Shown here in pieces: positions 1 through 64,000 of a stretch of DNA of 64,000 bases (positions within the stretch are counted from its first letter, which is position 1; each line of letters begins with the position of its first letter). Position numbers and translations under genes: made by a program. A model generated the notes under the pieces. It was given only the letters and a program-made list of their open reading frames with translations, did no database searches and was not told the origin of the DNA. Source of the stretch: Kaistia geumhonensis (GTDB lineage Bacteria; Pseudomonadota; Alphaproteobacteria; Rhizobiales; Kaistiaceae); NCBI RefSeq assembly GCF_030815145.1, contig NZ_JAUSWJ010000001.1, positions 3,426,001-3,490,000 of the forward strand, given 5' to 3'.

Positions 1-968
1 GTCCCGTTCAGCGGCAGTGGAGCGGTTCGGCAGATGGCCTCCACATGGGCGCAGCGGGTCGAGAAGGCGCAGCCCGTGAGCCCGAAGCCGGCGCCGACCG
101 GCTCACCCGGGATCGAGCGGATATCGGCGAGCTCCTTGTCGCGGGTGGGGATGCAGGCGAACAGCGCCTCGGCATAGGGATGCACGACCCGCGTCCCGAT
201 ATCGCCGGCATCGACGACCGTGTGCAATTGGCCGCCATAGAGGACCGCGATCCGGCCGACGCTCTGGCGCAGCAGTTCCAGATTGTGGCTGATCAGGATG
301 ACGGCGAGGCCATGGCTGCGGCTGCGGTCGAGGATCAACTCGATGACGCGGCGCTGGGTGATGGCGTCGAGAGCGGTCGTCGGCTCGTCGGCGACCAGGA
401 GCTTCGGGTCCTGCGAGAGCGCGATGGCGAAGACGATGCGCTGGCGCATGCCGCCCGAAAACTGGTCGGGATACTGGTCGAAGGCGAGCGCCGGTTCGGG
501 AATGCCGACCTCGGCCATCAGGCGGATTGCCGCCTCGCGCGTCTTCTCCGCGCCCATCGGCCAGCCCTTGGCGAGATGGATCGCCTCGGTGATCTGCTTG
601 CCGATCTTCATCGAGGGATTGAGCGAGGAGAAGGGGTCTTGCGGCACGAAGCCGATCGAGTGGCCGAGGAGCTTCCGCGCGCTCGCGGCATAGCCGGTCG
701 AGGGGATATCGCGGCCGTCGAAGCGGACGCTGCCGGCGGCGACATAGGCATCGTCCTGCAGGCCGAGCAGCGTGCGCGTCAGCAGCGTCTTGCCGGAGCC
801 CGACTCGCCGACGATGCCGAACACCTCGCGGGGCATGACCGAGAGCGAGACGCCGGACACCATGGTGCGGTCGCCTGATTTGAGTGCCACCGCGGCGTCG
901 CGGACTTCGAGCAGCGGCGCCTCGGACGGCGAAAGGGGGGTGGCGTGGGACATCGTCTCGGTCATCAT
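1..968 (-). CDS. Dipeptide/oligopeptide ABC transporter ATP-binding protein (partial)
   Basis: This is the nucleotide-binding subunit that powers peptide-type ABC import. It has a Walker A GESGSGKT, an ABC signature FSGGMRQR and a Walker B LLVADEPTTALD, followed by the H-loop ISHN. The C-terminal part shows CAFSTRCAHVEAIC, the cysteine-containing oligopeptide/dipeptide extension of DppD/OppD proteins. The frame is still open at the first base of the window, so the C-terminus is missing. The start ATG at 968 overlaps the stop of the upstream permease as ATGA, which supports that start and translational coupling. The second ATPase usual for this family (DppF-type) probably lies beyond the window edge. 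The subunit belongs to the operon that begins with the binding protein at 4423. Confidence 0.93.
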   Translation of the reverse strand, partial: MMTETMSHATPLSPSEAPLLEVRDAAVALKSGDRTMVSGVSLSVMPREVFGIVGESGSGKTLLTRTLLGLQDDAYVAAGSVRFDGRDIPSTGYAASARKLLGHSIGFVPQDPFSSLNPSMKIGKQITEAIHLAKGWPMGAEKTREAAIRLMAEVGIPEPALAFDQYPDQFSGGMRQRIVFAIALSQDPKLLVADEPTTALDAITQRRVIELILDRSRSHGLAVILISHNLELLRQSVGRIAVLYGGQLHTVVDAGDIGTRVVHPYAEALFACIPTRDKELADIRSIPGEPVGAGFGLTGCAFSTRCAHVEAICRTAPLPLNG

Positions 969-1804
969 CGCCGCCGCGAGGTCGGGTCGAACTCGCGGCG
1001 CAGCATGTCGCCGACCACGTTGAAGCTGACCGCGGTGATGAAGATGGCGAGGCCGGGCGCGAGAACGATCCACCAGCCATTGGCGACATAGGAGCGGCCG
1101 TCGGCGATCATGGCGCCCCACTCGGGAGCCGGGATCTGCGCACCGACGCCGATGAAGGAGAGGCCCGAGATCGCGAGCATCACGGCCGAGACGTCGAGCG
1201 CCACCTGCACGACGAGAACGTCGAGTGCGTTCGGGATGACGTAGTGGAACACCTTGCGGTGCGTCGGAACGCCGAGCGCGTCGGCGCTCGCGATGAATTT
1301 CTGCGAGAGGATGTCGGAGGTCACCATGCGCGACAGGCGTGCATAGTTCGGCCACCAGGAGAAGATCAGCGCCCAGATCGCGGCGGAAAGGCTCGCGCCG
1401 AGTGCGGAGGCGAAGCCGAGCGCCAGGATGAGCGGCGGGAAGCCGAGCCAGATATCGGTGAGGCGCATCAGCATGTTGTCGACCGCGCCGCCGACGAAGG
1501 CGGAGAAGATGCCGATGGCGCAGCCGATCGCGACCACCACGACGAGAACCAGCATCGTCGCCGACAGCGTCAGCTGCGCGCCGTGCAGGAGGCGGGAGAG
1601 AACGTCACGACCGGAACCGTCCGTCCCGAGCCAGTGCACCCACGAGGGTTCCTGCAACTTGCTGCGGAAGGCGATCTTCAGCGGATCGAACGGCGCGAGG
1701 AACGGCCCGAGAATCGCGACGAGGATGATGGCGAGCACCAGCACGAGCGCGACGCGCTCGATATTGGTCTTCGGATAGGACCAGAGCTTCACGAACACGC
1801 TCAC
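965..1804 (-). CDS. Dipeptide-type ABC transporter permease, DppC/OppC family
   Basis: Inner-membrane permease of about 279 residues with six predicted hydrophobic segments. It has the N-terminal GTDGSGRDVLSR signature of DppC/OppC proteins at about residues 66-77. The cytoplasmic EAA loop is SADALGVPTHRKVFHYVIPN. The start is GTG at 1804, overlapping the TGA of the upstream permease as GTGA and giving the protein VSVFVKLWSYPKTN. A far longer open frame extends upstream, but it runs antiparallel to the permease domain structure and overlaps the neighbouring gene, so it was rejected. It pairs with the DppB-type permease at 1801-2808. Confidence 0.93.
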   Translation of the reverse strand: MSVFVKLWSYPKTNIERVALVLVLAIILVAILGPFLAPFDPLKIAFRSKLQEPSWVHWLGTDGSGRDVLSRLLHGAQLTLSATMLVLVVVVAIGCAIGIFSAFVGGAVDNMLMRLTDIWLGFPPLILALGFASALGASLSAAIWALIFSWWPNYARLSRMVTSDILSQKFIASADALGVPTHRKVFHYVIPNALDVLVVQVALDVSAVMLAISGLSFIGVGAQIPAPEWGAMIADGRSYVANGWWIVLAPGLAIFITAVSFNVVGDMLRREFDPTSRRR

Positions 1805-2808
1805 GCCTTCACCCGACGGCGCGGGTTGATGAGGAAGAGCGTCACGTCGACCACGAGATTGGCGAGCAGGAAGACCAGGCCGACCACGAACACGACCGCA
1901 ACCACGGCATGGATGTCGGACTGCGTCACCGCCTTCACCGCATAGCGACCGATGCCGGGACGACCGAAGATCTCCTCGACCAGCACCGTCGCGCCCAGCA
2001 TCCAGCCGAACTGCATGCCGAAGACGGTGAGGGCAGGCGTCGCGCCATTTGCGAAGACGTGACGGGCCATGATGCGGCCCTCGCTGGCACCCTTGGCGCG
2101 GGCGAGCACGACATAGTCCTTTCGGAATTCGCTGATCATCGCGGTGCGGGTGATGCGCACGCCGACGGCGGTGAAGAGCAGCGACAGCGCGAAGGCGGGG
2201 AGCACGAGATGCGCGAGCGCATCGGCGAAAACGTCGAGACGTCCCTGCGCGAGGCTGTCGAACAGGGTGAAGCCCGTCGCGCCGACGAATTCGCGGTTTT
2301 CGAAGCCGAGCCGGCCGGCAGTCGGCAGCAGCTGCCAGTCGCCCGCGACCACCTGCTGCAGGATGATGGCCAGCCAGAACACCGGCAGGCCGGCGCCGGC
2401 GAGCACCAGAAGGCGCACGAGATCGTCGAAACGGCTGCCGGCATAGCGTGCTGTGAGGAGGCCGAGCGGCAGCGAGATCGAGAGATTGATCAGCATCGCG
2501 ATGAAGACGAGTTCCAGCGAGGGCGGGAGCTCGCGCACCAGATCGTTGGCGATGGGCTGGCGCGTGAACCACGAAGTGCCGAAATCTCCCTGGAAGACGG
2601 CGGCGCAGTAGCGCCAGAACTGCACCAGCATCGGCTGGTCGAGGCCCATCTCCAGCCGGACGGCCGCGATCTTGTCGGCACCGGCATTCGGTCCCGCCGC
2701 GACGATGGCCGGATCGCCGGCCACCACATGGCTGAGCAGGAACGTGATGAACAGCAGGACGCAAAGGGAAAGGATCGAGAAAAGGATCCGCTCGGCAACA
2801 TAGCGCAA
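1801..2808 (-). CDS. Dipeptide-type ABC transporter permease, DppB/OppB family
   Basis: Inner-membrane permease of 335 residues. The first transmembrane helix lies at about residues 9-31 (RILFSILSLCVLLFITFLLS), followed by the DppB-type periplasmic region DPAIVAAGPNAG...LGLDQP-like. The EAA loop is VLARAKGASEGRIMARHVF, and GRPGIGRYAVKAV near the C-terminus is typical of DppB. It follows the binding protein gene by about 40 bp and overlaps the next permease gene by 4 bp. The gene order SBP-B-C-D is the standard dpp/opp order. The substrate is not determined by the permease sequence. Confidence 0.94.
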   Translation of the reverse strand: MRYVAERILFSILSLCVLLFITFLLSHVVAGDPAIVAAGPNAGADKIAAVRLEMGLDQPMLVQFWRYCAAVFQGDFGTSWFTRQPIANDLVRELPPSLELVFIAMLINLSISLPLGLLTARYAGSRFDDLVRLLVLAGAGLPVFWLAIILQQVVAGDWQLLPTAGRLGFENREFVGATGFTLFDSLAQGRLDVFADALAHLVLPAFALSLLFTAVGVRITRTAMISEFRKDYVVLARAKGASEGRIMARHVFANGATPALTVFGMQFGWMLGATVLVEEIFGRPGIGRYAVKAVTQSDIHAVVAVVFVVGLVFLLANLVVDVTLFLINPRRRVKA

Positions 2809-2851
2809 TGAAGGGATCCTTCGCTCGACCGTCGAATACGGAGATCTCGGC

Positions 2852-4423
2852 CTATTTCAGGCCGATATCCATGTAGTTGAAGGTCTGGTGGTGGGCGGCG
2901 TTGTACTTGTAGCCCTCCACCTTGTCGCTGAGCACGACGACCGAACCGGGGAACGACACGGTAATGACCGGGTAGTCCTTGCCGATCAGCTGCTGCGCCT
3001 TCTTGTAGAGCTCGGCGCGCTTCGCCTGGTCGGACGAGCTCGCGGCCTCGTTCAGCAGGGCATCGACCTCGGGGTTGGAATACTGCGCCCAGTTGTAGCC
3101 GCCCTTGGCGCCGGTCAGCGCGCTGTTGAACGAGGAGTTCAGCACCGCATGCGGATCGGGGAAGAGCGGGAAGGAATAGATCATGTTGATGTCGGAAGTC
3201 GTCTCAACCTTCTGAAGCGTGGCCGCCTGCGCCGGCCAGGTCATGCCTTCGGCGTTCAGCGTGATGCCGATCTCGGAGAGGTTGGACTGAAGCTGCTCGA
3301 CTGCGCTCTTCTCCTCCTGGATGGCCGGGAGATAGCGGACGGTCAGCGTCGTGCCGGCCCAGCCGTTCTCGTCGACCATCTTCTTGGCGGCATCAAGATC
3401 GAAGGCGGCTTCCGTCCCGCTCTCATGGCCGGGCCAGGTCGGCGGCAACGGCCCGTCGGGCAGCGTGCCGAGGCCCATCAGCACCTGGTCGAGATGCAAC
3501 TGGCGATCGAAGGTCTTCGCCAGCATCTCGCGGAATTTGACGTTGCCCGTCGGTCCCGTGCTGGCGGTGTTGAAATCGAAATAGAGCGGGGTTGCCGCAG
3601 CGCCGACATCGACGACGAAGCCGGGCGTCGTCTTCAGTGCCAGCTTGTCCTCGACCGTGACGTCGGGAGCGATCTGCACCTCGCCGCTCTTCAGCAGCGA
3701 AAGCTGCGTCGAGGGCTCGGAGACGTAGCGGAAGATGACCTCGGCGACGTGGTTGCCGTCCCATCCGCCCCAATACTTGTCGAAGGCCTTGAGCGTGACG
3801 GCTTCGGTCGGCTTGTAGGAGGTGATGGTGTAGGGACCGGACCCGGCCTCGTTCACCGCGAGCCACTGGCGGCCATTGTCGTCGCCCATATGAGGCTCGA
3901 CCGCGGCCTTGCTCACGATGTAGATGCGCGACAGCGCCGAGACGAACGGACCGAAGGGCGCGGACAGCGTCAGCTTGACGGTGTGGTCGTCAACGACCTC
4001 GGCGCCGGAGAGCAGGGCGAGATCGTTCAGGACATTGGCCTTGGCCGCCTTGAGGCGGTCGATGGTGAACTTGACGTCGGCGGCCGTCAGCTTGCTGCCG
4101 TCATGGAAGACGACGTCGTCGCGCAGCGTGAAGGTGTAGGTGAGGCCGTCGTCCGAGATGGTCCAGCTCTTGGCGAGCTGCGGCGTCGGCTCCGTCGCGC
4201 CGGCCTTGAACTGCACCAGCGCGTCATAGACGCCGATCAGGAGCTGGTCGACGGTCGAATTGGTGGCGTTGGCCGGGTCGAGATTCTCCGGCGTCTCGTT
4301 CTCGGCGATCACCAATGTGCCGCTCGGCGCCGCGAAGGCGAGATCCGGCAGCACGAGCGCCGGCAGGGAGACGCCCGAAAGCGCCACGATCAAAGCGGGC
4401 AGAAACCGCATATGGGAACGCAT
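2852..4423 (-). CDS. Periplasmic substrate-binding protein, dipeptide/oligopeptide family 5
   Basis: Solute-binding lipobinding-type protein of 523 residues (SBP_bac_5). The signal peptide spans about residues 1-30 (MRSHMRFLPALIVALSG... ending FAAPSG). The mature part begins TLVIAENETPENLDPANATN, the usual family-5 opening, and includes YTFTLRDDVVFHDGSKLTAADV. The frame is open upstream to 4585, but the ATG at 4423 was chosen because a GGAGGT ribosome-binding site lies 7 bp before it and it starts the signal peptide. The gene is first in the operon with the permeases and ATPase at 1-2808. A 13-bp putative operator lies 24 bp upstream of the start codon at 4447-4459. Confidence 0.93.
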   Translation of the reverse strand: MRSHMRFLPALIVALSGVSLPALVLPDLAFAAPSGTLVIAENETPENLDPANATNSTVDQLLIGVYDALVQFKAGATEPTPQLAKSWTISDDGLTYTFTLRDDVVFHDGSKLTAADVKFTIDRLKAAKANVLNDLALLSGAEVVDDHTVKLTLSAPFGPFVSALSRIYIVSKAAVEPHMGDDNGRQWLAVNEAGSGPYTITSYKPTEAVTLKAFDKYWGGWDGNHVAEVIFRYVSEPSTQLSLLKSGEVQIAPDVTVEDKLALKTTPGFVVDVGAAATPLYFDFNTASTGPTGNVKFREMLAKTFDRQLHLDQVLMGLGTLPDGPLPPTWPGHESGTEAAFDLDAAKKMVDENGWAGTTLTVRYLPAIQEEKSAVEQLQSNLSEIGITLNAEGMTWPAQAATLQKVETTSDINMIYSFPLFPDPHAVLNSSFNSALTGAKGGYNWAQYSNPEVDALLNEAASSSDQAKRAELYKKAQQLIGKDYPVITVSFPGSVVVLSDKVEGYKYNAAHHQTFNYMDIGLK

Positions 4424-4446
4424 CGACGACCTCCGGAATTCTTTTG

Positions 4447-4459
4447 GTATACCGACTGT
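4447..4459. promoter_or_regulatory. Candidate GntR operator upstream of binding-protein gene
   Basis: The sequence GTATACCGACTGT here occurs as its exact reverse complement at 11324-11336, upstream of the M20-like gene, and in a looser form (12 of 15 over an extended window) at 12337-12351. All three lie upstream of units flanking the GntR gene at 11391. GTATAC is itself a palindrome, as is common in FadR-type GntR operators. Assignment to that regulator is inference. Confidence 0.5.
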
Positions 4460-4593
4460 ATCCGAAGCTAGCATCAGGCCGGGGGGTGTCAACGCTTTTC
4501 TCTGGGCAGGGCTGCACGGTTTTCGGACGCGCTCGCAAAGCGTGCTGCGCGGCGGCGCTTGACAGCGTCCGCGAGACGCGGACAACCGGGAGG

Positions 4594-5019
4594 ATGACGA
4601 GGATCCATGCCATCACGCTCGCGACCAGAGGCCAGGGCCTCTACGAATTCACCGCCGAAGCGGAGGCTTTCGTTGCCTCGGCAGGGATAGGAAGCGGCCT
4701 CCTAACCGTCTTCGTGCGTCACACCTCCGCGTCGCTGCTCATCCAGGAAAACGCCGATCCCGATGTCGTCGCCGATCTCCAGGCCTTCTTCTCGCGCCTG
4801 GTTCCGCCGGCATCGAGCCCCGCGATGGATTACCTCGTGCACCGGCTCGAGGGGCCGGACGACATGCCGGCCCATATCAAGGCGGCGCTCACCCAGACCT
4901 CGATCGGCATTCCCGTCCATCGCGGTGCAATGGTGCTGGGGCGGTGGCAGGGCCTCTATCTCTTCGAGCATCGAGACCGGCCGCACCGTCGCGAGATCGT
5001 GCTCGCCCTCACGACTTGA
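4594..5019 (+). CDS. YjbQ/UPF0047 family protein
   Basis: Protein of 141 residues belonging to the secondary thiamine-phosphate-synthase-like YjbQ family, whose physiological role remains poorly defined. Family hallmarks are VRHTSASLLIQENADP at about residues 41-56 and RWQGLYLFEHRDRPHRR at about 118-134. These supply the conserved His, Ser, Glu and Arg residues of the proposed active site. The ATG at 4594 is directly preceded by CCGGGAGG, so the spacing to the purine-rich run is unusually short. No other in-frame ATG fits the family length. The gene is transcribed divergently from the peptide-binding-protein operon and converges with the fused oxidase gene, so it is probably a bystander of the catabolic cluster. 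Confidence 0.88.
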   Translation: MTRIHAITLATRGQGLYEFTAEAEAFVASAGIGSGLLTVFVRHTSASLLIQENADPDVVADLQAFFSRLVPPASSPAMDYLVHRLEGPDDMPAHIKAALTQTSIGIPVHRGAMVLGRWQGLYLFEHRDRPHRREIVLALTT

Positions 5020-5025
5020 GTCCGC

Positions 5026-7983
5026 TCATGCCGCCGCGCCGCGGAACCGGGCGAGCGTGAACCCCTCCAGTGCGTGCAGCGGTCGGCGCCCGGCGATGCA
5101 GTCGGCGGTGAGCTGCCCCAGCAGCGGGCCGAGCGTATAGCCATTGGCCGAGGCAGCGACGAAGAGGCCGGGCTTGCCGGGGATCGCACCGAGCAGTGGG
5201 GCGCCATCGATATTGACGTTCATCGCGGCCCAGCTCCTCAGGAGATGCAGGCCCGCCAGCGCCGGCACCGTCCGCTCGGCAACCCAGAGATTGCCCTCGA
5301 TGCTGGGCCGCAACACCTTGGAATAGCCTGTCGCCGGATCGGTGCCTGCCGTCCACGCGCCGCCGATGATGAGGTTACCGTTCGTCGCCTGCTTCATGGT
5401 GAGGTGGCGGTCGGCGTGGGCGACGAGCTGTTTCAGGATCGGGCGCGTCGGCTCGGTAACCAGCATCTGCAGCGGTGCGCCCGAGATCGGCAGCTCGACA
5501 CCCACCATGCGCCCGATATGGCGCGACCAGCCGCCGGCGGCGATGAGGACCCGGCGAGCCCGGATGGTCGCGCCGCTCGTCGTCACCTCGTAGCCGTCCG
5601 CCTCGGCGCGAATGCCGATGACATTATGGCCGGCGGCAAAACGAACGCCGCGCCGCTTTGCCTCGGCGACCAGCGCCGGCGTCGCCTTCATCGGATTGAT
5701 CTTGCCCTCGTCCGGGCAATAGGCGGCGACGACCATGCGCTCGGCTATATGGGGGGCGAGCGCGGCGATCTCGGCGCGCGTGATGACCTCGACCGGAATG
5801 CCCATGCTGCGCTCGGCCTCGGCCTTGTCGCGCAGGAAGGCAGTCTGTTCCTCGTTTTCGGCGACCATCAGGCCGCCGGTGGTGGTGATCTCGAAATCGC
5901 CGTCGAGGTCGCGCTCCAGCTCTTTCCAGAGCTGAACCGCGTCACGTTGCAGCGGAATCGTGCGCAGCGCCGGGCTGCCGCCCGCCATGGCCTTGCGGCC
6001 GAAATCCCAGGAGAGCAATTGCACATGCAGGCTGCCTGCATTTCCGCCCGAGGCCTGGCTGTTGGGGGCCGAGCGATCGATCACTACGGTCTCGATGCCG
6101 GCGCCGGCCGCGAACATCGCGCTCGATGTGCCGATGACCCCCGCGCCGATGACGAGGAGATCCGTCGTCGCCGGCAACGGGTCGGGCGGCGGCAGATGTG
6201 GAGGATGCGGCCGCGTCTCGACCTCGCGATGCCCGCCCCATTCCGCCTTCTCGCTTTCGAGCAGAATGGCCGGTACCGGCTTTTCGGGTGCCTGCGGCGC
6301 GAACAGATCCGCCGGCCCGGCCGAGGAAAGGTCGCCGTCGCGCAGGATCTTCAGCGCCTCGCCCGCGCAGTAGCGGCCCTGGCAGCCTCCCATGCCGAGC
6401 CGCGTCCGCCGCTTCAGGCTGCCGAGATCGCGGACACCCTCGTCGCGGAGCGCGCGGATGGCGCCTGCCGTCACATTCTCGCAGCGGCAGACCGGCGTCT
6501 CGTCGGCAATGGCGAGAGGCGGCTGCCGGTCCGCGAAGAGCTTCCAGAGATGATGCTGGAAGCGGCGGGCCCGCGCGCCGCGGCGCCTTGCCGCCCGTGC
6601 CGACCGGGCAGCTCGGCCGTCCGCTCGTCCCAGTGCTTCGAGCACGGCCGCCGCGGCGATGACGCCGCCATTCGCGGCGACGACGCTGCCGCCGATCCCC
6701 GAGGCGTCGCCGGCGACGAAGACGGGTGCCGTGCCGGCGCGGCCATCATCGGCCACGAGCGGACGCGCGAAGCCGTTGGCGGGATCGACCGTGACCGGGC
6801 AGCCGAGCATGCGCAGCAGCCCCGTCGAGGGCAGGAAGCCATAGCCGAGGCAGACAGCGTCGACATCGAACGCGAGCTTCTGCCCGCCCGGACCCGCCGC
6901 GATGGCGCGTTTGGCCTTGCCGTTGCCGGTGACGGCGACAAGGCGCGTGCCTTCGTGGATCGGGATGCCGGCGCGAGCGAGCTTGCGACGGATGGAAAGG
7001 CCGCGCAGCGCCAATTGCCGGTCCGCTGCGAGCATGCCGAGAAAGGCCGGGGCATTGCGGCTCCGGCTCGGCGTCGCACTTTCGAGGATGCCGACGACCT
7101 TGCCGCCGCCCGCCGCGATTTCGAGGGCGACCTGCCAGTTGAGCGGACCGTTGCCGGCGATGAGGACGCGCATTCCGGGGGCGACGCGGTAGCTGCGCGC
7201 CAGCGTCTGCGCGGCTCCGGTCGTCATGACGCCGGGCAGGGTCCATCCGGGAACCGGCCAGGGCCGCTCATAGGCGCCGGCGGCGAGGATGACGAAGCGC
7301 GCCCTGATCACATAGGCCCGGCCGGGCGCATGGATGCCGAGTTCGACACCGTCCTCGGTCACGGCCGCATGCCAGACCGCCGAGCCCGAACGGATGTCTG
7401 TTCCCGCGGCGACAGTTGCCTCGACGAGTCGCCGGCCGGCCTTGAACTGGTCGTCCTCGCCGCCGGGGAGAAAGCGCTGCGAGGGCGCCAGAGGCTTGAA
7501 ATACTGGCCGCCGGGAAGGGGACGCTCGTCGAGCACGACCGGCGCGAGGCCGGCTTCGGCGAGGAGCTTCGCCGCCGAGAGTCCCGCGGGGCCCGCACCG
7601 ATGATCGCGACCTCGACCGTCTCGATCTCGGGCGCTCCCTCGGGGCGGCGGCCGAGCGGACGCAATGCGGCGAGCGCCGGATCGTGGCGATAGACGCTCA
7701 TGCCGGGTTCGGTCTTCACCATGCAGGCGCGCTGGCCGCCGAAACCCTCGATTTGCACGAGGCATTCCTGGCAGACGCCCATGCCGCAGAAAACGCCGCG
7801 CTGCTCGTCGGGACCGGCCTGGCGCAGCCCCATGAGGCCGGCCGCGGTGAGGCTGGCGGCGAGGCTTTCGCCGGCCCGGCCGTGCACGGTCCTGCCCTCG
7901 AAGGCGAAGGCGATGGGGTCGCCGGCCGGCTCGGCGGTGCTGCCGCCCAGCCTTCGAGCGCCTCCGGTCGGCTCTTCCTCCAA
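5026..7983 (-). CDS. Fused three-module FAD/2Fe-2S amine (D-hydroxyproline/opine-type) oxidase
   Basis: One chain of about 985 residues joins parts that are normally separate subunits. An N-terminal 2Fe-2S module carries CGMGVCQEC plus a later Cys (about residues 20-100). An FAD/NAD oxidoreductase with VAIIGAGPAGLSAAK starts at about 125. A BFD-like 2Fe-2S domain has CRCENV and GCQGRYC at about 497-545. A DAO-family flavoprotein beginning LLVIGAGVIGTSSA runs from about 605 to the end. This matches the gamma-alpha-beta parts of D-hydroxyproline dehydrogenase, opine oxidase and HcnABC-like enzymes, and would oxidise a secondary amine or imino acid. The best start is TTG at 7983, just after the TGA of the DHDPS-family gene. 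No in-frame ATG precedes the first cluster and no convincing ribosome-binding site is seen, so the start is uncertain. The natural substrate is inferred only from family and context. Confidence 0.85.
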   Translation of the reverse strand: MEEEPTGGARRLGGSTAEPAGDPIAFAFEGRTVHGRAGESLAASLTAAGLMGLRQAGPDEQRGVFCGMGVCQECLVQIEGFGGQRACMVKTEPGMSVYRHDPALAALRPLGRRPEGAPEIETVEVAIIGAGPAGLSAAKLLAEAGLAPVVLDERPLPGGQYFKPLAPSQRFLPGGEDDQFKAGRRLVEATVAAGTDIRSGSAVWHAAVTEDGVELGIHAPGRAYVIRARFVILAAGAYERPWPVPGWTLPGVMTTGAAQTLARSYRVAPGMRVLIAGNGPLNWQVALEIAAGGGKVVGILESATPSRSRNAPAFLGMLAADRQLALRGLSIRRKLARAGIPIHEGTRLVAVTGNGKAKRAIAAGPGGQKLAFDVDAVCLGYGFLPSTGLLRMLGCPVTVDPANGFARPLVADDGRAGTAPVFVAGDASGIGGSVVAANGGVIAAAAVLEALGRADGRAARSARAARRRGARARRFQHHLWKLFADRQPPLAIADETPVCRCENVTAGAIRALRDEGVRDLGSLKRRTRLGMGGCQGRYCAGEALKILRDGDLSSAGPADLFAPQAPEKPVPAILLESEKAEWGGHREVETRPHPPHLPPPDPLPATTDLLVIGAGVIGTSSAMFAAGAGIETVVIDRSAPNSQASGGNAGSLHVQLLSWDFGRKAMAGGSPALRTIPLQRDAVQLWKELERDLDGDFEITTTGGLMVAENEEQTAFLRDKAEAERSMGIPVEVITRAEIAALAPHIAERMVVAAYCPDEGKINPMKATPALVAEAKRRGVRFAAGHNVIGIRAEADGYEVTTSGATIRARRVLIAAGGWSRHIGRMVGVELPISGAPLQMLVTEPTRPILKQLVAHADRHLTMKQATNGNLIIGGAWTAGTDPATGYSKVLRPSIEGNLWVAERTVPALAGLHLLRSWAAMNVNIDGAPLLGAIPGKPGLFVAASANGYTLGPLLGQLTADCIAGRRPLHALEGFTLARFRGAAA

Positions 7984-7985
7984 GG

Positions 7986-8882
7986 TCAGGCCGCCTTGTC
8001 CAGAATCACGCCGGACCGTGTCAGCGCCTCGGCGACCGAGGGCAGCTCGGCCTCGGGCAGGGGCAGGCGGGGCGGGCGGGGGCCGCCGACGGGACGGCCC
8101 ATCATGGCGAGCGCGGCCTTGGAGCCGGAGACGTAGCGGTGGCCGGCGACGAGGCGGATGACGGGAAGGACACGGTGGTAAAGTGCTCTGGCGCCATCGA
8201 AATCGCGCCGGTCTGCCCACAGCGAGAACAGCTCCGCCATCTCGCGCGGCATGATGTTCGAGCCGACCGCCACCCAACCTTCGGCGCCTTCGAGGAAGGA
8301 TTCGAAGCCCATGATGCCGCCGAACACCGTCATCCGGTCGCCGCAGAAATCGAGGATGTCGCGGATGCGCGTCACATCCATCGTCGATTCCTTGATGTAG
8401 CGGACATTGTCGATCCGCGACAAACGTTCAACAATTCTTGGGGTTAAATCAACATTCGCCGTCGCAGGATTGTTGTAGATCATGATCGGCAGCGAGATCG
8501 CCTCGCCGATGCGCCGATAGTGCTCGAAGAGCTCGTCCTCGGTCGGCGTCGAATAGAAGGGCGGGATGATCATCACGCCATCGGCGCCGAGCTGCTCGGC
8601 CTGGCGGGAATAGCGGATGACGTCGTCGGTCGATTCCGCGCCGGTCCCGATCAGCACCGGCACGCGGCCGTCGGCCTTGCGGATCACCGTCTCGGCGACG
8701 GCGGCCTTCTCGTCATCGGTGAGCGACAGGAACTCGCCGGTCGAGCCGAGCGGAACCAGCCCGTGGATGCCCTCGGCGATCTGCCAGTCGACAAAGTCCG
8801 CCGTGGCCGCGAGGTCGACGCCGCCCTCGGCGTCGAACGGCGTGATCATGACGGTGTAGGTCCCGCGAAATGCTTTGGTCAC
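7986..8882 (-). CDS. Dihydrodipicolinate synthase / N-acetylneuraminate lyase family protein
   Basis: Class I aldolase-type TIM barrel of 298 residues. It keeps the family GSTGE motif, the catalytic Tyr in IYNNPAT and the Schiff-base Lys in YIKEST. The start is GTG at 8882, preceded by AGGAAG at suitable spacing and one base after the stop of the hydrolase gene. In hydroxyproline catabolism a member of this family deaminates 1-pyrroline-4-hydroxy-2-carboxylate to alpha-ketoglutarate semialdehyde, and here it directly precedes a hydroxyproline-dehydrogenase-like fusion. Other possibilities are keto-deoxy-sugar aldolase or lyase activities. Membership is certain; the reaction is inferred from the neighbour. 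Confidence 0.9.
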   Translation of the reverse strand: MTKAFRGTYTVMITPFDAEGGVDLAATADFVDWQIAEGIHGLVPLGSTGEFLSLTDDEKAAVAETVIRKADGRVPVLIGTGAESTDDVIRYSRQAEQLGADGVMIIPPFYSTPTEDELFEHYRRIGEAISLPIMIYNNPATANVDLTPRIVERLSRIDNVRYIKESTMDVTRIRDILDFCGDRMTVFGGIMGFESFLEGAEGWVAVGSNIMPREMAELFSLWADRRDFDGARALYHRVLPVIRLVAGHRYVSGSKAALAMMGRPVGGPRPPRLPLPEAELPSVAEALTRSGVILDKAA

Positions 8883-8883
8883 C

Positions 8884-9945
8884 TTAGTCTTCCTGTAGGG
8901 ATTTCCCGTCCGCGAGGGTGAGCAGGCGAAGCGGGTTGAGGCGGAGCAACTGGTCGATGTCGGTTTCGCCGAGACCGGCGCGGCGCATCAGCGCCGGGCC
9001 GTTGCGAAGGAGATGGCCGTAGCCGTGTCCGCCCCACCGCGTCATGCGCGTGCAGGTGCAGACATCATGGCTGACGAGGATGCGGGTGCCAAAGCCCTCG
9101 GCGACGAGAGCGCGGATGATGGCGAGGCGCTGGAGATCGGTCGGCAGCTCCACGTCGCCGAACCAGTAATGCGACTGCTCGATGCCGAAGAAGTCCCATT
9201 CGACATTGACGCCGGTGGCGAGGAGTTCGCGCACTTGCTCGCCGCGCGGAAAGGTGCGGTCCATGTGGCAGATCACGACGCGGGAGAGATCGGCGTCGGC
9301 TTCCGTCAGGATCGCTGCGATCTCGAAGGGCGCGCCGGGATGCCGGCCCGGATGGACGCTGATGGCGGCGCCGGTGATGCGCGCGGCACGGGCGGCGGCG
9401 ACCAGCGCCTTGCGCTCGAAGGGATGCATCGGCCAGGAGCAGCCGATCTCGCCGATGAGGCCGGCGGGCACGCTCGTGCCGTCGAGCCCGCGATCAATCT
9501 CGGCGACGAAGCGTTCGGTCAGCGCCTCGACGTCCAGAGCCAGCGTCGCCGCGTCCTGATAGTCGGCCGTATAGGTGCCGGCGGCGGCGACGACATGGAC
9601 GCCGGCCGCCGCCGAGGCCGACTTCAGCCCTTCGGCATCGCGGGCGAGGCCGCCGGTCGACTGGTCGACAAGAAGATCCCCGCCATCGGCGCGGAAGACG
9701 CGGAGTTCGCCGGCCGCGATCTCCGGGTCGGTCTGGCGGGCATTGTTGCGGTTCTCGTTGGAGCGGTAGTCGATCTGCCAGCGGTTCTCGAGCGTGATCG
9801 GCGGGTCGTCGACCGAAGAGCGATCAGCCGGCTTCACGAGATCGAACAGGAGATGCTCGTGGAAGGCGACGCGGCCGATCGCGGCGGCGGGGACATCGCC
9901 GCGCACCGTGCGCACGAAGCCGCCGGGCAGCGGTGCCGCCGTCAT
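8884..9945 (-). CDS. Phosphotriesterase-family metal-dependent hydrolase
   Basis: Amidohydrolase-superfamily barrel of 353 residues resembling phosphotriesterase-family proteins. Likely metal-site residues are the HEH in RVAFHEHLLFD, Glu in LIGEIGCSWP, His in AISVHPGRHPG, His in VICHMDRTFP and Asp in LVSHDVC. Members include lactonases, peptidases acting on N-acyl amino acids and many of unknown substrate; true phosphotriester hydrolysis is rare. The ATG at 9945 overlaps the TGA of the M20-like gene as ATGA. A longer open frame starting at 10035 would overlap that gene and was not used. The gene sits in the GntR-flanking catabolic operon between the M20-like and DHDPS-family genes. Confidence 0.9.
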   Translation of the reverse strand: MTAAPLPGGFVRTVRGDVPAAAIGRVAFHEHLLFDLVKPADRSSVDDPPITLENRWQIDYRSNENRNNARQTDPEIAAGELRVFRADGGDLLVDQSTGGLARDAEGLKSASAAAGVHVVAAAGTYTADYQDAATLALDVEALTERFVAEIDRGLDGTSVPAGLIGEIGCSWPMHPFERKALVAAARAARITGAAISVHPGRHPGAPFEIAAILTEADADLSRVVICHMDRTFPRGEQVRELLATGVNVEWDFFGIEQSHYWFGDVELPTDLQRLAIIRALVAEGFGTRILVSHDVCTCTRMTRWGGHGYGHLLRNGPALMRRAGLGETDIDQLLRLNPLRLLTLADGKSLQED

Positions 9946-11285
9946 GCCGTCCGGCTCCCGGCGACGCCGCACCAGGCGAGGATGCAGGCGGCGGTGACCT
10001 TCACCATGCGCAGCCAGTCCTCGACATCCACCCATTCGTCGTGGCCGCGCGCCTGGGTGAGATCGCCGCAGAGCGATCCGAAGCCGAGCGCGGGAATGCC
10101 CTTCTGCACCAGCGGATTGCGGATGTCGCTCGAGGTGTGCATCGGGTTGACGCGGGGCTCGATGCCGGCGACGGCGCGGATCGCGCCGCTCAAGGTCGCA
10201 TAGAGCGGATCGCTCTCGGCCACCTCGCTGCCGGTGACGCCGGCAAGGAAGCGGACCACCGGCGGATGGGCGGCGAGGAACGGGTCCGTCGCGACCGCCT
10301 CTGCCAGCGCCGTCTCGATCTCGGCGCGGACGCTCTCCAGCGTCTCCGGCGGCGGGAACGAGACGGACGCGGTGAAGGAGAGGCGGTCGGGGACGCGCGT
10401 CGTCAGGCCCGGCTGGCCGAAATGCATCTCCGAGACGAGGATATTGGTCGAGCGGCCGACGGCGGCCTCGAGAAGGGGATGGCGGATGCGCCGGCCCCGC
10501 TCGGCGTCGAGCCGGCGGAGCGCGTCGATCAGCAATTCGGCCTTGTCGAGCGGATGCACCGCGCGGTGGGCGAAGGCGGTGTGGCCGGGCTCGGCCGTGT
10601 GCGGCGGTTCGCCCGCGACCTCGACCGAGAATTCGAGAAGGCCCGAGGCGAGCGCCTTGATCTCCACCATGCCGGCGCCGGATTCGGCGGGATGCAGATA
10701 GAGCGCACCGTCGGCCCCGGCGCCCTGATGCAGCACGGCCGCGATGCCGCGGGCGTGGCGCTTGCTGGGCGTGCTCGCAAAAAGAAGGTCGCCCGCCAAT
10801 CGGGCGCCGGATCGGCGGATCGCCTCGATCGCGATCACTCCGGCGGCAATCCCCGCGAGATCGTCGGCGATGCCCCAGCCGTGCATGCGGCCGTTCTCGA
10901 CCACGGCGGCGAAGGGATCGTGCCGCCAGCCGCGCGCGGCGGCGGTGGGCTCGCTGTCGGGATGGGCGAAGACGAGCAGGCTGCGTCCCTGCCCGGCGCC
11001 TTCGAGACGCGCGACGACATTGCGCCGCTCGCCCTCGCTGCGGGCGCCCGCGGCGGCGAATTCGGCGGTGACGGGGACCGATGCCGGATCGTAGACGCTT
11101 GCGCCGACCTCCGCGCCAAGGGCTTCCAGCCGCGCGGCGACGGCAGCCTGGACCGCGTCCTCGCCCGAGGCCTGAAGGGCGACCAGTTCGGAGAGAAAGG
11201 CCAGGGCACTGTCGCGCCGACGATCGACCTCGACAAGCGCAGCCTCAGTCGCGGGGTCCGATAGCGTCGTCAACTGGCTTTCCAT
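9942..11285 (-). CDS. M20-like metallohydrolase (peptidase/deacylase family)
   Basis: Protein of about 447 residues with an M20 fold. It shows the first metal-site motif FAHPDSEP, the bridging-Asp motif GWGIADDLAG and a late His in ARGHDEWVD. The usual catalytic Glu-Glu pair expected after LLFA is replaced by STPSKRHARG, so the general base may be absent or supplied differently, possibly by Glu in LHPAESG. The start ATG at 11285 (MESQLTT) lies 38 bp from the putative operator at 11324-11336. An in-frame ATG at 11315 would add MMRTRAHSGL. The gene ends by overlapping the phosphotriesterase-family gene. It may hydrolyse or merely bind an acylated amino acid. Confidence 0.85.
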   Translation of the reverse strand: MESQLTTLSDPATEAALVEVDRRRDSALAFLSELVALQASGEDAVQAAVAARLEALGAEVGASVYDPASVPVTAEFAAAGARSEGERRNVVARLEGAGQGRSLLVFAHPDSEPTAAARGWRHDPFAAVVENGRMHGWGIADDLAGIAAGVIAIEAIRRSGARLAGDLLFASTPSKRHARGIAAVLHQGAGADGALYLHPAESGAGMVEIKALASGLLEFSVEVAGEPPHTAEPGHTAFAHRAVHPLDKAELLIDALRRLDAERGRRIRHPLLEAAVGRSTNILVSEMHFGQPGLTTRVPDRLSFTASVSFPPPETLESVRAEIETALAEAVATDPFLAAHPPVVRFLAGVTGSEVAESDPLYATLSGAIRAVAGIEPRVNPMHTSSDIRNPLVQKGIPALGFGSLCGDLTQARGHDEWVDVEDWLRMVKVTAACILAWCGVAGSRTA

Positions 11286-11323
11286 GAGGCCTGAATGCGC
11301 CCGTGTTCGCATCAAGACAGAAC

Positions 11324-11336
11324 ACAGTCGGTATAC
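11324..11336. promoter_or_regulatory. Candidate GntR operator upstream of M20-like gene
   Basis: ACAGTCGGTATAC is the exact reverse complement of the site at 4447-4459. It lies between the GntR gene's 3' end (11391) and the M20-like gene, so it is placed to control the operon 5026-11285. It is followed by a short AT-rich stretch with the palindrome ATTGCAAT, which could be part of the promoter. Confidence 0.5.
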
Positions 11337-11390
11337 AATTGCAATGCAATCCAGCGCCGCAGGGCCTCGGCCCCGCCCCCGTGGCGGCGT

Positions 11391-12068
11391 TCAGGAAACG
11401 GCCTTGAGCGCGAAGCGCACCAGCGATCGGATATGCGTCGCGACCGCCTTCCTCACCGCCTTCGGGTCCTGTGCGGCCAGTGCGTCGAGGATCGCCTCGT
11501 GCTCGCGCGAATCGGGGCCGAGCCGGTCGGCCAGGCGGTCGATCTCGAAGAGCTGGGTGGTGACGCGCAGCGAGACCAGAGTCTCGGCCATCACGTCGTT
11601 GGCGCAGTTGCGGATGAAGAGGCTGTGCACGAGGTCGTCGGCACGCCAGTGCTCGATCTTGTCGTAGGGCACCGTGTGCTCGACCCGGCGCGCCTCGGCC
11701 CGCACCGCCTCGATCTCGGCCGCGCCGATGCGCGGAATGGCGAGCACGGCGGCTTCCGGCTCCAGCACTTCGCGGACCTTGAGGCTCTGCAGATATTCCT
11801 TCAGCTCGACCTTGCGCACCTCATAGGAGCGGCCCGGATGCTTCTGCAGCAGTTCCTCGCCCTCGAGGCGTTGCAGCGCCTCGCGCAGCGGCGTCCGCGA
11901 CACGCCGAGCCGCTCGGCCAGATGCTGCTCGACGATCGGGTCGCCGCTCCGGAGCTCGCGCTCGCGGATCATGCGCGACAGCGACTGATAGGCCTGCTGC
12001 GCGAGGTTGCGGGGCGCTGGCGGGGCGTCGCCTTCCAGATGAGCCGACTTCTCGTTGCTGAGCGACAT
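11391..12068 (-). CDS. GntR-family transcriptional regulator, FadR/FCD subfamily
   Basis: Regulator of 225 residues. The N-terminal winged helix-turn-helix shows LAERLGVSRTPLREALQRLEGE at about residues 50-71. The C-terminal FCD domain is all-helical with metal/ligand-site residues around HWRADDLVHSLFIRN and REHEAILDAL. The ATG at 12068 begins MSLSNEKSAH. It is transcribed in the same direction as the catabolic genes downstream and divergently from the second peptide transporter starting at 12609. It is well placed to control both sides in response to the transported compound or its oxidation product. The conserved 13-bp sequence upstream of 4423 and 11285 is the best operator candidate. Confidence 0.92.
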   Translation of the reverse strand: MSLSNEKSAHLEGDAPPAPRNLAQQAYQSLSRMIRERELRSGDPIVEQHLAERLGVSRTPLREALQRLEGEELLQKHPGRSYEVRKVELKEYLQSLKVREVLEPEAAVLAIPRIGAAEIEAVRAEARRVEHTVPYDKIEHWRADDLVHSLFIRNCANDVMAETLVSLRVTTQLFEIDRLADRLGPDSREHEAILDALAAQDPKAVRKAVATHIRSLVRFALKAVS

Positions 12069-12608
12069 CCCTGGTCGGTTCCGAAGGGTTGAGACGGCGA
12101 TGCGGAGCTGCGCATCTCGGTCGAATATATCAGGCGGCGAAGTCGATGCTACCGGAAAACCCGCGCTGGTGTGCCGCCTCCTTGGCGATCGGCTGTCGCC
12201 TGCGTACAAAGGGCTAGCGGCGGGAGCTTCACCAAACCGCTGATTTCGCGCCGCGAATGACATTGCCGCCGCAAGCGGCTGTGACTGGCAACAAATACGG
12301 CTTGCGAAGTGCGCGCTTTTGCCGTGTTCTCCGATTGTGTACCGCCTGAATGCAGGGCCGGCGCGCTGACCGCGCATCCGGTCGGGCTCCCGGGCGGATC
12401 CTGTCCCTTGGGGGGAGTTCGCCACCACCGGCGGAGGATGCCGCCGCCCGACCGATTGCCACAACCAGGGGTCGTCCGTTGCCGGACGCCGCGCCGGCCT
12501 TGCCGTGCCGGCGAGAACGCCGCGGCGACAGGGCGGGTGCGCGGAGATGCCGGCTGGCGTGCGCTCCGCGGCCATGATCATAATCAAGAATCCAGAGGGA
12601 AAGACCAG
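12069..12608. other. Divergent intergenic region between GntR gene and second peptide transporter
   Basis: This 540-bp stretch has open frames but none with family similarity or coding character I can support. It should contain promoters for the regulator (leftward) and the transporter (rightward). The only recognisable element is the candidate operator at 12337-12351; no riboswitch or small-RNA fold was recognised. Confidence 0.5.
12337..12351. promoter_or_regulatory. Weak candidate GntR operator
   Basis: GTGTACCGCCTGAAT matches the extended site at 4447-4461 (GTATACCGACTGTAT) at 12 of 15 positions. It lies about 260 bp before the binding-protein start at 12609. It is weaker than the two exact copies and could be fortuitous. 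Confidence 0.3.
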
Positions 12609-14195
12609 ATGATCATCACGAGACGAATGTTGGGTGTCCTTCCGATCGCCATGGCGGCCGCCGTGGCGGGCATGGTTCCGGCCGGCGCCTTCGCGCAGGA
12701 CGCGTCGACGCTGGTCGTCGACACCGCCTTCCAGCTCAAGACGGCCGATCCGGCGCGCGAGTTCGAGCCGACCGCCAATCTCGTGCTGCACCCCGTCTAC
12801 GAGACGCTGATCACCTTCAAGGGCAGCGACCTGACGACGCTGGTGCCCTCGCTGGCGAGCATTCCGGTGGTCGCGCCCGACGCCAAGACCTTCACCTTCA
12901 CGCTCAATCCGGCCGCGAAGTTCAGCGACGGCTCGCCGGTGACGGTCGACGACGTGATCTTCTCGTTCAACCGCGTCAAGAACGTGAAGGGCAGCCCCTC
13001 CTTCCTGCTCGACGGCGTGACCGTCGCCAAGGGCGCCAAGGAGGGCGAGATCGTCCTCACCACCGCGCAGCCCGATCCCGGCCTTCCCTACAAGCTCGCC
13101 AATCCGGCGGTGGGCATCGTCAATTCCAAGGTCGTCAAGGCCAACCAGGGCTCGGCCGACGAGGGAGCCGACAAGACCGACCGCGCCGACACCTTCCTCG
13201 CCTCGACCTCGGCCGGCTCGGGCCCCTATATCCTCGACAAGTTCGACATGGCCGCCGAGGTCGTGCTGAAGCGCAACGACGCCTATTGGGGCGCCAAGCC
13301 CGCCTATGACCAGATCGTCGTGCGCAATGTCGACACCAGCGCGCAGCAGATGAACGTCATGCGCGGCGACAGCCAGATCGCGCTCGACCTGCGCCCCGAC
13401 CAGCTCGACGCCATCAAGGACACGGCCTACACGCTGTCGGTCCCCGGCGCCGACGTCGTGTTCATGTTCACCAACTCCAACCCGGAAATCTCGGCCATCG
13501 CGGCCAATCCCGATTTCCAGCAGGCCGTGCGTCACGCGATCGACTATGACGGCCTGCTCGCCATCGCCGGCGAAGGCGCGGCACGGCCGGGCTCCATCAT
13601 CCCGACGATGTTCGCCGGTGCGCTGGCGACCGACCAGGGCCCGAAGCGCGACGTCGAGGCCGCCAAGGCGGCGCTCGCCAAGAGCGGCCTCAAGGATCCG
13701 GTGATCGAACTCACCTATGTCTCCGACATCACCAAGAACGGCGTTTCCTTCGCCGATGTCGCGGCCAAGATGCAGGCCGACCTGAAGGAAGTCGGCATCA
13801 CCGCCGAGCTGAAGCCCTCGCCGGTCTCGACCTTCCTCGACAACTACCGCGCCGGCACGCTGCCGATGACGATCGTCTGGTGGGGCCCGGACTATCCGGA
13901 TCCGAGCGACTATCTGCTGTTCGGACCCGGCGAGAAGGTGGGCCTGCGCGCCGGCTGGAAGGCGGGCGCCGCTCCCGAGGTCACCGAGATCGCCGCGAAG
14001 GCGGCGGTCGAGATCGACCAGGCCAAGCGCATCCAGCTCTATGACGAATGGCAGAAGAAGCTGAACGCGCAGGGCCCGTTCACCTCGCTGTTCCAGCCGG
14101 CTTTCTCGATGGCCTCGTCCAAGACCCTCGAGCCGGTCGAATACAACGCCATGTGGACGATCGACCTCACGGCGATCGCCCCGGCGAAGCAGTAA
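12609..14195 (+). CDS. Periplasmic substrate-binding protein, dipeptide/oligopeptide family 5
   Basis: Solute-binding protein of 528 residues and first gene of the second dipeptide-type importer. The signal peptide MIITRRMLGVLPIAMAAAV ends near AGAFAQDAS (about residue 32). The mature protein has the family opening DTAFQLKTADPAREFEPT and the central VVLKRNDAYWGAKPAYD. The start ATG at 12609 has a purine-rich AGAGGGAAAG upstream; no in-frame alternative keeps the signal peptide. It differs clearly in sequence from the binding protein at 2852-4423, so the two transporters are distinct and probably take different but related ligands. Confidence 0.93.
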   Translation: MIITRRMLGVLPIAMAAAVAGMVPAGAFAQDASTLVVDTAFQLKTADPAREFEPTANLVLHPVYETLITFKGSDLTTLVPSLASIPVVAPDAKTFTFTLNPAAKFSDGSPVTVDDVIFSFNRVKNVKGSPSFLLDGVTVAKGAKEGEIVLTTAQPDPGLPYKLANPAVGIVNSKVVKANQGSADEGADKTDRADTFLASTSAGSGPYILDKFDMAAEVVLKRNDAYWGAKPAYDQIVVRNVDTSAQQMNVMRGDSQIALDLRPDQLDAIKDTAYTLSVPGADVVFMFTNSNPEISAIAANPDFQQAVRHAIDYDGLLAIAGEGAARPGSIIPTMFAGALATDQGPKRDVEAAKAALAKSGLKDPVIELTYVSDITKNGVSFADVAAKMQADLKEVGITAELKPSPVSTFLDNYRAGTLPMTIVWWGPDYPDPSDYLLFGPGEKVGLRAGWKAGAAPEVTEIAAKAAVEIDQAKRIQLYDEWQKKLNAQGPFTSLFQPAFSMASSKTLEPVEYNAMWTIDLTAIAPAKQ

Positions 14196-14213
14196 AGGCG
14201 ATCCGGTCCGGCA

Positions 14214-15266
14214 ATGTCGTCTCTGCGCTCAGCCTGGTACGCATTGCCGAACCTCGTCCGCTTCGTCATCCGACGGCTGTTCGTCGGCCTCCTGCTCTGC
14301 CTCGGCATCACCCTCGTCTCCTTCGCGCTGACGCAGGTGGTGCCGGGCGATCCGGTCTCGGCCAATCTCGGCGACCGGGCGGCGAGCGATCCCGAGATCG
14401 TCGCCGCGTTCCGCGCCCGCTACGGGCTCGACAAGCCGATCCCGCAGCAATACCTGCTCTATCTGGAGCGGCTGGTGCATGGCGATCTCGGCGAATCGCA
14501 GCAGACGCGCCGGCCGGTGACGACCGATCTCGCGCAGTACCTTCCCGCGACGATCGAGCTCGCGACGGCGGCGATGATCATCGCGCTCGTGCTCGGCATC
14601 TCGCTCGGCGTCGTCGCCGCCATCGGTCGCGACCGATGGCCCGACCAGGTGATCCGCGTCATCTCGCTCGCCGGCGTCTCGATCCCGACCTTCTGGCTGG
14701 CGCTCGTCACCTTCTACGTCTTCTTCTTCAAGCTCGGCATCGCGCCGGGGGTCGGGCGGCTCAATCCCGGCGGCAAGGCGCCGCCCTCGATCACCAACAT
14801 GTTCACGATCGACGCCCTGCTGGCCGGGCAGTGGGCGACCTTCGGCATCGCCGCCAGCCATCTCGTGCTGCCGGCGCTGGTGCTCGCGATCTATACGGTC
14901 GGCTCCATCACCCGCTTCACGCGCGCGGCGATGCTGGAATCGCTGTCGCAGGACTATGTGCGCGCGGCGCGGGCCAAGGGCCTGCCGGAGCGCACGGTCA
15001 TTCTGCGCCATGCGCTGCGGCCGGCGCTGGCGGCGATCGTCACCGTCGCGGGCATGGCCTTTGGCCGCATGCTGTCGGGCACGGTGCTCGTCGAATCCGT
15101 CTTCTCCTGGCCGGGCATCGGCCAATATGCCTACAAGAGCGCGCTGGCGCTCGACCTTCGCGCCATCATGGGCGTCAGCCTGGTGGTCGCGGCCATCTAC
15201 ATCCTCGTCAACATGGCGGTGGACATCATCTACGCGCTGATCGACCCGCGGATACGTCTCGGATGA
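14214..15266 (+). CDS. Dipeptide-type ABC transporter permease, DppB family
   Basis: Inner-membrane permease of 350 residues. It has a long N-terminal helix (FVGLLLCLGITLVSFALTQV), the DppB DPVSANLG...YGLDKPIPQQYL region and the EAA loop VRAARAKGLPERTVILRHAL at about residues 245-264. It follows the binding-protein gene by 18 bp and ends in an ATGA overlap with the next permease. Together they form the translocation pore for the solute captured by the 12609 product. Confidence 0.94.
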   Translation: MSSLRSAWYALPNLVRFVIRRLFVGLLLCLGITLVSFALTQVVPGDPVSANLGDRAASDPEIVAAFRARYGLDKPIPQQYLLYLERLVHGDLGESQQTRRPVTTDLAQYLPATIELATAAMIIALVLGISLGVVAAIGRDRWPDQVIRVISLAGVSIPTFWLALVTFYVFFFKLGIAPGVGRLNPGGKAPPSITNMFTIDALLAGQWATFGIAASHLVLPALVLAIYTVGSITRFTRAAMLESLSQDYVRAARAKGLPERTVILRHALRPALAAIVTVAGMAFGRMLSGTVLVESVFSWPGIGQYAYKSALALDLRAIMGVSLVVAAIYILVNMAVDIIYALIDPRIRLG

Positions 15267-16144
15267 GCGACGGCAGCCTCGCCCCCGCGGACACCGTCGC
15301 CCTGCCGCGCCGCCGCTTCATGCGCCGCTCGGTGTGGACGCAGCCGCTCGGCCTCGTCGGCGCGGGCCTCCTCGTCGCCATCGTGCTGCTCGCGGTGTTT
15401 GCTCCGTGGCTGACGGCGCATGGGCCGATCGACATGGTCGCCAAGCGCTTCATGGCGCCGTCGGCGGAGCACTGGTTCGGCACCGACCAGCTCGGCCGCG
15501 ACGTGTTCGCGCGCGTCATCTACGGCGCCCGCGTCTCGCTGCCCTATGCGCTGCAGCTCGTGGTCATGGCGGCGGTGATCGGAACGCTGCTCGGCGCCAT
15601 CGCCGGCTATTTCGGCGGCTGGATCGACGGCGTCATCATGCGCGCCGCCGATCTCGTGATGGCCTTCCCCGACATCATTCTCGCCATGGCCGTCGTCGCC
15701 GCGCTCGGGCCGGGGCTGTTCAACGCCGTGCTGGCGGTGGTCGTCGTGTCGTGGCCGATCTATGCCCGCGTCGTGCGCTCGATGCTGCTGACGATCCGCG
15801 ACGAGCCCTATGTGCAATCGAGCCGGCTGCTCGGCGTCTCGGCGATGCGGGCGCTGTGGGTCGATGTGCGGCCGAACGTGGTCGGGCCGCTGGTCGTGCT
15901 GGCGGCGCTCGAGTTCGGCCATGCCGTGCTGATCCTCGCCGGCCTCTCCTTCCTCGGCCTCGGCGCGCAGCCGCCGACGCCGGAATGGGGCCAGATGGTC
16001 TCCGACGGCTCGAAGTATTTCGACAAATGGTGGCTGTCGGTGTTCCCGGGCCTTGCGATCCTGCTCGTGGTGCTCGCCGCCAATTTCCTCGGCGACACGC
16101 TGCGCGACGCGCTCGATCCGCGCACCGCCAAGGCGTTCCGATGA
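15263..16144 (+). CDS. Dipeptide-type ABC transporter permease, DppC family
   Basis: Permease of 293 residues with the DppC signature WFGTDQLGRDVFARV near residue 75. Its EAA-type loop VQSSRLLGVSAMRALWVDVR precedes the C-terminal helices, and LSFLGLGAQPPTPEWGQ is characteristic of the family. The ATG at 15263 overlaps the preceding stop codon. The next gene starts 13 bp after this one ends. Nothing in the sequence specifies the ligand. Confidence 0.94.
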   Translation: MSDGSLAPADTVALPRRRFMRRSVWTQPLGLVGAGLLVAIVLLAVFAPWLTAHGPIDMVAKRFMAPSAEHWFGTDQLGRDVFARVIYGARVSLPYALQLVVMAAVIGTLLGAIAGYFGGWIDGVIMRAADLVMAFPDIILAMAVVAALGPGLFNAVLAVVVVSWPIYARVVRSMLLTIRDEPYVQSSRLLGVSAMRALWVDVRPNVVGPLVVLAALEFGHAVLILAGLSFLGLGAQPPTPEWGQMVSDGSKYFDKWWLSVFPGLAILLVVLAANFLGDTLRDALDPRTAKAFR

Positions 16145-16157
16145 TGGCATTCCGCTG

Positions 16158-17144
16158 ATGGCCGGCGCGCCGCTCCTGTCGATCGAGAACCTCTCGATCA
16201 GCCTGCCGACCGCCGATGGCGGCCGGGCGCTCGCCGTGCGCGGCGTCGACATCGCGATCGGCGAGGGCGAGATCGTTGGCCTCGCCGGGGAGAGCGGCAG
16301 CGGCAAGACGCTTTCGGCGCTCGCGGCGCTCGGGCTGCTGCCGGCCGGGGCCACGACCGGCGGCCGGGTGATGTTCGACGGGCGCGAGCTGATGGGCAAT
16401 GGCGGACGCGGCGCCGCCGCCGTGCGCGGACGCGATCTCGCGATGGTGTTCCAGGATCCGATGACGGCGCTGCATCCGATGCTCTCGGTCGGGCGGCAGA
16501 TGACCGAGCATCTCGTCCAGCACCGGCGCATCGGCCGCGCCGAGGCCGACCGGATCGCGATCGCCATGCTCGACCGCGTGCGCATCCCCAATCCGAAAGA
16601 GGCGATGGCGCGCTTTCCGCACCAGTTCTCCGGAGGCATGCGCCAGCGCATCGCCATCGCCTCGGCGCTGGCGGCCGGACCGCGCCTGCTCATCGCCGAC
16701 GAGCCGACGACGGCGCTCGACGTCACCGTTCAGGCCGGCATCCTGCGGCTCATCGAGAATCTCCGCCGCGAGCTGAAGCTCTCGGTGCTGCTGATCACGC
16801 ATGATCTCGGCGTGATGTCGGCGCTCGCCGACCGCGTCTATGTCATGTATGCCGGCCGCGTCGTGGAGCGCGGGTCGCGCGCAGCGGTGCTGGCACGGCC
16901 GCGCCACCCTTATGCGCGCGGGCTGCTCGACGCGCTGCCGCATGGCAGTCCCGCCGACCACCCGCTGAAGGCGCTGCCCGGCTCGCCGCCCTCGATCGGC
17001 CGCTTCCCCGCAGGCTGCGCCTTCCATCCCCGCTGCCGCTTCGCCGCGGATATCTGCCGCGCCGACATCCCCGAACTCCTTCCGGTCGCGGAGGGCCATG
17101 CGATCGCCTGCCCGATCGATCCGCTGGCGGCGGTGACGGCATGA
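16158..17144 (+). CDS. Dipeptide-type ABC transporter ATP-binding protein, DppD family
   Basis: ATPase of 328 residues with Walker A GESGSGKT at about residues 42-49, Q-loop VFQDPMTAL, signature FSGGMRQR and Walker B LLIADEPTTALD. The C-terminal oligo/dipeptide extension has CAFHPRCRFAADIC. The stop overlaps the start of the partner ATPase by 4 bp, so the two are translationally coupled and presumably act as a heterodimer on the cytoplasmic face of the permease pair. Confidence 0.94.
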   Translation: MAGAPLLSIENLSISLPTADGGRALAVRGVDIAIGEGEIVGLAGESGSGKTLSALAALGLLPAGATTGGRVMFDGRELMGNGGRGAAAVRGRDLAMVFQDPMTALHPMLSVGRQMTEHLVQHRRIGRAEADRIAIAMLDRVRIPNPKEAMARFPHQFSGGMRQRIAIASALAAGPRLLIADEPTTALDVTVQAGILRLIENLRRELKLSVLLITHDLGVMSALADRVYVMYAGRVVERGSRAAVLARPRHPYARGLLDALPHGSPADHPLKALPGSPPSIGRFPAGCAFHPRCRFAADICRADIPELLPVAEGHAIACPIDPLAAVTA

Positions 17145-18088
17145 GCCTCCTTGAAGTCCGCAATCTCTTCGTGCGCTATCGCGGCCATTCGGGCGCGGTG
17201 GTGACGGCCGTCGCCGGCTGCGACATCGATGTCGAGGAGGGCCAGATCGTCGCGCTGGTCGGCGAATCCGGCTGCGGCAAGTCATCGCTCGGCAAGGCGG
17301 CGGTCGGGCTCATCAGCCCCGCCGGCGGCAGCGTCACCTTCGACGGCGCGCCCGTCGAGCCGCTCGGCCGCAAGGCGCGTCCGCCGGCGCAGCGGCGGCT
17401 GCAGATGGTGTTCCAGGACCCGTTCTCCTCGCTCAATCCGCGCCGCCCGATCGGCGACCTGATCGCCGACGGCCTGCGCGTCGCCGCCGGGCATGGCGGC
17501 ACGCTCCGGTCGGTCGGCGAATGCCTCGAGCGGGTCGGCCTCTCGGCCGGCATCGCGGACCGTTTCCCGCACCAGTTCTCGGGCGGGCAGCGCCAGCGTA
17601 TCGCCATCGCCCGTGCGCTCGCCGCCGATCCGCGCTGCATCGTCGCCGACGAGCCGATCTCCGCCCTCGACGCCTCGGCGCAGGCCTCGATCGCCAACCT
17701 GCTGGTCGACCTCGTCGCCGATCTCAGGGTCGGGCTCCTGTTCATCTCGCACGACCTCTCCATCGTCCGCCGCATCGCCGACGTCACGACGGTCATGTAT
17801 CTCGGCAAGATCGTCGAGCGCGCGCCGAGCGAGGCGCTGTGGGCGCGGCCGGCCCATCCCTATTCACGCGGCCTGATCGGCGCCATCACCGAGCCGGACG
17901 GCGAGGGGCGGCTGCCCGACGACCTGCCCGGCGACGTGCCCGATCCGGTGGCGCCGCCGCCCGGCTGCCGCTTCCATCCGCGCTGCCCGATCGCCATCGA
18001 GCGCTGCGCCGTCGAGGAGCCGGCCTTCCGCGCGATCGTTCCGGGCCGCATGGCCGCCTGCCATCTGGCCGAGACCCTTCTCGCCTGA
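17141..18088 (+). CDS. Dipeptide-type ABC transporter ATP-binding protein, DppF family
   Basis: ATPase of 315 residues: Walker A GESGCGKSS, Q-loop VFQDPFSSLNPR (typical of DppF), signature FSGGQRQR, Walker B CIVADEPISALD and C-terminal CRFHPRCPIAIERC. It completes an SBP-B-C-D-F set. The M24 peptidase gene follows after 28 bp on the same strand, so the peptidase is likely co-transcribed and acts on the imported compound. Confidence 0.94.
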   Translation: MSLLEVRNLFVRYRGHSGAVVTAVAGCDIDVEEGQIVALVGESGCGKSSLGKAAVGLISPAGGSVTFDGAPVEPLGRKARPPAQRRLQMVFQDPFSSLNPRRPIGDLIADGLRVAAGHGGTLRSVGECLERVGLSAGIADRFPHQFSGGQRQRIAIARALAADPRCIVADEPISALDASAQASIANLLVDLVADLRVGLLFISHDLSIVRRIADVTTVMYLGKIVERAPSEALWARPAHPYSRGLIGAITEPDGEGRLPDDLPGDVPDPVAPPPGCRFHPRCPIAIERCAVEEPAFRAIVPGRMAACHLAETLLA

Positions 18089-18116
18089 ACCGTCCCCGCC
18101 ACCAACGAAGAGACGC

Positions 18117-19271
18117 ATGATGATCAACTACAAGCAGCGCATGCAGCGCTTCCAGGGCCTCATCGCCGGCGCCGCCGATCTCGTGTTCTTCCCCATCGCG
18201 ACCGATCTCGACTATCTGACCGGCATCCACCGCGACGTGCCGAACTATGGCCGCGTGCTGCATCCCGGCGCCTGGCTGGAAGGCGCGTGGCTCTCGGCCG
18301 ACAAGGGGCCGATCCTGACGCTGCCGCGCATGACCGCCGAACTCGGCGGCAAGGGCGGCATCGAGGGCTTCGAGATCCGAGTGCTCGGCGACTGGGACGA
18401 TCCGGCGGTGATGGCGAAGGCGATCATCGAAGAGATGAATCTGCCGGCCGCGCCGCGCGTCGCGGTCAGCGAGAATGCCGAGGCGGAATCGCTGATCGAG
18501 ATCCAGAAGCTGATCCCCGACGCCCGCTTCGTCTCGGCGACCAAGATCCTGCGCCAGCTCCGCGTCATCAAGGATGCCGACGAGATCGCGATCATGCGCG
18601 AGGCGGGGCGCATCACCGAGGCGGCGCTGACCGACGCGATCGCCAGCTTCAAGCTCGGAATGACCGAACTCGATGTCGTCGCCGAGCTCGACTACCAGAT
18701 GAAGCGGCACGGCTCGCTCGGCCCGTCCTTCACGACCTCGCTCTACAATACCGGCACCAACCATCCGATGCTGCTCGGCCAGCCGCTCAAGACCTGGCCG
18801 CGCAAGCTGAACCCGCCGGTCTCCGTGCTGCTCGACTTCGGCGCCGTGCTGGACGGCATGTGCTACGACTATGGCCGCACCGTCTCGTTCGGCGCGCCGA
18901 GCGCCGAGCAGATCAAGGTGCATCGCCTGATCATGGACTCGCAGGCCGCCGGCATCGCGGCGCTGAAGGCGGGGCAGGCGACCTGCGCCGAGGTCGACAA
19001 GGCCGCGCGCGATGTCATCGCCGCTGCCGGCTACGACAAGGCCTTCCGCCACCGGCTCGGCCACGCGATCGGCGCGGACGTGCACGAGCCGCCCTTCCTG
19101 ACGAAGGGCAGCGACACGGTCGTGCAGGAAGGCATGATCTTCACCGTCGAGCCGAGCATCCTGCAGGACGGCAGCTTCTCGGCCCGCGTCGAGGACTGCA
19201 TCGTCGTGCGCCCCGATGGCGGCGAGAAGCTCACCAACGGCTTCCAGGACCTGATCATCGTCGACGCCTGA
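18117..19271 (+). CDS. M24-family metallopeptidase (Xaa-Pro peptidase/creatinase-like)
   Basis: Cytoplasmic pita-bread-fold enzyme of 384 residues. All five dinuclear metal ligands can be placed: Asp in LLDFGAVLDG, Asp in CYDYGRTV, His in GHAIGADVHEPP, Glu in FTVEPSIL and Glu in RVEDCIVV. Family members include prolidases, aminopeptidase P and creatinase, so the specific reaction is open. Location directly behind a peptide importer supports hydrolysis of an imported X-Pro or X-hydroxyproline-type bond (inference). The start ATG at 18117 is followed in frame by a second ATG at 18120; the ribosome-binding region is GAAGAGACGC. Confidence 0.92.
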   Translation: MMINYKQRMQRFQGLIAGAADLVFFPIATDLDYLTGIHRDVPNYGRVLHPGAWLEGAWLSADKGPILTLPRMTAELGGKGGIEGFEIRVLGDWDDPAVMAKAIIEEMNLPAAPRVAVSENAEAESLIEIQKLIPDARFVSATKILRQLRVIKDADEIAIMREAGRITEAALTDAIASFKLGMTELDVVAELDYQMKRHGSLGPSFTTSLYNTGTNHPMLLGQPLKTWPRKLNPPVSVLLDFGAVLDGMCYDYGRTVSFGAPSAEQIKVHRLIMDSQAAGIAALKAGQATCAEVDKAARDVIAAAGYDKAFRHRLGHAIGADVHEPPFLTKGSDTVVQEGMIFTVEPSILQDGSFSARVEDCIVVRPDGGEKLTNGFQDLIIVDA

Positions 19272-19286
19272 GCGGCATTTGCCGCG

Positions 19287-19607
19287 TCAGTGGACGCGTC
19301 CGTGGTCGTTCGCCGGCCGGCGTGCCGCCTCGCGGCGGCGGTGGATGGCGGTGCCGAGCGCGGCGACCCAGGTGCGGGCCGGCACGAAATCCGGCTCGCC
19401 GGTTCCCTTTTCAAGCTCGGCGATCAGCGCCTCGATCTTGGTGCGCATGACCGCGAGGGTCTCGCGGTCGAACTTGTCGATGCCGGGCTCCTGGTCCAGC
19501 GCCTTGCCGATCCCGTCGAGGGCCGCCCGCCAAGCGGCCGGATCGGCGAAGGTGACGTCCTGGTGCAGCGCGTGATGAAGCGCGCCGAGCTGCTCGATCA
19601 GATCCAA
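19287..19607 (-). CDS. Uncharacterised small soluble protein
   Basis: Short protein of 106 residues, mostly helical in character (LGALHHALHQ, ETLAVMRTKIEALIAELEKG), with no membrane segment, signal peptide or metal motif. It is not recognised as a named family. It is transcribed toward the M24 gene and lies 38 bp downstream of the kinase-like gene on the same strand, so it may be the last gene of the kinase-glucoamylase transcript. The coding call rests on consistent codon usage, a plausible start (ATG at 19607) and a snug fit between neighbours. Confidence 0.6.
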   Translation of the reverse strand: MDLIEQLGALHHALHQDVTFADPAAWRAALDGIGKALDQEPGIDKFDRETLAVMRTKIEALIAELEKGTGEPDFVPARTWVAALGTAIHRRREAARRPANDHGRVH

Positions 19608-19645
19608 AGGTCCTGTCCTTCCGCGTTGCGACCGGTGACGCTGCG

Positions 19646-20344
19646 TCAGCGCTTCTTCCAGAGGCCGGCGCCGCCCTCGAGCCCCGCCTCGTTGGAGGCG
19701 ATGGTCACGTTCTTCGGCAGCTCGAATTCGATATGCTTGGCGTTGCCACCGCCGATATGCAGCATGTCGTAGTGGAGCAGCGTGTAGATGAGGCCGATCG
19801 CCTTTTCCACCCGGTGGTTCCAGTGCTTCTTGCCCTCGGCCTCGTAGGCGGCGTTGCCGAGATATTCGTCATAGGTCTTGTCGTCGTGGATCGGGTGATG
19901 CGCCAGTTCCATGTGCGGCATCAGATCGCCGTCGCGGAACAGCGCCGTGCCGGCGCCGGTGCCGAGCGTCAGCACGAATTCCAGCCCCTTGCCGCCGATC
20001 ACCGCCATGCCCTGCATCTCGGCGTCGTTGATGATGCGCGCCGGATGGCCGCCAAGCGCCTTCGACAGTGCCTCGCCGAGCTGGAAGCCGCTCCAGTCCT
20101 CCGTTCCGAGATTGGGAGCGGTCAGGATGACGCCGTTGCGCACCACGCCGGGAAAGCCGACCGAGATGCGGTCGAAGGCCGGGAAGGGCTTCACCAGCTC
20201 CGTGATCGCTTCGAGAAACACCTTGGGCGGGCAGGGATGCGGGGTCGGAACGCGGGCGCGATCGGTCAGCATGTCGCCCTTGTCGTCGATGACGGCGGCC
20301 TTGAGGCCGGTTCCGCCGACATCGATCGCGAGAATGCCGGGCAT
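19646..20344 (-). CDS. ppgK: ROK-family kinase, polyphosphate-glucokinase-like
   Basis: Sugar kinase of 232 residues. The phosphate-binding motif is AIDVGGTGLKAAVIDD at the N-terminus, followed by GFPGVV and the adenosine/phosphate loop LTLGTGAGTALFRDG. The usual ROK zinc motif is absent; instead ELAHHPIHDDKTYDEYLG matches the HHP...YxG pattern of polyphosphate/ATP-dependent glucokinases. It would convert glucose to glucose-6-phosphate. The ATG at 20344 has GAGGAG upstream. It lies directly downstream of the glucoamylase gene and close to zwf, so glucose release, phosphorylation and oxidation are neighbours. The choice of polyphosphate over ATP as donor is inference. Confidence 0.75.
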   Translation of the reverse strand: MPGILAIDVGGTGLKAAVIDDKGDMLTDRARVPTPHPCPPKVFLEAITELVKPFPAFDRISVGFPGVVRNGVILTAPNLGTEDWSGFQLGEALSKALGGHPARIINDAEMQGMAVIGGKGLEFVLTLGTGAGTALFRDGDLMPHMELAHHPIHDDKTYDEYLGNAAYEAEGKKHWNHRVEKAIGLIYTLLHYDMLHIGGGNAKHIEFELPKNVTIASNEAGLEGGAGLWKKR

Positions 20345-20387
20345 GGATGTCTCCTCGTTGCTTTTCAGTCTCGTCGTGCCGAAACGG

Positions 20388-22832
20388 TCAGCGGCCGGAA
20401 TGTCCGCCGTCGTGGCGGGCCTTCTCCACGGTGACTTCGAAGTCGGTTCCTTCCCAGCGCTCGCCTTCAGGCCAGTAGAAGGTGAAGCGGATTGCGCGCC
20501 CGGCCCGGATGCGGCTGGTGTCGATATCGAGGAAATGGATGCCGAAGCTGTTCTCGGCGGTCGGCGTGTCCTCGACGGTCTTCCAGTCGTCCTTCGTCCA
20601 GTGCACGAGCGCCGGCGCCTCGAGTTCGATGCGCAGCGCGCGGCCATGCGCGACGGTGCGGATCTTCTCCGAGAAGCGCCAGATGCGCACCGCGGCGCGG
20701 ACCTTGTCCTTCTGGTAGCGCTGCACCGTCTGCGGCGGCATGTCGAACACGGCGCCGTCGCGCAGCGAGCGCAGCAGCTTGATGTGTTCGGAATGCGCCC
20801 AGACCAGCGGCATGGCGCTGCCCGAAGCGTGGCCGTGATAGAGCTCGCGCTCCGGGATGTCGGCCTGGTCCCAGACCTGCTCCGGCAGCATGCCGCCCGG
20901 GCTCGCCGAGGCCTCGAGCGTGTCGAGAAGCTGCTCGGCGATGTCGAGGCGGCCGGCGGCGATCTCGTAATGCGCACGCTCGCCGGTCAGGAGCGGCCAG
21001 GGCCGGCCGATGCCGGTGCCGTCGAAGGGCCTGCCGTCCTCATGCTCGCCATAGCCGTCGCCATTGTAGCGGTACCAGATGGGTCCCTGCGGCAACTCGA
21101 TGCGGAGCGTGGCGTCGATCGCCTTCACCGTATCGACGATGCGCGGATCATCGGCCGCCCGGAGGCCGAAGCGCACCAGCGCCAGCGCGTCGGGGCTGAG
21201 CAGCATCGAGGCCTGCTGGTTGGTTTCCGAAGGCGGACGGTTCTTGATCGGCACGAAGCCGTCGAGCGGGGAGGCCGCGTCCGCCTGGTCGGGGGCGGCG
21301 ATGCGGACGTAATAGCCGTCGATGCCGAGCTTGCGGCTGAGCTCGGTGTCACGGGCATAGGTCCAGTATTCGATGTCCTCGTTCCAGCTGTCGGCCGTCT
21401 CGCGCAGATAGCGGGCGCTGTCGTGATGGCCGACGAGATCGAAGATGTCGGCCGCGGCGAGGAGGCCGGCCACCTCGACCGCGAGCGTGAAGGGCGAATA
21501 GCCCGCATCTTCCTCCCAGCGGTCCTGCCCGGTGACCGGGCCGTTGCGGACGAGGAAGCGCGCCGCCTTCTCGATCATCGGCAGGAAGCGGTGTGCCTCG
21601 GTGGCGTCGATATGGCCGTGGCGGCGCAGCATGTCGGCGAGGATGATCGGGAAGGCGCATTCGTCCATCTGGACGCCGCCCCAATAGGGCCAGCCGTCGA
21701 GCCAGATATTCTGCGACCAGTGACCGTCCGCCTCCTGCACCGAGGCGAGATAGGAGAGCACGGCCTTGGCCTGCTGCGTCGCCCCGGCCGCGAGGAAGCC
21801 GCCCGCCGTCTCGACGAGATCGCGCGGCCAGACGAGGTGATAGCCGCCGAGATCCTCGTCGCCCTTGTTGAAGCCCCACGGGATGGAAAGGCTGGCGATC
21901 GCGGCGCCGGGGAAGGAATCGGGCTGGTGCGTCGCCAGCACCGCGGTGCTGATTCGGTAGCTGTTGAGGTTCGAGGCGCCGGCCGGACGGTCGAGCGGCT
22001 CCAGATCCTTCTGGAAGGCGCGCCAGCCGGCGGCATAGCCACGGCGCGCCGTCTCGAAGCCGGTCTGCAGGCTCGATTTCGCCTTGTAGGCCGCCTCCTG
22101 CCAGCGCGAGCCGAAGCCCACCGCGACGAGGGCATGGCCGTCATGGCCGGCGAAGTCGATCTCGGCGCACATCGCGACATTGCCGGCCTCGGCCATGCGA
22201 TAGCCTTCCTCGAGGTGGCCATTCGCCGAGAGCTGCTGCCAGCCGTCCGAGGTGCCGACATAGCCGACCGAACGGGAGACCAGCGGCACCGAGCAGGCGA
22301 GGGCGAGCGCGCCGGCCTTGCCGCCGGTCGCGAACAGCATCGGCATGCCCTTGTAGTCGTCGACCCAGGCGGTGTTGTCGGCGCCGGAATTGATGAGATG
22401 CGGCGAGAGGAGGCCGAACACGCGGTAATCCGCAAGTTCGCCCTGCAGCGCCTCGAAGGTGATTCGCTGCAGCAGCGTCTCGCGCTTCGGATCGGTGAGG
22501 ATTTCCTTCTCGATCCGCCAGCGGCCGTCGCGGGCCGTGTTGGTCACTCGGAACGCGGGGACGCCTTCCTCGATCATCGCGATCGAGTGGTCGCAATCGC
22601 GCTTCTCCTCGACGAAATAGCCGTCGGCGCCCGTGACGATGAAGCCGAAATCGCGCGTGCAGGCGGCGTCGACGCGCGGCCAGTAAATCTCGTTGAGGAT
22701 GCCATGGCTGAGCGTGAACCAGATGCGGCTGGCGGCGGTTCCCGCGGTGCCGACGCCGGTCTTGGCGCTCGACGTCCAGCGCGGCGGCAGGCCGGGCTTG
22801 CCAGGCGGTGTCTTCTCCCCGGTCGTATCCAT
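20388..22832 (-). CDS. Glycoside hydrolase family 15 protein (glucoamylase-like)
   Basis: Large protein of 814 residues. An N-terminal beta-rich domain (WTSSAKTGVGTA, NEIYWPRVD) is followed by the (alpha/alpha)6 catalytic domain with WPRDLVETAGG, a MDECAFPI segment and RPWPLLTGERAHYEI carrying the likely catalytic Glu. It is expected to release glucose from the non-reducing ends of alpha-glucans or dextrin. No signal peptide is evident at the N-terminus (MDTTGEKTPPGKPG), suggesting a cytoplasmic role on internal glucans, although no glycogen-synthesis genes are visible here. The ATG at 22832 has GGAGAAGCGAG upstream. The gene is followed by the glucokinase-like gene and divergent from zwf. 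Confidence 0.92.
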   Translation of the reverse strand: MDTTGEKTPPGKPGLPPRWTSSAKTGVGTAGTAASRIWFTLSHGILNEIYWPRVDAACTRDFGFIVTGADGYFVEEKRDCDHSIAMIEEGVPAFRVTNTARDGRWRIEKEILTDPKRETLLQRITFEALQGELADYRVFGLLSPHLINSGADNTAWVDDYKGMPMLFATGGKAGALALACSVPLVSRSVGYVGTSDGWQQLSANGHLEEGYRMAEAGNVAMCAEIDFAGHDGHALVAVGFGSRWQEAAYKAKSSLQTGFETARRGYAAGWRAFQKDLEPLDRPAGASNLNSYRISTAVLATHQPDSFPGAAIASLSIPWGFNKGDEDLGGYHLVWPRDLVETAGGFLAAGATQQAKAVLSYLASVQEADGHWSQNIWLDGWPYWGGVQMDECAFPIILADMLRRHGHIDATEAHRFLPMIEKAARFLVRNGPVTGQDRWEEDAGYSPFTLAVEVAGLLAAADIFDLVGHHDSARYLRETADSWNEDIEYWTYARDTELSRKLGIDGYYVRIAAPDQADAASPLDGFVPIKNRPPSETNQQASMLLSPDALALVRFGLRAADDPRIVDTVKAIDATLRIELPQGPIWYRYNGDGYGEHEDGRPFDGTGIGRPWPLLTGERAHYEIAAGRLDIAEQLLDTLEASASPGGMLPEQVWDQADIPERELYHGHASGSAMPLVWAHSEHIKLLRSLRDGAVFDMPPQTVQRYQKDKVRAAVRIWRFSEKIRTVAHGRALRIELEAPALVHWTKDDWKTVEDTPTAENSFGIHFLDIDTSRIRAGRAIRFTFYWPEGERWEGTDFEVTVEKARHDGGHSGR

Positions 22833-23027
22833 TCTCGCTTCTCCGTCGCTTTGGACTTGCAGCTTAGGCAGCAATCCGTCGTAAATCCATGCGGTCGCAC
22901 GGTTTATGGGTATCGTTCGGAGCGCCGTTCGGGCGTGACCGTCGGCCGGGCTTAACGCCGCCTTAGCGCGGCCGGCCGCAAGCAAGGGTTCAGCGTCGAT
23001 GAACGCATCAGGAGAAGGGGACGTCCG

Positions 23028-24568
<1,541 letters not shown>

Positions 24569-24572
<4 letters not shown>

Positions 24573-25399
24573 ACGCGCGCGCTCTCCCCAAGCGGATCAG
24601 GCTCTTCGTCTCCGACGTCGACGGCACCATCGTGACGCCGAGCCCCGACAAGCGGGTCACCGAGGCGACCATCGCAGCGGTCGACCGGCTGCGGGCCGCC
24701 GGCGGCTTCTTCTCGATCGTCTCCAGCCGGCCGCCGCGCGGCATGCTGCATGTCGCGGAGCCGCTGAAGCTCGACCTCTTCGCCGGCTTCAACGGTTCGT
24801 CGATCGTGCGCGGCGACCTTTCGCCGGTCGAGCGGCATTTCGTGCCGGAGGCGGCGGCGCGGATCGCGGCAGCCGAGATCGCGGCGACGGGCGCCGATGT
24901 CTGGATCTTCTCGGGCAACGACTGGTACGTCACCGACCGGGACGGCCCTTACGTCGCACATGAGGAGCACACGGTCAGCTTCGATCCTGTCGTCGTTCCG
25001 AGCTTCGAGGGGCATTTTGGCGAGATCGGCAAGCTGGTCGGCTCGTCGAAGGATTTCGACCGTCTCGCCGAGACCGAGGGCAAGCTGCAGGCGCTTCTCG
25101 GCGACACGGCCGCGGCGCGGCGCTCGCAGAACTACTATCTCGACGTGACGCATCCGACCGCCGACAAGGGCCATGCCGTCACCGCGCTGGCGCGGCATTT
25201 CGGCGTTCCGCTCGAGGAGGTCGCGGTGATCGGCGACATGTCGAACGACCTGCCGATGTTCGCGGTCGCCGGCCTCGCCATCGCGATGGGCAACGCCCAT
25301 GACGACATCAAGGCGCAGGCCGACCTCGTCACGCGTTCGAATGCCGAGGACGGCGTAGCCCATGCGATCGAGACGATGATCCTGCCGCTGATGGGCTGA
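24569..25399 (+). CDS. Cof-type HAD-superfamily sugar phosphatase-like protein
   Basis: HAD-fold hydrolase of 276 residues. Motif I is FVSDVDGTIV with the nucleophile Asp near residue 14. Motif II Ser/Thr lies in FSIVSSRPP, the motif III Lys follows in DKGHAVTAL, and motif IV is VIGDMSNDLPMF. The type IIB cap begins with FNGSSIVRGD. Such enzymes dephosphorylate sugar phosphates or related metabolites. The ATG at 24569 lies inside the stop of zwf. The promiscuity of Cof proteins means the substrate cannot be named. Confidence 0.88.
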
Positions 25400-25482
25400 G
25401 CAGCCTTCCTCCCCCGCGCGAAGCGACGGAACCACCGCCCGGCCGGTGGGTTAGGCGGCATCACGCAGGGGAGGATTTGCTG

Positions 25483-26508
25483 ATGCGCATCGCTCAGGTC
25501 GCGCCTCTGGTCGAAGCCGTGCCGCCGCGGCTCTATGGCGGCACGGAGCGGGTCGTCTCCTGGCTGACCGAGGCGCTCGTCGCCGATGGCCACGATGTGA
25601 CGCTCTTCGCGACGGGCGATTCCCGAACGGCGGCCGAACTTATCGCCGTCCGGCCCACGGCCGACCGCATCGCCGGCGCGAGCCCCGAGGCGGTGGCGGC
25701 GCTGTTCGAGGCGGTCATGAGCCGGATCGACAGCTTCGACATCGTGCATTTCCACACCGAGACCGCGCATTTCGTCCCCTTCCGCGGCTTCGAGGAGAAA
25801 TGCGTGACGACGCTGCATCTGAGGCTCGACTCGGAGGCGGCGCATGACGCGATCGCGACCAACCCCGGCATGCCGCTGGTCGCGATCTCGCAGAACCAGC
25901 GCAGTTTCCTTCCCGAGGCGCGCTTCGTCGCCACCGTGCCGCACGGCATGCCGGCCGATCTCGTGGCGATGGGCGACGGCGGCGAGGGGCACCTGCTCTT
26001 CGTCGGCCGCATTTCCCCGGACAAGCGGCCCGACCGCGCGATCGAGGTCGCCTCGCGCGCCGGAATCCCGCTCAAGATCGCGGCCAAGATCGACGCTGCC
26101 GACGAACGCTATTTCGCGGAAGAGGTGGCGCATCTCTTCGACAATCCCGTCGTCGACTATCTCGGCGAGGTCGACGATGCCGGCAAGGCGGCGCTTCTGG
26201 CCGGTGCGCGGGCGCTGCTCTTCCCCATCGACTGGCCGGAGCCGTTCGGCCTCGTGATGATCGAGGCGATGGCTGCCGGGACGCCGGTCGTCGCCTGGCG
26301 CAACGGCGCGGTGCCGGAAGTGATCGAGGACGGCATCAGCGGCCGGATCGTCGAGAGCATCGACGCGGCCGTCGCGGCGGTCGAGACGATCGACCGCATT
26401 CCGCGCGCCGGCGTTCGCGCCGCCTTCGAGCGACGCTTCACCGATCGCCGCATGGCGGCGGACTATGTCGACGTCTATCGCGCGCTCCTCGGCGGCGCCG
26501 CCTCATAG
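25483..26508 (+). CDS. Glycosyltransferase family 4 protein
   Basis: GT-B fold retaining glycosyltransferase of 341 residues. The N-terminal acceptor domain contains PPRLYGGTERVVSWLTEAL. The C-terminal nucleotide-sugar domain begins LLFVGRISPDKRPD and includes the EX7E-like region WPEPFGLVMIEAMAAGTPV. ATG at 25483 was chosen over in-frame TTG/CTG codons just before it because GGGAGG sits 8 bp upstream. It probably makes a small glycoside, oligosaccharide or cell-envelope sugar chain. Its last six bases overlap the convergent receiver-protein gene. Confidence 0.9.
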   Translation: MRIAQVAPLVEAVPPRLYGGTERVVSWLTEALVADGHDVTLFATGDSRTAAELIAVRPTADRIAGASPEAVAALFEAVMSRIDSFDIVHFHTETAHFVPFRGFEEKCVTTLHLRLDSEAAHDAIATNPGMPLVAISQNQRSFLPEARFVATVPHGMPADLVAMGDGGEGHLLFVGRISPDKRPDRAIEVASRAGIPLKIAAKIDAADERYFAEEVAHLFDNPVVDYLGEVDDAGKAALLAGARALLFPIDWPEPFGLVMIEAMAAGTPVVAWRNGAVPEVIEDGISGRIVESIDAAVAAVETIDRIPRAGVRAAFERRFTDRRMAADYVDVYRALLGGAAS

Positions 26509-26880
26509 CGGCTTGCGATTGAGCCAGGAGAAGGCCTCGGCGAGCGCCGCGGGATCGACCGGCTTGGAACAATGGCCGATCGTCGCGTAGTGCTCCGGAA
26601 TCTCGGACGCGTCGAAGCCGGTCGCGAAAACGAAGGGCACGCCGTCGGCGCGCAGCCGGTCGGCGACGGGGAAGGCCAGCTCGCCATTCAGGTTGATGTC
26701 GACCACGGCGGCGTCGGGCCGGGTCTCGCCGATCAGCCCGAGCGCCTGTCGCACCGAGAAGGCCGGGCCGATGACGGTGGCGGCGGCGCGGACGAAACTG
26801 TCCGACATCGCCTCGGCGATGATCACGTCGTCCTCGACAATCAGGATCTTGAGCCCGGAGAGAAGCGGCGCGTCGGTCAT
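26503..26880 (-). CDS. Stand-alone response-regulator receiver protein
   Basis: Single REC domain of 125 residues without an output domain. The acidic pocket is IVEDD near the N-terminus, the phospho-acceptor Asp lies in AAVVDINLNGE, the Thr in FVFATGFDA and the Lys in HCSKPVD. The FATGF and KP pattern resembles the single-domain or HWE/CheY-like regulators common in alphaproteobacteria, where they modulate kinases rather than bind DNA. No histidine kinase is adjacent. The ATG at 26880 begins MTDAPLLSG. Confidence 0.9.
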   Translation of the reverse strand: MTDAPLLSGLKILIVEDDVIIAEAMSDSFVRAAATVIGPAFSVRQALGLIGETRPDAAVVDINLNGELAFPVADRLRADGVPFVFATGFDASEIPEHYATIGHCSKPVDPAALAEAFSWLNRKPL

Positions 26881-27233
26881 GCGGGGCGTCCCGCCGTTGC
26901 GCGGGTGGCTGCGGGGGCTGTGAGGGACATCCGCGTCAGCCCCGGCCAGAAGGCAAGGCGGAGCGGCGCAATGCCGCCAAGGTCGAGCGGTCATGCATGT
27001 TGGTCGTCCTCCCGCACTTCGTTGCGACGCCGGCGGGTCGAGCCACCGGACCGATACAGAATCGCGAGCCTGCCCGCTCGTTCCACGCCGCCGACAATTC
27101 CCGCGCAACTCTGGCAGGAGCGAGGCGTTGGCTCGGCACAGCCGATCGTGCCGGAGCCGACAGGAAAGCGATGCGCGATCCCGGCGGCGCGGCTCGCGGC
27201 CGCATGAGCGGCCCCATCGAAAAGGAGACCAAG
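26881..27233. other. Intergenic region between receiver gene and small ORF
   Basis: This 353-bp divergent spacer shows frames on both strands but no protein I can support. No tRNA, hairpin terminator or recognised promoter such as a GGAAC-CGTT extracytoplasmic-sigma pair was found by eye. Confidence 0.4.
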
Positions 27234-27500
27234 ATGACAACCGACGATCTCGGGCAGCAAGGCCCGTTCCAGACGATCGACACCGCGCCGAAGGACGGAC
27301 GCCTGATCATAGGGCGGGAGGGCAATGGCGAAAGCCATCTCATGCGCTGGCGGACCAAGGACGACATGCTGAAGGAAGACGGCCCAGAGGATCAGGGCGA
27401 GCACGCCTACTGGGCGCGCTGGCGCACCGATACCGGGCTCCACCCGGTCGAATGGGCGCCGACCAGCCTCACCAAGGAAGAGACGCTCGACCGCGCCTAG
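27234..27500 (+). CDS. Small uncharacterised protein
   Basis: Protein of 88 residues starting MTTDDLGQQGPFQTIDTAPKD with a clear ribosome-binding site AAAGGAG seven bases before the ATG at 27234. The phrase FQTIDTAPKDGRLIIG and the tryptophan-rich stretch HAYWARWRTDTGLHPVEWAP resemble the short DUF551-like or phage-type proteins with an IxxAPKDG motif, but I would not name a function. There is no signal peptide or membrane helix. It converges with the topoisomerase gene, overlapping by 4 bp. Confidence 0.7.
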   Translation: MTTDDLGQQGPFQTIDTAPKDGRLIIGREGNGESHLMRWRTKDDMLKEDGPEDQGEHAYWARWRTDTGLHPVEWAPTSLTKEETLDRA

Positions 27501-28525
27501 CCCGGCGCGGTGCGCGTGGCGCGGAGCAGCCGGGCGAGCGCGTTCTCGCCCCGGCTGCGGACGCGCCCCGAACGGGCCCGGCGCAGGATGGCCGGCAGCA
27601 CCCCGTCCTCGAAGGCCTGTACCACCAGGGCGTGGACATAGCTCTTTCGTGCGACCGTCGGCGTGTTGGCGAGGTCGGCCGAGACATTCTTCATGACCTC
27701 GGCAATCTGCCGCCGGCGCGACCGCTCGGACGGCCCCGGCTCGACCTGGGCGAGGTGCTCGGCCGCAGTCGCGCTCGCTGCCAGCATGCGGAAGTCCTTC
27801 GCGGAGATGTCCCGCCCCGAGATGCGCTTCAGATAGGCGTTGACGTCGGCGGCCCTGACGGGATGTGCGGCTCCGGTCTCGTCGACATATTGCAGCAGCC
27901 GGGAGCCGCGAATGGTGGCGATGCGGCGGATCGCCCGCACGAGGGCCCGGTCCTCGACCGTGCAACTGATCTGCGCGCCGCCCTTGCCGCGGAAGTTGAG
28001 CGCGAGACCGCGGCCGTTGAGCTTCACCTGCCGCTTCAGAAGCGTCGCGGCGCCGCGCGCCCCGCTCGACTGGAGATAGAGCTCGCAGCCGACGCGGATA
28101 TGGGTCGCGTCGATGAGCGCGACCGCGCAGGCGACCGCCTTGCGGCGGCGCAGCGTCGCCAGCGCGATATCCCTGCGCACGGCGGCGCGGATGCGGGGCA
28201 GCGCCTCGATCAGCGTCTCCAGCCGCTCGGCCTTGTGCGCCTCGCGCTCGAGATCCCAGTCCGGATGATAGCGGTATTGCAGCCGTCCGGCCGCGTCGCG
28301 GCCGATGGCCTGGAGATGCGCGCTCGCCGAGGCGGCGATGCGCACCTCCTCATAGGCGGGCGGGATGGCGAGGCCGCGGATCCGCGCCAGCACGGCGACG
28401 TCGTCGATGCGCTTCCCGTCGGGCCCGAGATAGGAGAATCCCCTGCCGCGCCTCACGCGCCGGACGACGAGGCCCGCCGCCTCGACCCGCTCCAGCGCCT
28501 GCCGCTCCGTCACCGTTTCGCTCAT
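27497..28525 (-). CDS. DNA topoisomerase IB (bacterial, poxvirus-like)
   Basis: Type IB topoisomerase of 342 residues, relaxing supercoils through a 3'-phosphotyrosyl intermediate. The N-terminal domain has GFSYLGPDGKRI. The catalytic domain contains RYHPDWDLEREAHKAERL, IRVGCELYLQSSGARGAATL, ISAKDFRMLAAS and the nucleophile Tyr within VARKSYVHALV. Length and motif order match the bacterial TopIB group common in rhizobia and pseudomonads. The ATG at 28525 has GGGAGGTC upstream. It ends by overlapping the small ORF on the opposite strand. Confidence 0.93.
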   Translation of the reverse strand: MSETVTERQALERVEAAGLVVRRVRRGRGFSYLGPDGKRIDDVAVLARIRGLAIPPAYEEVRIAASASAHLQAIGRDAAGRLQYRYHPDWDLEREAHKAERLETLIEALPRIRAAVRRDIALATLRRRKAVACAVALIDATHIRVGCELYLQSSGARGAATLLKRQVKLNGRGLALNFRGKGGAQISCTVEDRALVRAIRRIATIRGSRLLQYVDETGAAHPVRAADVNAYLKRISGRDISAKDFRMLAASATAAEHLAQVEPGPSERSRRRQIAEVMKNVSADLANTPTVARKSYVHALVVQAFEDGVLPAILRRARSGRVRSRGENALARLLRATRTAPG

Positions 28526-28656
28526 GATCGACCTCCCGCCACCGGCTCGGCGGCGCGGGAAATCAATCCGGCGCGAGCGCCGCGGTTCCGGTCAGGGCAT
28601 GGCGATCACTCCCGGCCCGCGGACGGTGGCGGCGGCCGAGGCCGCCGTCGCCTCGC

Positions 28657-29667
28657 TCAATGATAGCCGAACTGGCCGCGGACCTTGCCGCGGAACACCC
28701 AGTAGGACCAGGCGGTGTACATCAGCACGATCGGCAGCAGGAACAGCGTGCCGACCAGGAGGAAGGCCTGCGTCGCCTCCGAGGAGGCAGCTTCCGCCAG
28801 CGTGTACTTGTAGGGCACGATCATCGGGAACAGGCTGATCGCGATGCCGAGATAGGAGAGCAGGAACAGGAGGATCGCGCCGATGAACGGCCCGGCCTCG
28901 CGGCTCGAGCCGAGCGCGCGCCAGGTGAAGAAGGCGACGGCGAGCGCCGCGATCGGCACCGGGGCGAAGATGACGATGTTGGGGAAGGCGAACCAGCGCG
29001 ACGCGATCACCGGCTGGGCGAGCGGCGTCCAGATGCTGACGATGCCGATCGCGATGAGGACGCCGACGAGGCAGATGCGTCCATGGCGGCGGGCCGACGC
29101 CTGGACCTCGCCCTCCGTCTTCAGGATCAGCCAACCCGACCCGAGCAGGCCGTAGCCGAACATCAGCGCGATGCCCGTCACGACCGAGAACGGGGTCAGG
29201 AAATCGAAGGACGAGCCGGAGAAGGTGCGGTCCGTGACCTCGAAGCCCTGGATGAAGGCGCCGAGCACGACGCCCTGCGAGAAGGTGGCGAGCCCCGAGC
29301 CATAGGCGAAGGCGTGGTCCCAGAAGGTCTTGTTCTCGGAATCGCGGAAGCGGAACTCGAAGGCGAGGCCGCGGAAGACGAGCGAGAGCAGCATCACCAG
29401 CACCGGGAAATACACGGCCGGGATGATGATCGCGAAGGCGAGCGGGAAGGCGGCGAGGAGCGCGACGCCGCCGAGCACGAGCCAGGTTTCGTTGCCGTCC
29501 CAGACGGGGGCGACCGAGTTCATGATGAGGTTGCGCGAGGGCGTGTCGGGCGCGAGCCCGAACAGCATCCCGACGCCGAGATCGAAGCCGTCCAGCATCA
29601 CATAGAAGAAGACGCCGAGCGCGATGATGGCCGTCCAGATCGGCACGAAGTCGAGAACCGGATTCAT
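28657..29667 (-). CDS. cydB: Cytochrome bd-type (CIO) ubiquinol oxidase subunit II
   Basis: Integral membrane protein of 336 residues starting MNPVLDFVPIWTAIIALGV with the conserved GFDLGVGMLFG near residue 27 and WDGNETWLVLGG near residue 54. About eight hydrophobic segments fit the CydB fold. It partners CydA at 29947-31338 in the quinol-oxidising, oxygen-reducing terminal oxidase of the cytoplasmic membrane. Unusually, the gene pair is separated by a 266-bp inverted-repeat element rather than a few bases. Confidence 0.96.
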   Translation of the reverse strand: MNPVLDFVPIWTAIIALGVFFYVMLDGFDLGVGMLFGLAPDTPSRNLIMNSVAPVWDGNETWLVLGGVALLAAFPLAFAIIIPAVYFPVLVMLLSLVFRGLAFEFRFRDSENKTFWDHAFAYGSGLATFSQGVVLGAFIQGFEVTDRTFSGSSFDFLTPFSVVTGIALMFGYGLLGSGWLILKTEGEVQASARRHGRICLVGVLIAIGIVSIWTPLAQPVIASRWFAFPNIVIFAPVPIAALAVAFFTWRALGSSREAGPFIGAILLFLLSYLGIAISLFPMIVPYKYTLAEAASSEATQAFLLVGTLFLLPIVLMYTAWSYWVFRGKVRGQFGYH

Positions 29668-29681
29668 CCTGTCGCTCCTTG

Positions 29682-29947
29682 GGGTCCGAACTCAATCAGG
29701 AAGTGGATCTGCGTTGGGCCAAAATCCGCCGCGGACAGGAGACGGTGCTCAGCCGATGCCTGCGCATCGGCAAGAACGGGCGACGCAGCCGCGGCGCATT
29801 TTCGCCCAACCCGGAGGGCGTGAGGGAAACGACGCCATTGCGGCGTCGAATAAGTCTTGCGGGGGTAAGGCCCCGCCGCGACTTGTTCTCCTGGCACTCT
29901 CATCGTTTCCCTCAAGCGCAGACCGCTTCCTGATTGAGTCCGGACCC
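29682..29947. repeat. MITE-like element with terminal inverted repeats between cydA and cydB
   Basis: The ends are inverted repeats: 29682-29713 and the complement of 29917-29947 match at about 29 of 32 positions, both reading GGGTCCG then ACTCAATCAGGAAG. Inside, 29713-29734 pairs with 29789-29810 (20 of 22), CCGATGC pairs with GCATCGG around 29753-29770, and GAGGGAAACG at 29822 pairs with CGTTTCCCTC at 29904-29913. A GC stem lies inside the last pair near 29852-29884. No transposase is encoded and no clear target duplication is visible. The last base overlaps the cydA stop codon. The transcript of the operon would fold into a large multi-branched structure here. Confidence 0.75.
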
Positions 29948-31338
29948 TAATTCTCGATGGCGCCGGCGAGGACGGGCGCTTCGGGCCGCCCGGCTTCCAC
30001 CGGGCTGTCGCCTTCGCCATGCCCCGTGGAGCGCGGTCCCTTGCGCACGATGCGCGCCATGAGGATCACCCCGGTCGGATAGACGAAGACATAGACGATG
30101 ACATAGGCGAGCAGCGAGATCAGCACGTCGAGGCCGGTCAGCGACGGCGACATGGAATCGGCCGTTCGCAAATGGTCGTAGATCGTCCAGGGCTGCCGTC
30201 CCGTCTCGGTGACCACCCAGCCGGCGATCACGGTCAGGAAGCCGATCGGGATCGTGAGCTGCAGCACCTTCAGGAAGAGCGGGGTCGTGGTCAGCCGGCC
30301 GCGGATGCGCAGCCAGTTCCCCCAGATCACCAGGCCGAGCATGATGATGCCGAGCCCGACCATGATGCGGAAGCCGAAGAAGGGCAGGGCGACGAAGGGG
30401 CGGTCCTCCGGCGGGAACGCCTTCAGCCCTGTGATCTCGCCGTCCAGCGAATGCGTCAGGATGAGGCTGCCGAGATAGGGCACCTCGATGGCATAGAGAT
30501 TCTTCTCGGCGTCCTGATCCGGGATCGCGAAGAGCGTCAGCGGCAGTTCGCTGCCCGTTTCCCAGATCGCCTCGATCGCGGCAAGCTTGGCCGGCTGGTA
30601 CTGGCGCGTGTTGAGGCCGTGCGCATCGCCGACATACATCTGCAGCGGCACCAGAACGGTCAGCAGCCACAGCGTCATCTTCATCATCACCTTGCCTTCT
30701 TCGGCGAAGGTGCCGCGCCGGATGAAATAGGCGCTGATGCCCATCACCACGAAGCCCGTCGTGATGTAGAAGGCGATGACGTTATGGGCGAGGCGGTAGG
30801 GGAAGGACGGGTTGAAGATCGCTTCCGACCACGAGGTCGGGAAATAGCGGCCGTCGACGACCTGGAACCCGGCCGGCGTCTGCAGCCAACTGTTGGCCGA
30901 GAGGATCCAGAAGGCGGAGAGCAGCGTGCCCGCGGCCACCATCAACGTGGCGAAGAGATAGGCCCAGCGCGGCACCAGATGGCGGCCGAACAGCAGCACG
31001 CCGAGGAAGCCGGCTTCGAGGAAGAAGGCGGTCAGCGCCTCATAGGCGAGCAGCGGCGCGAGCACGTTCGCGGCGGCGTCGGACAGGCGGCTCCAATTGG
31101 TGCCGAACTGGAACGGCATCACGACGCCGCTCACCACGCCCATGCCGAACGAGATCGAGAAGATCTTGATCCAGAAGGTCGACAGGCGCAGATAGATTTC
31201 GCGCTTCGTGATGAAGTGGATCGTCTCGAGGACGGCAATATAGGACGCCGTGCCGACCGTGAAGGCCGGCAGGATCACATGGAAGATCACGACCCATGCG
31301 AATTGCAGTCGTGACAGGAACACCGGATCGAGTTCCAT
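29947..31338 (-). CDS. cydA: Cytochrome bd-type (CIO) ubiquinol oxidase subunit I
   Basis: Membrane subunit of 463 residues beginning MELDPVFLSRLQFAWVVIFH, which contains the haem-ligand His region. The stretch GDAHGLNTRQYQPAKLAAIE marks the quinol/Q-loop side. The total length and a short Q-loop fit the cyanide-insensitive (CIO) subgroup rather than long-Q-loop CydA. It forms the high-affinity quinol oxidase with CydB, useful at low oxygen or when haem-copper oxidases are inhibited. The ORF ends with TAG at 29949-29947, directly at the edge of the inverted-repeat element. A possible FNR-type site lies upstream at 31461-31474. Confidence 0.96.
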   Translation of the reverse strand: MELDPVFLSRLQFAWVVIFHVILPAFTVGTASYIAVLETIHFITKREIYLRLSTFWIKIFSISFGMGVVSGVVMPFQFGTNWSRLSDAAANVLAPLLAYEALTAFFLEAGFLGVLLFGRHLVPRWAYLFATLMVAAGTLLSAFWILSANSWLQTPAGFQVVDGRYFPTSWSEAIFNPSFPYRLAHNVIAFYITTGFVVMGISAYFIRRGTFAEEGKVMMKMTLWLLTVLVPLQMYVGDAHGLNTRQYQPAKLAAIEAIWETGSELPLTLFAIPDQDAEKNLYAIEVPYLGSLILTHSLDGEITGLKAFPPEDRPFVALPFFGFRIMVGLGIIMLGLVIWGNWLRIRGRLTTTPLFLKVLQLTIPIGFLTVIAGWVVTETGRQPWTIYDHLRTADSMSPSLTGLDVLISLLAYVIVYVFVYPTGVILMARIVRKGPRSTGHGEGDSPVEAGRPEAPVLAGAIEN

Positions 31339-31460
31339 CTTCCACCTCCCGAAAACGAATCAGGCCAGCCCGACTTGCACATCCGCCCCAGATGCCGGCA
31401 CGAACGAAGGCTAGGGCGGATCGTGGCCGCTGTCGATAAGCCTCCCTCATTGTTGGACGA

Positions 31461-31474
31461 TTCGTCCCTATCAA
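31461..31474. promoter_or_regulatory. Weak FNR/CRP-type half-site upstream of cydA
   Basis: TTCGTCCCTATCAA has one perfect ATCAA half and a 3-of-5 match in the other half of the TTGAT-N4-ATCAA consensus. It lies about 123 bp before the cydA start. Oxygen-responsive control of cydAB is common, but this match alone is weak. Confidence 0.25.
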
Positions 31475-31574
31475 AGCGTGTAGCGGCCCACGCAGCCGCG
31501 GCCCCTTGAAACCGCGCCTCTCCCGGCAAGATGAGCAGTGAGGCGGCCGCGTGAGCCGGCCAGGGGACGGGTCG

Positions 31575-32159
31575 ATGCCAGTGCTGTCGCGGTTGAAGGG
31601 TTGGTGGGCGGCGGTCGAGCGCTATGCCGCCCATGCGGACCCGCGTGTCACCGCCTGCAACTGGATCGCGCTCGTCGTCGCGTCCAACCAGCCTTTCTAT
31701 CCGCTCTATGTCGAGGCCGTCGCGGGCCGGGGAGGGCTCGCCGCCATGCTGACCTTCCTCTCGACGCCCTTCTTCGCGCTGGCGCCGCTGGTCGCGCGGC
31801 GGCATGACCGCATCGGCCGCGCGATGCTGCCGCTCGCCGGCATCGCCAACAGCCTCCTCGCGCTCGTCCTGTTCGGCGAGGCCTCCGGGGTGCTGCTCTT
31901 CCTCGCGCCCTGCGTCGTGATCGCCGGCCTCGCCTTCCGGCCTGACGAGCGGGGCTGGTCGTTCCCGCTTATCGGCGTGGCGGCGCTGGCCTATTTCGCC
32001 GGCCCGATGCTCGCCGCGACACCCATGGTTTCGCTGGACGAGGCCGGCAGCCTGGCGCTCCTGCGGGTCAACGCCTTCAGTGCCGGCTGCCTGCTCGCGC
32101 TGACCGGCCTGACCTTCTCGGGCGCGATGGCGGCCGGGCCCCGACGATCCGGAGCCTGA
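31575..32159 (+). CDS. Uncharacterised multi-pass membrane protein
   Basis: Protein of 194 residues with about five hydrophobic segments, e.g. MLTFLSTPFFALAPLVA, LPLAGIANSLLALVLFG, VLLFLAPCVVIAGLAF, FPLIGVAALAYFAGPMLA and LLALTGLTF. No catalytic motif is visible and I do not recognise a named family. ATG at 31575 has AGGGGACGGG upstream; an in-frame GTG at 31551 would add MSRPGDGS. It is divergent from cydA and upstream of the two-component pair, separated by 102 bp, so its own short transcript is likely. Confidence 0.75.
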   Translation: MPVLSRLKGWWAAVERYAAHADPRVTACNWIALVVASNQPFYPLYVEAVAGRGGLAAMLTFLSTPFFALAPLVARRHDRIGRAMLPLAGIANSLLALVLFGEASGVLLFLAPCVVIAGLAFRPDERGWSFPLIGVAALAYFAGPMLAATPMVSLDEAGSLALLRVNAFSAGCLLALTGLTFSGAMAAGPRRSGA

Positions 32160-32261
32160 TCCCGCCGGCCGCGCGGCGCGCGACACATCCTGTTACACTT
32201 CGGCGCTGGAAAATTTGCGCCGCCTGCGCTGAATGGGCTGCATTCCTCACCCGGAGCGGGC

Positions 32262-32984
32262 ATGGACCGCACACCGCATATCCTCGTCGTCGACGATCAT
32301 CGCGAGATCCGCGAGTTGCTCGCGCGCTATCTCGTGAAGAACGGCCTGCGCGTCTCGGTGGCGTCGGGCGGCGTCGAGATGCGCCAGGCCATGCGCGCGG
32401 GCGCCATCGACCTCGTGGTGCTCGACGTCATGATGCCGGGCGAGGACGGGCTGACGCTCTGCCGCCAGCTCCGCCAGAGCGGCGAGATCCCCGTGGTGCT
32501 GCTGACGGCCGTGGCCGAGGAGACGGACCGCATCGTCGGGCTGGAGCTCGGCGCCGACGATTATGTCACCAAGCCCTTCAATCCGCGCGAGCTGCTCGCC
32601 CGCATCCGCGCCATCCTGCGCCGCGCCTCCGCGGCGCCGCGCGCCGAGGCGAGCGAATCCGGCCAGCGCTTCCGCTTCGACCGCTTCGTGCTCGATGTCG
32701 ACCGCCGCGCGGTGCTCGACGAGGGGGGCGAGGATATCGGCCTCGGCAGCGCCGAGTTCCGCCTGCTGCTCGCCTTCGTGACGCGGCCCGGCATCGTGCT
32801 CTCGCGCGAGCAGCTCCTCGACATCACCGCCGGCCGCGCGGCGCAGCTCTTCGACCGCAGCATCGACAATCTCGTCAGCCGCCTCCGGCGGCGGATCGAG
32901 CCCGATCCGCAGCGCCCGACGCTGATCAAGACGGTCTGGGGCGATGGCTATTCCTTCGCCGCCAAGGTGGAGCCGGCGGGGTGA
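32262..32984 (+). CDS. OmpR-family response regulator
   Basis: Two-domain regulator of 240 residues. The receiver domain contains ILVVDDHREIRELL, the phospho-acceptor Asp in LVVLDVMMPGEDG and the Lys in DYVTKPFNPREL. The C-terminal winged helix includes LTR-type recognition elements around LSREQLLDITAGRAAQLFDR and VWGDGYSFAA. The stop overlaps the GTG start of the sensor kinase gene as GTGA, so the two form a coupled pair. The DNA targets are not evident in the window. Confidence 0.94.
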   Translation: MDRTPHILVVDDHREIRELLARYLVKNGLRVSVASGGVEMRQAMRAGAIDLVVLDVMMPGEDGLTLCRQLRQSGEIPVVLLTAVAEETDRIVGLELGADDYVTKPFNPRELLARIRAILRRASAAPRAEASESGQRFRFDRFVLDVDRRAVLDEGGEDIGLGSAEFRLLLAFVTRPGIVLSREQLLDITAGRAAQLFDRSIDNLVSRLRRRIEPDPQRPTLIKTVWGDGYSFAAKVEPAG

Positions 32985-34405
32985 GGGCGTCGCTGCCGCG
33001 CCTCTGGCCGCGCAGCCTTGCCGGACGGCTCGTGATCATGCTGGTCGCGGCGCTGGCGCTCGCGCAGCTCGGGCTGACGCTGATCCTGCGCGTGCAGCAG
33101 GACGCGCTGCTCGACGGCGTCATCCATGGCCAGGCGCTGAACCAGACGGTGGCGCTGGCGCGCCTCCTCACCGACTATCCCGCTTCCGACGGCGAGCGTA
33201 TCGCGCGGGCCTTCGGATCGCGCGGCTCCTGCGCCAGCGTGGCGGCCGCGCCGCCGCCGGCGCACCCGCCGGGGCCGGCCGAGCGCGATCTGGCGCAGCT
33301 GCTGCAACAGATGCTCCACGGCGTCGAGGCCGCGCCGCCGATCGTCTCGGTCGAGCCGCTCGGCCCGGACCGGCATCCCTGCCCGACGGGCCGGCCCGGC
33401 CCGCCGCCACCCGACCACCGGCCGCCGGCCCCGGAGGGCGATCGGCCCGGCGGGCCGCGCCGCGTCGCCGCCGTCGCCATGACCGTGCCGCTCGCCGACG
33501 GCCGCTTCGCGACGCTGCGCTCCGCCGTCGAACTGCCGGGCGGGTTCGGCCGCGTCGCGCTGCTCTCCTTCCTGCTCTCCGCGCTGGCGGTGGCGGCGGT
33601 GGCGGTGCTGGCGATCCGCGGCCAGACGCGCTCGCTGCGCCATCTCGCCGACGCCTCGGAGCGGTTCGGGCGGGGCGAGGCCGTCCCCCATCTCGCCGAG
33701 ACGGGGCCGAGCGAGGTCGTCGCCGCGACCCGCGCCTTCAACACGATGCAGCAGCGGCTCGGCGACTTCATGAGCGACCGGCTGCGCCTCCTCGCCAGCA
33801 TCAGCCACGATCTGCGCACGCCGCTCACGACGCTCCGGCTCAAGGCGGAGTTCATCGAGGACGAGGCGGTGCGCGACGATATCGTGGCGACGATCGACGA
33901 ACTGACGGTGATCTGCGAGGCGACGCTCGCCTTCACCCGCGCCGAGGCGACGAGTGAGGCGACAGCGCTCCTCCGGCTCGACCAGCTGGTCGCGGACTGT
34001 ATCGAGGAATTCCGCCTCGCGGGCGCGGATGTCGAGGCGGCCGATCTCGCCGCCGTCACATATCCCTGCCGCCCGGTGGCGCTGAAACGCGCGCTGCGCA
34101 ACCTCGTCGAGAACGCCGTCCGCTACGGCCATGAGGCGCGGGTCTCGGTTCGGGACGAGGCCGACGCCGTCGCCGTCGCGGTGGCTGATGCGGGGCCTGG
34201 CCTGCCCGAGGATCGCATGGACGAAGCGTTCCAGCCCTTCGTGCGGCTGGAGCCCTCGCGAAGCACCGAGACGGGCGGCATCGGCCTCGGCCTCGCCATC
34301 GCGCGGTCGATCGTGCAGGCACATGGCGGCACGCTGATGCTGGAAAACCGCCCGCAGGGCGGCCTCGTCGCGACGATCCGCCTGCCGAAAGCGGCGGCGT
34401 CGTGA
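32981..34405 (+). CDS. Sensor histidine kinase, EnvZ-like
   Basis: Membrane kinase of 474 residues starting at GTG 32981. The first transmembrane helix is at about residues 12-35. A periplasmic domain of about 150 residues follows, with an unusual Pro/Gly/His-rich end (PTGRPGPPPPDHRPPAPEG). The second helix is RVALLSFLLSALAVAAVAVL, then HAMP. The HisKA motif LLASISHDLRTPLTTLRL carries the phospho-acceptor His, and the ATPase domain has NLVENAVRYG, DAGPGLPED and GIGLGLAIA. It signals to the OmpR regulator just upstream. The stimulus is unknown; the low-complexity sensor segment gives no recognised ligand fold. Confidence 0.93.
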   Translation: MRASLPRLWPRSLAGRLVIMLVAALALAQLGLTLILRVQQDALLDGVIHGQALNQTVALARLLTDYPASDGERIARAFGSRGSCASVAAAPPPAHPPGPAERDLAQLLQQMLHGVEAAPPIVSVEPLGPDRHPCPTGRPGPPPPDHRPPAPEGDRPGGPRRVAAVAMTVPLADGRFATLRSAVELPGGFGRVALLSFLLSALAVAAVAVLAIRGQTRSLRHLADASERFGRGEAVPHLAETGPSEVVAATRAFNTMQQRLGDFMSDRLRLLASISHDLRTPLTTLRLKAEFIEDEAVRDDIVATIDELTVICEATLAFTRAEATSEATALLRLDQLVADCIEEFRLAGADVEAADLAAVTYPCRPVALKRALRNLVENAVRYGHEARVSVRDEADAVAVAVADAGPGLPEDRMDEAFQPFVRLEPSRSTETGGIGLGLAIARSIVQAHGGTLMLENRPQGGLVATIRLPKAAAS

Positions 34406-34496
34406 AGGCTGCGCCGATGGCGCGGCGCCTGCTTCCGGCGGGGCGTGAATCACACTAGGCTCGCGCCATCCTTCACCCTCCACGGAGTCATCCGAC

Positions 34497-35057
34497 ATGG
34501 CCGACGCTGCCTGGCGCGCCGATCCTCTGGCCTGGGGCCACGGCCCGCGCGTGTTTGAGGCCTTCCTCGAGCCGACCTGCCCCTATTCGGTCCGCGCCTT
34601 CAACAAGTTCGACCTGCTCCTGGCCGAGGCCGGCGCCGATCGCATCACAATCAAGATCCGCCTGCAGCCGCAGCCCTGGCACATGTATTCGGGCGTCGTG
34701 ACGCGCTGCGTCATCGCCGCCTCGACGCTGCCGGGCGGCAAGGAGGAGGCGAAGAAGGTGATCGCCGCCGTGGGGGCGCATCGCGAGGAATTCGAGTTCG
34801 ACAAGCACTGGGGCGGCGCCAATCTCGACGCGACGCCGCGCGACATCATCAAGCGCGTGGAAGACTATAGCGGCGTCGCGCTGTTCGACGCCTTCGCCAT
34901 TCCCGATCTCGACAAGGAGATCAAATGGCACTGCAAATATGCCCGGCAGAACGGCATCCATGTCTCGCCGACCTTCATGATCGACGGTCTCGTCCAGCCG
35001 GACATGTCGAGCGGCGACGCGGTCGCCGACTGGGCGGCGAAGCTCGTCGGCAAATAG
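34497..35057 (+). CDS. DsbA/thioredoxin-fold family protein
   Basis: Protein of 186 residues with a DsbA-like thioredoxin fold: active site PTCPYSVRAF (CPYS) near residue 24 and cis-Pro loop HVSPTFMIDG near residue 160. The second cysteine of a CxxC is replaced by Ser, so it is a monothiol version more like GST-kappa/2-hydroxychromene isomerase relatives than a dithiol oxidase. No signal peptide is seen, so it is probably cytoplasmic. The start ATG is at 34497 with CGGAG upstream. It converges with the SDR gene at 35063. Confidence 0.85.
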   Translation: MADAAWRADPLAWGHGPRVFEAFLEPTCPYSVRAFNKFDLLLAEAGADRITIKIRLQPQPWHMYSGVVTRCVIAASTLPGGKEEAKKVIAAVGAHREEFEFDKHWGGANLDATPRDIIKRVEDYSGVALFDAFAIPDLDKEIKWHCKYARQNGIHVSPTFMIDGLVQPDMSSGDAVADWAAKLVGK

Positions 35058-35062
35058 CCTCC

Positions 35063-35818
35063 TCAGGTCCAGCCGCCGTCGACGACGAAGCTCTGCGCCG
35101 TGCAGTGGCGGCTGTCGTCGGCAGCGAGGAACAGCGCCATGCGGGCGATGTCGGCCGGGTCCAGCTTGTCGGGAATGCACTGGCGCTCGGCGATGCGCCG
35201 CTCGCCGGCCTCGTCGAGCCAGAGCTTCACCTGCCGCTCGGTCATGACCCAGCCCGGGACGAGGCAGTTGACGCGGATGCGGTCCGGCCCGAACTCGCGG
35301 GCAAGCGCGCGGGTCATGCCGTAGACGCCCGCCTTGGCGGCCACATAGGCGACGCAGTCCGCCGCCGCCATGGAGACCACGATCGAGCCGAGATTGATGA
35401 TCGAGCCGCCGCCGGCGCGCGCCATGCCGGCGCGCACCGCCTGCGCCGCGAAGAATTGCGGGCGCAGGTTGACCGCCATGCGGTCGTCCCAATAGGCGGC
35501 ATCGACCGCCTCGACCTTGTGGCGGTCGTCATTGGCGGCGTTGTTGACGAGGATGTCGACATGGCCGGCCTCAGCCTCGAACGCGGCGATGGCGGATCGC
35601 AGGGCATCGACGTCGCGGATGTCGCAGTGGCTGTAGCGGACGGTGGCGGGGAGGGACGCCGTCAGGGCCGCCGCGGCGGCGTCGTCGATGTCCACGAAGC
35701 CGACCCGGGCGCCCTGTTCGGCGAAGTGCCGGGTGAGGGAGGCACCGATACCCGTCGCTCCCCCGGTGATGAAGACCGATTTCGAGGCGAGGCTTGGATA
35801 GTTCGCGAAGCTGGACAT
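35063..35818 (-). CDS. SDR-family dehydrogenase, probable sugar or polyol dehydrogenase
   Basis: Classical short-chain dehydrogenase of 251 residues. The coenzyme motif is FITGGATGIGASL with VDIDD after beta-2, suggesting NAD preference. NNAAND follows, then the catalytic Ser in NLGSIVVSM and Tyr/Lys in CVAYVAAKAG, and the C-terminal FVVDGGWT. It is divergent from the LacI regulator with an operator-like palindrome between them, so it probably belongs to the same sugar-acid pathway, oxidising the sugar to a lactone before the hydrolase, dehydratase and aldolase act (inference). Confidence 0.92.
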   Translation of the reverse strand: MSSFANYPSLASKSVFITGGATGIGASLTRHFAEQGARVGFVDIDDAAAAALTASLPATVRYSHCDIRDVDALRSAIAAFEAEAGHVDILVNNAANDDRHKVEAVDAAYWDDRMAVNLRPQFFAAQAVRAGMARAGGGSIINLGSIVVSMAAADCVAYVAAKAGVYGMTRALAREFGPDRIRVNCLVPGWVMTERQVKLWLDEAGERRIAERQCIPDKLDPADIARMALFLAADDSRHCTAQSFVVDGGWT

Positions 35819-35841
35819 CGACGCGGATTCCGCTCTATTTC

Positions 35842-35855
35842 ATGTAACGATATAT
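35842..35855. promoter_or_regulatory. Candidate LacI-family operator, SDR/lacI divergent promoter
   Basis: ATGTAACGATATAT is an imperfect palindrome centred on CG at 35848-35849, the usual centre of LacI-family operators. The half ATGTAACG reappears, inverted, in the better palindrome at 36978-36991 before the dehydratase gene. Its position between the divergent SDR and regulator genes fits autoregulation. Confidence 0.5.
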
Positions 35856-35890
35856 ATCGCGGTAGCATCGTTTCGGACGGGAAGGCAAGC

Positions 35891-36931
35891 ATGACGAACG
35901 AGGCACCGGCGCGGCGGCGGGCGACGATCAAGGATGTCGCGAAGGCGGCCGACGTGTCGCCGATGACGGTCTCCAACGTCTTGAACGGTCGCCTGCAATA
36001 TGTCAGCGCGGCGACGAAGAAGCGCGTCGAGCGCGAGATCGAGCGGCTCGGCTATCGCCGGCAGGCCAATGCCCGCAACCTGCGCGTCGCGGAGCAGCGC
36101 TCGATCGGCATGGTGATCGTCGACGAGTCGCCGGCCTTCCTCGCCGATTTCTTCACCTGCCAGGTGGTCGCGGGTCTTGCCAATGTGCTGAACAGCGCCG
36201 ACTACACGCTGACGGTTCAGGGCATGCGCGGCGACCAGCTCGAAACCTCGATGATCACCCGAAATTTCGAGGTCGGCGGCTTCTGCGCCATGATCGCCGG
36301 CAGCGGCGAGGAGCGCCGGGCGGCGATCCGGCGCCTCGTCGATCTCGACCAGCCGGTCATCGTCTTCCAGGAGCCGATCACCCTGCCGGGCGCGGATTTC
36401 TGCGCCATCCGGCAGGACGACCGCGGCGGCGGACGGCTGATCGGCGACCATCTGCTCGCCCGCCGCGTCGAGGATTTCCTCGCCGTCGTCCCCGCGCAGG
36501 ATTGGCCGGCGATCGAGGAGCGCCTGGCCGGGCTCCGCGAAAGTCTCGCGGCGAATGGCGGCGGCGCGCGGCTCACCGTGATCGCCTCGGCGAGCGAGAG
36601 CTTCGCCGACGTGCAGGATGTCGTCGCCCGGCATCTCGCCGACCATCCGCTGCCTGGCGCCATCATCGGCGCCAACGACCCGATCGCAACCGCCGCCATG
36701 CTCTACCTGTTCGACCACGATGTCCGCGTGCCGGACGATGTGCGCATCGTCGGCTTCAACGGCTTCGAGGCGCATCGCTATGCGCGGCCGCGGCTGACCA
36801 CGGTCGATTCGGCCGCCTATCAGCTCGGCGAGCAGGCGGGACGCGCCATGCTGGAGCGGCTGGAGAGCGGCCGCTTCGCCCGCAACGAATGCGTTCTTCC
36901 CGTCCATTTCGACGCCGGCGCGACGACCTGA
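35891..36931 (+). CDS. LacI-family transcriptional regulator
   Basis: Regulator of 346 residues. The N-terminal helix-turn-helix ATIKDVAKAADVSPMTVSNVL and hinge region NARNLR are followed by a periplasmic-binding-protein-like sensor domain with SIGMVIVDESPAFL, IIGANDPIATAAMLY and VRIVGFNGFEAHRYARPRLTTVD. The ATG at 35891 is the only start giving a complete DNA-binding domain. It lies between the SDR gene and the dehydratase-ABC operon and most likely represses both, with a sugar acid or lactone as inducer. Two CG-centred palindromes flank it. Confidence 0.95.
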   Translation: MTNEAPARRRATIKDVAKAADVSPMTVSNVLNGRLQYVSAATKKRVEREIERLGYRRQANARNLRVAEQRSIGMVIVDESPAFLADFFTCQVVAGLANVLNSADYTLTVQGMRGDQLETSMITRNFEVGGFCAMIAGSGEERRAAIRRLVDLDQPVIVFQEPITLPGADFCAIRQDDRGGGRLIGDHLLARRVEDFLAVVPAQDWPAIEERLAGLRESLAANGGGARLTVIASASESFADVQDVVARHLADHPLPGAIIGANDPIATAAMLYLFDHDVRVPDDVRIVGFNGFEAHRYARPRLTTVDSAAYQLGEQAGRAMLERLESGRFARNECVLPVHFDAGATT

Positions 36932-36977
36932 GGCGCTGCTGCGGCAGGCCTCTCGAGGGGGCTTGTCAGCCGATTAA

Positions 36978-36991
36978 ATTTAACGTTACAT
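36978..36991. promoter_or_regulatory. Candidate LacI-family operator upstream of dehydratase operon
   Basis: ATTTAACGTTACAT is symmetrical at 6 of 7 paired positions around CG at 36984-36985 and shares TGTAACG with the site at 35842. It lies 20 bp before the dehydratase start, where a bound repressor would block transcription of the operon. Confidence 0.6.
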
Positions 36992-37010
36992 GTAGCTCGA
37001 GGGAGGCGCC

Positions 37011-38819
37011 ATGACCGATCAGAAGCCCAAAGAGGCCACTACGCCGTCGATATCCGCCGGGGGTTTGCCTGCGACGGCTGCGGACGCATCGACATCGTCC
37101 CAGGGCGGGGCGCCGCGCCGCAGCGCGGAGTGGTTCGGCCGCGTCGGAAAATACGGCTTCATTCCGCGGAGCTGGATGAAGAGCCAGGGCTTCTCTGCCG
37201 AGCTCTTCGACGGCCGGCCGGTGATCGGCATCTGCAATACCTGGTCCGAGCTCACCAACTGCAACCGGCATCTGCGCGAGCTCGCCGAGCATGTGAAGCG
37301 CGGCGTGCTGATGGCCGGCGGTTTCCCGCTCGAATTTCCGGTGACGAGCCTCGGCGAGCCGCTGATGCGGCCGACGACGATGATGTTCCGCAATCTCGTC
37401 GCGATGGATGTCGAGGAGACGATCCGCGCCAACCCGATCGACGGCGTCGTGCTGCTCGCCGGCTGCGACAAGACCACCCCGGCGCTGCTCATGGGCGCCG
37501 CGAGCTGCGATATCCCCGCCATCCTCGTCTCGGGCGGCCCGATGCTGAACGGGCGCTATCAGGGGCGGGTGCTCGGCTCGGGCACCGACGTGTTCAACCT
37601 CGACCAGGAATATCGCACCGGCAAGATCACCAAGGCCGATGTCGAGGCGGCGGAAGCGGCGATGAGCCGGTCGGCGGGCTCGTGCATGACGATGGGCACC
37701 GCGTCGACCATGGCGCTGATCGCCGAGGCGATGGGCATCGGCCTGCCGATGAACGGCACCATCCCCGCGCCCGACAGCCGCCGCGCCGTGCTCGCCGAGG
37801 AGGCCGGCAAGCGCGCCGTGCGTCTCGTCGAACAGGATATCCGCATCTCGAAGATCCTGACGCGCGAAGCCTTCGAGAATGCGGTGAAGGTGGCCGGCGC
37901 GATCGGCGGCTCGACCAATGCCGTCGTGCATCTCCTCGCGCTCGCCGGCCGTCTCGGCGTTCCGTTCACGCTTGCCGACTGGGACGAGCTCGGCCGCGAC
38001 GTGCCTTGCCTCGTCGACCTGAAGCCGTCTGGCCGCTTCCTGATGGAAGAGTTCTTCGATGCCGGCGGCCTGCCCGTCGTGATGCGCCGCATCGCGGAGA
38101 AGCTCCATCTCGGTGCTCCGGCGGTCGAGGGCGGCACGATGGGCGAGCGCATCGCCGATGCGCGCGGCTGGAACGACGAGGTCATCCGCACGGTCGACAA
38201 TCCGCTGACGCCGAAGGGCGGTCTCGTGGTGCTGCGCGGCAATCTCGCGCCCGACGGCGCCATCCTGAAGCCTTCCGCCGCCTCGCCGCGGCTGATGCAG
38301 CATCGCGGCCGGGCCGTCGTGTTCAAGGATGCCGACGATCTCCGGGCCCGCATCGACGATCCCGATCTCGATGTCGACGCCGACAGTGTGCTGGTCCTCC
38401 AGAATGCCGGCCCGCGCGGCTATCCGGGCATGCCGGAAGTCGGCACGATGGCGCTGCCGAAGAAGCTGCTCGCCGCCGGCGTCACCGACATGGTGCGTGT
38501 CTCCGACGCGCGGATGAGCGGAACGGCCTTCGGCACCGTCGTGCTGCATGTCGCGCCGGAATCGGCGCTCGGCGGGCCGCTCGCCCTCGTCCGGACCGGC
38601 GACATGATCGTGCTCGACACGGCGGGCCGGCGCATCGACGTCGAGATCGACGCCGAGGAGATGGCGCGCCGGCGCGCCGCCTTCGTGCCGCCGGCCCCGG
38701 CCTATGAGCGCGGCTACGGCAAGATCTTCATCGATCACGTGCAGCAGGCCGACAAGGGCGTCGATTTCGACTTCCTCGTCGGACAGAGCGGCACGCCCCC
38801 CTCCAAGGTTTCCTTCTGA
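37011..38819 (+). CDS. IlvD/Edd-family sugar-acid dehydratase
   Basis: Iron-sulfur dehydratase of 602 residues. Cluster cysteines lie in GICNTWSE, LLAGCDKTTP and SAGSCMTMGTAST. The N-terminal WFGRVGKYGFIPRSWMKSQG resembles L-arabinonate, D-xylonate or galactonate dehydratases more than DHAD for branched amino acids. It would remove water from an aldonic acid to give a 2-keto-3-deoxy acid in the cytoplasm. The first 40 residues are low-complexity and not conserved. The ATG at 37011 is preceded by GAGGGAGGC. It heads the LacI-controlled operon that continues to 44186. Confidence 0.93.
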   Translation: MTDQKPKEATTPSISAGGLPATAADASTSSQGGAPRRSAEWFGRVGKYGFIPRSWMKSQGFSAELFDGRPVIGICNTWSELTNCNRHLRELAEHVKRGVLMAGGFPLEFPVTSLGEPLMRPTTMMFRNLVAMDVEETIRANPIDGVVLLAGCDKTTPALLMGAASCDIPAILVSGGPMLNGRYQGRVLGSGTDVFNLDQEYRTGKITKADVEAAEAAMSRSAGSCMTMGTASTMALIAEAMGIGLPMNGTIPAPDSRRAVLAEEAGKRAVRLVEQDIRISKILTREAFENAVKVAGAIGGSTNAVVHLLALAGRLGVPFTLADWDELGRDVPCLVDLKPSGRFLMEEFFDAGGLPVVMRRIAEKLHLGAPAVEGGTMGERIADARGWNDEVIRTVDNPLTPKGGLVVLRGNLAPDGAILKPSAASPRLMQHRGRAVVFKDADDLRARIDDPDLDVDADSVLVLQNAGPRGYPGMPEVGTMALPKKLLAAGVTDMVRVSDARMSGTAFGTVVLHVAPESALGGPLALVRTGDMIVLDTAGRRIDVEIDAEEMARRRAAFVPPAPAYERGYGKIFIDHVQQADKGVDFDFLVGQSGTPPSKVSF

Positions 38820-38830
38820 AGCGAGGCTCC

Positions 38831-39517
38831 ATGACGACCCCCATGCCTTTCCGGTCGCGGCAGAACGCCCCTCTCCCCGATGGCTGGGAGCAGCTCTATT
38901 CCGCCGTGCTCTCGGATTCGCTCGATGCCGTCGGCATCACCAACCAGGCGATGACGCCGGCGATCCGGCCGCTCGACGAGACGCTCAAGATGTGCGGCCG
39001 CGCACGGACCGGCATCTATATGGAGGTCGCGCATGTCGAGCCGGGCGAGAACCCCTATGAGCTCGAGATCGCCGTCGTCGACGACCTGAAGCCGGGTGAC
39101 GTCGCGGTCTTCGCCTGCGGCGGCTCGACCCGCATCGCCCCCTGGGGCAGCCTGCTCTCGACGGCAACGACGGTTCGCGGCGCCGCCGGCTGCGTCACCG
39201 ACGGCTTCGTGCGCGACATCCTCGAGATCCGGCGGCTGAAGCTGCCCGTCTTCCATGGCGGCATCGCGCCGCTCGATTCCAAGGGCCGCGGCCAGATCCA
39301 GGCGGTCGACGTGCCGGTCATCTGCGGCGGCGTCCGCGTCGCGCCGGGCGATCTCGTCTTCGGCGATGCCGACGGCGTCGTGGTCGTGCCGCAGGCGGCC
39401 GAGGCCGACGTGCTGAAGGTCGCTTTCGACAAGATCAACGGCGAGAGCCACTCGATGCGCGAACTGCGTGCGGGCGGCTTCCTGCGCGACGTCTATGCCA
39501 AATACGGGGTGCTCTGA
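38831..39517 (+). CDS. RraA-like / HMG-type aldolase family protein
   Basis: Protein of 228 residues related to RraA and the class II 4-hydroxy-4-methyl-2-oxoglutarate aldolase group. SDSLDAVGI opens the fold, GSLLSTATTVRGAAGCVTDG carries the Arg and Asp of the metal/substrate site, and VAPGDLVFGDADGVVVVP closes it. In catabolic operons such proteins are plausible keto-acid aldolases, here cleaving the product of the adjacent dehydratase (inference). It lies 11 bp after the dehydratase gene and its stop shares one base with the permease start. Confidence 0.87.
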   Translation: MTTPMPFRSRQNAPLPDGWEQLYSAVLSDSLDAVGITNQAMTPAIRPLDETLKMCGRARTGIYMEVAHVEPGENPYELEIAVVDDLKPGDVAVFACGGSTRIAPWGSLLSTATTVRGAAGCVTDGFVRDILEIRRLKLPVFHGGIAPLDSKGRGQIQAVDVPVICGGVRVAPGDLVFGDADGVVVVPQAAEADVLKVAFDKINGESHSMRELRAGGFLRDVYAKYGVL

Positions 39518-40536
39518 TGGCGCATGCTGACAAGGCGCCGTCCAACCCGGTCGCCGGCTTCTTCAAGATCGAGGGCACGGCGATCGCGCTGGTCTTCGTG
39601 CTCCTCGTCATCCTCTTCATGCTGACGGCGCCGCGCGCCTTTCTCGGCTACCGCGTCTATATGAGCTTCATGGCGACGGTGCCGCCGCCGATGATCATCG
39701 CGCTGGGGCTGACGCTCGTCGTCGTCGCCGGCGAGATGGACCTCTCCTTCCCGTCGGTTGTCGCCTTCGCCAGCTATGTCTTCTGCCAGCTCTACCAGAG
39801 CTATGACCTGACCTGGCTGGCGCTCGTCGCGGCGCTCGTCACCGGAACGGTGATGGGCTTCATCAACGGGCTCGTCGTCACCAAGCTCGGCATCCCCTCG
39901 CTGATCGCGACGCTCGGCATGCTGTTCCTATGGGGCGGGCTGGTCACGGTCGTTTCCAACGGCGCCTCGCTCGCCATTCCAGATATCGAGGGGCGGCTGA
40001 TCCACACGGTGTTCGCCGGACGGATCGGCGTCATTCCGGTGCAGTTCCTCTGGGCGCTCGCGGTCGCGGTCGTCGTCTGGCTGATCCTGAACCGGCATCG
40101 CTTCGGCGAGAGCCTTCTCTTCATCGGCGACAATCTCAAGGTCGCCAAGGTGGTTGGCATCGCCATCGACCGGGAAAAGATCAAGCTCTTCACGCTCATG
40201 GGCCTCCTGTCGGCGCTCGCCGGCGTCTTCCTGACGCTGGAGACGACGACCTATTTCTCGCAGGCAGGCATGGGCTACCTGCTCACCGTCGTCGCGGCGG
40301 TGTTCATCGGCGGCACCTCGATCTTCGGTGGCGCCGGCAAGGTGGTCGGCACGGTCTTCGGCGCGCTGATCGTCGCGATCATCGAGGCGGGCCTCGTCGC
40401 CAGCGGCGTCGCCGGCTTCTGGACGCGCTTCTATATCGGGCTCGTCTTCATCGTCTCCGTCACCATGAATGCGGCAATCGAGGATCCCGACAAGGTCCCG
40501 TTGCTCCGGCAGCTCCGCTCGCGCGCGAGAAACTGA
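39517..40536 (+). CDS. Ribose-type ABC transporter permease (RbsC family)
   Basis: Membrane permease of 339 residues with eight to ten hydrophobic segments. Conserved features are IIALGLTLVVVAGEMDLSF near residue 63, GLVVTKLGIPSLIATLGM, and SGV-type loops after GGTSIFGGAGKVVGTVFGA. These place it in the BPD_transp_2 (RbsC/XylH) group for sugars and sugar-like compounds. It lacks a fused ATPase and works with the single-domain ATPase at 41629 and the binding protein at 40574. The start ATG overlaps the previous stop by one base. Confidence 0.93.
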   Translation: MAHADKAPSNPVAGFFKIEGTAIALVFVLLVILFMLTAPRAFLGYRVYMSFMATVPPPMIIALGLTLVVVAGEMDLSFPSVVAFASYVFCQLYQSYDLTWLALVAALVTGTVMGFINGLVVTKLGIPSLIATLGMLFLWGGLVTVVSNGASLAIPDIEGRLIHTVFAGRIGVIPVQFLWALAVAVVVWLILNRHRFGESLLFIGDNLKVAKVVGIAIDREKIKLFTLMGLLSALAGVFLTLETTTYFSQAGMGYLLTVVAAVFIGGTSIFGGAGKVVGTVFGALIVAIIEAGLVASGVAGFWTRFYIGLVFIVSVTMNAAIEDPDKVPLLRQLRSRARN

Positions 40537-40573
40537 CCGCACTTCCAGAAAACAACCAAGGGGAACACGACAA

Positions 40574-41551
40574 ATGCGCAGGATCACGAAAACGATTGCC
40601 GGAATGGCGCTGGCGGCCATGGTCGCCGCGTCAGGAGTTTCGGTCGCGGCCGAGGCCGTCGATTCCGGCATGACCATCTATTTCCAGATGGGCGGCAATC
40701 CCGGCGACACGGCGACGCTGGCCCGCGAGCTCGGCGCCCGCGACGCCGCCCGTGTGCTCAAGGTCAACCTCATCGAGCAGCATTCCGGCTGGGACCCGCA
40801 GAAGATGATCGTCCAGGCCAAGGAGGCGATCGCCGCCCAGCCCGACGCCATCGTCGTGATGGGCCATCCTGGCACCGATGCGATGAAGTCGATCCTCGAC
40901 GACGCCAAGGCCGACGGCATCGTTGTCGTCGTCAACAACAACGAACTGCCGGGCACGGGCCTCTCCTATTTCGGCCTCGACAATTACGGCGCGGGCAAGA
41001 ACCTCGCCAATCTCACCATCGAGAACGGCAAGCTCAAGGAAGGCGACAAGGTTCTGGTCTACGGCGCCTTCGTCGAGGGCGCTGCCGGCGCCGATGTCGC
41101 CAAGGGCGCGACGGAAGTCCTCAAGGAGAAGGGCATCGCCTTCACGCCGCTGCAGTGGTCCAACGAGGCCGTGCAGGATCCGGCGCTCTCGGTGCCCGTG
41201 CTCGTCGCTTATCTCGAGGCCAATCCCGACACCAAGGCGATCATCGTGCCCGGCCATGGCGGCATCACCGCCGTGCTCGACAAGGTGCTGAAGCAGGCCG
41301 GCAAGCAGCCGGGCGAGGTCGTCACCTCCGGCTTCGACATCTCCTCCGCCGCCATCCAGGGCGTGCGCGACGGCTACATCACCGTCGTGCTCGACCAGCA
41401 GCCCTATCTGCAGGGTTTCATGCCGGTCGCCGCAGCGGTCCTGCAGAAGAAGTACGGCCTCGCCGGCCTGCAGCTCAACACCGGCGGCGGCTACCTGACC
41501 AAGGACAATGTCGACGCGCTCGCCGCGCTCGTGAAGGACGGTATCCGCTAG
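40574..41551 (+). CDS. Periplasmic sugar-binding protein, ribose-type (Peripla_BP_4)
   Basis: Binding protein of 325 residues with the signal peptide MRRITKTIAGMALAAMVAAS up to about residue 26 (VSVAAEA). The mature domain has VDSGMTIYFQMGGNPGD, QPDAIVVMGHPGTDAMKS, VVVVNNNELPG and SGFDISSAAIQGVRDG, the usual hinge and ligand-pocket stretches of the type I periplasmic-binding fold. It delivers the ligand to the RbsC-type permease. The purine-rich GGGGAACACGAC precedes the ATG at 40574. Confidence 0.92.
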   Translation: MRRITKTIAGMALAAMVAASGVSVAAEAVDSGMTIYFQMGGNPGDTATLARELGARDAARVLKVNLIEQHSGWDPQKMIVQAKEAIAAQPDAIVVMGHPGTDAMKSILDDAKADGIVVVVNNNELPGTGLSYFGLDNYGAGKNLANLTIENGKLKEGDKVLVYGAFVEGAAGADVAKGATEVLKEKGIAFTPLQWSNEAVQDPALSVPVLVAYLEANPDTKAIIVPGHGGITAVLDKVLKQAGKQPGEVVTSGFDISSAAIQGVRDGYITVVLDQQPYLQGFMPVAAAVLQKKYGLAGLQLNTGGGYLTKDNVDALAALVKDGIR

Positions 41552-41628
41552 TTCGCGGCCGCCACCGGGCGGCGCGGGCCAACGCCGCGCCGCCATTTCA
41601 TCTCATCCTCACGAAGCGGATCGCTCCC

Positions 41629-42420
<792 letters not shown>

Positions 42421-42430
42421 AGAGATCCCG

Positions 42431-43300
42431 ATGACCGCGCGCGCCTATTGCGACTGCCACGTCAATATCTGGAACGAGGAGCATGTACTGCCGCTCTATA
42501 CAGAGCAGCTCGCCCGCGTCCGCGCCGGGGCGATGGCGCCGAAATCCGATGCCGACACGCTCCACGCCGAAATGGCCCATGTCGAGAAGGCGATCGTGTT
42601 CGCGCTGCGCTATGGCGACAGCATCGGCATCGAGAGCGACGACGAGACCACTGCGGCGGCGGTGGCGAAATATCCCGAGAAGTTCGTCGGCTTCGCCTAT
42701 GTCGACCCGCGGCGAGCCGACTGCATGGAGCTTCTCGTGCATGCGGTCGAGGACCTGAAGCTGAAGGGCGTCAAGTTCGGGCCGATCTACAACGGCGTCG
42801 CGCTGTCGGACCCAAGGCTCGTCCCCGTCTACGAATACCTCCAGAAGAACAATATCCCGCTCACCATGCATATGGGCACGACCTTTGCCCGCAACGCCCC
42901 CATCGACATGGGCCGGCCGCTGCATGTCGAGCCGATCGCACAGAAATATCCCGACCTCGTCATGGTGATGGCCCATATGGGGCACCCCTGGTACGAGGAA
43001 TGTATCGTGGTTTCGCGCAAGCAGCCGAACGTCTTCTGCGAGATCTCGGCGCTCTCCTACCGGCCCTGGCAATATTACAACATCCTGATCGCCGCGCAGG
43101 AATACCGCATCACCGACAAGATCTTCTTCGGCACGGACTTCCCCTTCGCGCGCGTCGACGAATCCGTCGACGGCCTCCTCACGATCAACGACCAGGTCGA
43201 GGGCACGAGGCTACCCCGCGTCAGCGAGGAGACGATGCAGCGCATCCTTGAATCGAACCCGTTCACCCATTGGTGGCACGGCGACAACCCGCTGGCCTGA
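42431..43300 (+). CDS. Amidohydrolase-family protein, copy 1 of a tandem pair
   Basis: TIM-barrel amidohydrolase (COG2159-like) of 289 residues. The first metal motif is CDCHVNIWN: the first His of the usual HxH is kept and the second is Asn. Later residues are His in LTMHMGTT, His in MAHMGHPW and the catalytic-site Asp in GTDFPFARVD. The family includes decarboxylases, hydratases and sugar-lactone hydrolases. In this operon a lactonase step before the dehydratase would complete the pathway (inference). It lies 10 bp after the ATPase gene and 16 bp before its near-identical copy. Confidence 0.9.
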   Translation: MTARAYCDCHVNIWNEEHVLPLYTEQLARVRAGAMAPKSDADTLHAEMAHVEKAIVFALRYGDSIGIESDDETTAAAVAKYPEKFVGFAYVDPRRADCMELLVHAVEDLKLKGVKFGPIYNGVALSDPRLVPVYEYLQKNNIPLTMHMGTTFARNAPIDMGRPLHVEPIAQKYPDLVMVMAHMGHPWYEECIVVSRKQPNVFCEISALSYRPWQYYNILIAAQEYRITDKIFFGTDFPFARVDESVDGLLTINDQVEGTRLPRVSEETMQRILESNPFTHWWHGDNPLA

Positions 43301-43316
43301 GCCGAGGACCCGAGAG

Positions 43317-44186
43317 ATGACCGCGCGCGCCTATTGCGACTGCCATGTCAATATCTGGAACGACGAGGATGTGCTGCCGCTCTACGAGACGCAGATCGCC
43401 CGCGTGAGGCCCGGCGCGATGGCGCCGAAATCCGATGCCGACACGCTCCATGCCGAGATGGCGCATGTCGAGAAGGCGATCATCTTCGCGCTCAACTATG
43501 CCGACAGCTCGGGCATCGAAAGCAGCGACGAGACTACGGCGGCGGCGGTCGCGAAATATCCGGAGAAGTTCGTCGGCTTCGCCTATGTCGATCCGCGCCG
43601 GCCCGACTGCATGGATCGTCTCGTGCATGCGGTCGAGGACCTGAAGCTGAAGGGTGTCAAGTTCGGGCCGATCTACAACGGCGTTTCGCTGTCGGACCCG
43701 CGGCTTGTTCCGGTCTATGAGTATCTCCAGAAGAACAACCTGCCGCTCACCATGCATATGGGCACGACCTATGCCCGCAACGCACCGATCGACATGGGCC
43801 GGCCGCTGCATGTGGAGCCGATCGCGCAGAAATATCCCGACCTCGTGATGGTGATGGCCCATATGGGGCATCCCTGGTACGAGGAGTGCATCGTCGTCTC
43901 GCGCAAGCAGCCGAATGTCTTCTGCGAGATCTCGGCGCTCTTCTACAGGCCCTGGCAGTACTACAACATCCTGATCGCCGCGCAGGAATACCGGATCACC
44001 GACAAGATCTTCTTCGGCTCCGATTTCCCGGCGGCGCGCGTCGACGAGTCGGTCGATGGACTGCTCTCGATCAACGATCAACTGGAGGGCACCAGGCTGC
44101 CGCGCGTCAGCGAGGAGACGATGCAGCGCATCCTCTGGTCCGATCCCTTCAAGCACTGGTGGAAGGGCGACAACCCGCTCGGGTGA
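43317..44186 (+). CDS. Amidohydrolase-family protein, copy 2 of a tandem pair
   Basis: Second 289-residue member of the tandem pair, with the same length and about 91% identical residues to the 42431 product (roughly 27 differences by eye). The metal-site motifs are the same: CDCHVNIWN, LTMHMGTT, MAHMGHPW and GSDFPAARVD. Differences cluster in the first 40 residues, around IIFALNYADSSGIESSD, and at the C-terminus (ILWSDPFKHWW versus ILESNPFTHWW), perhaps tuning substrate choice. The two could form a heteromer or act on related lactones. The ATG at 43317 was preferred over an upstream in-frame start inside the first copy. Confidence 0.9.
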   Translation: MTARAYCDCHVNIWNDEDVLPLYETQIARVRPGAMAPKSDADTLHAEMAHVEKAIIFALNYADSSGIESSDETTAAAVAKYPEKFVGFAYVDPRRPDCMDRLVHAVEDLKLKGVKFGPIYNGVSLSDPRLVPVYEYLQKNNLPLTMHMGTTYARNAPIDMGRPLHVEPIAQKYPDLVMVMAHMGHPWYEECIVVSRKQPNVFCEISALFYRPWQYYNILIAAQEYRITDKIFFGSDFPAARVDESVDGLLSINDQLEGTRLPRVSEETMQRILWSDPFKHWWKGDNPLG

Positions 44187-44430
44187 GGGGCCTGCGCCGC
44201 CGGCCGCGACGGCCAAGCCGCGGCAAAACCATCCGCGCTGGGGGCGATATCATCAGGGTTCCGGCAGCCGCGCACACCCGACGCCCGGTGGCGCCGACCC
44301 GTCATGTTCCCGCCGATGCTCTTGAAGCGCAGGCCGCGCCAATGCGCGCCAGCATTCGACTGCACGGCCCGGTCGTCCGCGGGAAGTCACGGTTTGCAAC
44401 CGGTTAGCGGAAGGCTGGTCACGGGAAACG

Positions 44431-44447
44431 TGGTGGAGCCGAGGGGA
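44431..44447. repeat. Left attachment-like repeat (tRNA-Ala 3' end copy)
   Basis: TGGTGGAGCCGAGGGGA is identical to the + strand of the tRNA-Ala 3' end at 61298-61314. The match starts exactly at the CCA terminus and stops after 17 bp in the T-arm; flanking bases differ on both sides. This is the pattern left when an integrase duplicates the tRNA end. Confidence 0.65.
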
Positions 44448-44574
44448 GGCGCCACCGCTCGGCCGGCACCACGCAGCCTACAAGGCGTCGCTTTCGGTAG
44501 AGCCCCGAGCACTCGCCGACGACGACAGGGCGCTGGACTGTTTCACGCAGTGGTGCCGCGCAGAACCATCTGCG

Positions 44575-44707
44575 CCCTACCGTCGAGACCATCACACCGA
44601 AGCTGGCCGGGCCGTGCTTGCGGCAGACGTCAGCCGTCGCTGCTCCCGCCTCCTGCTCTCCTCAGCATCCCGATGATCTGCTCTTCCGTAAATCGTGAGG
44701 GGCGCAT
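44575..44707 (-). pseudogene. IS3-family transposase orfA remnant, frameshifted
   Basis: Read leftward from the ATG at 44707, the frame gives MRPSRFTEEQIIGMLR, the classic IS3 orfA start. An extra base then shifts the frame. The continuing frame reads AGAATADVCRKHGPASF, matching the normal helix-turn-helix region before similarity is lost. Only about 130 bp remain. The remnant is related to, but not the same as, the longer IS3 piece at 60520-61174. Confidence 0.75.
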
Positions 44708-44843
44708 CTTCCGTCCGTCTCCGTGAGTGACGGACTCTACTCAAATCTGGAGGAGGATCAGGGTCTCAGGTCAATCTGAGCGCCGTCACGTGCGCCGAGC
44801 AATCGGCGCGACCAACTGGTCGCTTGCGACATTTATATGATGT

Positions 44844-44861
44844 GATATTTCTACGGATATC
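44844..44861. promoter_or_regulatory. Island GntR operator candidate A
   Basis: GATATTTCTACGGATATC has perfect 5-bp arms (GATAT/ATATC) around an 8-bp spacer and lies 47 bp before the GTG at 44909. Similar palindromes lie upstream of five other island units. Confidence 0.55.
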
Positions 44862-44908
44862 TTGATGATGTTTCGAGGTGCCGTCCACGTGCCTCGCCAG
44901 CGCGCGGA

Positions 44909-46033
44909 GTGGCCTTGATCCCCGAACTTCTCCCGGACCACGAAGCGGCGTTCTCGCCGGATTATGCTAGCGCCCGCGCCAAGATCGCGACACTTGCGGG
45001 CGACCGGCCGGCGGCGGCGATCGCCTATGCCAACCCGAATGTCGGCCCGACGGGCGAGCCGCTGGCGACCGAGACCTATTGGTTCGGGCCGCGTGACGCG
45101 CGCGACGTTCTGGTGCTGGTTTCGGCGACGCATGGCGTCGAGGGCTTCTGCGGATCGGCCGCCGCCGCCGACTGGCTCCTCACCGGCGGGCCTGACCGGA
45201 TCGGCCCCTCGACCGCCGCTCTCATCGTTCATGCCATCAACCCGCATGGTTTCGCCTGGCTGCGCCGGACGACCGAGGAGGGGGTCGACCTCAACCGCAA
45301 CTGCATCGATTTTGACGCGCCCCTCCCGAAAAATGCCGGCTATGACGAGCTGGCGACGGCCTTCGTGCCGCGCTCGCTCGACGCGGAGACGCTCGCGCAG
45401 GCCGATGCGCGCATCACCGCCTATCGCAGCCTCCAGGGCGCTGTCGGCCTCGAACAGGCAAGGTCAAGCGGCCAATACACCCATCCCGAGGGGCTCTTCT
45501 ATGGCGGGACCGCGCCGGCCTGGTCGATTCGCACGCTGCATGCGCTTGCCGCCGATCACGGCCTCGCTGGGCGCCGAAACGTCGCGGTGATCGACTATCA
45601 TACCGGCCTCGGGCCGTTCGGCTATGGCGAGCCGATCTGCGGCCACCGCCCGGGCGAAAGTGGGCAGGCGCGCTGCCGCGACTGGTACGGGCCGAGCCTC
45701 GGCGAGCCGCTGCTCGGTCGCTCGTCCTCGCTGCCGATCGCCGGGCTCACGCAATATGCCTGGGCCGCCGCGGTCGGCGCCGAACGGCTCACCTTCATCG
45801 CGCTCGAATTCGGAACCTATCCGCCGGAGGAGGGCACGATCGCGCTCCGCGCCGATCACTGGCTGCACGCCTATGGCAAGCCGGACTGGTCGAGCGCGGA
45901 GACGCAGCGCATCAAGGCCGGCCTCCGCCGCTTCTATCATCCCGACACCCGCGACTGGCGGCAGATGGTGCTCTGCCGCAGCCGCATCGTCATCGACCAG
46001 GCGCTCGCGGGCATGGCCCGAACGAGCGACTGA
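44909..46033 (+). CDS. DUF2817 family M14-like metallopeptidase protein
   Basis: Protein of 374 residues related to zinc carboxypeptidases. The metal-binding HxxE is in SATHGVEGFCGSA, the substrate Arg lies in VDLNRNCIDFD, the third metal ligand His in VIDYHTGLGPFG and the likely catalytic Glu in IALEFGTYPPEEG. It may hydrolyse a terminal amide or amino-acid bond. The start is GTG at 44909 with only a weak GCGCGGA before it; TTG at 44915 is an alternative. There is no signal peptide, so it is cytoplasmic. It is first in a run of five forward genes (to 50194) and follows an operator-like palindrome. Confidence 0.83.
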   Translation: MALIPELLPDHEAAFSPDYASARAKIATLAGDRPAAAIAYANPNVGPTGEPLATETYWFGPRDARDVLVLVSATHGVEGFCGSAAAADWLLTGGPDRIGPSTAALIVHAINPHGFAWLRRTTEEGVDLNRNCIDFDAPLPKNAGYDELATAFVPRSLDAETLAQADARITAYRSLQGAVGLEQARSSGQYTHPEGLFYGGTAPAWSIRTLHALAADHGLAGRRNVAVIDYHTGLGPFGYGEPICGHRPGESGQARCRDWYGPSLGEPLLGRSSSLPIAGLTQYAWAAAVGAERLTFIALEFGTYPPEEGTIALRADHWLHAYGKPDWSSAETQRIKAGLRRFYHPDTRDWRQMVLCRSRIVIDQALAGMARTSD

Positions 46034-46068
46034 GCCTTGCCCATTCACCCTTCGACGGATCCCAGCCG

Positions 46069-46728
46069 ATGACGCGCATTCTCGTCCTCAATCCCAACAG
46101 CTCCGTCGGCGTGACCCGGGACATGGATGCCGCGCTCGACCTCCTGCGCTCGCCCGGCGGGCCGGCGATCGTCTGCGAGACGCTGTCAGAGGGGCCGCCC
46201 GGCATCGAGACGCAGCAGCATGTGGAAAGCGTCGTGCTGCCGATCGCCCGCCATTTCGCCGACCGCGAAGCCGACGCCTATGTCATCGGCTGCTTCTCGG
46301 ATCCGGGCCTGGCGCTCGCCCGCGAAAATCTGGCAAAGCCGGTGCTCGGCATCGCCGAATCCGCCTTTCATGTCGCCATCGGCCTCGGCCAGCGCTTCGG
46401 TATCGTGGCGATCAAGCAGGGCTCGATCCCGCGACATATGCGCCATGTGCGTAGCCTCGGCTTCGAGAGCCGGCTCGCCGGCGACCGGCCGCTCGGCGTC
46501 GGCGTCACGGAGATGTCGGGCGAGGGCGTGATCGACCGCATCGTCGCGGTCGGCCGCGAGCTGCGCGACCGCGACGGCGCCGACGTGCTGATCCTCGGCT
46601 GCGCCTCGATGGGAGGCTATCGGACGGCGGTGGAGGATGCGCTCGGCCTGCCGGTCGTCGACCCGACCCAGGCGGCGGTGGCGCGGGCGATCGCCCTTCT
46701 CTCGCTCGGCTACCGGAAGGCGGTGTAG
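46069..46728 (+). CDS. Aspartate/glutamate/hydantoin racemase family protein
   Basis: Racemase-fold protein of 219 residues beginning ILVLNPNSSVGVT, a hydantoin/Asp racemase opening. The two catalytic cysteines lie in VIGCFSDPGL and LILGCASMGGY. It would invert stereochemistry at an alpha carbon of an amino acid or hydantoin. It is followed within 3 bp by a dihydropyrimidinase-like hydrolase, the standard pairing in hydantoin use. Confidence 0.9.
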   Translation: MTRILVLNPNSSVGVTRDMDAALDLLRSPGGPAIVCETLSEGPPGIETQQHVESVVLPIARHFADREADAYVIGCFSDPGLALARENLAKPVLGIAESAFHVAIGLGQRFGIVAIKQGSIPRHMRHVRSLGFESRLAGDRPLGVGVTEMSGEGVIDRIVAVGRELRDRDGADVLILGCASMGGYRTAVEDALGLPVVDPTQAAVARAIALLSLGYRKAV

Positions 46729-46731
46729 CGC

Positions 46732-48081
46732 ATGGCATTCGATCTCATCCTGCGCGGCACCCTGGTCCGCACCGACGGGCTGATCGAGAACGGCTGGATC
46801 GCGATCGCCGGCGAGAAGATCGCGGCGATCGGAAGCGGCGCGGCGCCCGAGGCGGCGCTCACCGAGGATTTCGGCGACGCGCTGCTCTTTCCCGGCTTCG
46901 TCGACGGCCAGACGCATGCGACCAGCTATCGCGGGCTGCCAGGCTTCGCGGCGACCAGCCGTTCGGCGCTGGCCGGTGGCATCACGACCATGGTCGACAT
47001 GCCCTATGACAACCCGGACCCGCTGAACACGCTCGCGCGGCTCGAGGCCAAGGTGGAGGCGATCGAGACGCTGTCGCATTGCGACGTCGCCCTCTATGCG
47101 ACGGTCGCCCCCGGCCAGGGCACCGGCACCATGGTCGACCTCGCCAAGGCCGGCGTCTGCGCCTTCAAGATTTCCAGCATCGAGAGCCATCCCGTGCGCT
47201 TTCCGCGCCTGCCGGCCGACGAGACGCTCGCGATCCTGAAGGCGTCGGTCGAGACGGGGCTGCCCGTCGGCCTCCACAACGAGGACCAGGAGATCGTGCG
47301 GGCCGGCATTGCCGCGCTGAAGGCGACGGGACGCACGACGCCGGAATGGCACGAGCCGAGCCGGCCGCTCGCCGCGGAACTCACCGCCACGGCGCATTTC
47401 CTCGAGCTCGGCCGTGTGACCGGCGCGCATGTCCATATCGTCCACATCTCGCATCCGACCGGCTATGATCTCGTCGCGCGCTATCGCGACGAGGGCGTCA
47501 GGGCGACCGGAGAAATGTGCGTCCACTATCTCCATTTCGACGCGGGGCGCGACACGGCGCGGCTCGGCGCGCGCATGAAGGTGAGCCCTCCGATCAGGAC
47601 AGGCGTGCTCGACGCCCTCTGGCAGAAGCTCGCCGAGGACAAGTTCGCGCTCGTTTCCTCGGACCATTCGAGCTGGCCGGTCGACAACAAGCTCGTCCCT
47701 TCGATCTTCGATGCCGGTGCCGGTATTCCTGGCCTAGAGACGCTGGTGCCGTCCTTCTTCACCGATCTCCGTGGCCGCGTCGCGGACGCGGCCGGGCGGC
47801 TCTGCCTCGAGGTCTCGGAGAAGCCGGCGCGGCTTTTCGGTCTCTATGGCCGCAAGGGGGCGCTGCATCCCGGCTTCGACGCCGACGTGGCGGTTCTCGA
47901 ACAGGACGCTTTCCGTTTCGATGCCTCGGCGACCCGCGACGGGCTCAACTGGAGTCCCTATGACGGCGAGACCTTTGCCGCACGGATCGCCGCCACGTAT
48001 CTCCGCGGCCGCAAGGTCTTCGACGGAGCCGACATCATCGGCGCGCCGGGCGATGGCCGCTTCGTCAAGCGCGCCGCTTGA
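46732..48081 (+). CDS. Dihydropyrimidinase/allantoinase-like amidohydrolase
   Basis: Cyclic-amide hydrolase of 449 residues. It has the amidohydrolase opening FDLILRGTLVRTDG, the barrel metal site FVDGQTHATS, the carboxylated-Lys site VCAFKISSIE, His pairs in HVHIVHISHPTG and the catalytic Asp in VSSDHSSWPVDNK. The first His of the usual DxHxH is Gln here, so the binuclear centre may be altered. Expected action is opening of a cyclic amide such as hydantoin, dihydropyrimidine or allantoin. The ATG at 46732 lies 3 bp after the racemase stop. Confidence 0.88.
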   Translation: MAFDLILRGTLVRTDGLIENGWIAIAGEKIAAIGSGAAPEAALTEDFGDALLFPGFVDGQTHATSYRGLPGFAATSRSALAGGITTMVDMPYDNPDPLNTLARLEAKVEAIETLSHCDVALYATVAPGQGTGTMVDLAKAGVCAFKISSIESHPVRFPRLPADETLAILKASVETGLPVGLHNEDQEIVRAGIAALKATGRTTPEWHEPSRPLAAELTATAHFLELGRVTGAHVHIVHISHPTGYDLVARYRDEGVRATGEMCVHYLHFDAGRDTARLGARMKVSPPIRTGVLDALWQKLAEDKFALVSSDHSSWPVDNKLVPSIFDAGAGIPGLETLVPSFFTDLRGRVADAAGRLCLEVSEKPARLFGLYGRKGALHPGFDADVAVLEQDAFRFDASATRDGLNWSPYDGETFAARIAATYLRGRKVFDGADIIGAPGDGRFVKRAA

Positions 48082-48084
48082 GCC

Positions 48085-49386
48085 ATGGCGACAGAAACCT
48101 TCCAGCGCTCGCTCTGGTCGTCCCTCGCGCCACCCGCGCCGCGCACGCCGCCGCTTTCCGGCTCCGGCAAGGCGGATGTCGCGATCGTCGGTGCCGGCTT
48201 CCTCGGCCTCTCGACGGCGTTGCATCTCGCCGAGAGCGGCGCCAGCGTCGTGCTGCTCGAAGCGGAGGAGCCGGGCTTCGGCGCCTCCGGCCGCAATACC
48301 GGCTTCGTGGTGCCGAGCCTTCGCACCTCGCTTGGCCCAACCGATATCCGCGACCGTCTCGGCGAGCATGGCGAGCGGCTGACGGCGCTGGTCGGGCAGT
48401 CCGGCGATATCGTCTTCGACCTGATCCGCCGCCACGGCATCGCATGCAGCGCTGAGCAGACCGGCTGGATGCAGCCCGCGCATAGCGCGACGATGATGCG
48501 CGTGCTCGAGGCGCGGCAGGGCGACTGGGCGGCGCGCGGCCGCTCTGTGCTGATCCTCGACGCGGCGGAGACGAAGCGCCGGGCCGGCTTCGGTTCCTAT
48601 CACGGAGCGCTGCTCGATCCGACCGGCGGCCAGATCAACCCGCTCGCCTATGCGCGCGGCCTTGCCACCGCTGCGCTCGCGGCCGGCGCCGTCATCCACG
48701 CGGCGAGCCGGGTCATCGCCATCGACCGGCAGGGCGAGGGCTGGCGGGTGCGGACCGCCTCGGGCGAGATCAGGGCCGGCCGCGTGCTGCTCACCACCAA
48801 CGCGCTGGTCGGCTGCCTCAATCCTGCCATGGCGAGCTCGGTCATTCCGGTCCTCGTACATCAGATCGCGACGGAGCCGCTGTCCGAGGACCTGCGCCGG
48901 GACATCCTGCCAGGACGCTCGCCGCTCGCCGATACGCGGCGCCATACCTTCGCGCTGCGCTGGTCGCCCGATGGCCGCCTGGTCACCGGCGGCATGGTGC
49001 TGCCCGGCCCCGCCTCGCTTGCGCGCGCCAGCCGTGCATTCTTGAAGCGGCTCCGTCATTTCCTGCCGGGTCTCGGCACCATGCGCGCCGACTTCGTCTG
49101 GAACGGCGTCATCGCCGCGACGCTTGATCAAATGCCGCGCTTCGTCGAACTGGCGCCCGGCCTCGACGGCGCCATCGGCTGCAACGGTCGCGGCGTCGCG
49201 CTCACCACCGCGCTCGGCCGCGAGATCGCCGGCCTCTATGCGGGGCGGATCGCGGCCGACGCGTTTCCGCTGCCGCATGGACGGCCGGAAGCCGTGCCGG
49301 GCCATTTCCTCGCGCGCCATGGTCCGGCATTGTGGCTGCCCTGGAGCAATTGGCGCGATCATCTGGAGAGCGCCCGCGGCAACTGA
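48085..49386 (+). CDS. DAO-family FAD-dependent oxidoreductase
   Basis: Flavoprotein of 433 residues similar to glycine/D-amino-acid and gamma-glutamylputrescine oxidases. The FAD motif is VAIVGAGFLGLSTALHLAESG near residue 33, with ASGRNTGFVVPS downstream and a C-terminal GAIGCNGRGVALTTALG. It would oxidatively deaminate an amine or D-amino acid. It begins 3 bp after the hydrolase stop and is followed 19 bp later by the SDR gene, so it belongs to one operon. Confidence 0.92.
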   Translation: MATETFQRSLWSSLAPPAPRTPPLSGSGKADVAIVGAGFLGLSTALHLAESGASVVLLEAEEPGFGASGRNTGFVVPSLRTSLGPTDIRDRLGEHGERLTALVGQSGDIVFDLIRRHGIACSAEQTGWMQPAHSATMMRVLEARQGDWAARGRSVLILDAAETKRRAGFGSYHGALLDPTGGQINPLAYARGLATAALAAGAVIHAASRVIAIDRQGEGWRVRTASGEIRAGRVLLTTNALVGCLNPAMASSVIPVLVHQIATEPLSEDLRRDILPGRSPLADTRRHTFALRWSPDGRLVTGGMVLPGPASLARASRAFLKRLRHFLPGLGTMRADFVWNGVIAATLDQMPRFVELAPGLDGAIGCNGRGVALTTALGREIAGLYAGRIAADAFPLPHGRPEAVPGHFLARHGPALWLPWSNWRDHLESARGN

Positions 49387-49405
49387 CGGGCGAGGGAGAA
49401 GCTGC

Positions 49406-50194
49406 ATGAATCTCGGACTTGCCGGCAAGCGGGCCCTGGTGCTCGCCTCATCGCGCGGCCTTGGACTCGGCGTCGCGACGGCGCTGGTCGCCGAAGGCGC
49501 GCATGTCGTGATCACGGGCCGAAGCGCCGAAAAGCTCGACGCCGCTGCGGCGCGCCTCTCGGCCGGCGGGCCAGGCCGGGCAGAGGCGCTCGCCTGCGAC
49601 TTCGCGGCCGACGGCGCCGTCGCCGCGCTCGCGGAAGGAGCCGTCGCCCGGCTCGGCGGCGTCGATGTGCTCGTCAACAACACCGGCGGCCCGCCGCCCG
49701 GCAGCATCCTCGCGGTCGCGCCCGAGACCTGGGAGAAGCAGTTCGGCGCCATGGTGCGCAATGTCTTCGACCTGACGGGCCGGCTGGTGCCTGAAATGCG
49801 CGCGCGGGGCTGGGGGCGGATCCTTACCATCGCCTCGTCGGGCGTCGAGCAGCCGATCCCGGGTCTCGGCATCTCCAACGCCCTGCGCGCAGCGCTCGCA
49901 GGCTGGTCCAAGACGCTCGCCGAAGAGGTCGCGCGCGATGGCGTCACGGCCAATCTGATCCTGCCCGGCCGGATCCAGACGGAGCGCGTCGACGAGATCG
50001 ACCACGCCAATGCCGAGAAGAGCGGCAAGCCGGTCGAAGAGGTGGCGGCTGCCTCCCGCGCCGCGATCCCGGTCGGCCGCTACGGCACCGTAGAGGAATT
50101 CGCCGCCGTCGCTGCCTTCCTCGTCAGCGAGCCGGCAAGCTATGTCACCGGCAGCATGATCCGCTGCGATGGCGGCGCGATCCGGTCGGTCTGA
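49406..50194 (+). CDS. Atypical SDR-family oxidoreductase lacking Tyr-Lys
   Basis: SDR-fold protein of 262 residues with LVLASSRGLGLGVATAL and NNTGGPPPG. After the catalytic-region Ser (IASSGVEQ), the expected YxxxK is replaced by PGLGISNALRAALAG, as in a known subgroup with an SNxxRA pattern. Catalysis must therefore differ from the classical mechanism, or the protein may have another role. The GAGGGAGAAG ribosome-binding site precedes the ATG at 49406. The gene ends the forward operon; the opposing DHDPS-family gene stops at the next base. Confidence 0.85.
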   Translation: MNLGLAGKRALVLASSRGLGLGVATALVAEGAHVVITGRSAEKLDAAAARLSAGGPGRAEALACDFAADGAVAALAEGAVARLGGVDVLVNNTGGPPPGSILAVAPETWEKQFGAMVRNVFDLTGRLVPEMRARGWGRILTIASSGVEQPIPGLGISNALRAALAGWSKTLAEEVARDGVTANLILPGRIQTERVDEIDHANAEKSGKPVEEVAAASRAAIPVGRYGTVEEFAAVAAFLVSEPASYVTGSMIRCDGGAIRSV

Positions 50195-51130
50195 TCAGCT
50201 TCGGCGGATCGCAGCGAGGCGCTTCTCGAGCCGGTCCATGAGCCGGTCGAGTTCGACATGATCGAGCGCGTCCAGCTTCGGTCCCGGAGCGCGGACATGG
50301 GCAGAGGCGATGGCGCCGCGCCGGCGGAGGATTTCCTTGCGGATGGCGAGGCCGAGCCCCGGCTGTGTCTCGTGCCGGATCAGCGGCAGATGGGCGTCGA
50401 AGACATCTTCGGCGCCTTCGATGTCGCCGGCACGGGTGCGGTTCACGACCTCGACCAGCATCTCCGGATAGGCGTAGCCGGTCATGGCGCCGTCGGCGCC
50501 GCGAGCGAGTTCCTGCGGCAGGAAGAGACCGCCATTGCCGACCAGGATCGACAGGCGCCGCGTGCCCCGTTCTGCTTCGCCCCGGCGCAGTCGCGAGAGC
50601 TTGGAGAGTCCCGGCCAGTCCTCGTGCTTCAGCATGACGATCTGCAGGTGGCGCGCGAAGATCGCCTCCAGCGTCGGCACCGAGAAATGAACGCCGAGCA
50701 CGAGGGGAAAGTCCTGCAGCACGACCGGCACATCCGGCCCCAGCGCGGCGCAGACCGCTGCGAAATAGCCGGTCAGCTGCTCCTCTGTCTTAAGGCTCGG
50801 CTGCGGCGCCACCATGACGCCCGCGGCGCCGGCTGCCATCGCTTCATGCGCCAGCGCGACCATCGCCGACATGCCTGGATTGCTGACGCCGACGACGACG
50901 GGAATTCGGCCGGCGACACGGTCCAGCACCACCTTCATGAAGGCGCTGCTCTCTTCGGGTGACAGCTTCTGCGCCTCGCCCATCATGCCGAGAATGGTGA
51001 GGCCGGTGGCGCCGTGGCCGAGATAGAAGTCCGTCAGCCGCGCCGCGCTGTCGAGATCGAGCGCGCCGTCATCGGCGAAGGGGGTGGCGGAGATCGGAAA
51101 AACGCCGTTGGCGCTGGCATCAAGTCGCAT
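50195..51130 (-). CDS. DHDPS/NAL-family protein with altered active site
   Basis: TIM-barrel protein of 311 residues with the Schiff-base Lys in IVMLKHEDWPG. The usual Tyr motif YNxP is replaced by VVLQDFPLV, and the GSTGE motif reads ILGMMGEAQ. It therefore belongs to a divergent subgroup in which proton shuttling must differ. A pyruvate-dependent aldolase or a hydratase-aldolase reaction is possible. It is transcribed divergently from the DapB-like gene at 51337, with two operator-like palindromes between them. Confidence 0.87.
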   Translation of the reverse strand: MRLDASANGVFPISATPFADDGALDLDSAARLTDFYLGHGATGLTILGMMGEAQKLSPEESSAFMKVVLDRVAGRIPVVVGVSNPGMSAMVALAHEAMAAGAAGVMVAPQPSLKTEEQLTGYFAAVCAALGPDVPVVLQDFPLVLGVHFSVPTLEAIFARHLQIVMLKHEDWPGLSKLSRLRRGEAERGTRRLSILVGNGGLFLPQELARGADGAMTGYAYPEMLVEVVNRTRAGDIEGAEDVFDAHLPLIRHETQPGLGLAIRKEILRRRGAIASAHVRAPGPKLDALDHVELDRLMDRLEKRLAAIRRS

Positions 51131-51184
51131 GGAATCCTCGCTCGGCGCATGATCGCTGCAGGCGCCCGGATCCTGTTGATCTAG

Positions 51185-51202
51185 TATATCTAGTAAGATG
51201 TC
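51185..51202. promoter_or_regulatory. Island GntR operator candidate E
   Basis: TATATCTAGTAAGATGTC fits the GATAT-8-ATATC pattern with one mismatch per arm and lies 55 bp before the DHDPS-family start at 51130 (minus strand). It overlaps a second short palindrome, CTAGTATATCTAG, so the true register is uncertain. Confidence 0.4.
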
Positions 51203-51297
51203 AATCGTCGCGGAATGCTCTGCCGGCCGTGGCTCCCGGCCGGCAGCGCCATGAATCGTAGGGCCAGAAACATGCGCTTGATTGCCCTACTTTCTGA

Positions 51298-51315
51298 GAT
51301 ATTACTGAAAATATC
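51298..51315. promoter_or_regulatory. Island GntR operator candidate B
   Basis: GATATTACTGAAAATATC has perfect 6-bp arms (GATATT/AATATC) and ends 21 bp before the DapB-like ATG at 51337. It is the best match to the island palindrome family. Confidence 0.6.
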
Positions 51316-51336
51316 AATCATCGGAGCCTGTTTGCC

Positions 51337-52461
51337 ATGCCTCAAGCCGCGCGTCCCATCCATGTCGTCCTGTTCGGTCTCGGCGCGCTCGGGTCGCTGG
51401 TCGTCCGCTGTCTCGCGGAGGGCTATCCGCTCATCCGCGTCGTCGCCGCCGTCGACCATGATCCGGCCAAGGCCGGCCGGAGGCTCGCCGAGCTCTACCC
51501 GGACTTTGCCGGGGCGGGCGAGATCGTGGTGCGAGGGAGCCTCGCCGAGGCGCTCGCCGCCGCGCCGGTGCCGGCCGACCTTCTCTATCACCTAACGGAA
51601 TCGGCTCCGGAGCGCATCGAACGGCAATTGCTTGAGGCGTTGGCGGCGGGGCTCGACGTGCTTTCCGCCTCGGAGGCGATGTTCCATCCCGCGCTTCGCC
51701 ATGCCGATTTCGCCGCCCGCCTCGATGCGGCCGCCCGCGCGAATGGCGTCACCGTTTCCGGCACCGGCATCAATCCGGGCTTCAGCTTCGACAGCGTGCC
51801 GCTGGTGCTGGCGCGCGCCACCTCGGGCGTGCGCCGTGTCACCATCACCCGCGCCATCGACGTGACCGGCACCGGTCCTGGCGACATCGACCATGTCGGC
51901 TATGCGCTGTGGCCGCGCGAGTTCGAGGAGAAGATCGCCTCGGGCCGGATCGTCGGCCACATGGGAATGCCGGAATCGATCGCCGCGATCGCGGAGCGGC
52001 TCGGCCTCGCCATCGATCGCGTCGAGGAGAAGTGGGAGACGGAAGTGGCGGATTTCCCGGTCGATTCCGGGACGCCGAGCCTCGGCATGATCGAGCCCGG
52101 CCGCGTGATCGGCATCACCCAGACCGGCCTCGGCCTCTCGGGCGACGAGACCGTGATCCGCATGAGCCTCATCATGTATTACGATCCCGAGCGGTTCGGC
52201 ATCGCGGCCGCCGACACGATCGAGATCGATGGCGCGCATCACATCCGCGCCAGCCTCAGGCCGGCGGCGCTGTCGCTATTCGGGGCGGCCAATGTGATCG
52301 TCAACGCCACGGCCGATGTGCATGGCGCCGCGCCGGGGCTCTACGACATGCTGGAGGCGCCGCTCGCTGGGGAGCGGCGCGGCGGCTTCCGCTATGTGCT
52401 CGACCCGGCGGCGGACGTTCGGCCAGGGGCGGTGCCGCTGAAGCGCGTGCCCTCGGCGTGA
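51337..52461 (+). CDS. DapB-like NAD(P)-binding dehydrogenase, paralogue 1
   Basis: Protein of 374 residues with an N-terminal Rossmann fold (HVVLFGLGALGSLVVR) related to dihydrodipicolinate reductase and 2,4-diaminopentanoate dehydrogenase. Later marks are SASEAMFHP, SGTGINPGFSFDS and GHMGMPESIAAIAE. The last two recur, nearly unchanged, in the paralogue at 58678. It likely acts as an amino-acid or imine dehydrogenase rather than in lysine synthesis. The ATG at 51337 is preceded by a good operator-like palindrome. It is the partner of the divergent DHDPS-family gene. Confidence 0.85.
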   Translation: MPQAARPIHVVLFGLGALGSLVVRCLAEGYPLIRVVAAVDHDPAKAGRRLAELYPDFAGAGEIVVRGSLAEALAAAPVPADLLYHLTESAPERIERQLLEALAAGLDVLSASEAMFHPALRHADFAARLDAAARANGVTVSGTGINPGFSFDSVPLVLARATSGVRRVTITRAIDVTGTGPGDIDHVGYALWPREFEEKIASGRIVGHMGMPESIAAIAERLGLAIDRVEEKWETEVADFPVDSGTPSLGMIEPGRVIGITQTGLGLSGDETVIRMSLIMYYDPERFGIAAADTIEIDGAHHIRASLRPAALSLFGAANVIVNATADVHGAAPGLYDMLEAPLAGERRGGFRYVLDPAADVRPGAVPLKRVPSA

Positions 52462-52495
52462 AAGGGAAGGGCGCGCTTTCGGCGCGCCCGCCCGG

Positions 52496-52861
52496 TCACA
52501 TGTCGCCGTCTTCCTTGCTCGGATTGGCGCAGACCGCGATGACGAGACCGGCATCGCCGATGATATGGCGGTAGCGATAGACCTTGGGGAGATACATCGC
52601 GTCGCCCTGGCGGAAGATGCGCTCCTCGCCCGTCGCCTCGACGATCTGCCGCGACCAGCCCTGCAGGCAATAGAGGATGACCTCGTGCTTGCCGTCGCCT
52701 TCCACCATCACGTCGAAATTCGGCATGTAGGTCGTGATGTGGAAGGAGATCGACGAGCCTTGCTTCTTGTTGGTGATCAGCCTGTGGCTGAACTCCTGCC
52801 CCTCATGGATCCACGTCTTGGTCGTGGTTTCCTGCCGCGCCCACATGATCTTGTCGCCCAT
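52496..52861 (-). CDS. Small cupin-like protein
   Basis: Protein of 121 residues with a beta-rich cupin pattern: FDVMVEGDGKHEVILYCLQG followed by FRQGDAMYLPKVYRYRHI. Potential metal residues include the His of GKHEV and the His of YRHI. It could be a small isomerase, dioxygenase or binding protein. The ATG at 52861 has AGGAACGG upstream; a longer frame to 52903 would run through the palindrome at 52884-52901 and is less likely. It converges with the DapB-like gene. Confidence 0.75.
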   Translation of the reverse strand: MGDKIMWARQETTTKTWIHEGQEFSHRLITNKKQGSSISFHITTYMPNFDVMVEGDGKHEVILYCLQGWSRQIVEATGEERIFRQGDAMYLPKVYRYRHIIGDAGLVIAVCANPSKEDGDM

Positions 52862-52883
52862 CGCATCCGTTCCTGCGGTTTGA

Positions 52884-52901
52884 GATATCTCGTGATATTT
52901 C
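52884..52901. promoter_or_regulatory. Island GntR operator candidate C
   Basis: GATATCTCGTGATATTTC fits the 5-8-5 pattern with one mismatch (ATTTC for ATATC) and lies 23 bp before the cupin start at 52861. It shares GTGATATTTC with site A. Confidence 0.5.
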
Positions 52902-52999
52902 AAACGGCATGCGATGTCGAGGGTAGCGATGCTCGGGGCGCCTCGGACGGCCGCATCTTCCTCCTGTGCGAAGGGCCGCCGGAGGCCCGGCGGCAGGCC

Positions 53000-53785
53000 T
53001 CAGAGGCTGATCTGCGCGAAGCTGCGTGAGCTCGCCAGCGCCTTGAACAGGCCTTCGCGGGTGATGTCGTTGTGCTTGATCATAATGGCACGGGCAGCGT
53101 CCGGGTCGCGCTTCCTGAGGACCTCGACGATCGCCTGGTGATCGTTGATCGTCTCGCTGTTCACGTCGCGCAGCCGGGCGCCGAGATAGAAGAACCGCTC
53201 CAGCTCGTCCATCTGGCGGACGATGAGGGCTTGCAGCCGCTCGTTGCCCGACGCCTTGGCGATGGCGGCGTGGAAGTCGCGGTTCGCCTTTATGAAGCGC
53301 TGAAGGCTCGGCTGCTCGGCGCGGTCATAGACGACATCGGCGAGTTTCTGCAGCTGGTCGAGCTCGGCATCGGTGATGCGCGCGCAGGCGAGTTCCGCCG
53401 CACCTGCTTCCAGAATGGTGCGCAGGTCGAACAGTTCGCTCATGTCGCCGAAGGTGATCGGCACGACCTGATAGCCTCGGCGCGGGAAGGTGCGGACGAA
53501 GCCCTCCTGGCGCAGCGTCGCCAGCGCCTCGCGCACCGGTGTCTTCGATACGTCGAAGCGCTGCGCCAGCTCGGCCTCGGAAAGCTCGCGGCCCGGCTCC
53601 AGCGCGCAGGTCAGGATGTCCGAGCGAAGCAGCTGGTAGACGCGATCCGTCAGCGAGGCGCGGGCGGTCTTCTTGCCCGCGCGGGCGCGACGAGGCGCCG
53701 CCGCCGTCTCCTTTGCCGGGCGCTTGGCGCGCCCGCCCGCCGCCGGCTTCGCCTCCTTCGCATCATCCTCGGTCAAAGCCGCCAT
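53000..53785 (-). CDS. GntR-family regulator, FadR/FCD subfamily (island regulator)
   Basis: Regulator of 261 residues. The N-terminus is an unusual Ala/Lys/Arg-rich tail of about 45 residues (AKPAAGGRAKRPAKETAAAP) before the winged helix LAQRFDVSKTPVREALATLRQEG. The FCD domain follows with FHAAIAKASGN and NDHQAIVEVL as ligand/metal-site stretches. ATG at 53785 is preferred over an upstream in-frame ATG at 53872, because the longer frame would read through the palindrome at 53837-53854. It is the obvious candidate to bind the GATAT...ATATC sites across the island, including its own promoter. Confidence 0.9.
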   Translation of the reverse strand: MAALTEDDAKEAKPAAGGRAKRPAKETAAAPRRARAGKKTARASLTDRVYQLLRSDILTCALEPGRELSEAELAQRFDVSKTPVREALATLRQEGFVRTFPRRGYQVVPITFGDMSELFDLRTILEAGAAELACARITDAELDQLQKLADVVYDRAEQPSLQRFIKANRDFHAAIAKASGNERLQALIVRQMDELERFFYLGARLRDVNSETINDHQAIVEVLRKRDPDAARAIMIKHNDITREGLFKALASSRSFAQISL

Positions 53786-53836
53786 AGTCCCATCCCGCGC
53801 GCCTGCACCAATTTTCGTCGATTCGCCCCATGATAC

Positions 53837-53854
53837 TATATCAGCGTGCATATC
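53837..53854. promoter_or_regulatory. Island GntR operator candidate G (regulator's own promoter)
   Basis: TATATCAGCGTGCATATC matches the 5-8-5 pattern with one mismatch and lies 52 bp upstream of the regulator start at 53785, suggesting autoregulation. Confidence 0.5.
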
Positions 53855-53937
53855 TCGCGCACAGGCCGCCACCAGCCGCCCAGCCGCTGCCGAAGTGTCT
53901 CTCCGGGCACCGTGAAAAACGGCGCGACCGAATGTCA

Positions 53938-53957
53938 GATATTTTTACAGGAATATC
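53938..53957. promoter_or_regulatory. Island GntR operator candidate D
   Basis: GATATTTTTACAGGAATATC has perfect 6-bp arms (GATATT/AATATC) with an 8-bp spacer and ends 51 bp before the flavoprotein start at 54008. The spacer is two bases longer than in site B. Confidence 0.5.
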
Positions 53958-54007
53958 AAAGATACGCTATAACCCGATTGACCGGAGCGGTTTTCAGGGA
54001 GCGTCGG

Positions 54008-55576
54008 ATGAATGAGATGCGGCACGCAGCGATCGGGGTGGCGGACGACTATGCCCGTGCCCTTTCGGCGAGGCTGGAGCTCGATCATGCGGCGCTCAGA
54101 AGCGGGCTGAAGCCGCCCTATTGCCCACCTCCGCTCGCCGATGCCGGCGCGCGTCTCGATGTGCTAACGCGGCGGGTGCGCCACGACCTTGCCATTCTCA
54201 ATTATCCCAAGGACGACTGGGTTCTGCCGCGCAGTCATCCCGCCGGTCATCACGTTCATGACGTGGTCATCGTCGGCGGCGGCCAGTGCGGCATGACGGT
54301 CGCCTTCGCGCTGATGCGCGACCGCGTCTCCAACATCGTCATCCTCGACCGGGCGCCGAAAGGCCGCGAGGGGCCGTGGGTCACCTATTCGCGCATGTGG
54401 ACACTGCGCTCGCCCAAGCACGTCACCGGGCCCGATCTCGGCGTGCCTTCGCTTGCGCCGCGGTCCTGGTTCGAGGCGGTGTTCGGCGAGGAGGGCTGGG
54501 AACAGCTCGGCAAATGGCCGCGTCAGGCGTGGCAGGCCTATCTCGACTGGTATGGCGCGGCGCTGGAGCTGCCGATCCGCAACGAGACCGAGGTCACCGG
54601 CTTCTCGGACGAAGACGGTCTGGTCCGCCTCGAGATCCGAGGCGGCGAACACGTTTATGCGCGCAAGGTCGTGCTGGCGACCGGCCTCGAGGGCATCGGC
54701 GACTGGCATGTGCCCCCCTTTATCCGCGAGAAGATGCCGCGCGGTCGCTATACTCTCGCCACGGACGACGTCGACAGCCTCGACTGGAAGGGAAGCCGCG
54801 TCGCCATGCTCGGCGCCGGTGCCACAGCCTGGGACCGGGCCGCCGACCTCCTGGAACTCGGCGCCTCGGCGCTGACGCTCTATATGCGCCGTCCGCAGAT
54901 TCTGACCGCCAATCCGTTCCGCTATCTGGAAAAGGCCGGCTATCTGCGCCACTTCGCGTCCATGTCGGATGCCGACAAATGGCGGTGGATCCAGGCCGTG
55001 TTCCGCTTCGGCCAGCCCCCGACGCAGGATGGCGTCGACCGCTGCGCCGCCTTCGCCAATTTCCGCCTGCATGGCGGCGCCTCCTGGTCCGATGTCGAGG
55101 AGACGGCGGAGGGCGTCCGCGTGACGGGCAGCGACGGCTCGATCGCGATGTTCGACCATCTCTTCATCGGCTGCGGATTCTCCATGGACCCGCGCAACCG
55201 GCCGGAACTGGCCCCGCTCGCCGACAACATCGCGACCTGGGCGGACCGCTTTACGCCGCCGGAAGACCAGCCGGATTCCTGGCTGATCACCTATCCCTAT
55301 CTCAACCGCGATCTTTCCTTCGTCGAGAAGGTGCCGGGCCGGACGCCGGTGCTTCGCAACATGTTCTGCTTCAACTACGGCGCCACCGTCACCAATGCCC
55401 ATTCGGGCGCGTCGCTGTCCGGGCTTCGCTACGGTATCGAGCCGCTCATCCACGGCATCACCTATGCGCTCTGGGTCGAGGACGAGCCGGTCCATTACGA
55501 GCGCACGCGCAGCTGGTCGGTCATCGACACCGACCCCGCGCCGCTCGCCGGCCATCTCTGGCGCCCGGACGACTAG
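54008..55576 (+). CDS. FAD/NAD(P)-binding monooxygenase-like protein
   Basis: Flavoprotein of 522 residues. An N-terminal helical lead of about 85 residues precedes the FAD site VVIVGGGQCGMTVAFALM. A second nucleotide-binding motif, VAMLGAGATAWDRAADLL, lies near residue 265. The pattern resembles flavin monooxygenases (lysine/ornithine hydroxylase or Baeyer-Villiger type), although the canonical family fingerprint is not seen. It could hydroxylate or oxidise the compound handled by the island. ATG at 54008 has AGGGAGCG upstream and follows an operator-like palindrome. It ends at a strong bidirectional hairpin. Confidence 0.83.
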   Translation: MNEMRHAAIGVADDYARALSARLELDHAALRSGLKPPYCPPPLADAGARLDVLTRRVRHDLAILNYPKDDWVLPRSHPAGHHVHDVVIVGGGQCGMTVAFALMRDRVSNIVILDRAPKGREGPWVTYSRMWTLRSPKHVTGPDLGVPSLAPRSWFEAVFGEEGWEQLGKWPRQAWQAYLDWYGAALELPIRNETEVTGFSDEDGLVRLEIRGGEHVYARKVVLATGLEGIGDWHVPPFIREKMPRGRYTLATDDVDSLDWKGSRVAMLGAGATAWDRAADLLELGASALTLYMRRPQILTANPFRYLEKAGYLRHFASMSDADKWRWIQAVFRFGQPPTQDGVDRCAAFANFRLHGGASWSDVEETAEGVRVTGSDGSIAMFDHLFIGCGFSMDPRNRPELAPLADNIATWADRFTPPEDQPDSWLITYPYLNRDLSFVEKVPGRTPVLRNMFCFNYGATVTNAHSGASLSGLRYGIEPLIHGITYALWVEDEPVHYERTRSWSVIDTDPAPLAGHLWRPDD

Positions 55577-55610
55577 ACCGGTCGCGAACGACCAAGGCGC
55601 TGACATGAAG

Positions 55611-55644
55611 GAGCCGCCCGGACGATCATCCGGGCGGCTCTTTT
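55611..55644. terminator. Rho-independent terminator between convergent operons
   Basis: A perfect 12-bp stem, GAGCCGCCCGGA paired with TCCGGGCGGCTC, encloses a 6-nt loop CGATCA and is followed by TTTT on the forward strand. It lies between the flavoprotein gene and the convergent ABC gene and can serve the forward transcript; the T-run on the reverse side is weaker. Confidence 0.85.
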
Positions 55645-55659
55645 GTCATGGTAGTGCCG

Positions 55660-57186
55660 CTACTTCAGGACGGCTTCGAGGAAGCGGATGCTGCGCTCAT
55701 GCTGCGGACGCTCGAAGAAATCGGCGGCCGAGGCGATCTCGACGATCTGACCGCCATCCATGAACACGATCCGGTCCGCGACGCGCCGCGCGAAGCCCAT
55801 CTCGTGGGTGGCGACCAGCATGGTCATGCCGCTCGCGGCGACGTCCTCCAGAACCTGCAGCACCTCGCCGACCAGTTCCGGGTCGAGCGCCGAGGTCGGC
55901 TCGTCGAACAGCATCACGTCGGGACGCATCGCGAGCGCGCGGGCGATGGCGACGCGCTGGCGCTGGCCGCCGGAGAGATGGTTGGGGAAGGTCATCATCT
56001 TGGCTCCGAGCCCGACGCGCGCCAGCAGTTCGGCGGCGAGGAGCCCCGCCTCCCGGCCGGCGACGTGCCGAACGCGGATCAGCCCTTCGGTGACATTCTC
56101 GATCGCGAGCTTGTGCGGCCACAGATTGAAGTGCTGGAAGACCATGCCGACATGCGAGCGCAGCCTTGCCAGTTCGCGGCCGGAGACGGCCGGCGCAGCG
56201 GGTCCGAAGGCGAGATCGAAGCCGGCGCCGCGCGAGTGGATGCCAATCTGGCCGGCATCGGGACGCTCGAGCATGTTGATGCAGCGCAGAAGCGTGCTCT
56301 TCCCCGAGCCGCTCGGCCCCAGCACGCAGACGACCTCGCCCTCCTGGACGGTGAGGCTCACGCCGGAAAGCGCATTGACGGTACCGAAGCGCTTCTCGAG
56401 CCCGACGATGTCGAGCACGCGCCGTCCGCTGTCGGGCTTCTCGGCGAGCAGCGCGGGCGCATCGGTCGCCGGCGCGAAATCGGTGGCGCCGCCGAAGCCC
56501 AGCCGGCGCAGGCGGCGGCGGGAGGGCGGGCGCTTGTCGAAGGCGACATAGTGCTCGAGCGCCAGCTGACCGATCGCCAGGAACGAGGTGAGGAACAGGT
56601 AGATCGCGCCGGCGACGATCAGGGCCTCCAGGGCGCGGAACGTGTTCGAGTAGATGAAGGTCGTCGTCAGCAGCAGTTCGCGCACCGTCACCACGGAGGC
56701 GAGCGAGGTGCTTTTCACATGGCTGATGAAGTTGCTCATATAGGGCGGCGTCACGACCTGAACCGCCTGCGGCAGGATGATGTGCCACAGGATTGTCGGA
56801 TAGCTCATGCCGACCGCGCGCGCCGCCTCGATCTGCCCCGGCTGGATCGCCTGCAGGCCGGCGCGCAGCACTTCGGCATTGTAGGCGGCCGAGGTGATGG
56901 AGAAGGCGATGATCGCCGCCGGCAGCGGTTCGAGCGTGATGCCGATTGTTGGCAGGCCGAAATAGATCAGGAAGAGATGGATCAGCGGCGGGGTGCCGCG
57001 TGCGATCCAGATATAGAGGAAGGCGGGGACGGAGAGGATCTTCAGCGGCGACATGCGGGCGAGCGCCAGCAGGAAGCCGCATACGGTTCCGATGACCTGC
57101 GAGGTGATCGCCAGAAAGATGGTCATCAGCGTCGCCTGGAAGAGTAGCGGCGCATAGGGAAGGATCGAGGCGAAGTCGAGGCTCAT
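55660..57186 (-). CDS. Amino-acid ABC transporter: permease fused to ATPase
   Basis: One chain of 508 residues. Residues about 1-225 are a HisMQ-type permease (QATLMTIFLAITSQVIGTV, EAA loop EAARAVGMSYPTILWHIILP). After a linker of about 40 residues (RPPSRRRLRRLGFGG), residues about 260-508 form a polar-amino-acid ATPase. That part has Walker A GPSGSGKST, LSGGQRQRVAIARALAM, LFDEPTSALDP and THEMGFARRVAD. In most genomes these are separate subunits. The start at 57186 (MSLDFAS) was chosen over an upstream frame that lacks membrane character. It pairs with the binding protein at 57361, and its single permease probably forms a homodimer. Confidence 0.92.
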   Translation of the reverse strand: MSLDFASILPYAPLLFQATLMTIFLAITSQVIGTVCGFLLALARMSPLKILSVPAFLYIWIARGTPPLIHLFLIYFGLPTIGITLEPLPAAIIAFSITSAAYNAEVLRAGLQAIQPGQIEAARAVGMSYPTILWHIILPQAVQVVTPPYMSNFISHVKSTSLASVVTVRELLLTTTFIYSNTFRALEALIVAGAIYLFLTSFLAIGQLALEHYVAFDKRPPSRRRLRRLGFGGATDFAPATDAPALLAEKPDSGRRVLDIVGLEKRFGTVNALSGVSLTVQEGEVVCVLGPSGSGKSTLLRCINMLERPDAGQIGIHSRGAGFDLAFGPAAPAVSGRELARLRSHVGMVFQHFNLWPHKLAIENVTEGLIRVRHVAGREAGLLAAELLARVGLGAKMMTFPNHLSGGQRQRVAIARALAMRPDVMLFDEPTSALDPELVGEVLQVLEDVAASGMTMLVATHEMGFARRVADRIVFMDGGQIVEIASAADFFERPQHERSIRFLEAVLK

Positions 57187-57360
57187 CAGGGTCCGTTTCG
57201 AACGGCGGTCTCGGGGAGCCGGGCACGGCATGGCGCCCGGCCGATAGCGCGCAGCCAAGCAACAGGCGTGCCGAAGCGGCGCGCCAGCGAAGGCGGGGAC
57301 GATGTGCGGCGCTCCGAACGTGCCCTTGCGACAGCGCCCGGAGCGACTCCAAACGGTGGG

Positions 57361-58176
57361 CTACTTCTTGGCCGGCGCGTCCTGGCCGATCGGCGGCAGG
57401 GCCGCGTCGTAATCGTCGAGGTCGAAGCTCGCCTTGGCCATCTTGTTGATCGTGCCGTCGCTGCGGGCGTCGGAAATGATCTTGTCGAGAGCGGCCTTCA
57501 TCTCGGGCGAGCCCTTCGGCAGCGGATAGCCGACAAGGTTGACCTTGTAGGGCTTGCCGACGATCTTCGCGATGCCGGGGCGGGCCTTCATGAACTCGGC
57601 GGCCTGCTTGTCGCCGACGATCGCCACCTCGATGCGCCCGGCGACGAAGTCGGCGAACTGCTCGGCGACACCCGGATAGACCTTCAGTTCCTTGTAGCCG
57701 CCGATCTCGCGGACGACGTCGTCGCCATCGGCGCCGATCGGCGCGCCGACGATCTTGTCCTTGATATCGGTCGGTCCGGTGACCGCCGAGTCGGGCGGAA
57801 CCATGGCGACGATCGCCGTGCGCGAATAGGGTACGGAGAAATCGAACACTTCCTGGCGCGCCGGCGTGATGTTGACGCCCGAGCAGATCATCTCGGTCCT
57901 GCCCGAGGTGATGGAGGGCAGCAGCCCTTCCCAGGCGAGAACGCCGAGATCGAGCTTCACGCCGAGCTTGTCGGCGATCAGGTTGCACATGTCGACCTCG
58001 TAGCCGACCGGCTTGCCCGAGGCGTCCATCATGACGTTCGGGCGGTCGTTGCCCGTAGTGAGGGCATGCATCACGCCTTCGGACTTGATCTTGGCGAGGT
58101 CGTCGGCGACGGCCGGTGCCGTGCCGGCGATCGCTGCCAGAACCGCCGCGGCGAGGGTCTTGGAGAGGAAGGTCAT
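57361..58176 (-). CDS. Periplasmic polar amino-acid-binding protein (SBP family 3)
   Basis: Binding protein of 271 residues with the signal peptide MTFLSKTLAAAVLAAIAGTA ending near AVADDL. Family-3 marks are KPVGYEVDMCNLIADKLGV, SGRTEMICSGVNITPARQEVFDFSVPYSR and the late VAGRIEVAIVGDK. It supplies substrate to the fused permease-ATPase. It is separated from that gene by 174 bp, a longer gap than usual, which could hold a weak attenuator. It is divergent from the YciI-like gene at 58385. Confidence 0.92.
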   Translation of the reverse strand: MTFLSKTLAAAVLAAIAGTAPAVADDLAKIKSEGVMHALTTGNDRPNVMMDASGKPVGYEVDMCNLIADKLGVKLDLGVLAWEGLLPSITSGRTEMICSGVNITPARQEVFDFSVPYSRTAIVAMVPPDSAVTGPTDIKDKIVGAPIGADGDDVVREIGGYKELKVYPGVAEQFADFVAGRIEVAIVGDKQAAEFMKARPGIAKIVGKPYKVNLVGYPLPKGSPEMKAALDKIISDARSDGTINKMAKASFDLDDYDAALPPIGQDAPAKK

Positions 58177-58316
58177 CGGATCCTGTTCCCTGAAAGGTGT
58201 GCCGGAGCGTGCCGGACGCTGCTTCTGGCGTCTTGCATGTCCTCCCTAACCGCCCCTACCGCGTGCCTTCTGGAGAGCCGCTGGTTTATGTGCCGGAGCG
58301 TCGACACGATCGAACA

Positions 58317-58342
58317 ATATCACTTGAAGTGTCAAGTGATAT
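58317..58342. promoter_or_regulatory. Perfect 10-bp-arm palindrome in divergent promoter
   Basis: ATATCACTTG and CAAGTGATAT are exact complements separated by AAGTGT. The site lies between the divergent binding-protein (58176) and YciI-like (58385) genes. It contains GTGATAT, shared with sites A and C, but in outward orientation, so it may be bound by the same GntR protein in another mode or by a different regulator. Confidence 0.55.
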
Positions 58343-58384
58343 ATCTATGGTCGTTCCGAAGCCGCTTCCGGGGAGCCGTCCGCA

Positions 58385-58678
58385 ATGTTCATGGTCACGT
58401 CCAGCTATGCCGCGCCGGCCGAGGCGATCGCCGCCGCGCTGCCGGCGCATCGCGCCTGGGTCGGCGCGCTCTATGACCGAGGCGTATTCATCCTGTCGGG
58501 GCGACTGAAGCCGGCCACGGGCGGCTTCATGCTGGCCGTCGGCGTCTCGCGCGCCGAGCTGGAGGCGATCCTCGCCAGCGATCCTTTCCGCCTCGCCGGT
58601 CTCTTGACCCATACGATCACCGAGCTCGAGCCGACGCGCCACGCGCCGGAGCTCGATGCATGGAAGGAGCGCTTCTGA
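58385..58678 (+). CDS. YciI-like protein
   Basis: Small protein of 97 residues with the YciI fold: FMVTSSYAAP, HRAWVGALYDRGVFILSGR with the conserved His, and LASDPFRLAGL with the Asp-Pro pair. YciI proteins are small enzymes or accessory factors, some with dehalogenase-like roles. Its stop shares one base with the start of the DapB-like gene (TGATG), so the two are coupled. Confidence 0.83.
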   Translation: MFMVTSSYAAPAEAIAAALPAHRAWVGALYDRGVFILSGRLKPATGGFMLAVGVSRAELEAILASDPFRLAGLLTHTITELEPTRHAPELDAWKERF

Positions 58679-59736
58679 TGCATGCCGCCATCTTCGGCTT
58701 CGGCAATCTCGGGCGCGCGATCCTCGCCGCTCTCGCGAAGCGCCCGCCATTCTCGGTCGGAGCCATCGTCGATACGGCGCCCGGCCTCGCCGGCGCTCCG
58801 ACGGCATCGGTCTTTCCCGCGGGCGGCGACTGCGGAACGATCCTGCCGTCGCTGCCGCCGGCCGATCAGCCCACGGTGCTCTTCCACGCCTCGACGTCGG
58901 AGCCGGCGCGCGCGACGGCCGAGATCGTCGCCGCGCTCGAGGCGGGCTATAGCGTCGTCTCGGCGGCCGAATGGCTGTTTCATCCCTGGCTGCGTCATGG
59001 CACCGAAGCCGCTACCATCGACGCCGCAGCCCGCAGGGCTGGGACGGTGGCGATGGGCTGCGGCGTCAATCCCGGCTTCTGCTTCGAGACGCTGCCGGTT
59101 CTGGTTTCGCGGACCATGGCGGAAGTGAACCGGTTCGAGATTCTGCGTGTCTCCAATGTGAGCGGCGTCGGTCCGGCCGATTTCGCGCATCTCGGCTTCG
59201 GCCTCACCGAGACCGATTTCAGAGCGCGCGTTGCAGAGGGCTCGATCGAGGGGCATATGGGATTCCCGGAATCGATCGCCGCGCTCGCCGAATGCACGGG
59301 CGTCGCGATCGACGCCATTGACGACCGGCTCGAGCCGACGCTGGCACTGAGGCCGGTCACGCTCGCGCACCGGACCGTTGCGCTCGGCGAGGTCGCCGGC
59401 ATTACGCAGGTCGCGCGCGGATATCGCGGCGGCGAGCCGGTCATCGCCATGACGCTCGACATGTTCCTCGATCCCGAATTCTACGGCCGCAGGCCGCGCG
59501 AGGCGTTGCGTATCGAGGGCAGCCGAACGGTCGAGCTCGACATCAGCCCGGCTGCTCCGCCCGTTCCCGGAGCAGCCGCTATGATGGTGCATGCGGCCGA
59601 GGCTCTCGGCGTGATGTCTCCGGGCCTTGCAAGCCTGCTTGATCTGCCGATCGGCGGCGGGCGGTTGTCGCGACAGCTCTGTGCCGGGCCGGCCGAACGC
59701 GACGGCAGTGGAAGCCGCTTCTCGATCGACAACTGA
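58678..59736 (+). CDS. DapB-like NAD(P)-binding dehydrogenase, paralogue 2
   Basis: Protein of 352 residues, paralogous to the 51337 product. It has the Rossmann motif AAIFGFGNLGRAILAAL, SAAEWLFHPWLRHG, GCGVNPGFCFET and the shared GHMGFPESIAALAE. It is 22 residues shorter, mostly because of a shorter first domain. The likely role is an amino-acid or imine dehydrogenase. It is coupled to the YciI-like gene and sits beside the amino-acid transporter. A decayed gene follows directly on the other strand. Confidence 0.85.
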   Translation: MHAAIFGFGNLGRAILAALAKRPPFSVGAIVDTAPGLAGAPTASVFPAGGDCGTILPSLPPADQPTVLFHASTSEPARATAEIVAALEAGYSVVSAAEWLFHPWLRHGTEAATIDAAARRAGTVAMGCGVNPGFCFETLPVLVSRTMAEVNRFEILRVSNVSGVGPADFAHLGFGLTETDFRARVAEGSIEGHMGFPESIAALAECTGVAIDAIDDRLEPTLALRPVTLAHRTVALGEVAGITQVARGYRGGEPVIAMTLDMFLDPEFYGRRPREALRIEGSRTVELDISPAAPPVPGAAAMMVHAAEALGVMSPGLASLLDLPIGGGRLSRQLCAGPAERDGSGSRFSIDN

Positions 59737-59744
59737 GCGGCCGC

Positions 59745-60440
59745 GCCGGTATCGAGGCCGTCCTTTGGCCATGACGACCGCACCGGCCAGGTTTCCAGCG
59801 CCTTCGTTCAGACGCGGCACGAGCACCCCGCGCGCATGCGAGGGGAGGAGTATGATCTGCGTGAAGAGCGGGCCGGCCTCCGGCCCGCGCGGCACGAGCC
59901 GGTCGAAGGTCTGAGCGTATATTGATCCGGTATCGTCACGACATTGAACGGCTGGCCGCGATAGCCGAGATCGGCGGTGGCGGGGATGATTTCGAAGCCC
60001 TGAGCCGGCCCCTCCGGCCATGCCATGGAGATGCCCGGCATGATGGCGGCGGTGCGGAAGCCGGATCGTGCGGCGAGATGTTGGAGGCCCGCCCGGCGGC
60101 TCGCGAGCAGCGCCCGATAGCGCGTCTGGCTGGAAATCGTCAGACCGGATTCGAGCGGGCTATGCGCGAGCCAGCTCTGTCCGCACTCGACGGGCGAGGT
60201 CAGCCAGCCTGACCGCATGGCGAGCCCGCGGCGGCGAGGCGGGGCTTGGAGGATTGCAGCGTCGCGCGATGGGTCGGGGCCTAGAGCGGATTGTCGAAGC
60301 CGGTCCGGTCGTAGCTCTCGACGAACACGACGAGTACGTCGCGGCCAGCGAGTCGGCCTAAGTGGCCGGAAGGCCCCCGCAAAGGCGTCGCTCGCGGCCC
60401 CGGCGCCGAAGCGAACGGGATCGGTCGCGTCTCAGCATAG
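59745..60440 (-). pseudogene. Decayed sulfatase-like (alkaline-phosphatase superfamily) gene
   Basis: Read leftward, three frames together restore one protein. RDVLVVFVESYDRTGFDNPL ends at a stop (near 60285). MRSGWLTSPVECGQSWLAHS through MAWPEGPAQ to YRGQPFNVVTIPDQYT follows, then after a frameshift FDRLVPRGPEAGPLFTQIIL. The VFVESY opening and GQSWLAHS stretch match sulfatase/phosphoethanolamine-transferase-like proteins. The N-terminal membrane part is missing, cut off at the IS3 remnant. One nonsense mutation and at least two frameshifts make it a clear pseudogene. Confidence 0.75.
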
Positions 60441-60519
60441 CTGTCGGCATGACCGGCGTCGGGCTTCGTGGCGTGCCTTCAACGGCAGGCGAACAGGGAG
60501 CGCGCCGGCGACTCCGGCC

Positions 60520-61174
60520 GCCAGGACGCCAGCATGTCAGAGACGAAGTTCAGGCTCCACCGCTGGTTCGGCCCCTCTGGCAGCGCCATGGGCGCCCGCG
60601 TGCCCAGCGCCCGCTTGCAGCCGTCGCGCTTCTTCGTCGTGAGCGCTCCTCGCGATAGAGCCGGAACAACTTCTTGTGGTTCAGATCGATACCTTCCTGT
60701 CGCAGCAGGATATGCAGCCGCCGATAGCCGAACCGCCGCCGTTCAGGCGCCAGTTCTTTCAGCCGCGTCTGCAGGGCGGGATCGTCCAGCCGCCGTGACG
60801 CATAGCGATAGGTCTCTGGTTCGAGCCAGATCAGGCCTCATGCACGCCGCTGCGAGTAGCTTTTCTCTTCGATCGCCCAAGTCACGAACGCTCTCCGCGA
60901 TCCAGGCTTCAGAGTTTTTTTCCAAGCGCCTCGCGCAGCGTGGCAACGTCGAGCATCGATTCCGCCAAGAGCTTCTTGAGCTTGAGGTTCTCGTCCTCAA
61001 GCGCCTTCAACCGCCGCGCCTCGACACTTCCATGCTGCCGTAGCGACTCCGCCAATTGTAGAACGTCGTATCGCTGATCCTGTGCTTCCGGCAGACATCC
61101 GCCGCCGCAATCCCGGCCTGATGCTCTTTCAGGACCGCAATGATCTGCTCTTCGCTGAACCGGCTCTTCTTCGT
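60520..61174 (-). pseudogene. Decayed IS3-family insertion sequence (orfA and part of orfB)
   Basis: orfA, reading from 61174, gives KKSRFSEEQIIAVLKEHQAG with ACG where the ATG is expected. It continues to FYNWRSRYGSMEVS, where one missing base near 61020 shifts the frame into the leucine-zipper part ALEDENLKLKKLLAES. orfB follows from about 60900 with ERRRFGYRRLHILLRQEG, KLFRLYREER and, after another shift, LGTRAPMALPEGPNQRWSL. It then stops abruptly near 60520, so the catalytic DDE core is mostly lost. No function is expected. Confidence 0.85.
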
Positions 61175-61297
61175 CTCCGTCTCCTTCCGACGGAGTCCAA
61201 TTCAGACCGAGGGCATTTCAGGGGGGCAAGGTCACTTGTGCTGACCGCGATACGTGGCCCCTATGAGAATACTGCCGCCGCAACGTGTTGATTTGAT

Positions 61298-61314
61298 TGG
61301 TGGAGCCGAGGGGA
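61298..61314. repeat. Right attachment-like repeat inside tRNA-Ala 3' end
   Basis: TGGTGGAGCCGAGGGGA (complement of the tRNA 3' end including CCA) repeats exactly, in the same orientation, at 44431-44447. This is the usual core location of tRNA-targeting integrases. Confidence 0.65.
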
Positions 61315-61373
61315 ATCGAACCCCTGACCTCTGCAGTGCGATTGCAGCGCTCTCCCATCTGAGCTACGGCCCC
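61298..61373 (-). tRNA. tRNA-Ala (anticodon CGC)
   Basis: The 76-nt minus-strand gene begins GGGGCCGTAGCTCAGATGGG and ends with an encoded CCA. The acceptor stem pairs GGGGCC with GGCTCC (one G-T). The anticodon arm is CTGCA-ATCGCAC-TGCAG, giving anticodon CGC for GCG codons. The T-arm carries GGTTCGATTCC. The gene is intact and its 3' end faces the island on its left. Confidence 0.95.
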
Positions 61374-61515
61374 GTCGCAAAGCGACGGCGCCTTGTAGGG
61401 CGCGGCGGGTGGCAGTGTCAAGCGGCGGCGAAGCGGTGCGCGGGTTGCGGGAGCGGCGGTCCACCGCTACATGAGGGAGCGGCCAGCCGGCCGTGCCACT
61501 TCTTGCGGAAAAGCG

Positions 61516-61806
61516 ATGATCGCCGTCCTCAACGTCATCATGTATGCGCTGAACCTCTACTGGTATGTGATCATCGCGAGCGCGATCTTCAGCTGGCTGT
61601 TCGCCTTCGGCGTCGTCAACGCGCGCAACCCCGTGGTCTCGGCGATCGGGAACTTCCTCTACCAGGCGACCGAGCCGGTGCTTCGGCCGATCCGCCGCGT
61701 CGTGCCGACGCTCGGCGCGATCGATATCTCGCCGGTCATCCTGCTGCTCGGCATCATCCTGATCCAGCAGATCATCATCATCTACGTCTATCCCATGGCA
61801 TTTTGA
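61516..61806 (+). CDS. YggT family membrane protein
   Basis: Small membrane protein of 96 residues with two hydrophobic segments (VIIASAIFSWLFAFGVV and ISPVILLLGIILIQQIIIIYV) separated by the family stretch EPVLRPIRRVVPTLGAIDIS. YggT proteins have a still poorly defined role in membrane/osmotic physiology or cell-division placement. ATG at 61516 was chosen over an upstream in-frame start because it begins the first helix. Its stop overlaps the TTG start of the DUF167 gene. Confidence 0.9.
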   Translation: MIAVLNVIMYALNLYWYVIIASAIFSWLFAFGVVNARNPVVSAIGNFLYQATEPVLRPIRRVVPTLGAIDISPVILLLGIILIQQIIIIYVYPMAF

Positions 61807-62132
61807 GCGGACCGGCGCGGCTGGTTTCCGGCGGCATCCTGATCGATGTCCGCCTGACGCCGCGCGGCGGGCGTGACGCCATCGACGGACTGTCGGTGCT
61901 CTCCGACGGCCGTTCCGTAATGAGCGCGCGCGTCCGCGCCGTTCCGGAAAAGGGCGCCGCCAACGCCGCCCTGACGGCGCTCGTCGCCGAGACCTTCGGC
62001 GTCGCGCGCGGCGCGGTCGTGGTGGTCAGCGGCCAGACGTCGCGGGTGAAGACGGTGAGGATCGAAGGCGACGCCGAGGCGCTGATGGCGCGCGCGGTGG
62101 CGCTCGGCGGCGAGGCTGGGCGGCGGGGCTGA
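61803..62132 (+). CDS. DUF167 (YggU) family protein
   Basis: Small protein of about 109 residues with the family core ILIDVRLTPRGGRDAI, VRAVPEKGAANAALTALVAE and VVSGQTSRVKTVRI. The YggT-DUF167 pair is a common, conserved gene neighbourhood. The start is most likely TTG at 61803, overlapping the YggT stop as TTGA; no ATG precedes the conserved core. The function is unknown. Confidence 0.88.
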   Translation: MSGPARLVSGGILIDVRLTPRGGRDAIDGLSVLSDGRSVMSARVRAVPEKGAANAALTALVAETFGVARGAVVVVSGQTSRVKTVRIEGDAEALMARAVALGGEAGRRG

Positions 62133-62164
62133 TGCCCCGCCGGGAGGAGAGGCGCTGAGCGCGC

Positions 62165-62650
62165 TCAGTGCGTATAGAGGCCGCGCAGCGAGCCGTTCGG
62201 CCAATGGATGTCGCGGATGCGCCAGCCGGCCGGCGTTTCCACCAGCATCACGTCGACTGCGACAGGCGTTCCGGCATTGACGAAGCGCACATGGCCGGTC
62301 GCCTTGCCGTCGGCGCCGTGCTCGACCGTGACCGCGAGATTCTCGATCTCCCAGTCTTGCGCGTCGATGAACGGGTCGCCGTCCAGCAACGGCACATCGT
62401 CGGCCGCTTCGGCGCGGGCCCGGTCGTCGGCGATCATGCCCGCGAGGTCGGGCGTGAAATAGCTGTCGAGCGCGGCGCGGTCGCCGAGGTCGACACCGTC
62501 ACCCTCGCCGCGATAGGCGCCGTAAATGGCCTCGAGGAAGGCCTCCGGAGCGGCTGCTGCGCGCGCGAGGCCGGCCGAGGACGCGGCAAGGGCCAACGCC
62601 GCGGACGCGGCCAGGAGGCCGCGCCGCGAGAATGTGGGTGCAAAGGCCAC
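62165..62650 (-). CDS. Exported DUF3828-like protein
   Basis: Protein of 161 residues with an N-terminal export signal FSRRGLLAASAALALAASSA that contains a twin-arginine (SRRGLL), so Tat or Sec export is possible. The mature part has YGAYRGEGDGVD, SYFTPDLAGMIADD and VETPAGWRIRDIHW, a pattern of DUF3828-type periplasmic proteins. The start is GTG at 62650, just behind the pyrophosphatase stop; no better start is available. It is probably co-transcribed with ppa. Confidence 0.75.
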   Translation of the reverse strand: MAFAPTFSRRGLLAASAALALAASSAGLARAAAAPEAFLEAIYGAYRGEGDGVDLGDRAALDSYFTPDLAGMIADDRARAEAADDVPLLDGDPFIDAQDWEIENLAVTVEHGADGKATGHVRFVNAGTPVAVDVMLVETPAGWRIRDIHWPNGSLRGLYTH

Positions 62651-62652
62651 GG

Positions 62653-63183
62653 TCAGCCCTTCTTGTAGCGCTCGATCGCCTCGACGATGAGCCTCTCGGC
62701 CTCGGCCTTGTCGCCCCAGCCGGAGATCTCGACCCACTTGCCCTTCTCCAGATCCTTGTAGTGCTGGAAGAAGTGCTCGATCTGGCGCAGCGTGATCTCG
62801 GGAAGGTCGGTATAGCTCTCGATCTTCTCGTAGCGGCGCGTCAGCTTGGTCGAGGGAACCGCGATGACCTTTTCGTCCTCGCCGCCCTCGTCGCGCATGC
62901 GCAGCACGCCGACCGGCCGGCAATTCATGATCGCGCCGGGAATGATGGCGCGCTGGTTGGTGACGAGCACGTCGATCGGGTCGCCGTCGCCGCAAAGCGT
63001 GTGGGGGACGAAGCCGTAATTGCCCGGATAGCGCATCGGCGTATAGAGGAAGCGGTCGACATAGAGAGCGCCGGCTTCCTTGTCCATTTCATACTTGATG
63101 GGCTCGCCGCCGACCGGCACCTCGATGATCACGTTGATGTCGTGCGGAGGATTCTTGCCGATCGGCACAGCGTCGATGCGCAT
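62653..63183 (-). CDS. ppa: Inorganic pyrophosphatase
   Basis: Family I soluble pyrophosphatase of 176 residues, hydrolysing PPi to drive biosynthesis. Motifs are [16 protein letters not shown] near residue 21, [11 protein letters not shown] near 52 and the metal-binding DGDPIDVLV near 66. Length fits prokaryotic hexameric enzymes. ATG at 63183 begins [15 protein letters not shown]; longer upstream frames lack similarity. It is a core-genome marker on the right of the island. Confidence 0.96.
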
Positions 63184-63422
63184 GGGATGATCCCTCAGGC
63201 GGTGTTGGCGGACTGCGAAGCGCATTGTGCGCTGCACGGGCGATCCGCTCTTAAGCGGCCGGGCGGCGGCCCGCAAGGGAGAAGCGGAAAAAGCCGCTCG
63301 GGTTCCGCCCCCCGGCGGGTCCGCGTTCAACGGTGGTACTGGCGTGCGCGTGCTGTAGTCCGGAGCGCGTGGCGGTCGAGCGGCTGGCTCATCCCGGGGA
63401 AGGGATGACGGGGAGCGAAGGA

Positions 63423-63911
63423 ATGACGAGGCGATCGCGCGGCGGACCGAGGGAGACCGCGGCCGATCCGGTTGTCGCGGCGGACGCTGCGGCGACGCCG
63501 AAGCTGCTCGCGGGCGGCAACCCGCAGATTGCGAAAGGCGACGGCGCTGCTCCCGTCGCGGCCTATATCGCGGCCATGCCGGGCTGGAAACGCGAGATCG
63601 GCGAGCGCATCGACGCGGTGATCGTCGCCGGCGTGCCGGGCCTTCGCAAGGCCGTGAAGTGGAACTCGCCCTTCTACGGAACCGACAAGGGCTGGTTCCT
63701 CTCCTTCCACTGCTTCACGTCCTACGTGAAGGTCGCCTTCTTTCGCGGCGCCGAACTCGATCCGCAGCCGCCCGGCGCCTCGAAGCAGCCGGATGTGCGC
63801 TATCTCGACATCCGCGAAGGCGACGAATTGGACGCGGCGCAGCTCGCCGACTGGGCGAGGCAGGCCGCCAGCCTTCCCGGCTGGATCATGGGCGACGACG
63901 GACGGCGGTGA
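63423..63911 (+). CDS. DUF1801 domain protein
   Basis: Protein of about 162 residues. After a low-complexity N-terminus ([15 protein letters not shown]), the DUF1801 core reads [43 protein letters not shown] and [14 protein letters not shown]. These small proteins of unknown function form a compact alpha/beta fold. ATG at 63423 has GGAG at 8 bp; an in-frame ATG at 63405 (MTGSEG) is possible. No gene can be called in the last 89 bp of the window. Confidence 0.82.
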
Positions 63912-64000
63912 CGGACGGGCCGGGAGAACCGCGGCCGGCACGGGTTGAGCGCTTGCGGATCGGGCTGGCGCGTTCCCGCGTCAGCCGCGAGCGAAGGCGA

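Follow-up and report, generated by a model that had tools for sequence, protein, structure and literature searches.

A probable integrative-island relic at tRNA-Ala(CGC) in Kaistia

Introduction

When the end of a tRNA gene is duplicated at a distance but no working integrase lies between the two copies, can the site still be read as the trace of an integrated element, and can the responsible enzyme be recognised? This question is raised by a 64,000-nucleotide stretch of the genome of Kaistia geumhonensis (contig NZ_JAUSWJ010000001.1, positions 3,426,001 to 3,490,000), here called the window, in whose numbering all coordinates are given. The initial annotation of the window described a tRNA-bounded island that carries catabolic genes, has lost its mobility genes by decay and lacks an integrase. 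Our analysis supports the island and its decay, and we give a probability of roughly 0.9 to an integrative genomic island that once inserted at the 3' end of tRNA-Ala(CGC) and survives there as a relic. The integrase, on the other hand, is not absent: a scrap of a tyrosine integrase is present at 44437-44615.

Results and discussion

The reading starts from three features, which place an intact tRNA gene at one end of the island and a fragment of it at the other.

61298..61373, minus strand: tRNA-Ala(CGC), putative integration target (ARAGORN; Rfam RF00005, 64.6 bits; pattern search)
61298-61314, read on the plus strand: tRNA-side repeat, the 3' 17 nt of tRNA-Ala(CGC)
44431..44447, plus strand: displaced 17-nt copy of the tRNA-Ala 3' end, putative tRNA-distal att relic (exact match)

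The two copies, 16.9 kb apart, are the only occurrences of the exact 17-mer in the entire 4.59-Mb genome, and their positions and orientation agree with those first described. The copy at 44431 is located on the 3' side of tRNA-Ala(CGC) and in direct orientation, as expected of a displaced 3' tRNA fragment. Dinucleotide shuffles yielded a mean of 0.01 matches with at most two mismatches, compared with the 2 observed. When real positions of the window were used as decoys, 24 of 4,846 (0.5%) had a prefix of at least 17 nt that was repeated within 30 kb leftward. Judged against these decoys, the 17-nt repeat alone is suggestive, and the att reading is decided by the integrase scrap that adjoins it. 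A tRNA-Pro called by ARAGORN at 55935 was rejected, because it lies inside an ABC-transporter frame and falls below every Rfam threshold.

44437..44615, plus strand: frameshifted remnant of a decayed tyrosine integrase gene, codons 145 to ~203 of 473 (tblastn, blastn)

This fragment (tblastn, 3e-18; blastn, 78% over 175 bp) begins within the 44431 repeat, whose last nucleotides are shared with the first part of the integrase similarity. Its closest relatives are the integrases of G013, a metagenome-assembled genome labelled Bosea sp. that is a sister genome of the window's strain within the genus, and of Kaistia soli DSM 19436 (G001), with 72% and 70% amino acid identity, respectively. Relative to G013, ~550 bp between the repeat and codon 145 are gone. 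The frameshifted fragment is the only integrase sequence found between the island ends; because an intact gene is missing, we classify the site as a decayed relic rather than a working island.

The initial annotation had suggested that relatives be searched for an integrase between these repeats, and the search was successful in both G013 and K. soli, which carry an intact orthologous integrase at the same tRNA-Ala(CGC). In both genomes, the integrase starts 124 bp past the start of a second exact copy of the 17-mer. The tRNA, the 17-mer and the tRNA-distal integrase oriented toward the tRNA are arranged as in the window's island, from which the islands of K. soli and G013 differ in having an intact integrase, other cargo and other repeat spacings (17.5 and 8.0 kb). 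Among 14 genomes of the genus, a second exact 17-mer beside the tRNA was found only in the window's strain and these two, and the same three are the only ones with a match of at least 70% to the window's integrase. Every genus genome with the second copy also keeps the tRNA end, and the contrary pattern, a relative with the 44431 repeat but none at the tRNA, was not encountered.

The association of this integrase with the tip of tRNA-Ala genes was also seen in a larger set of relatives. A tRNA-Ala-like end (TGGTGGAGC...) is present 119-147 nt upstream of the integrase in 24 of the 31 integrase relatives that could be assessed, a count that includes G013 and K. soli, and the seven relatives without it all show at most 50% identity. 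An intact tRNA-Ala with the same 17-mer was found in all 21 host genomes searched, and the 11 pairs of att copy and tRNA that lie on one contig are all direct and 5.9-20.3 kb apart. Two genomes (G059 and G063) contain third copies of the 17-mer without a tRNA, which are unexplained. The integrase matched none of 50,697 phage records at an E-value of 1e-20 and has one relative in IMG/VR, and on these grounds a phage origin was rejected. Three matches, at 30-53% identity, were found among 72,556 plasmid records.

The borders were examined by seeking the left (38000-44430) and right (61298-63200) flanks in 40 relatives. Only in G013 and K. soli do both flanks lie on one contig less than 40 kb apart, with other DNA between them in each. 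The empty site that had been predicted, with the 43317-44186 region joined to the tRNA, was not found in any relative searched: other DNA separates this region from the tRNA in G013 and K. soli, and in the other relatives it is 86-90 kb off (G005 and G004), lies on a different contig or gives only a weak match. Among the genus relatives, comparison of 12 (all but G006) revealed no recognisable empty site, the locus being too variable; the DNA beside tRNA-Ala(CGC) differs in almost all genus members compared. The 234 bp just outside the repeat (44197-44430) have no homology in the fetched loci except short weak matches. In place of this stretch G013 has 8.1 kb of other DNA, and the left border is therefore not resolved base by base. 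The GC content of the island (0.65-0.72 per kb) is similar to that of the rest of the window, so base composition is not unusual and gives no support.

Between the integrase fragment and the tRNA lie the following cargo genes.

44909..46033, plus strand: DUF2817 protein (PF10994, 5e-102)
46069..46728, plus strand: Asp/Glu/hydantoin racemase family (PF01177, 7e-53)
46732..48081, plus strand: cyclic amidohydrolase, hydantoinase/allantoinase-like (best NCBIfam ErtD, 478 bits, under the cut-off of 600)
48085..49386, plus strand: FAD-dependent amino-acid oxidase-like (DAO; PF01266, 3e-62)
49484..50194, plus strand: short-chain dehydrogenase, start uncertain (PF13561)
50195..51130, minus strand: DHDPS/aldolase family (PF00701; codon-position bias)
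51337..52461, plus strand: 2,4-diaminopentanoate dehydrogenase-like (PF19328; NF040740, 193 bits, under the cut-off of 400)
53000..53872, minus strand: GntR/FCD regulator (PF07729, PF00392)
53846..55576, plus strand: FAD/NAD(P)-dependent oxidoreductase (PF13454 and others; codon-position bias)
55660..57258, minus strand: ABC transporter, permease and ATPase in a single frame (PF00005, PF00528)
57361..58176, minus strand: amino-acid-type solute-binding protein (PF00497, 1e-29)
58660..59736, plus strand: second 2,4-diaminopentanoate dehydrogenase-like protein (PF19328; NF040740, 170 bits, under the cut-off)

Mismatches cluster at one codon position along most of the cargo, which is thus mostly under codon constraint. 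No conjugation or phage structural genes were detected among the Pfam matches of the scanned frames, which are part of those in the island. The cargo was not found in the sister genome G013, which has a different island at the site. Among the relatives searched, it is colinear at 80% DNA identity only in G015, a member of another genus, with the short-chain dehydrogenase unaligned (alignment gap 49374-50214). An amidohydrolase ortholog above 58% was likewise detected only in G015 among 28 family genomes; the cargo is not part of the family core, in keeping with the island proposal. Several of the cargo genes occur in diverged form (67-73%) in G022, from a third genus, where they lie within ~12 kb on a single contig, and in G011 there are pieces at scattered places. 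The G015 copy is located ~285 bp from a different integrase, and no direct repeats of at least 14 nt were detected between its two sides in the fetched stretches. Cargo adjoining the tRNA-Ala integrase family described here was not seen in other genomes.

Remnants of other genes lie at both ends of the island.

44614..44745, minus strand: IS3-type OrfA-like scrap abutting the integrase fragment (aligned part 44614-44686; right end by eye)
59808..60528, minus strand: broken sulfatase-family gene piece (80% DNA identity to G007; PF00884 in the G007 protein)
60640..61240, minus strand: broken IS3-type remnant, OrfA and, by eye, part of OrfB, with approximate ends (frames; PF01527, 8e-15, for the OrfA part)

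IS3 remnants had been reported at both ends; the right one is confirmed by its HTH_Tnp_1 match, and at the left there is a short scrap resembling OrfA, whose 25-residue peptide has no Pfam match. The two share 77% identity over 73 bp in the same orientation and are diverged pieces rather than a matched pair. An IS3 composite transposon was rejected for this reason. An intact relative of the broken sulfatase is present in G007, ~1.1 kb from the same tRNA. Besides the broken copy, the window's genome contains an intact 72% paralog elsewhere, and the sulfatase relatives of G013 and K. soli are on other contigs, not beside the tRNA.

These observations suggest the following history. A tyrosine integrase would have acted on the chromosomal tRNA gene and on a short attP core that matched roughly its final 17 nt. 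Recombination between them would have restored the tRNA on one side of the element, and the displaced 17-nt piece would have come to lie 16.9 kb away on the other, tRNA-distal side, together with the integrase gene, which is oriented toward the tRNA. The element would then have decayed. An IS3-type scrap abuts the integrase at about codon 203, and the ~550 bp missing between codon 145 and the att copy probably disappeared by a deletion at a short imperfect match (att, CGAGGGGAG; int, AGAGGCGAG). With its own enzyme the island would no longer be able to excise, and its 15-kb amino-acid/amide catabolic cargo would have been retained under purifying selection. We infer the order of these events, the deletion route and the arrival of the cargo on this integrase's element from the present arrangement of the site.

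The most serious alternative concerns the last of these points. Separate insertions at a single tRNA hotspot, one on top of another, may have brought in the integrase, the cargo and the remnants near the tRNA; the cargo would then have entered an older, already decaying island by another route, such as a different integrase or recombination between IS remnants. We consider such a mosaic quite possible, at slightly less than even odds. It would account for the IS3-type scraps at either end, for the different integrase beside the G015 cargo and for the variability of the tRNA-adjacent DNA in almost all genus members compared. The sulfatase points the same way, its relative lying near this tRNA in G007 and not in G013 or K. 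soli; the first 10 nt after the CCA are also identical to those of G007, but this is a weak point, as G011 matches at 9 of the 10. The divergence of the IS scraps, which form no matched composite transposon, argues against a mosaic, as does the 16.9-kb spacing, which falls inside the 5.9-20.3 kb range of the cases with intact integrases.

It is unlikely that the family instead inherited the cargo vertically as an old cluster, which most members then lost and which lies beside the tRNA only incidentally. The 80% DNA identity between the cargo and its G015 copy falls among the values that flanking genes show when the two genera are compared (ppa, 85%; yggT region, 73%), the diverged G022 version and the scattered pieces in G011 would fit such a history, and the GC content is ordinary. 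However, the restriction of the amidohydrolase ortholog to G015, the different island in the sister genome and the integrase adjoining the G015 cluster speak against it. That the 44431 copy is merely chance or drifted sequence in an old integrase pseudogene is highly improbable. The overlap with the integrase similarity and the 0.5% of window positions with equally long leftward repeats would allow it, but in the intact integrases only 7 of the 17 positions there agree with the tRNA end (1 of the first 9), and G013 and K. soli have the true copy upstream of the gene, as do 24 of the 31 relatives in all. A relic of an integrative island at tRNA-Ala(CGC) thus remains our preferred reading.

Such a relic has well-described counterparts. 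The Islander catalogue, in the part of it used here, comprises islands of 2-200 kb in tRNA genes with the tRNA regenerated at one end and a displaced 3' tRNA fragment at the other (PMC4383910). The window's island resembles these in having both tRNA ends, on the correct side and in the correct orientation, and in its length, and differs in that its integrase is a scrap of only ~60 codons; the integrase filter of that catalogue, as described there, would probably reject it. In Sinorhizobium meliloti, the portion of the report used here describes islands at tRNA genes with direct repeats of 12-98 bp and the reuse of one tRNA gene (PMC11476347). The window's site is similar in both respects, and the hotspots named in that portion are tRNA genes 010, 030 and 039, tRNA-Ala not being among them. 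Judged by titles and the beginnings of abstracts, none of the papers found on Kaistia islands, on Rhizobiales tRNA-Ala islands, on tRNA-Ala hotspots, on the DUF6538 integrase and on Islander deals with this integrase family or site.

Conclusion

The window's element is an ordinary, though well-supported, relic of a known, textbook kind, a mobile island that decayed while its metabolic genes remained intact. With moderate confidence, we propose that one Hyphomicrobiales integrase family reads little beyond the last ~17 nt of tRNA-Ala genes and so crosses isoacceptors (CGC or GGC, depending on the host), that it keeps a fixed layout, with the att core ~125 nt before the tRNA-distal integrase, while cargo is traded freely, and that the window holds a fossil of this family that integrase-based island finders would miss. 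In Kaistia, our results document that the tRNA-Ala(CGC)-yggT locus is an island site of variable content. They also indicate that, even where no intact integrase remains, a 17-nt tRNA-tip repeat is traceable to its enzyme by comparing the scrap beside it with relatives. The conserved att-to-gene spacing of the tRNA-Ala integrase family could help to find more decayed islands.

Repeat copies at the tRNA-Ala gene

The initial annotation placed an exact 17-bp copy of the end of a tRNA-Ala gene at either side of a 16.9-kb island, and the coordinates, the direct orientation and the position on the correct side of the tRNA were all confirmed. The principal features are as follows:

44431-44447, + strand, left copy of the 17-mer TGGTGGAGCCGAGGGGA
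61298-61314, + strand, right copy of the 17-mer, forming the 3' end of a minus-strand tRNA-Ala(CGC) gene (ARAGORN; Rfam)
44437-44577 and, in the next frame, 44564-44638, piece of a tyrosine integrase gene
44821-59744, catabolic cargo aligned with another genus of the family

Because the right copy is a tRNA 3' end on the minus strand, the left copy falls beyond the 3' end of the tRNA gene, where a displaced end would be expected. No other exact copy occurs in the 4,587,821 bases of the genome. The claim that a chance match is very unlikely held against dinucleotide shuffles, in which 0.01 matches with up to two mismatches are expected, but was weakened by a harsher control based on real sequence: a prefix of at least 17 nt was repeated within 30 kb to the left at 24 of 4846 window positions (0.5%). 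These background repeats presumably come mostly from paralogous genes, and at this frequency a 17-nt repeat is by itself good but not decisive evidence. The island has a GC content of 0.65-0.72 per kb, similar to that of the remaining window, and composition lends no support to the island reading. ARAGORN also called a tRNA-Pro at 55935-56023, inside the frame of an ABC-transporter gene; this call has no Rfam support and is probably a false positive.

An integrase remnant at the left repeat

An integrase had been described as absent from the island, which proved incorrect, and the search of relatives suggested at that time located an intact one between the repeats of G013, the sister genome (a MAG labelled Bosea sp.). 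There, the 17-mer recurs exactly at a distance of 8 kb from tRNA-Ala(CGC) (34 nt at 88%), and a 473-aa tyrosine integrase is encoded between the copies (DUF6538, 29.0 bits; Phage_integrase, 23.6 bits, under the Pfam cut-off of 27.1). The window piece matches this protein in one frame with 72% identity over 47 residues and continues in the next frame (tblastn, E 3e-18); at the DNA level, the match covers 44441-44615 (78%). The frameshifted piece spans codons 145 to about 203, and a decayed IS3-type fragment starts where it stops. Its closest relatives are the integrases of G013 (72%) and G001 (probably Kaistia soli DSM 19436; 70%), whereas the other 12 of the 14 matches listed are at or below 49%.

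In both G013 and G001 (integrase at G001:C9 385928-387337), 124 bp separate the start of the 17-mer from the start of the integrase gene, which puts the 17-mer 556 bp ahead of codon 145. The corresponding distance to codon 145 in the window is only 6 bp, and about 550 bp are missing relative to these genomes. The intact genes are identical to the 17-mer at only 7 of 17 bases at the corresponding internal position, including 1 of the first 9, which argues that the window repeat is not merely integrase sequence. The window copy is identical to that of G013 through TGGTGGAGCCGAGGGGAG. The repeat reads, from these alignments, as an attachment-site (att) copy that adjoins the integrase across a short stretch of imperfect identity, where we infer that a deletion of about 550 bp would have joined the att copy to codon 145.

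The site within the genus

The window genome falls in one genus with G001, taken as Kaistia (Kaistiaceae, Hyphomicrobiales). Exact copies of the 17-mer are present in 11 of the 14 genus genomes, and a second exact copy beside the tRNA was found only in the genome of the window, G001 and G013. The integrase search agrees with this distribution (G013, 100%; G001, 90%; the window fragment, 72%; all others, 50% or less). G004 and G005 carry a one-base variant of the tRNA end, with no second copy at up to three mismatches in the ∼17.7 kb fetched on the island side, and no exact copy appeared in the fragmented assembly of G006. G012 contains two additional 17-mer copies on another contig. On the 127-kb contig G012:C4, partial tRNA-Ala-like copies of 47 and about 70 nt occur at 102378 and 123530 (L124 and L125), 21 kb from each other. 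An integrase domain lies about 0.9 kb beyond each of them, and the two perhaps represent another element type on the same tRNA.

The ∼16-18 kb that follow the tRNA were compared pairwise in 13 genomes, all of the genus set except G006 (a longer stretch for the window; matches of at least 250 bp). Stretches of at least 75% identity are common to G001-G013, G002-G009, G002-G010 and G000-G007, the window genome being G000. G007-G013 and G000-G013 have only 64-69% matches of 284-656 bp. Judged from these alignments, the DNA downstream of tRNA-Ala is a variable site in the genus. The DNA immediately outside the left repeat varies as well. It had been predicted that a relative lacking the island would show the left flank joined to a single tRNA end; no such junction was found among the 12 genus relatives compared. 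In G013, the counterpart of the left flank (38000-44197), at 94% identity, breaks off 8.1 kb before the repeat, and in G001 the flank stops 14.3 kb from the repeat, with other DNA intervening in both. These intervening segments, just outside the tRNA-distal repeat (L033:11690-19807 in G013 and L117:5457-19803 in G001), are mutually dissimilar (blastn, E 1e-15), which suggests that the variable zone reaches beyond the att-bounded island. The left flank itself contains two similar amidohydrolase genes in tandem (42431-43300 and 43317-44186); the pair is also present in G013 and G005, and the gene is apparently single in G001, G004 and G007.

The integrase family beyond the genus

With the G013 integrase as the query, 34 loci were obtained from a scan of named genomes and one from IMG/VR. 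Four of these 35 (L167-L170) were excluded because the match starts inside the gene or at a contig edge, leaving 31 assessable loci. The named hosts belong to genera generally placed in the Hyphomicrobiales. In 24 of the 31 loci, including all of those with at least 51% identity, the match start is preceded at 119-147 nt by the sequence TGGTGGAGC.... Three Methylobacterium loci (L157, L159 and L160; 42-45%) carry another tRNA-end-like sequence, TGGCGGAGACGGAGGGA, at 139-144 nt, and a switch of target tRNA may have occurred within the family. The other four (40-50% identity) have no tRNA-end-like sequence upstream.

Of the 24 loci, 22 were submitted to a whole-genome 17-mer search (G013 and G001 were done separately), covering 21 genomes. 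All 21 contain an intact tRNA-Ala gene with the same 17-mer as the integrase-side copy (six with the CGC anticodon and 15 with GGC), and the reversed-pattern control gave no match in any of them. In the 11 genomes with both copies on one contig, the copies are always direct and 5.9-20.3 kb apart, and the integrase is tRNA-distal. In tRNA islands generally, the integrase usually adjoins the tRNA. The 16.9-kb spacing and layout of the window fit this tRNA-Ala integrase family. Ten of the 21 genomes have an extra match to the degenerate pattern, two of which are third copies of the 17-mer without an ARAGORN tRNA (G059:C23:2125, L229; G063:C79:176112, L221), perhaps marking further integrated elements.

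The catabolic cargo

The cargo encodes a DUF2817 protein, a racemase, a cyclic amidohydrolase, an FAD amino-acid oxidase, an SDR, a DHDPS-family enzyme, two diaminopentanoate-dehydrogenase-like enzymes, a GntR regulator, a flavin oxidoreductase and an amino-acid-type ABC transporter; as a guess, its substrate is an amide, hydantoin or unusual amino acid. Among 40 relatives, the 15 kb between the decayed fragments aligns along most of its length at one place, in G015, a member of another genus (about 80%, with two gaps). Several cargo genes, diverged to 67-73%, lie inside about 12 kb of one contig of G022, a third genus, and G011 has cargo pieces at two places. The cargo is not a family-wide core: among 28 family genomes, an amidohydrolase ortholog at 83% was found only in G015, the other matches listed being at or below 58%. 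Over most of the cargo, mismatches to G015 fall mainly at a single codon position, and this bias suggests that the genes were kept under purifying selection although the island seems dead.

A different tyrosine integrase (L118:5266-6699; Arm-DNA-bind_3 and Phage_integrase) lies about 285 bp from the start of the G015 cluster, so that one cargo occurs in association with two distinct integrases. Neither a tRNA nor a direct repeat of at least 14 nt is present in the stretches fetched around the cluster.

Conclusion

A decayed tRNA-Ala island is the best account of this locus. Islander requires an integrase frame, according to its published description (PMC4383910), and this island would therefore probably be filtered out there. 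The cargo likely arrived with the very integrase of which a piece remains in the window. On the tRNA-proximal side, however, a broken sulfatase gene is common to the window and G007, as are the 10 nt after CCA, the latter a weak match given that G011 has 9 of the 10; these shared sequences point to insertions stacked at the tRNA site.
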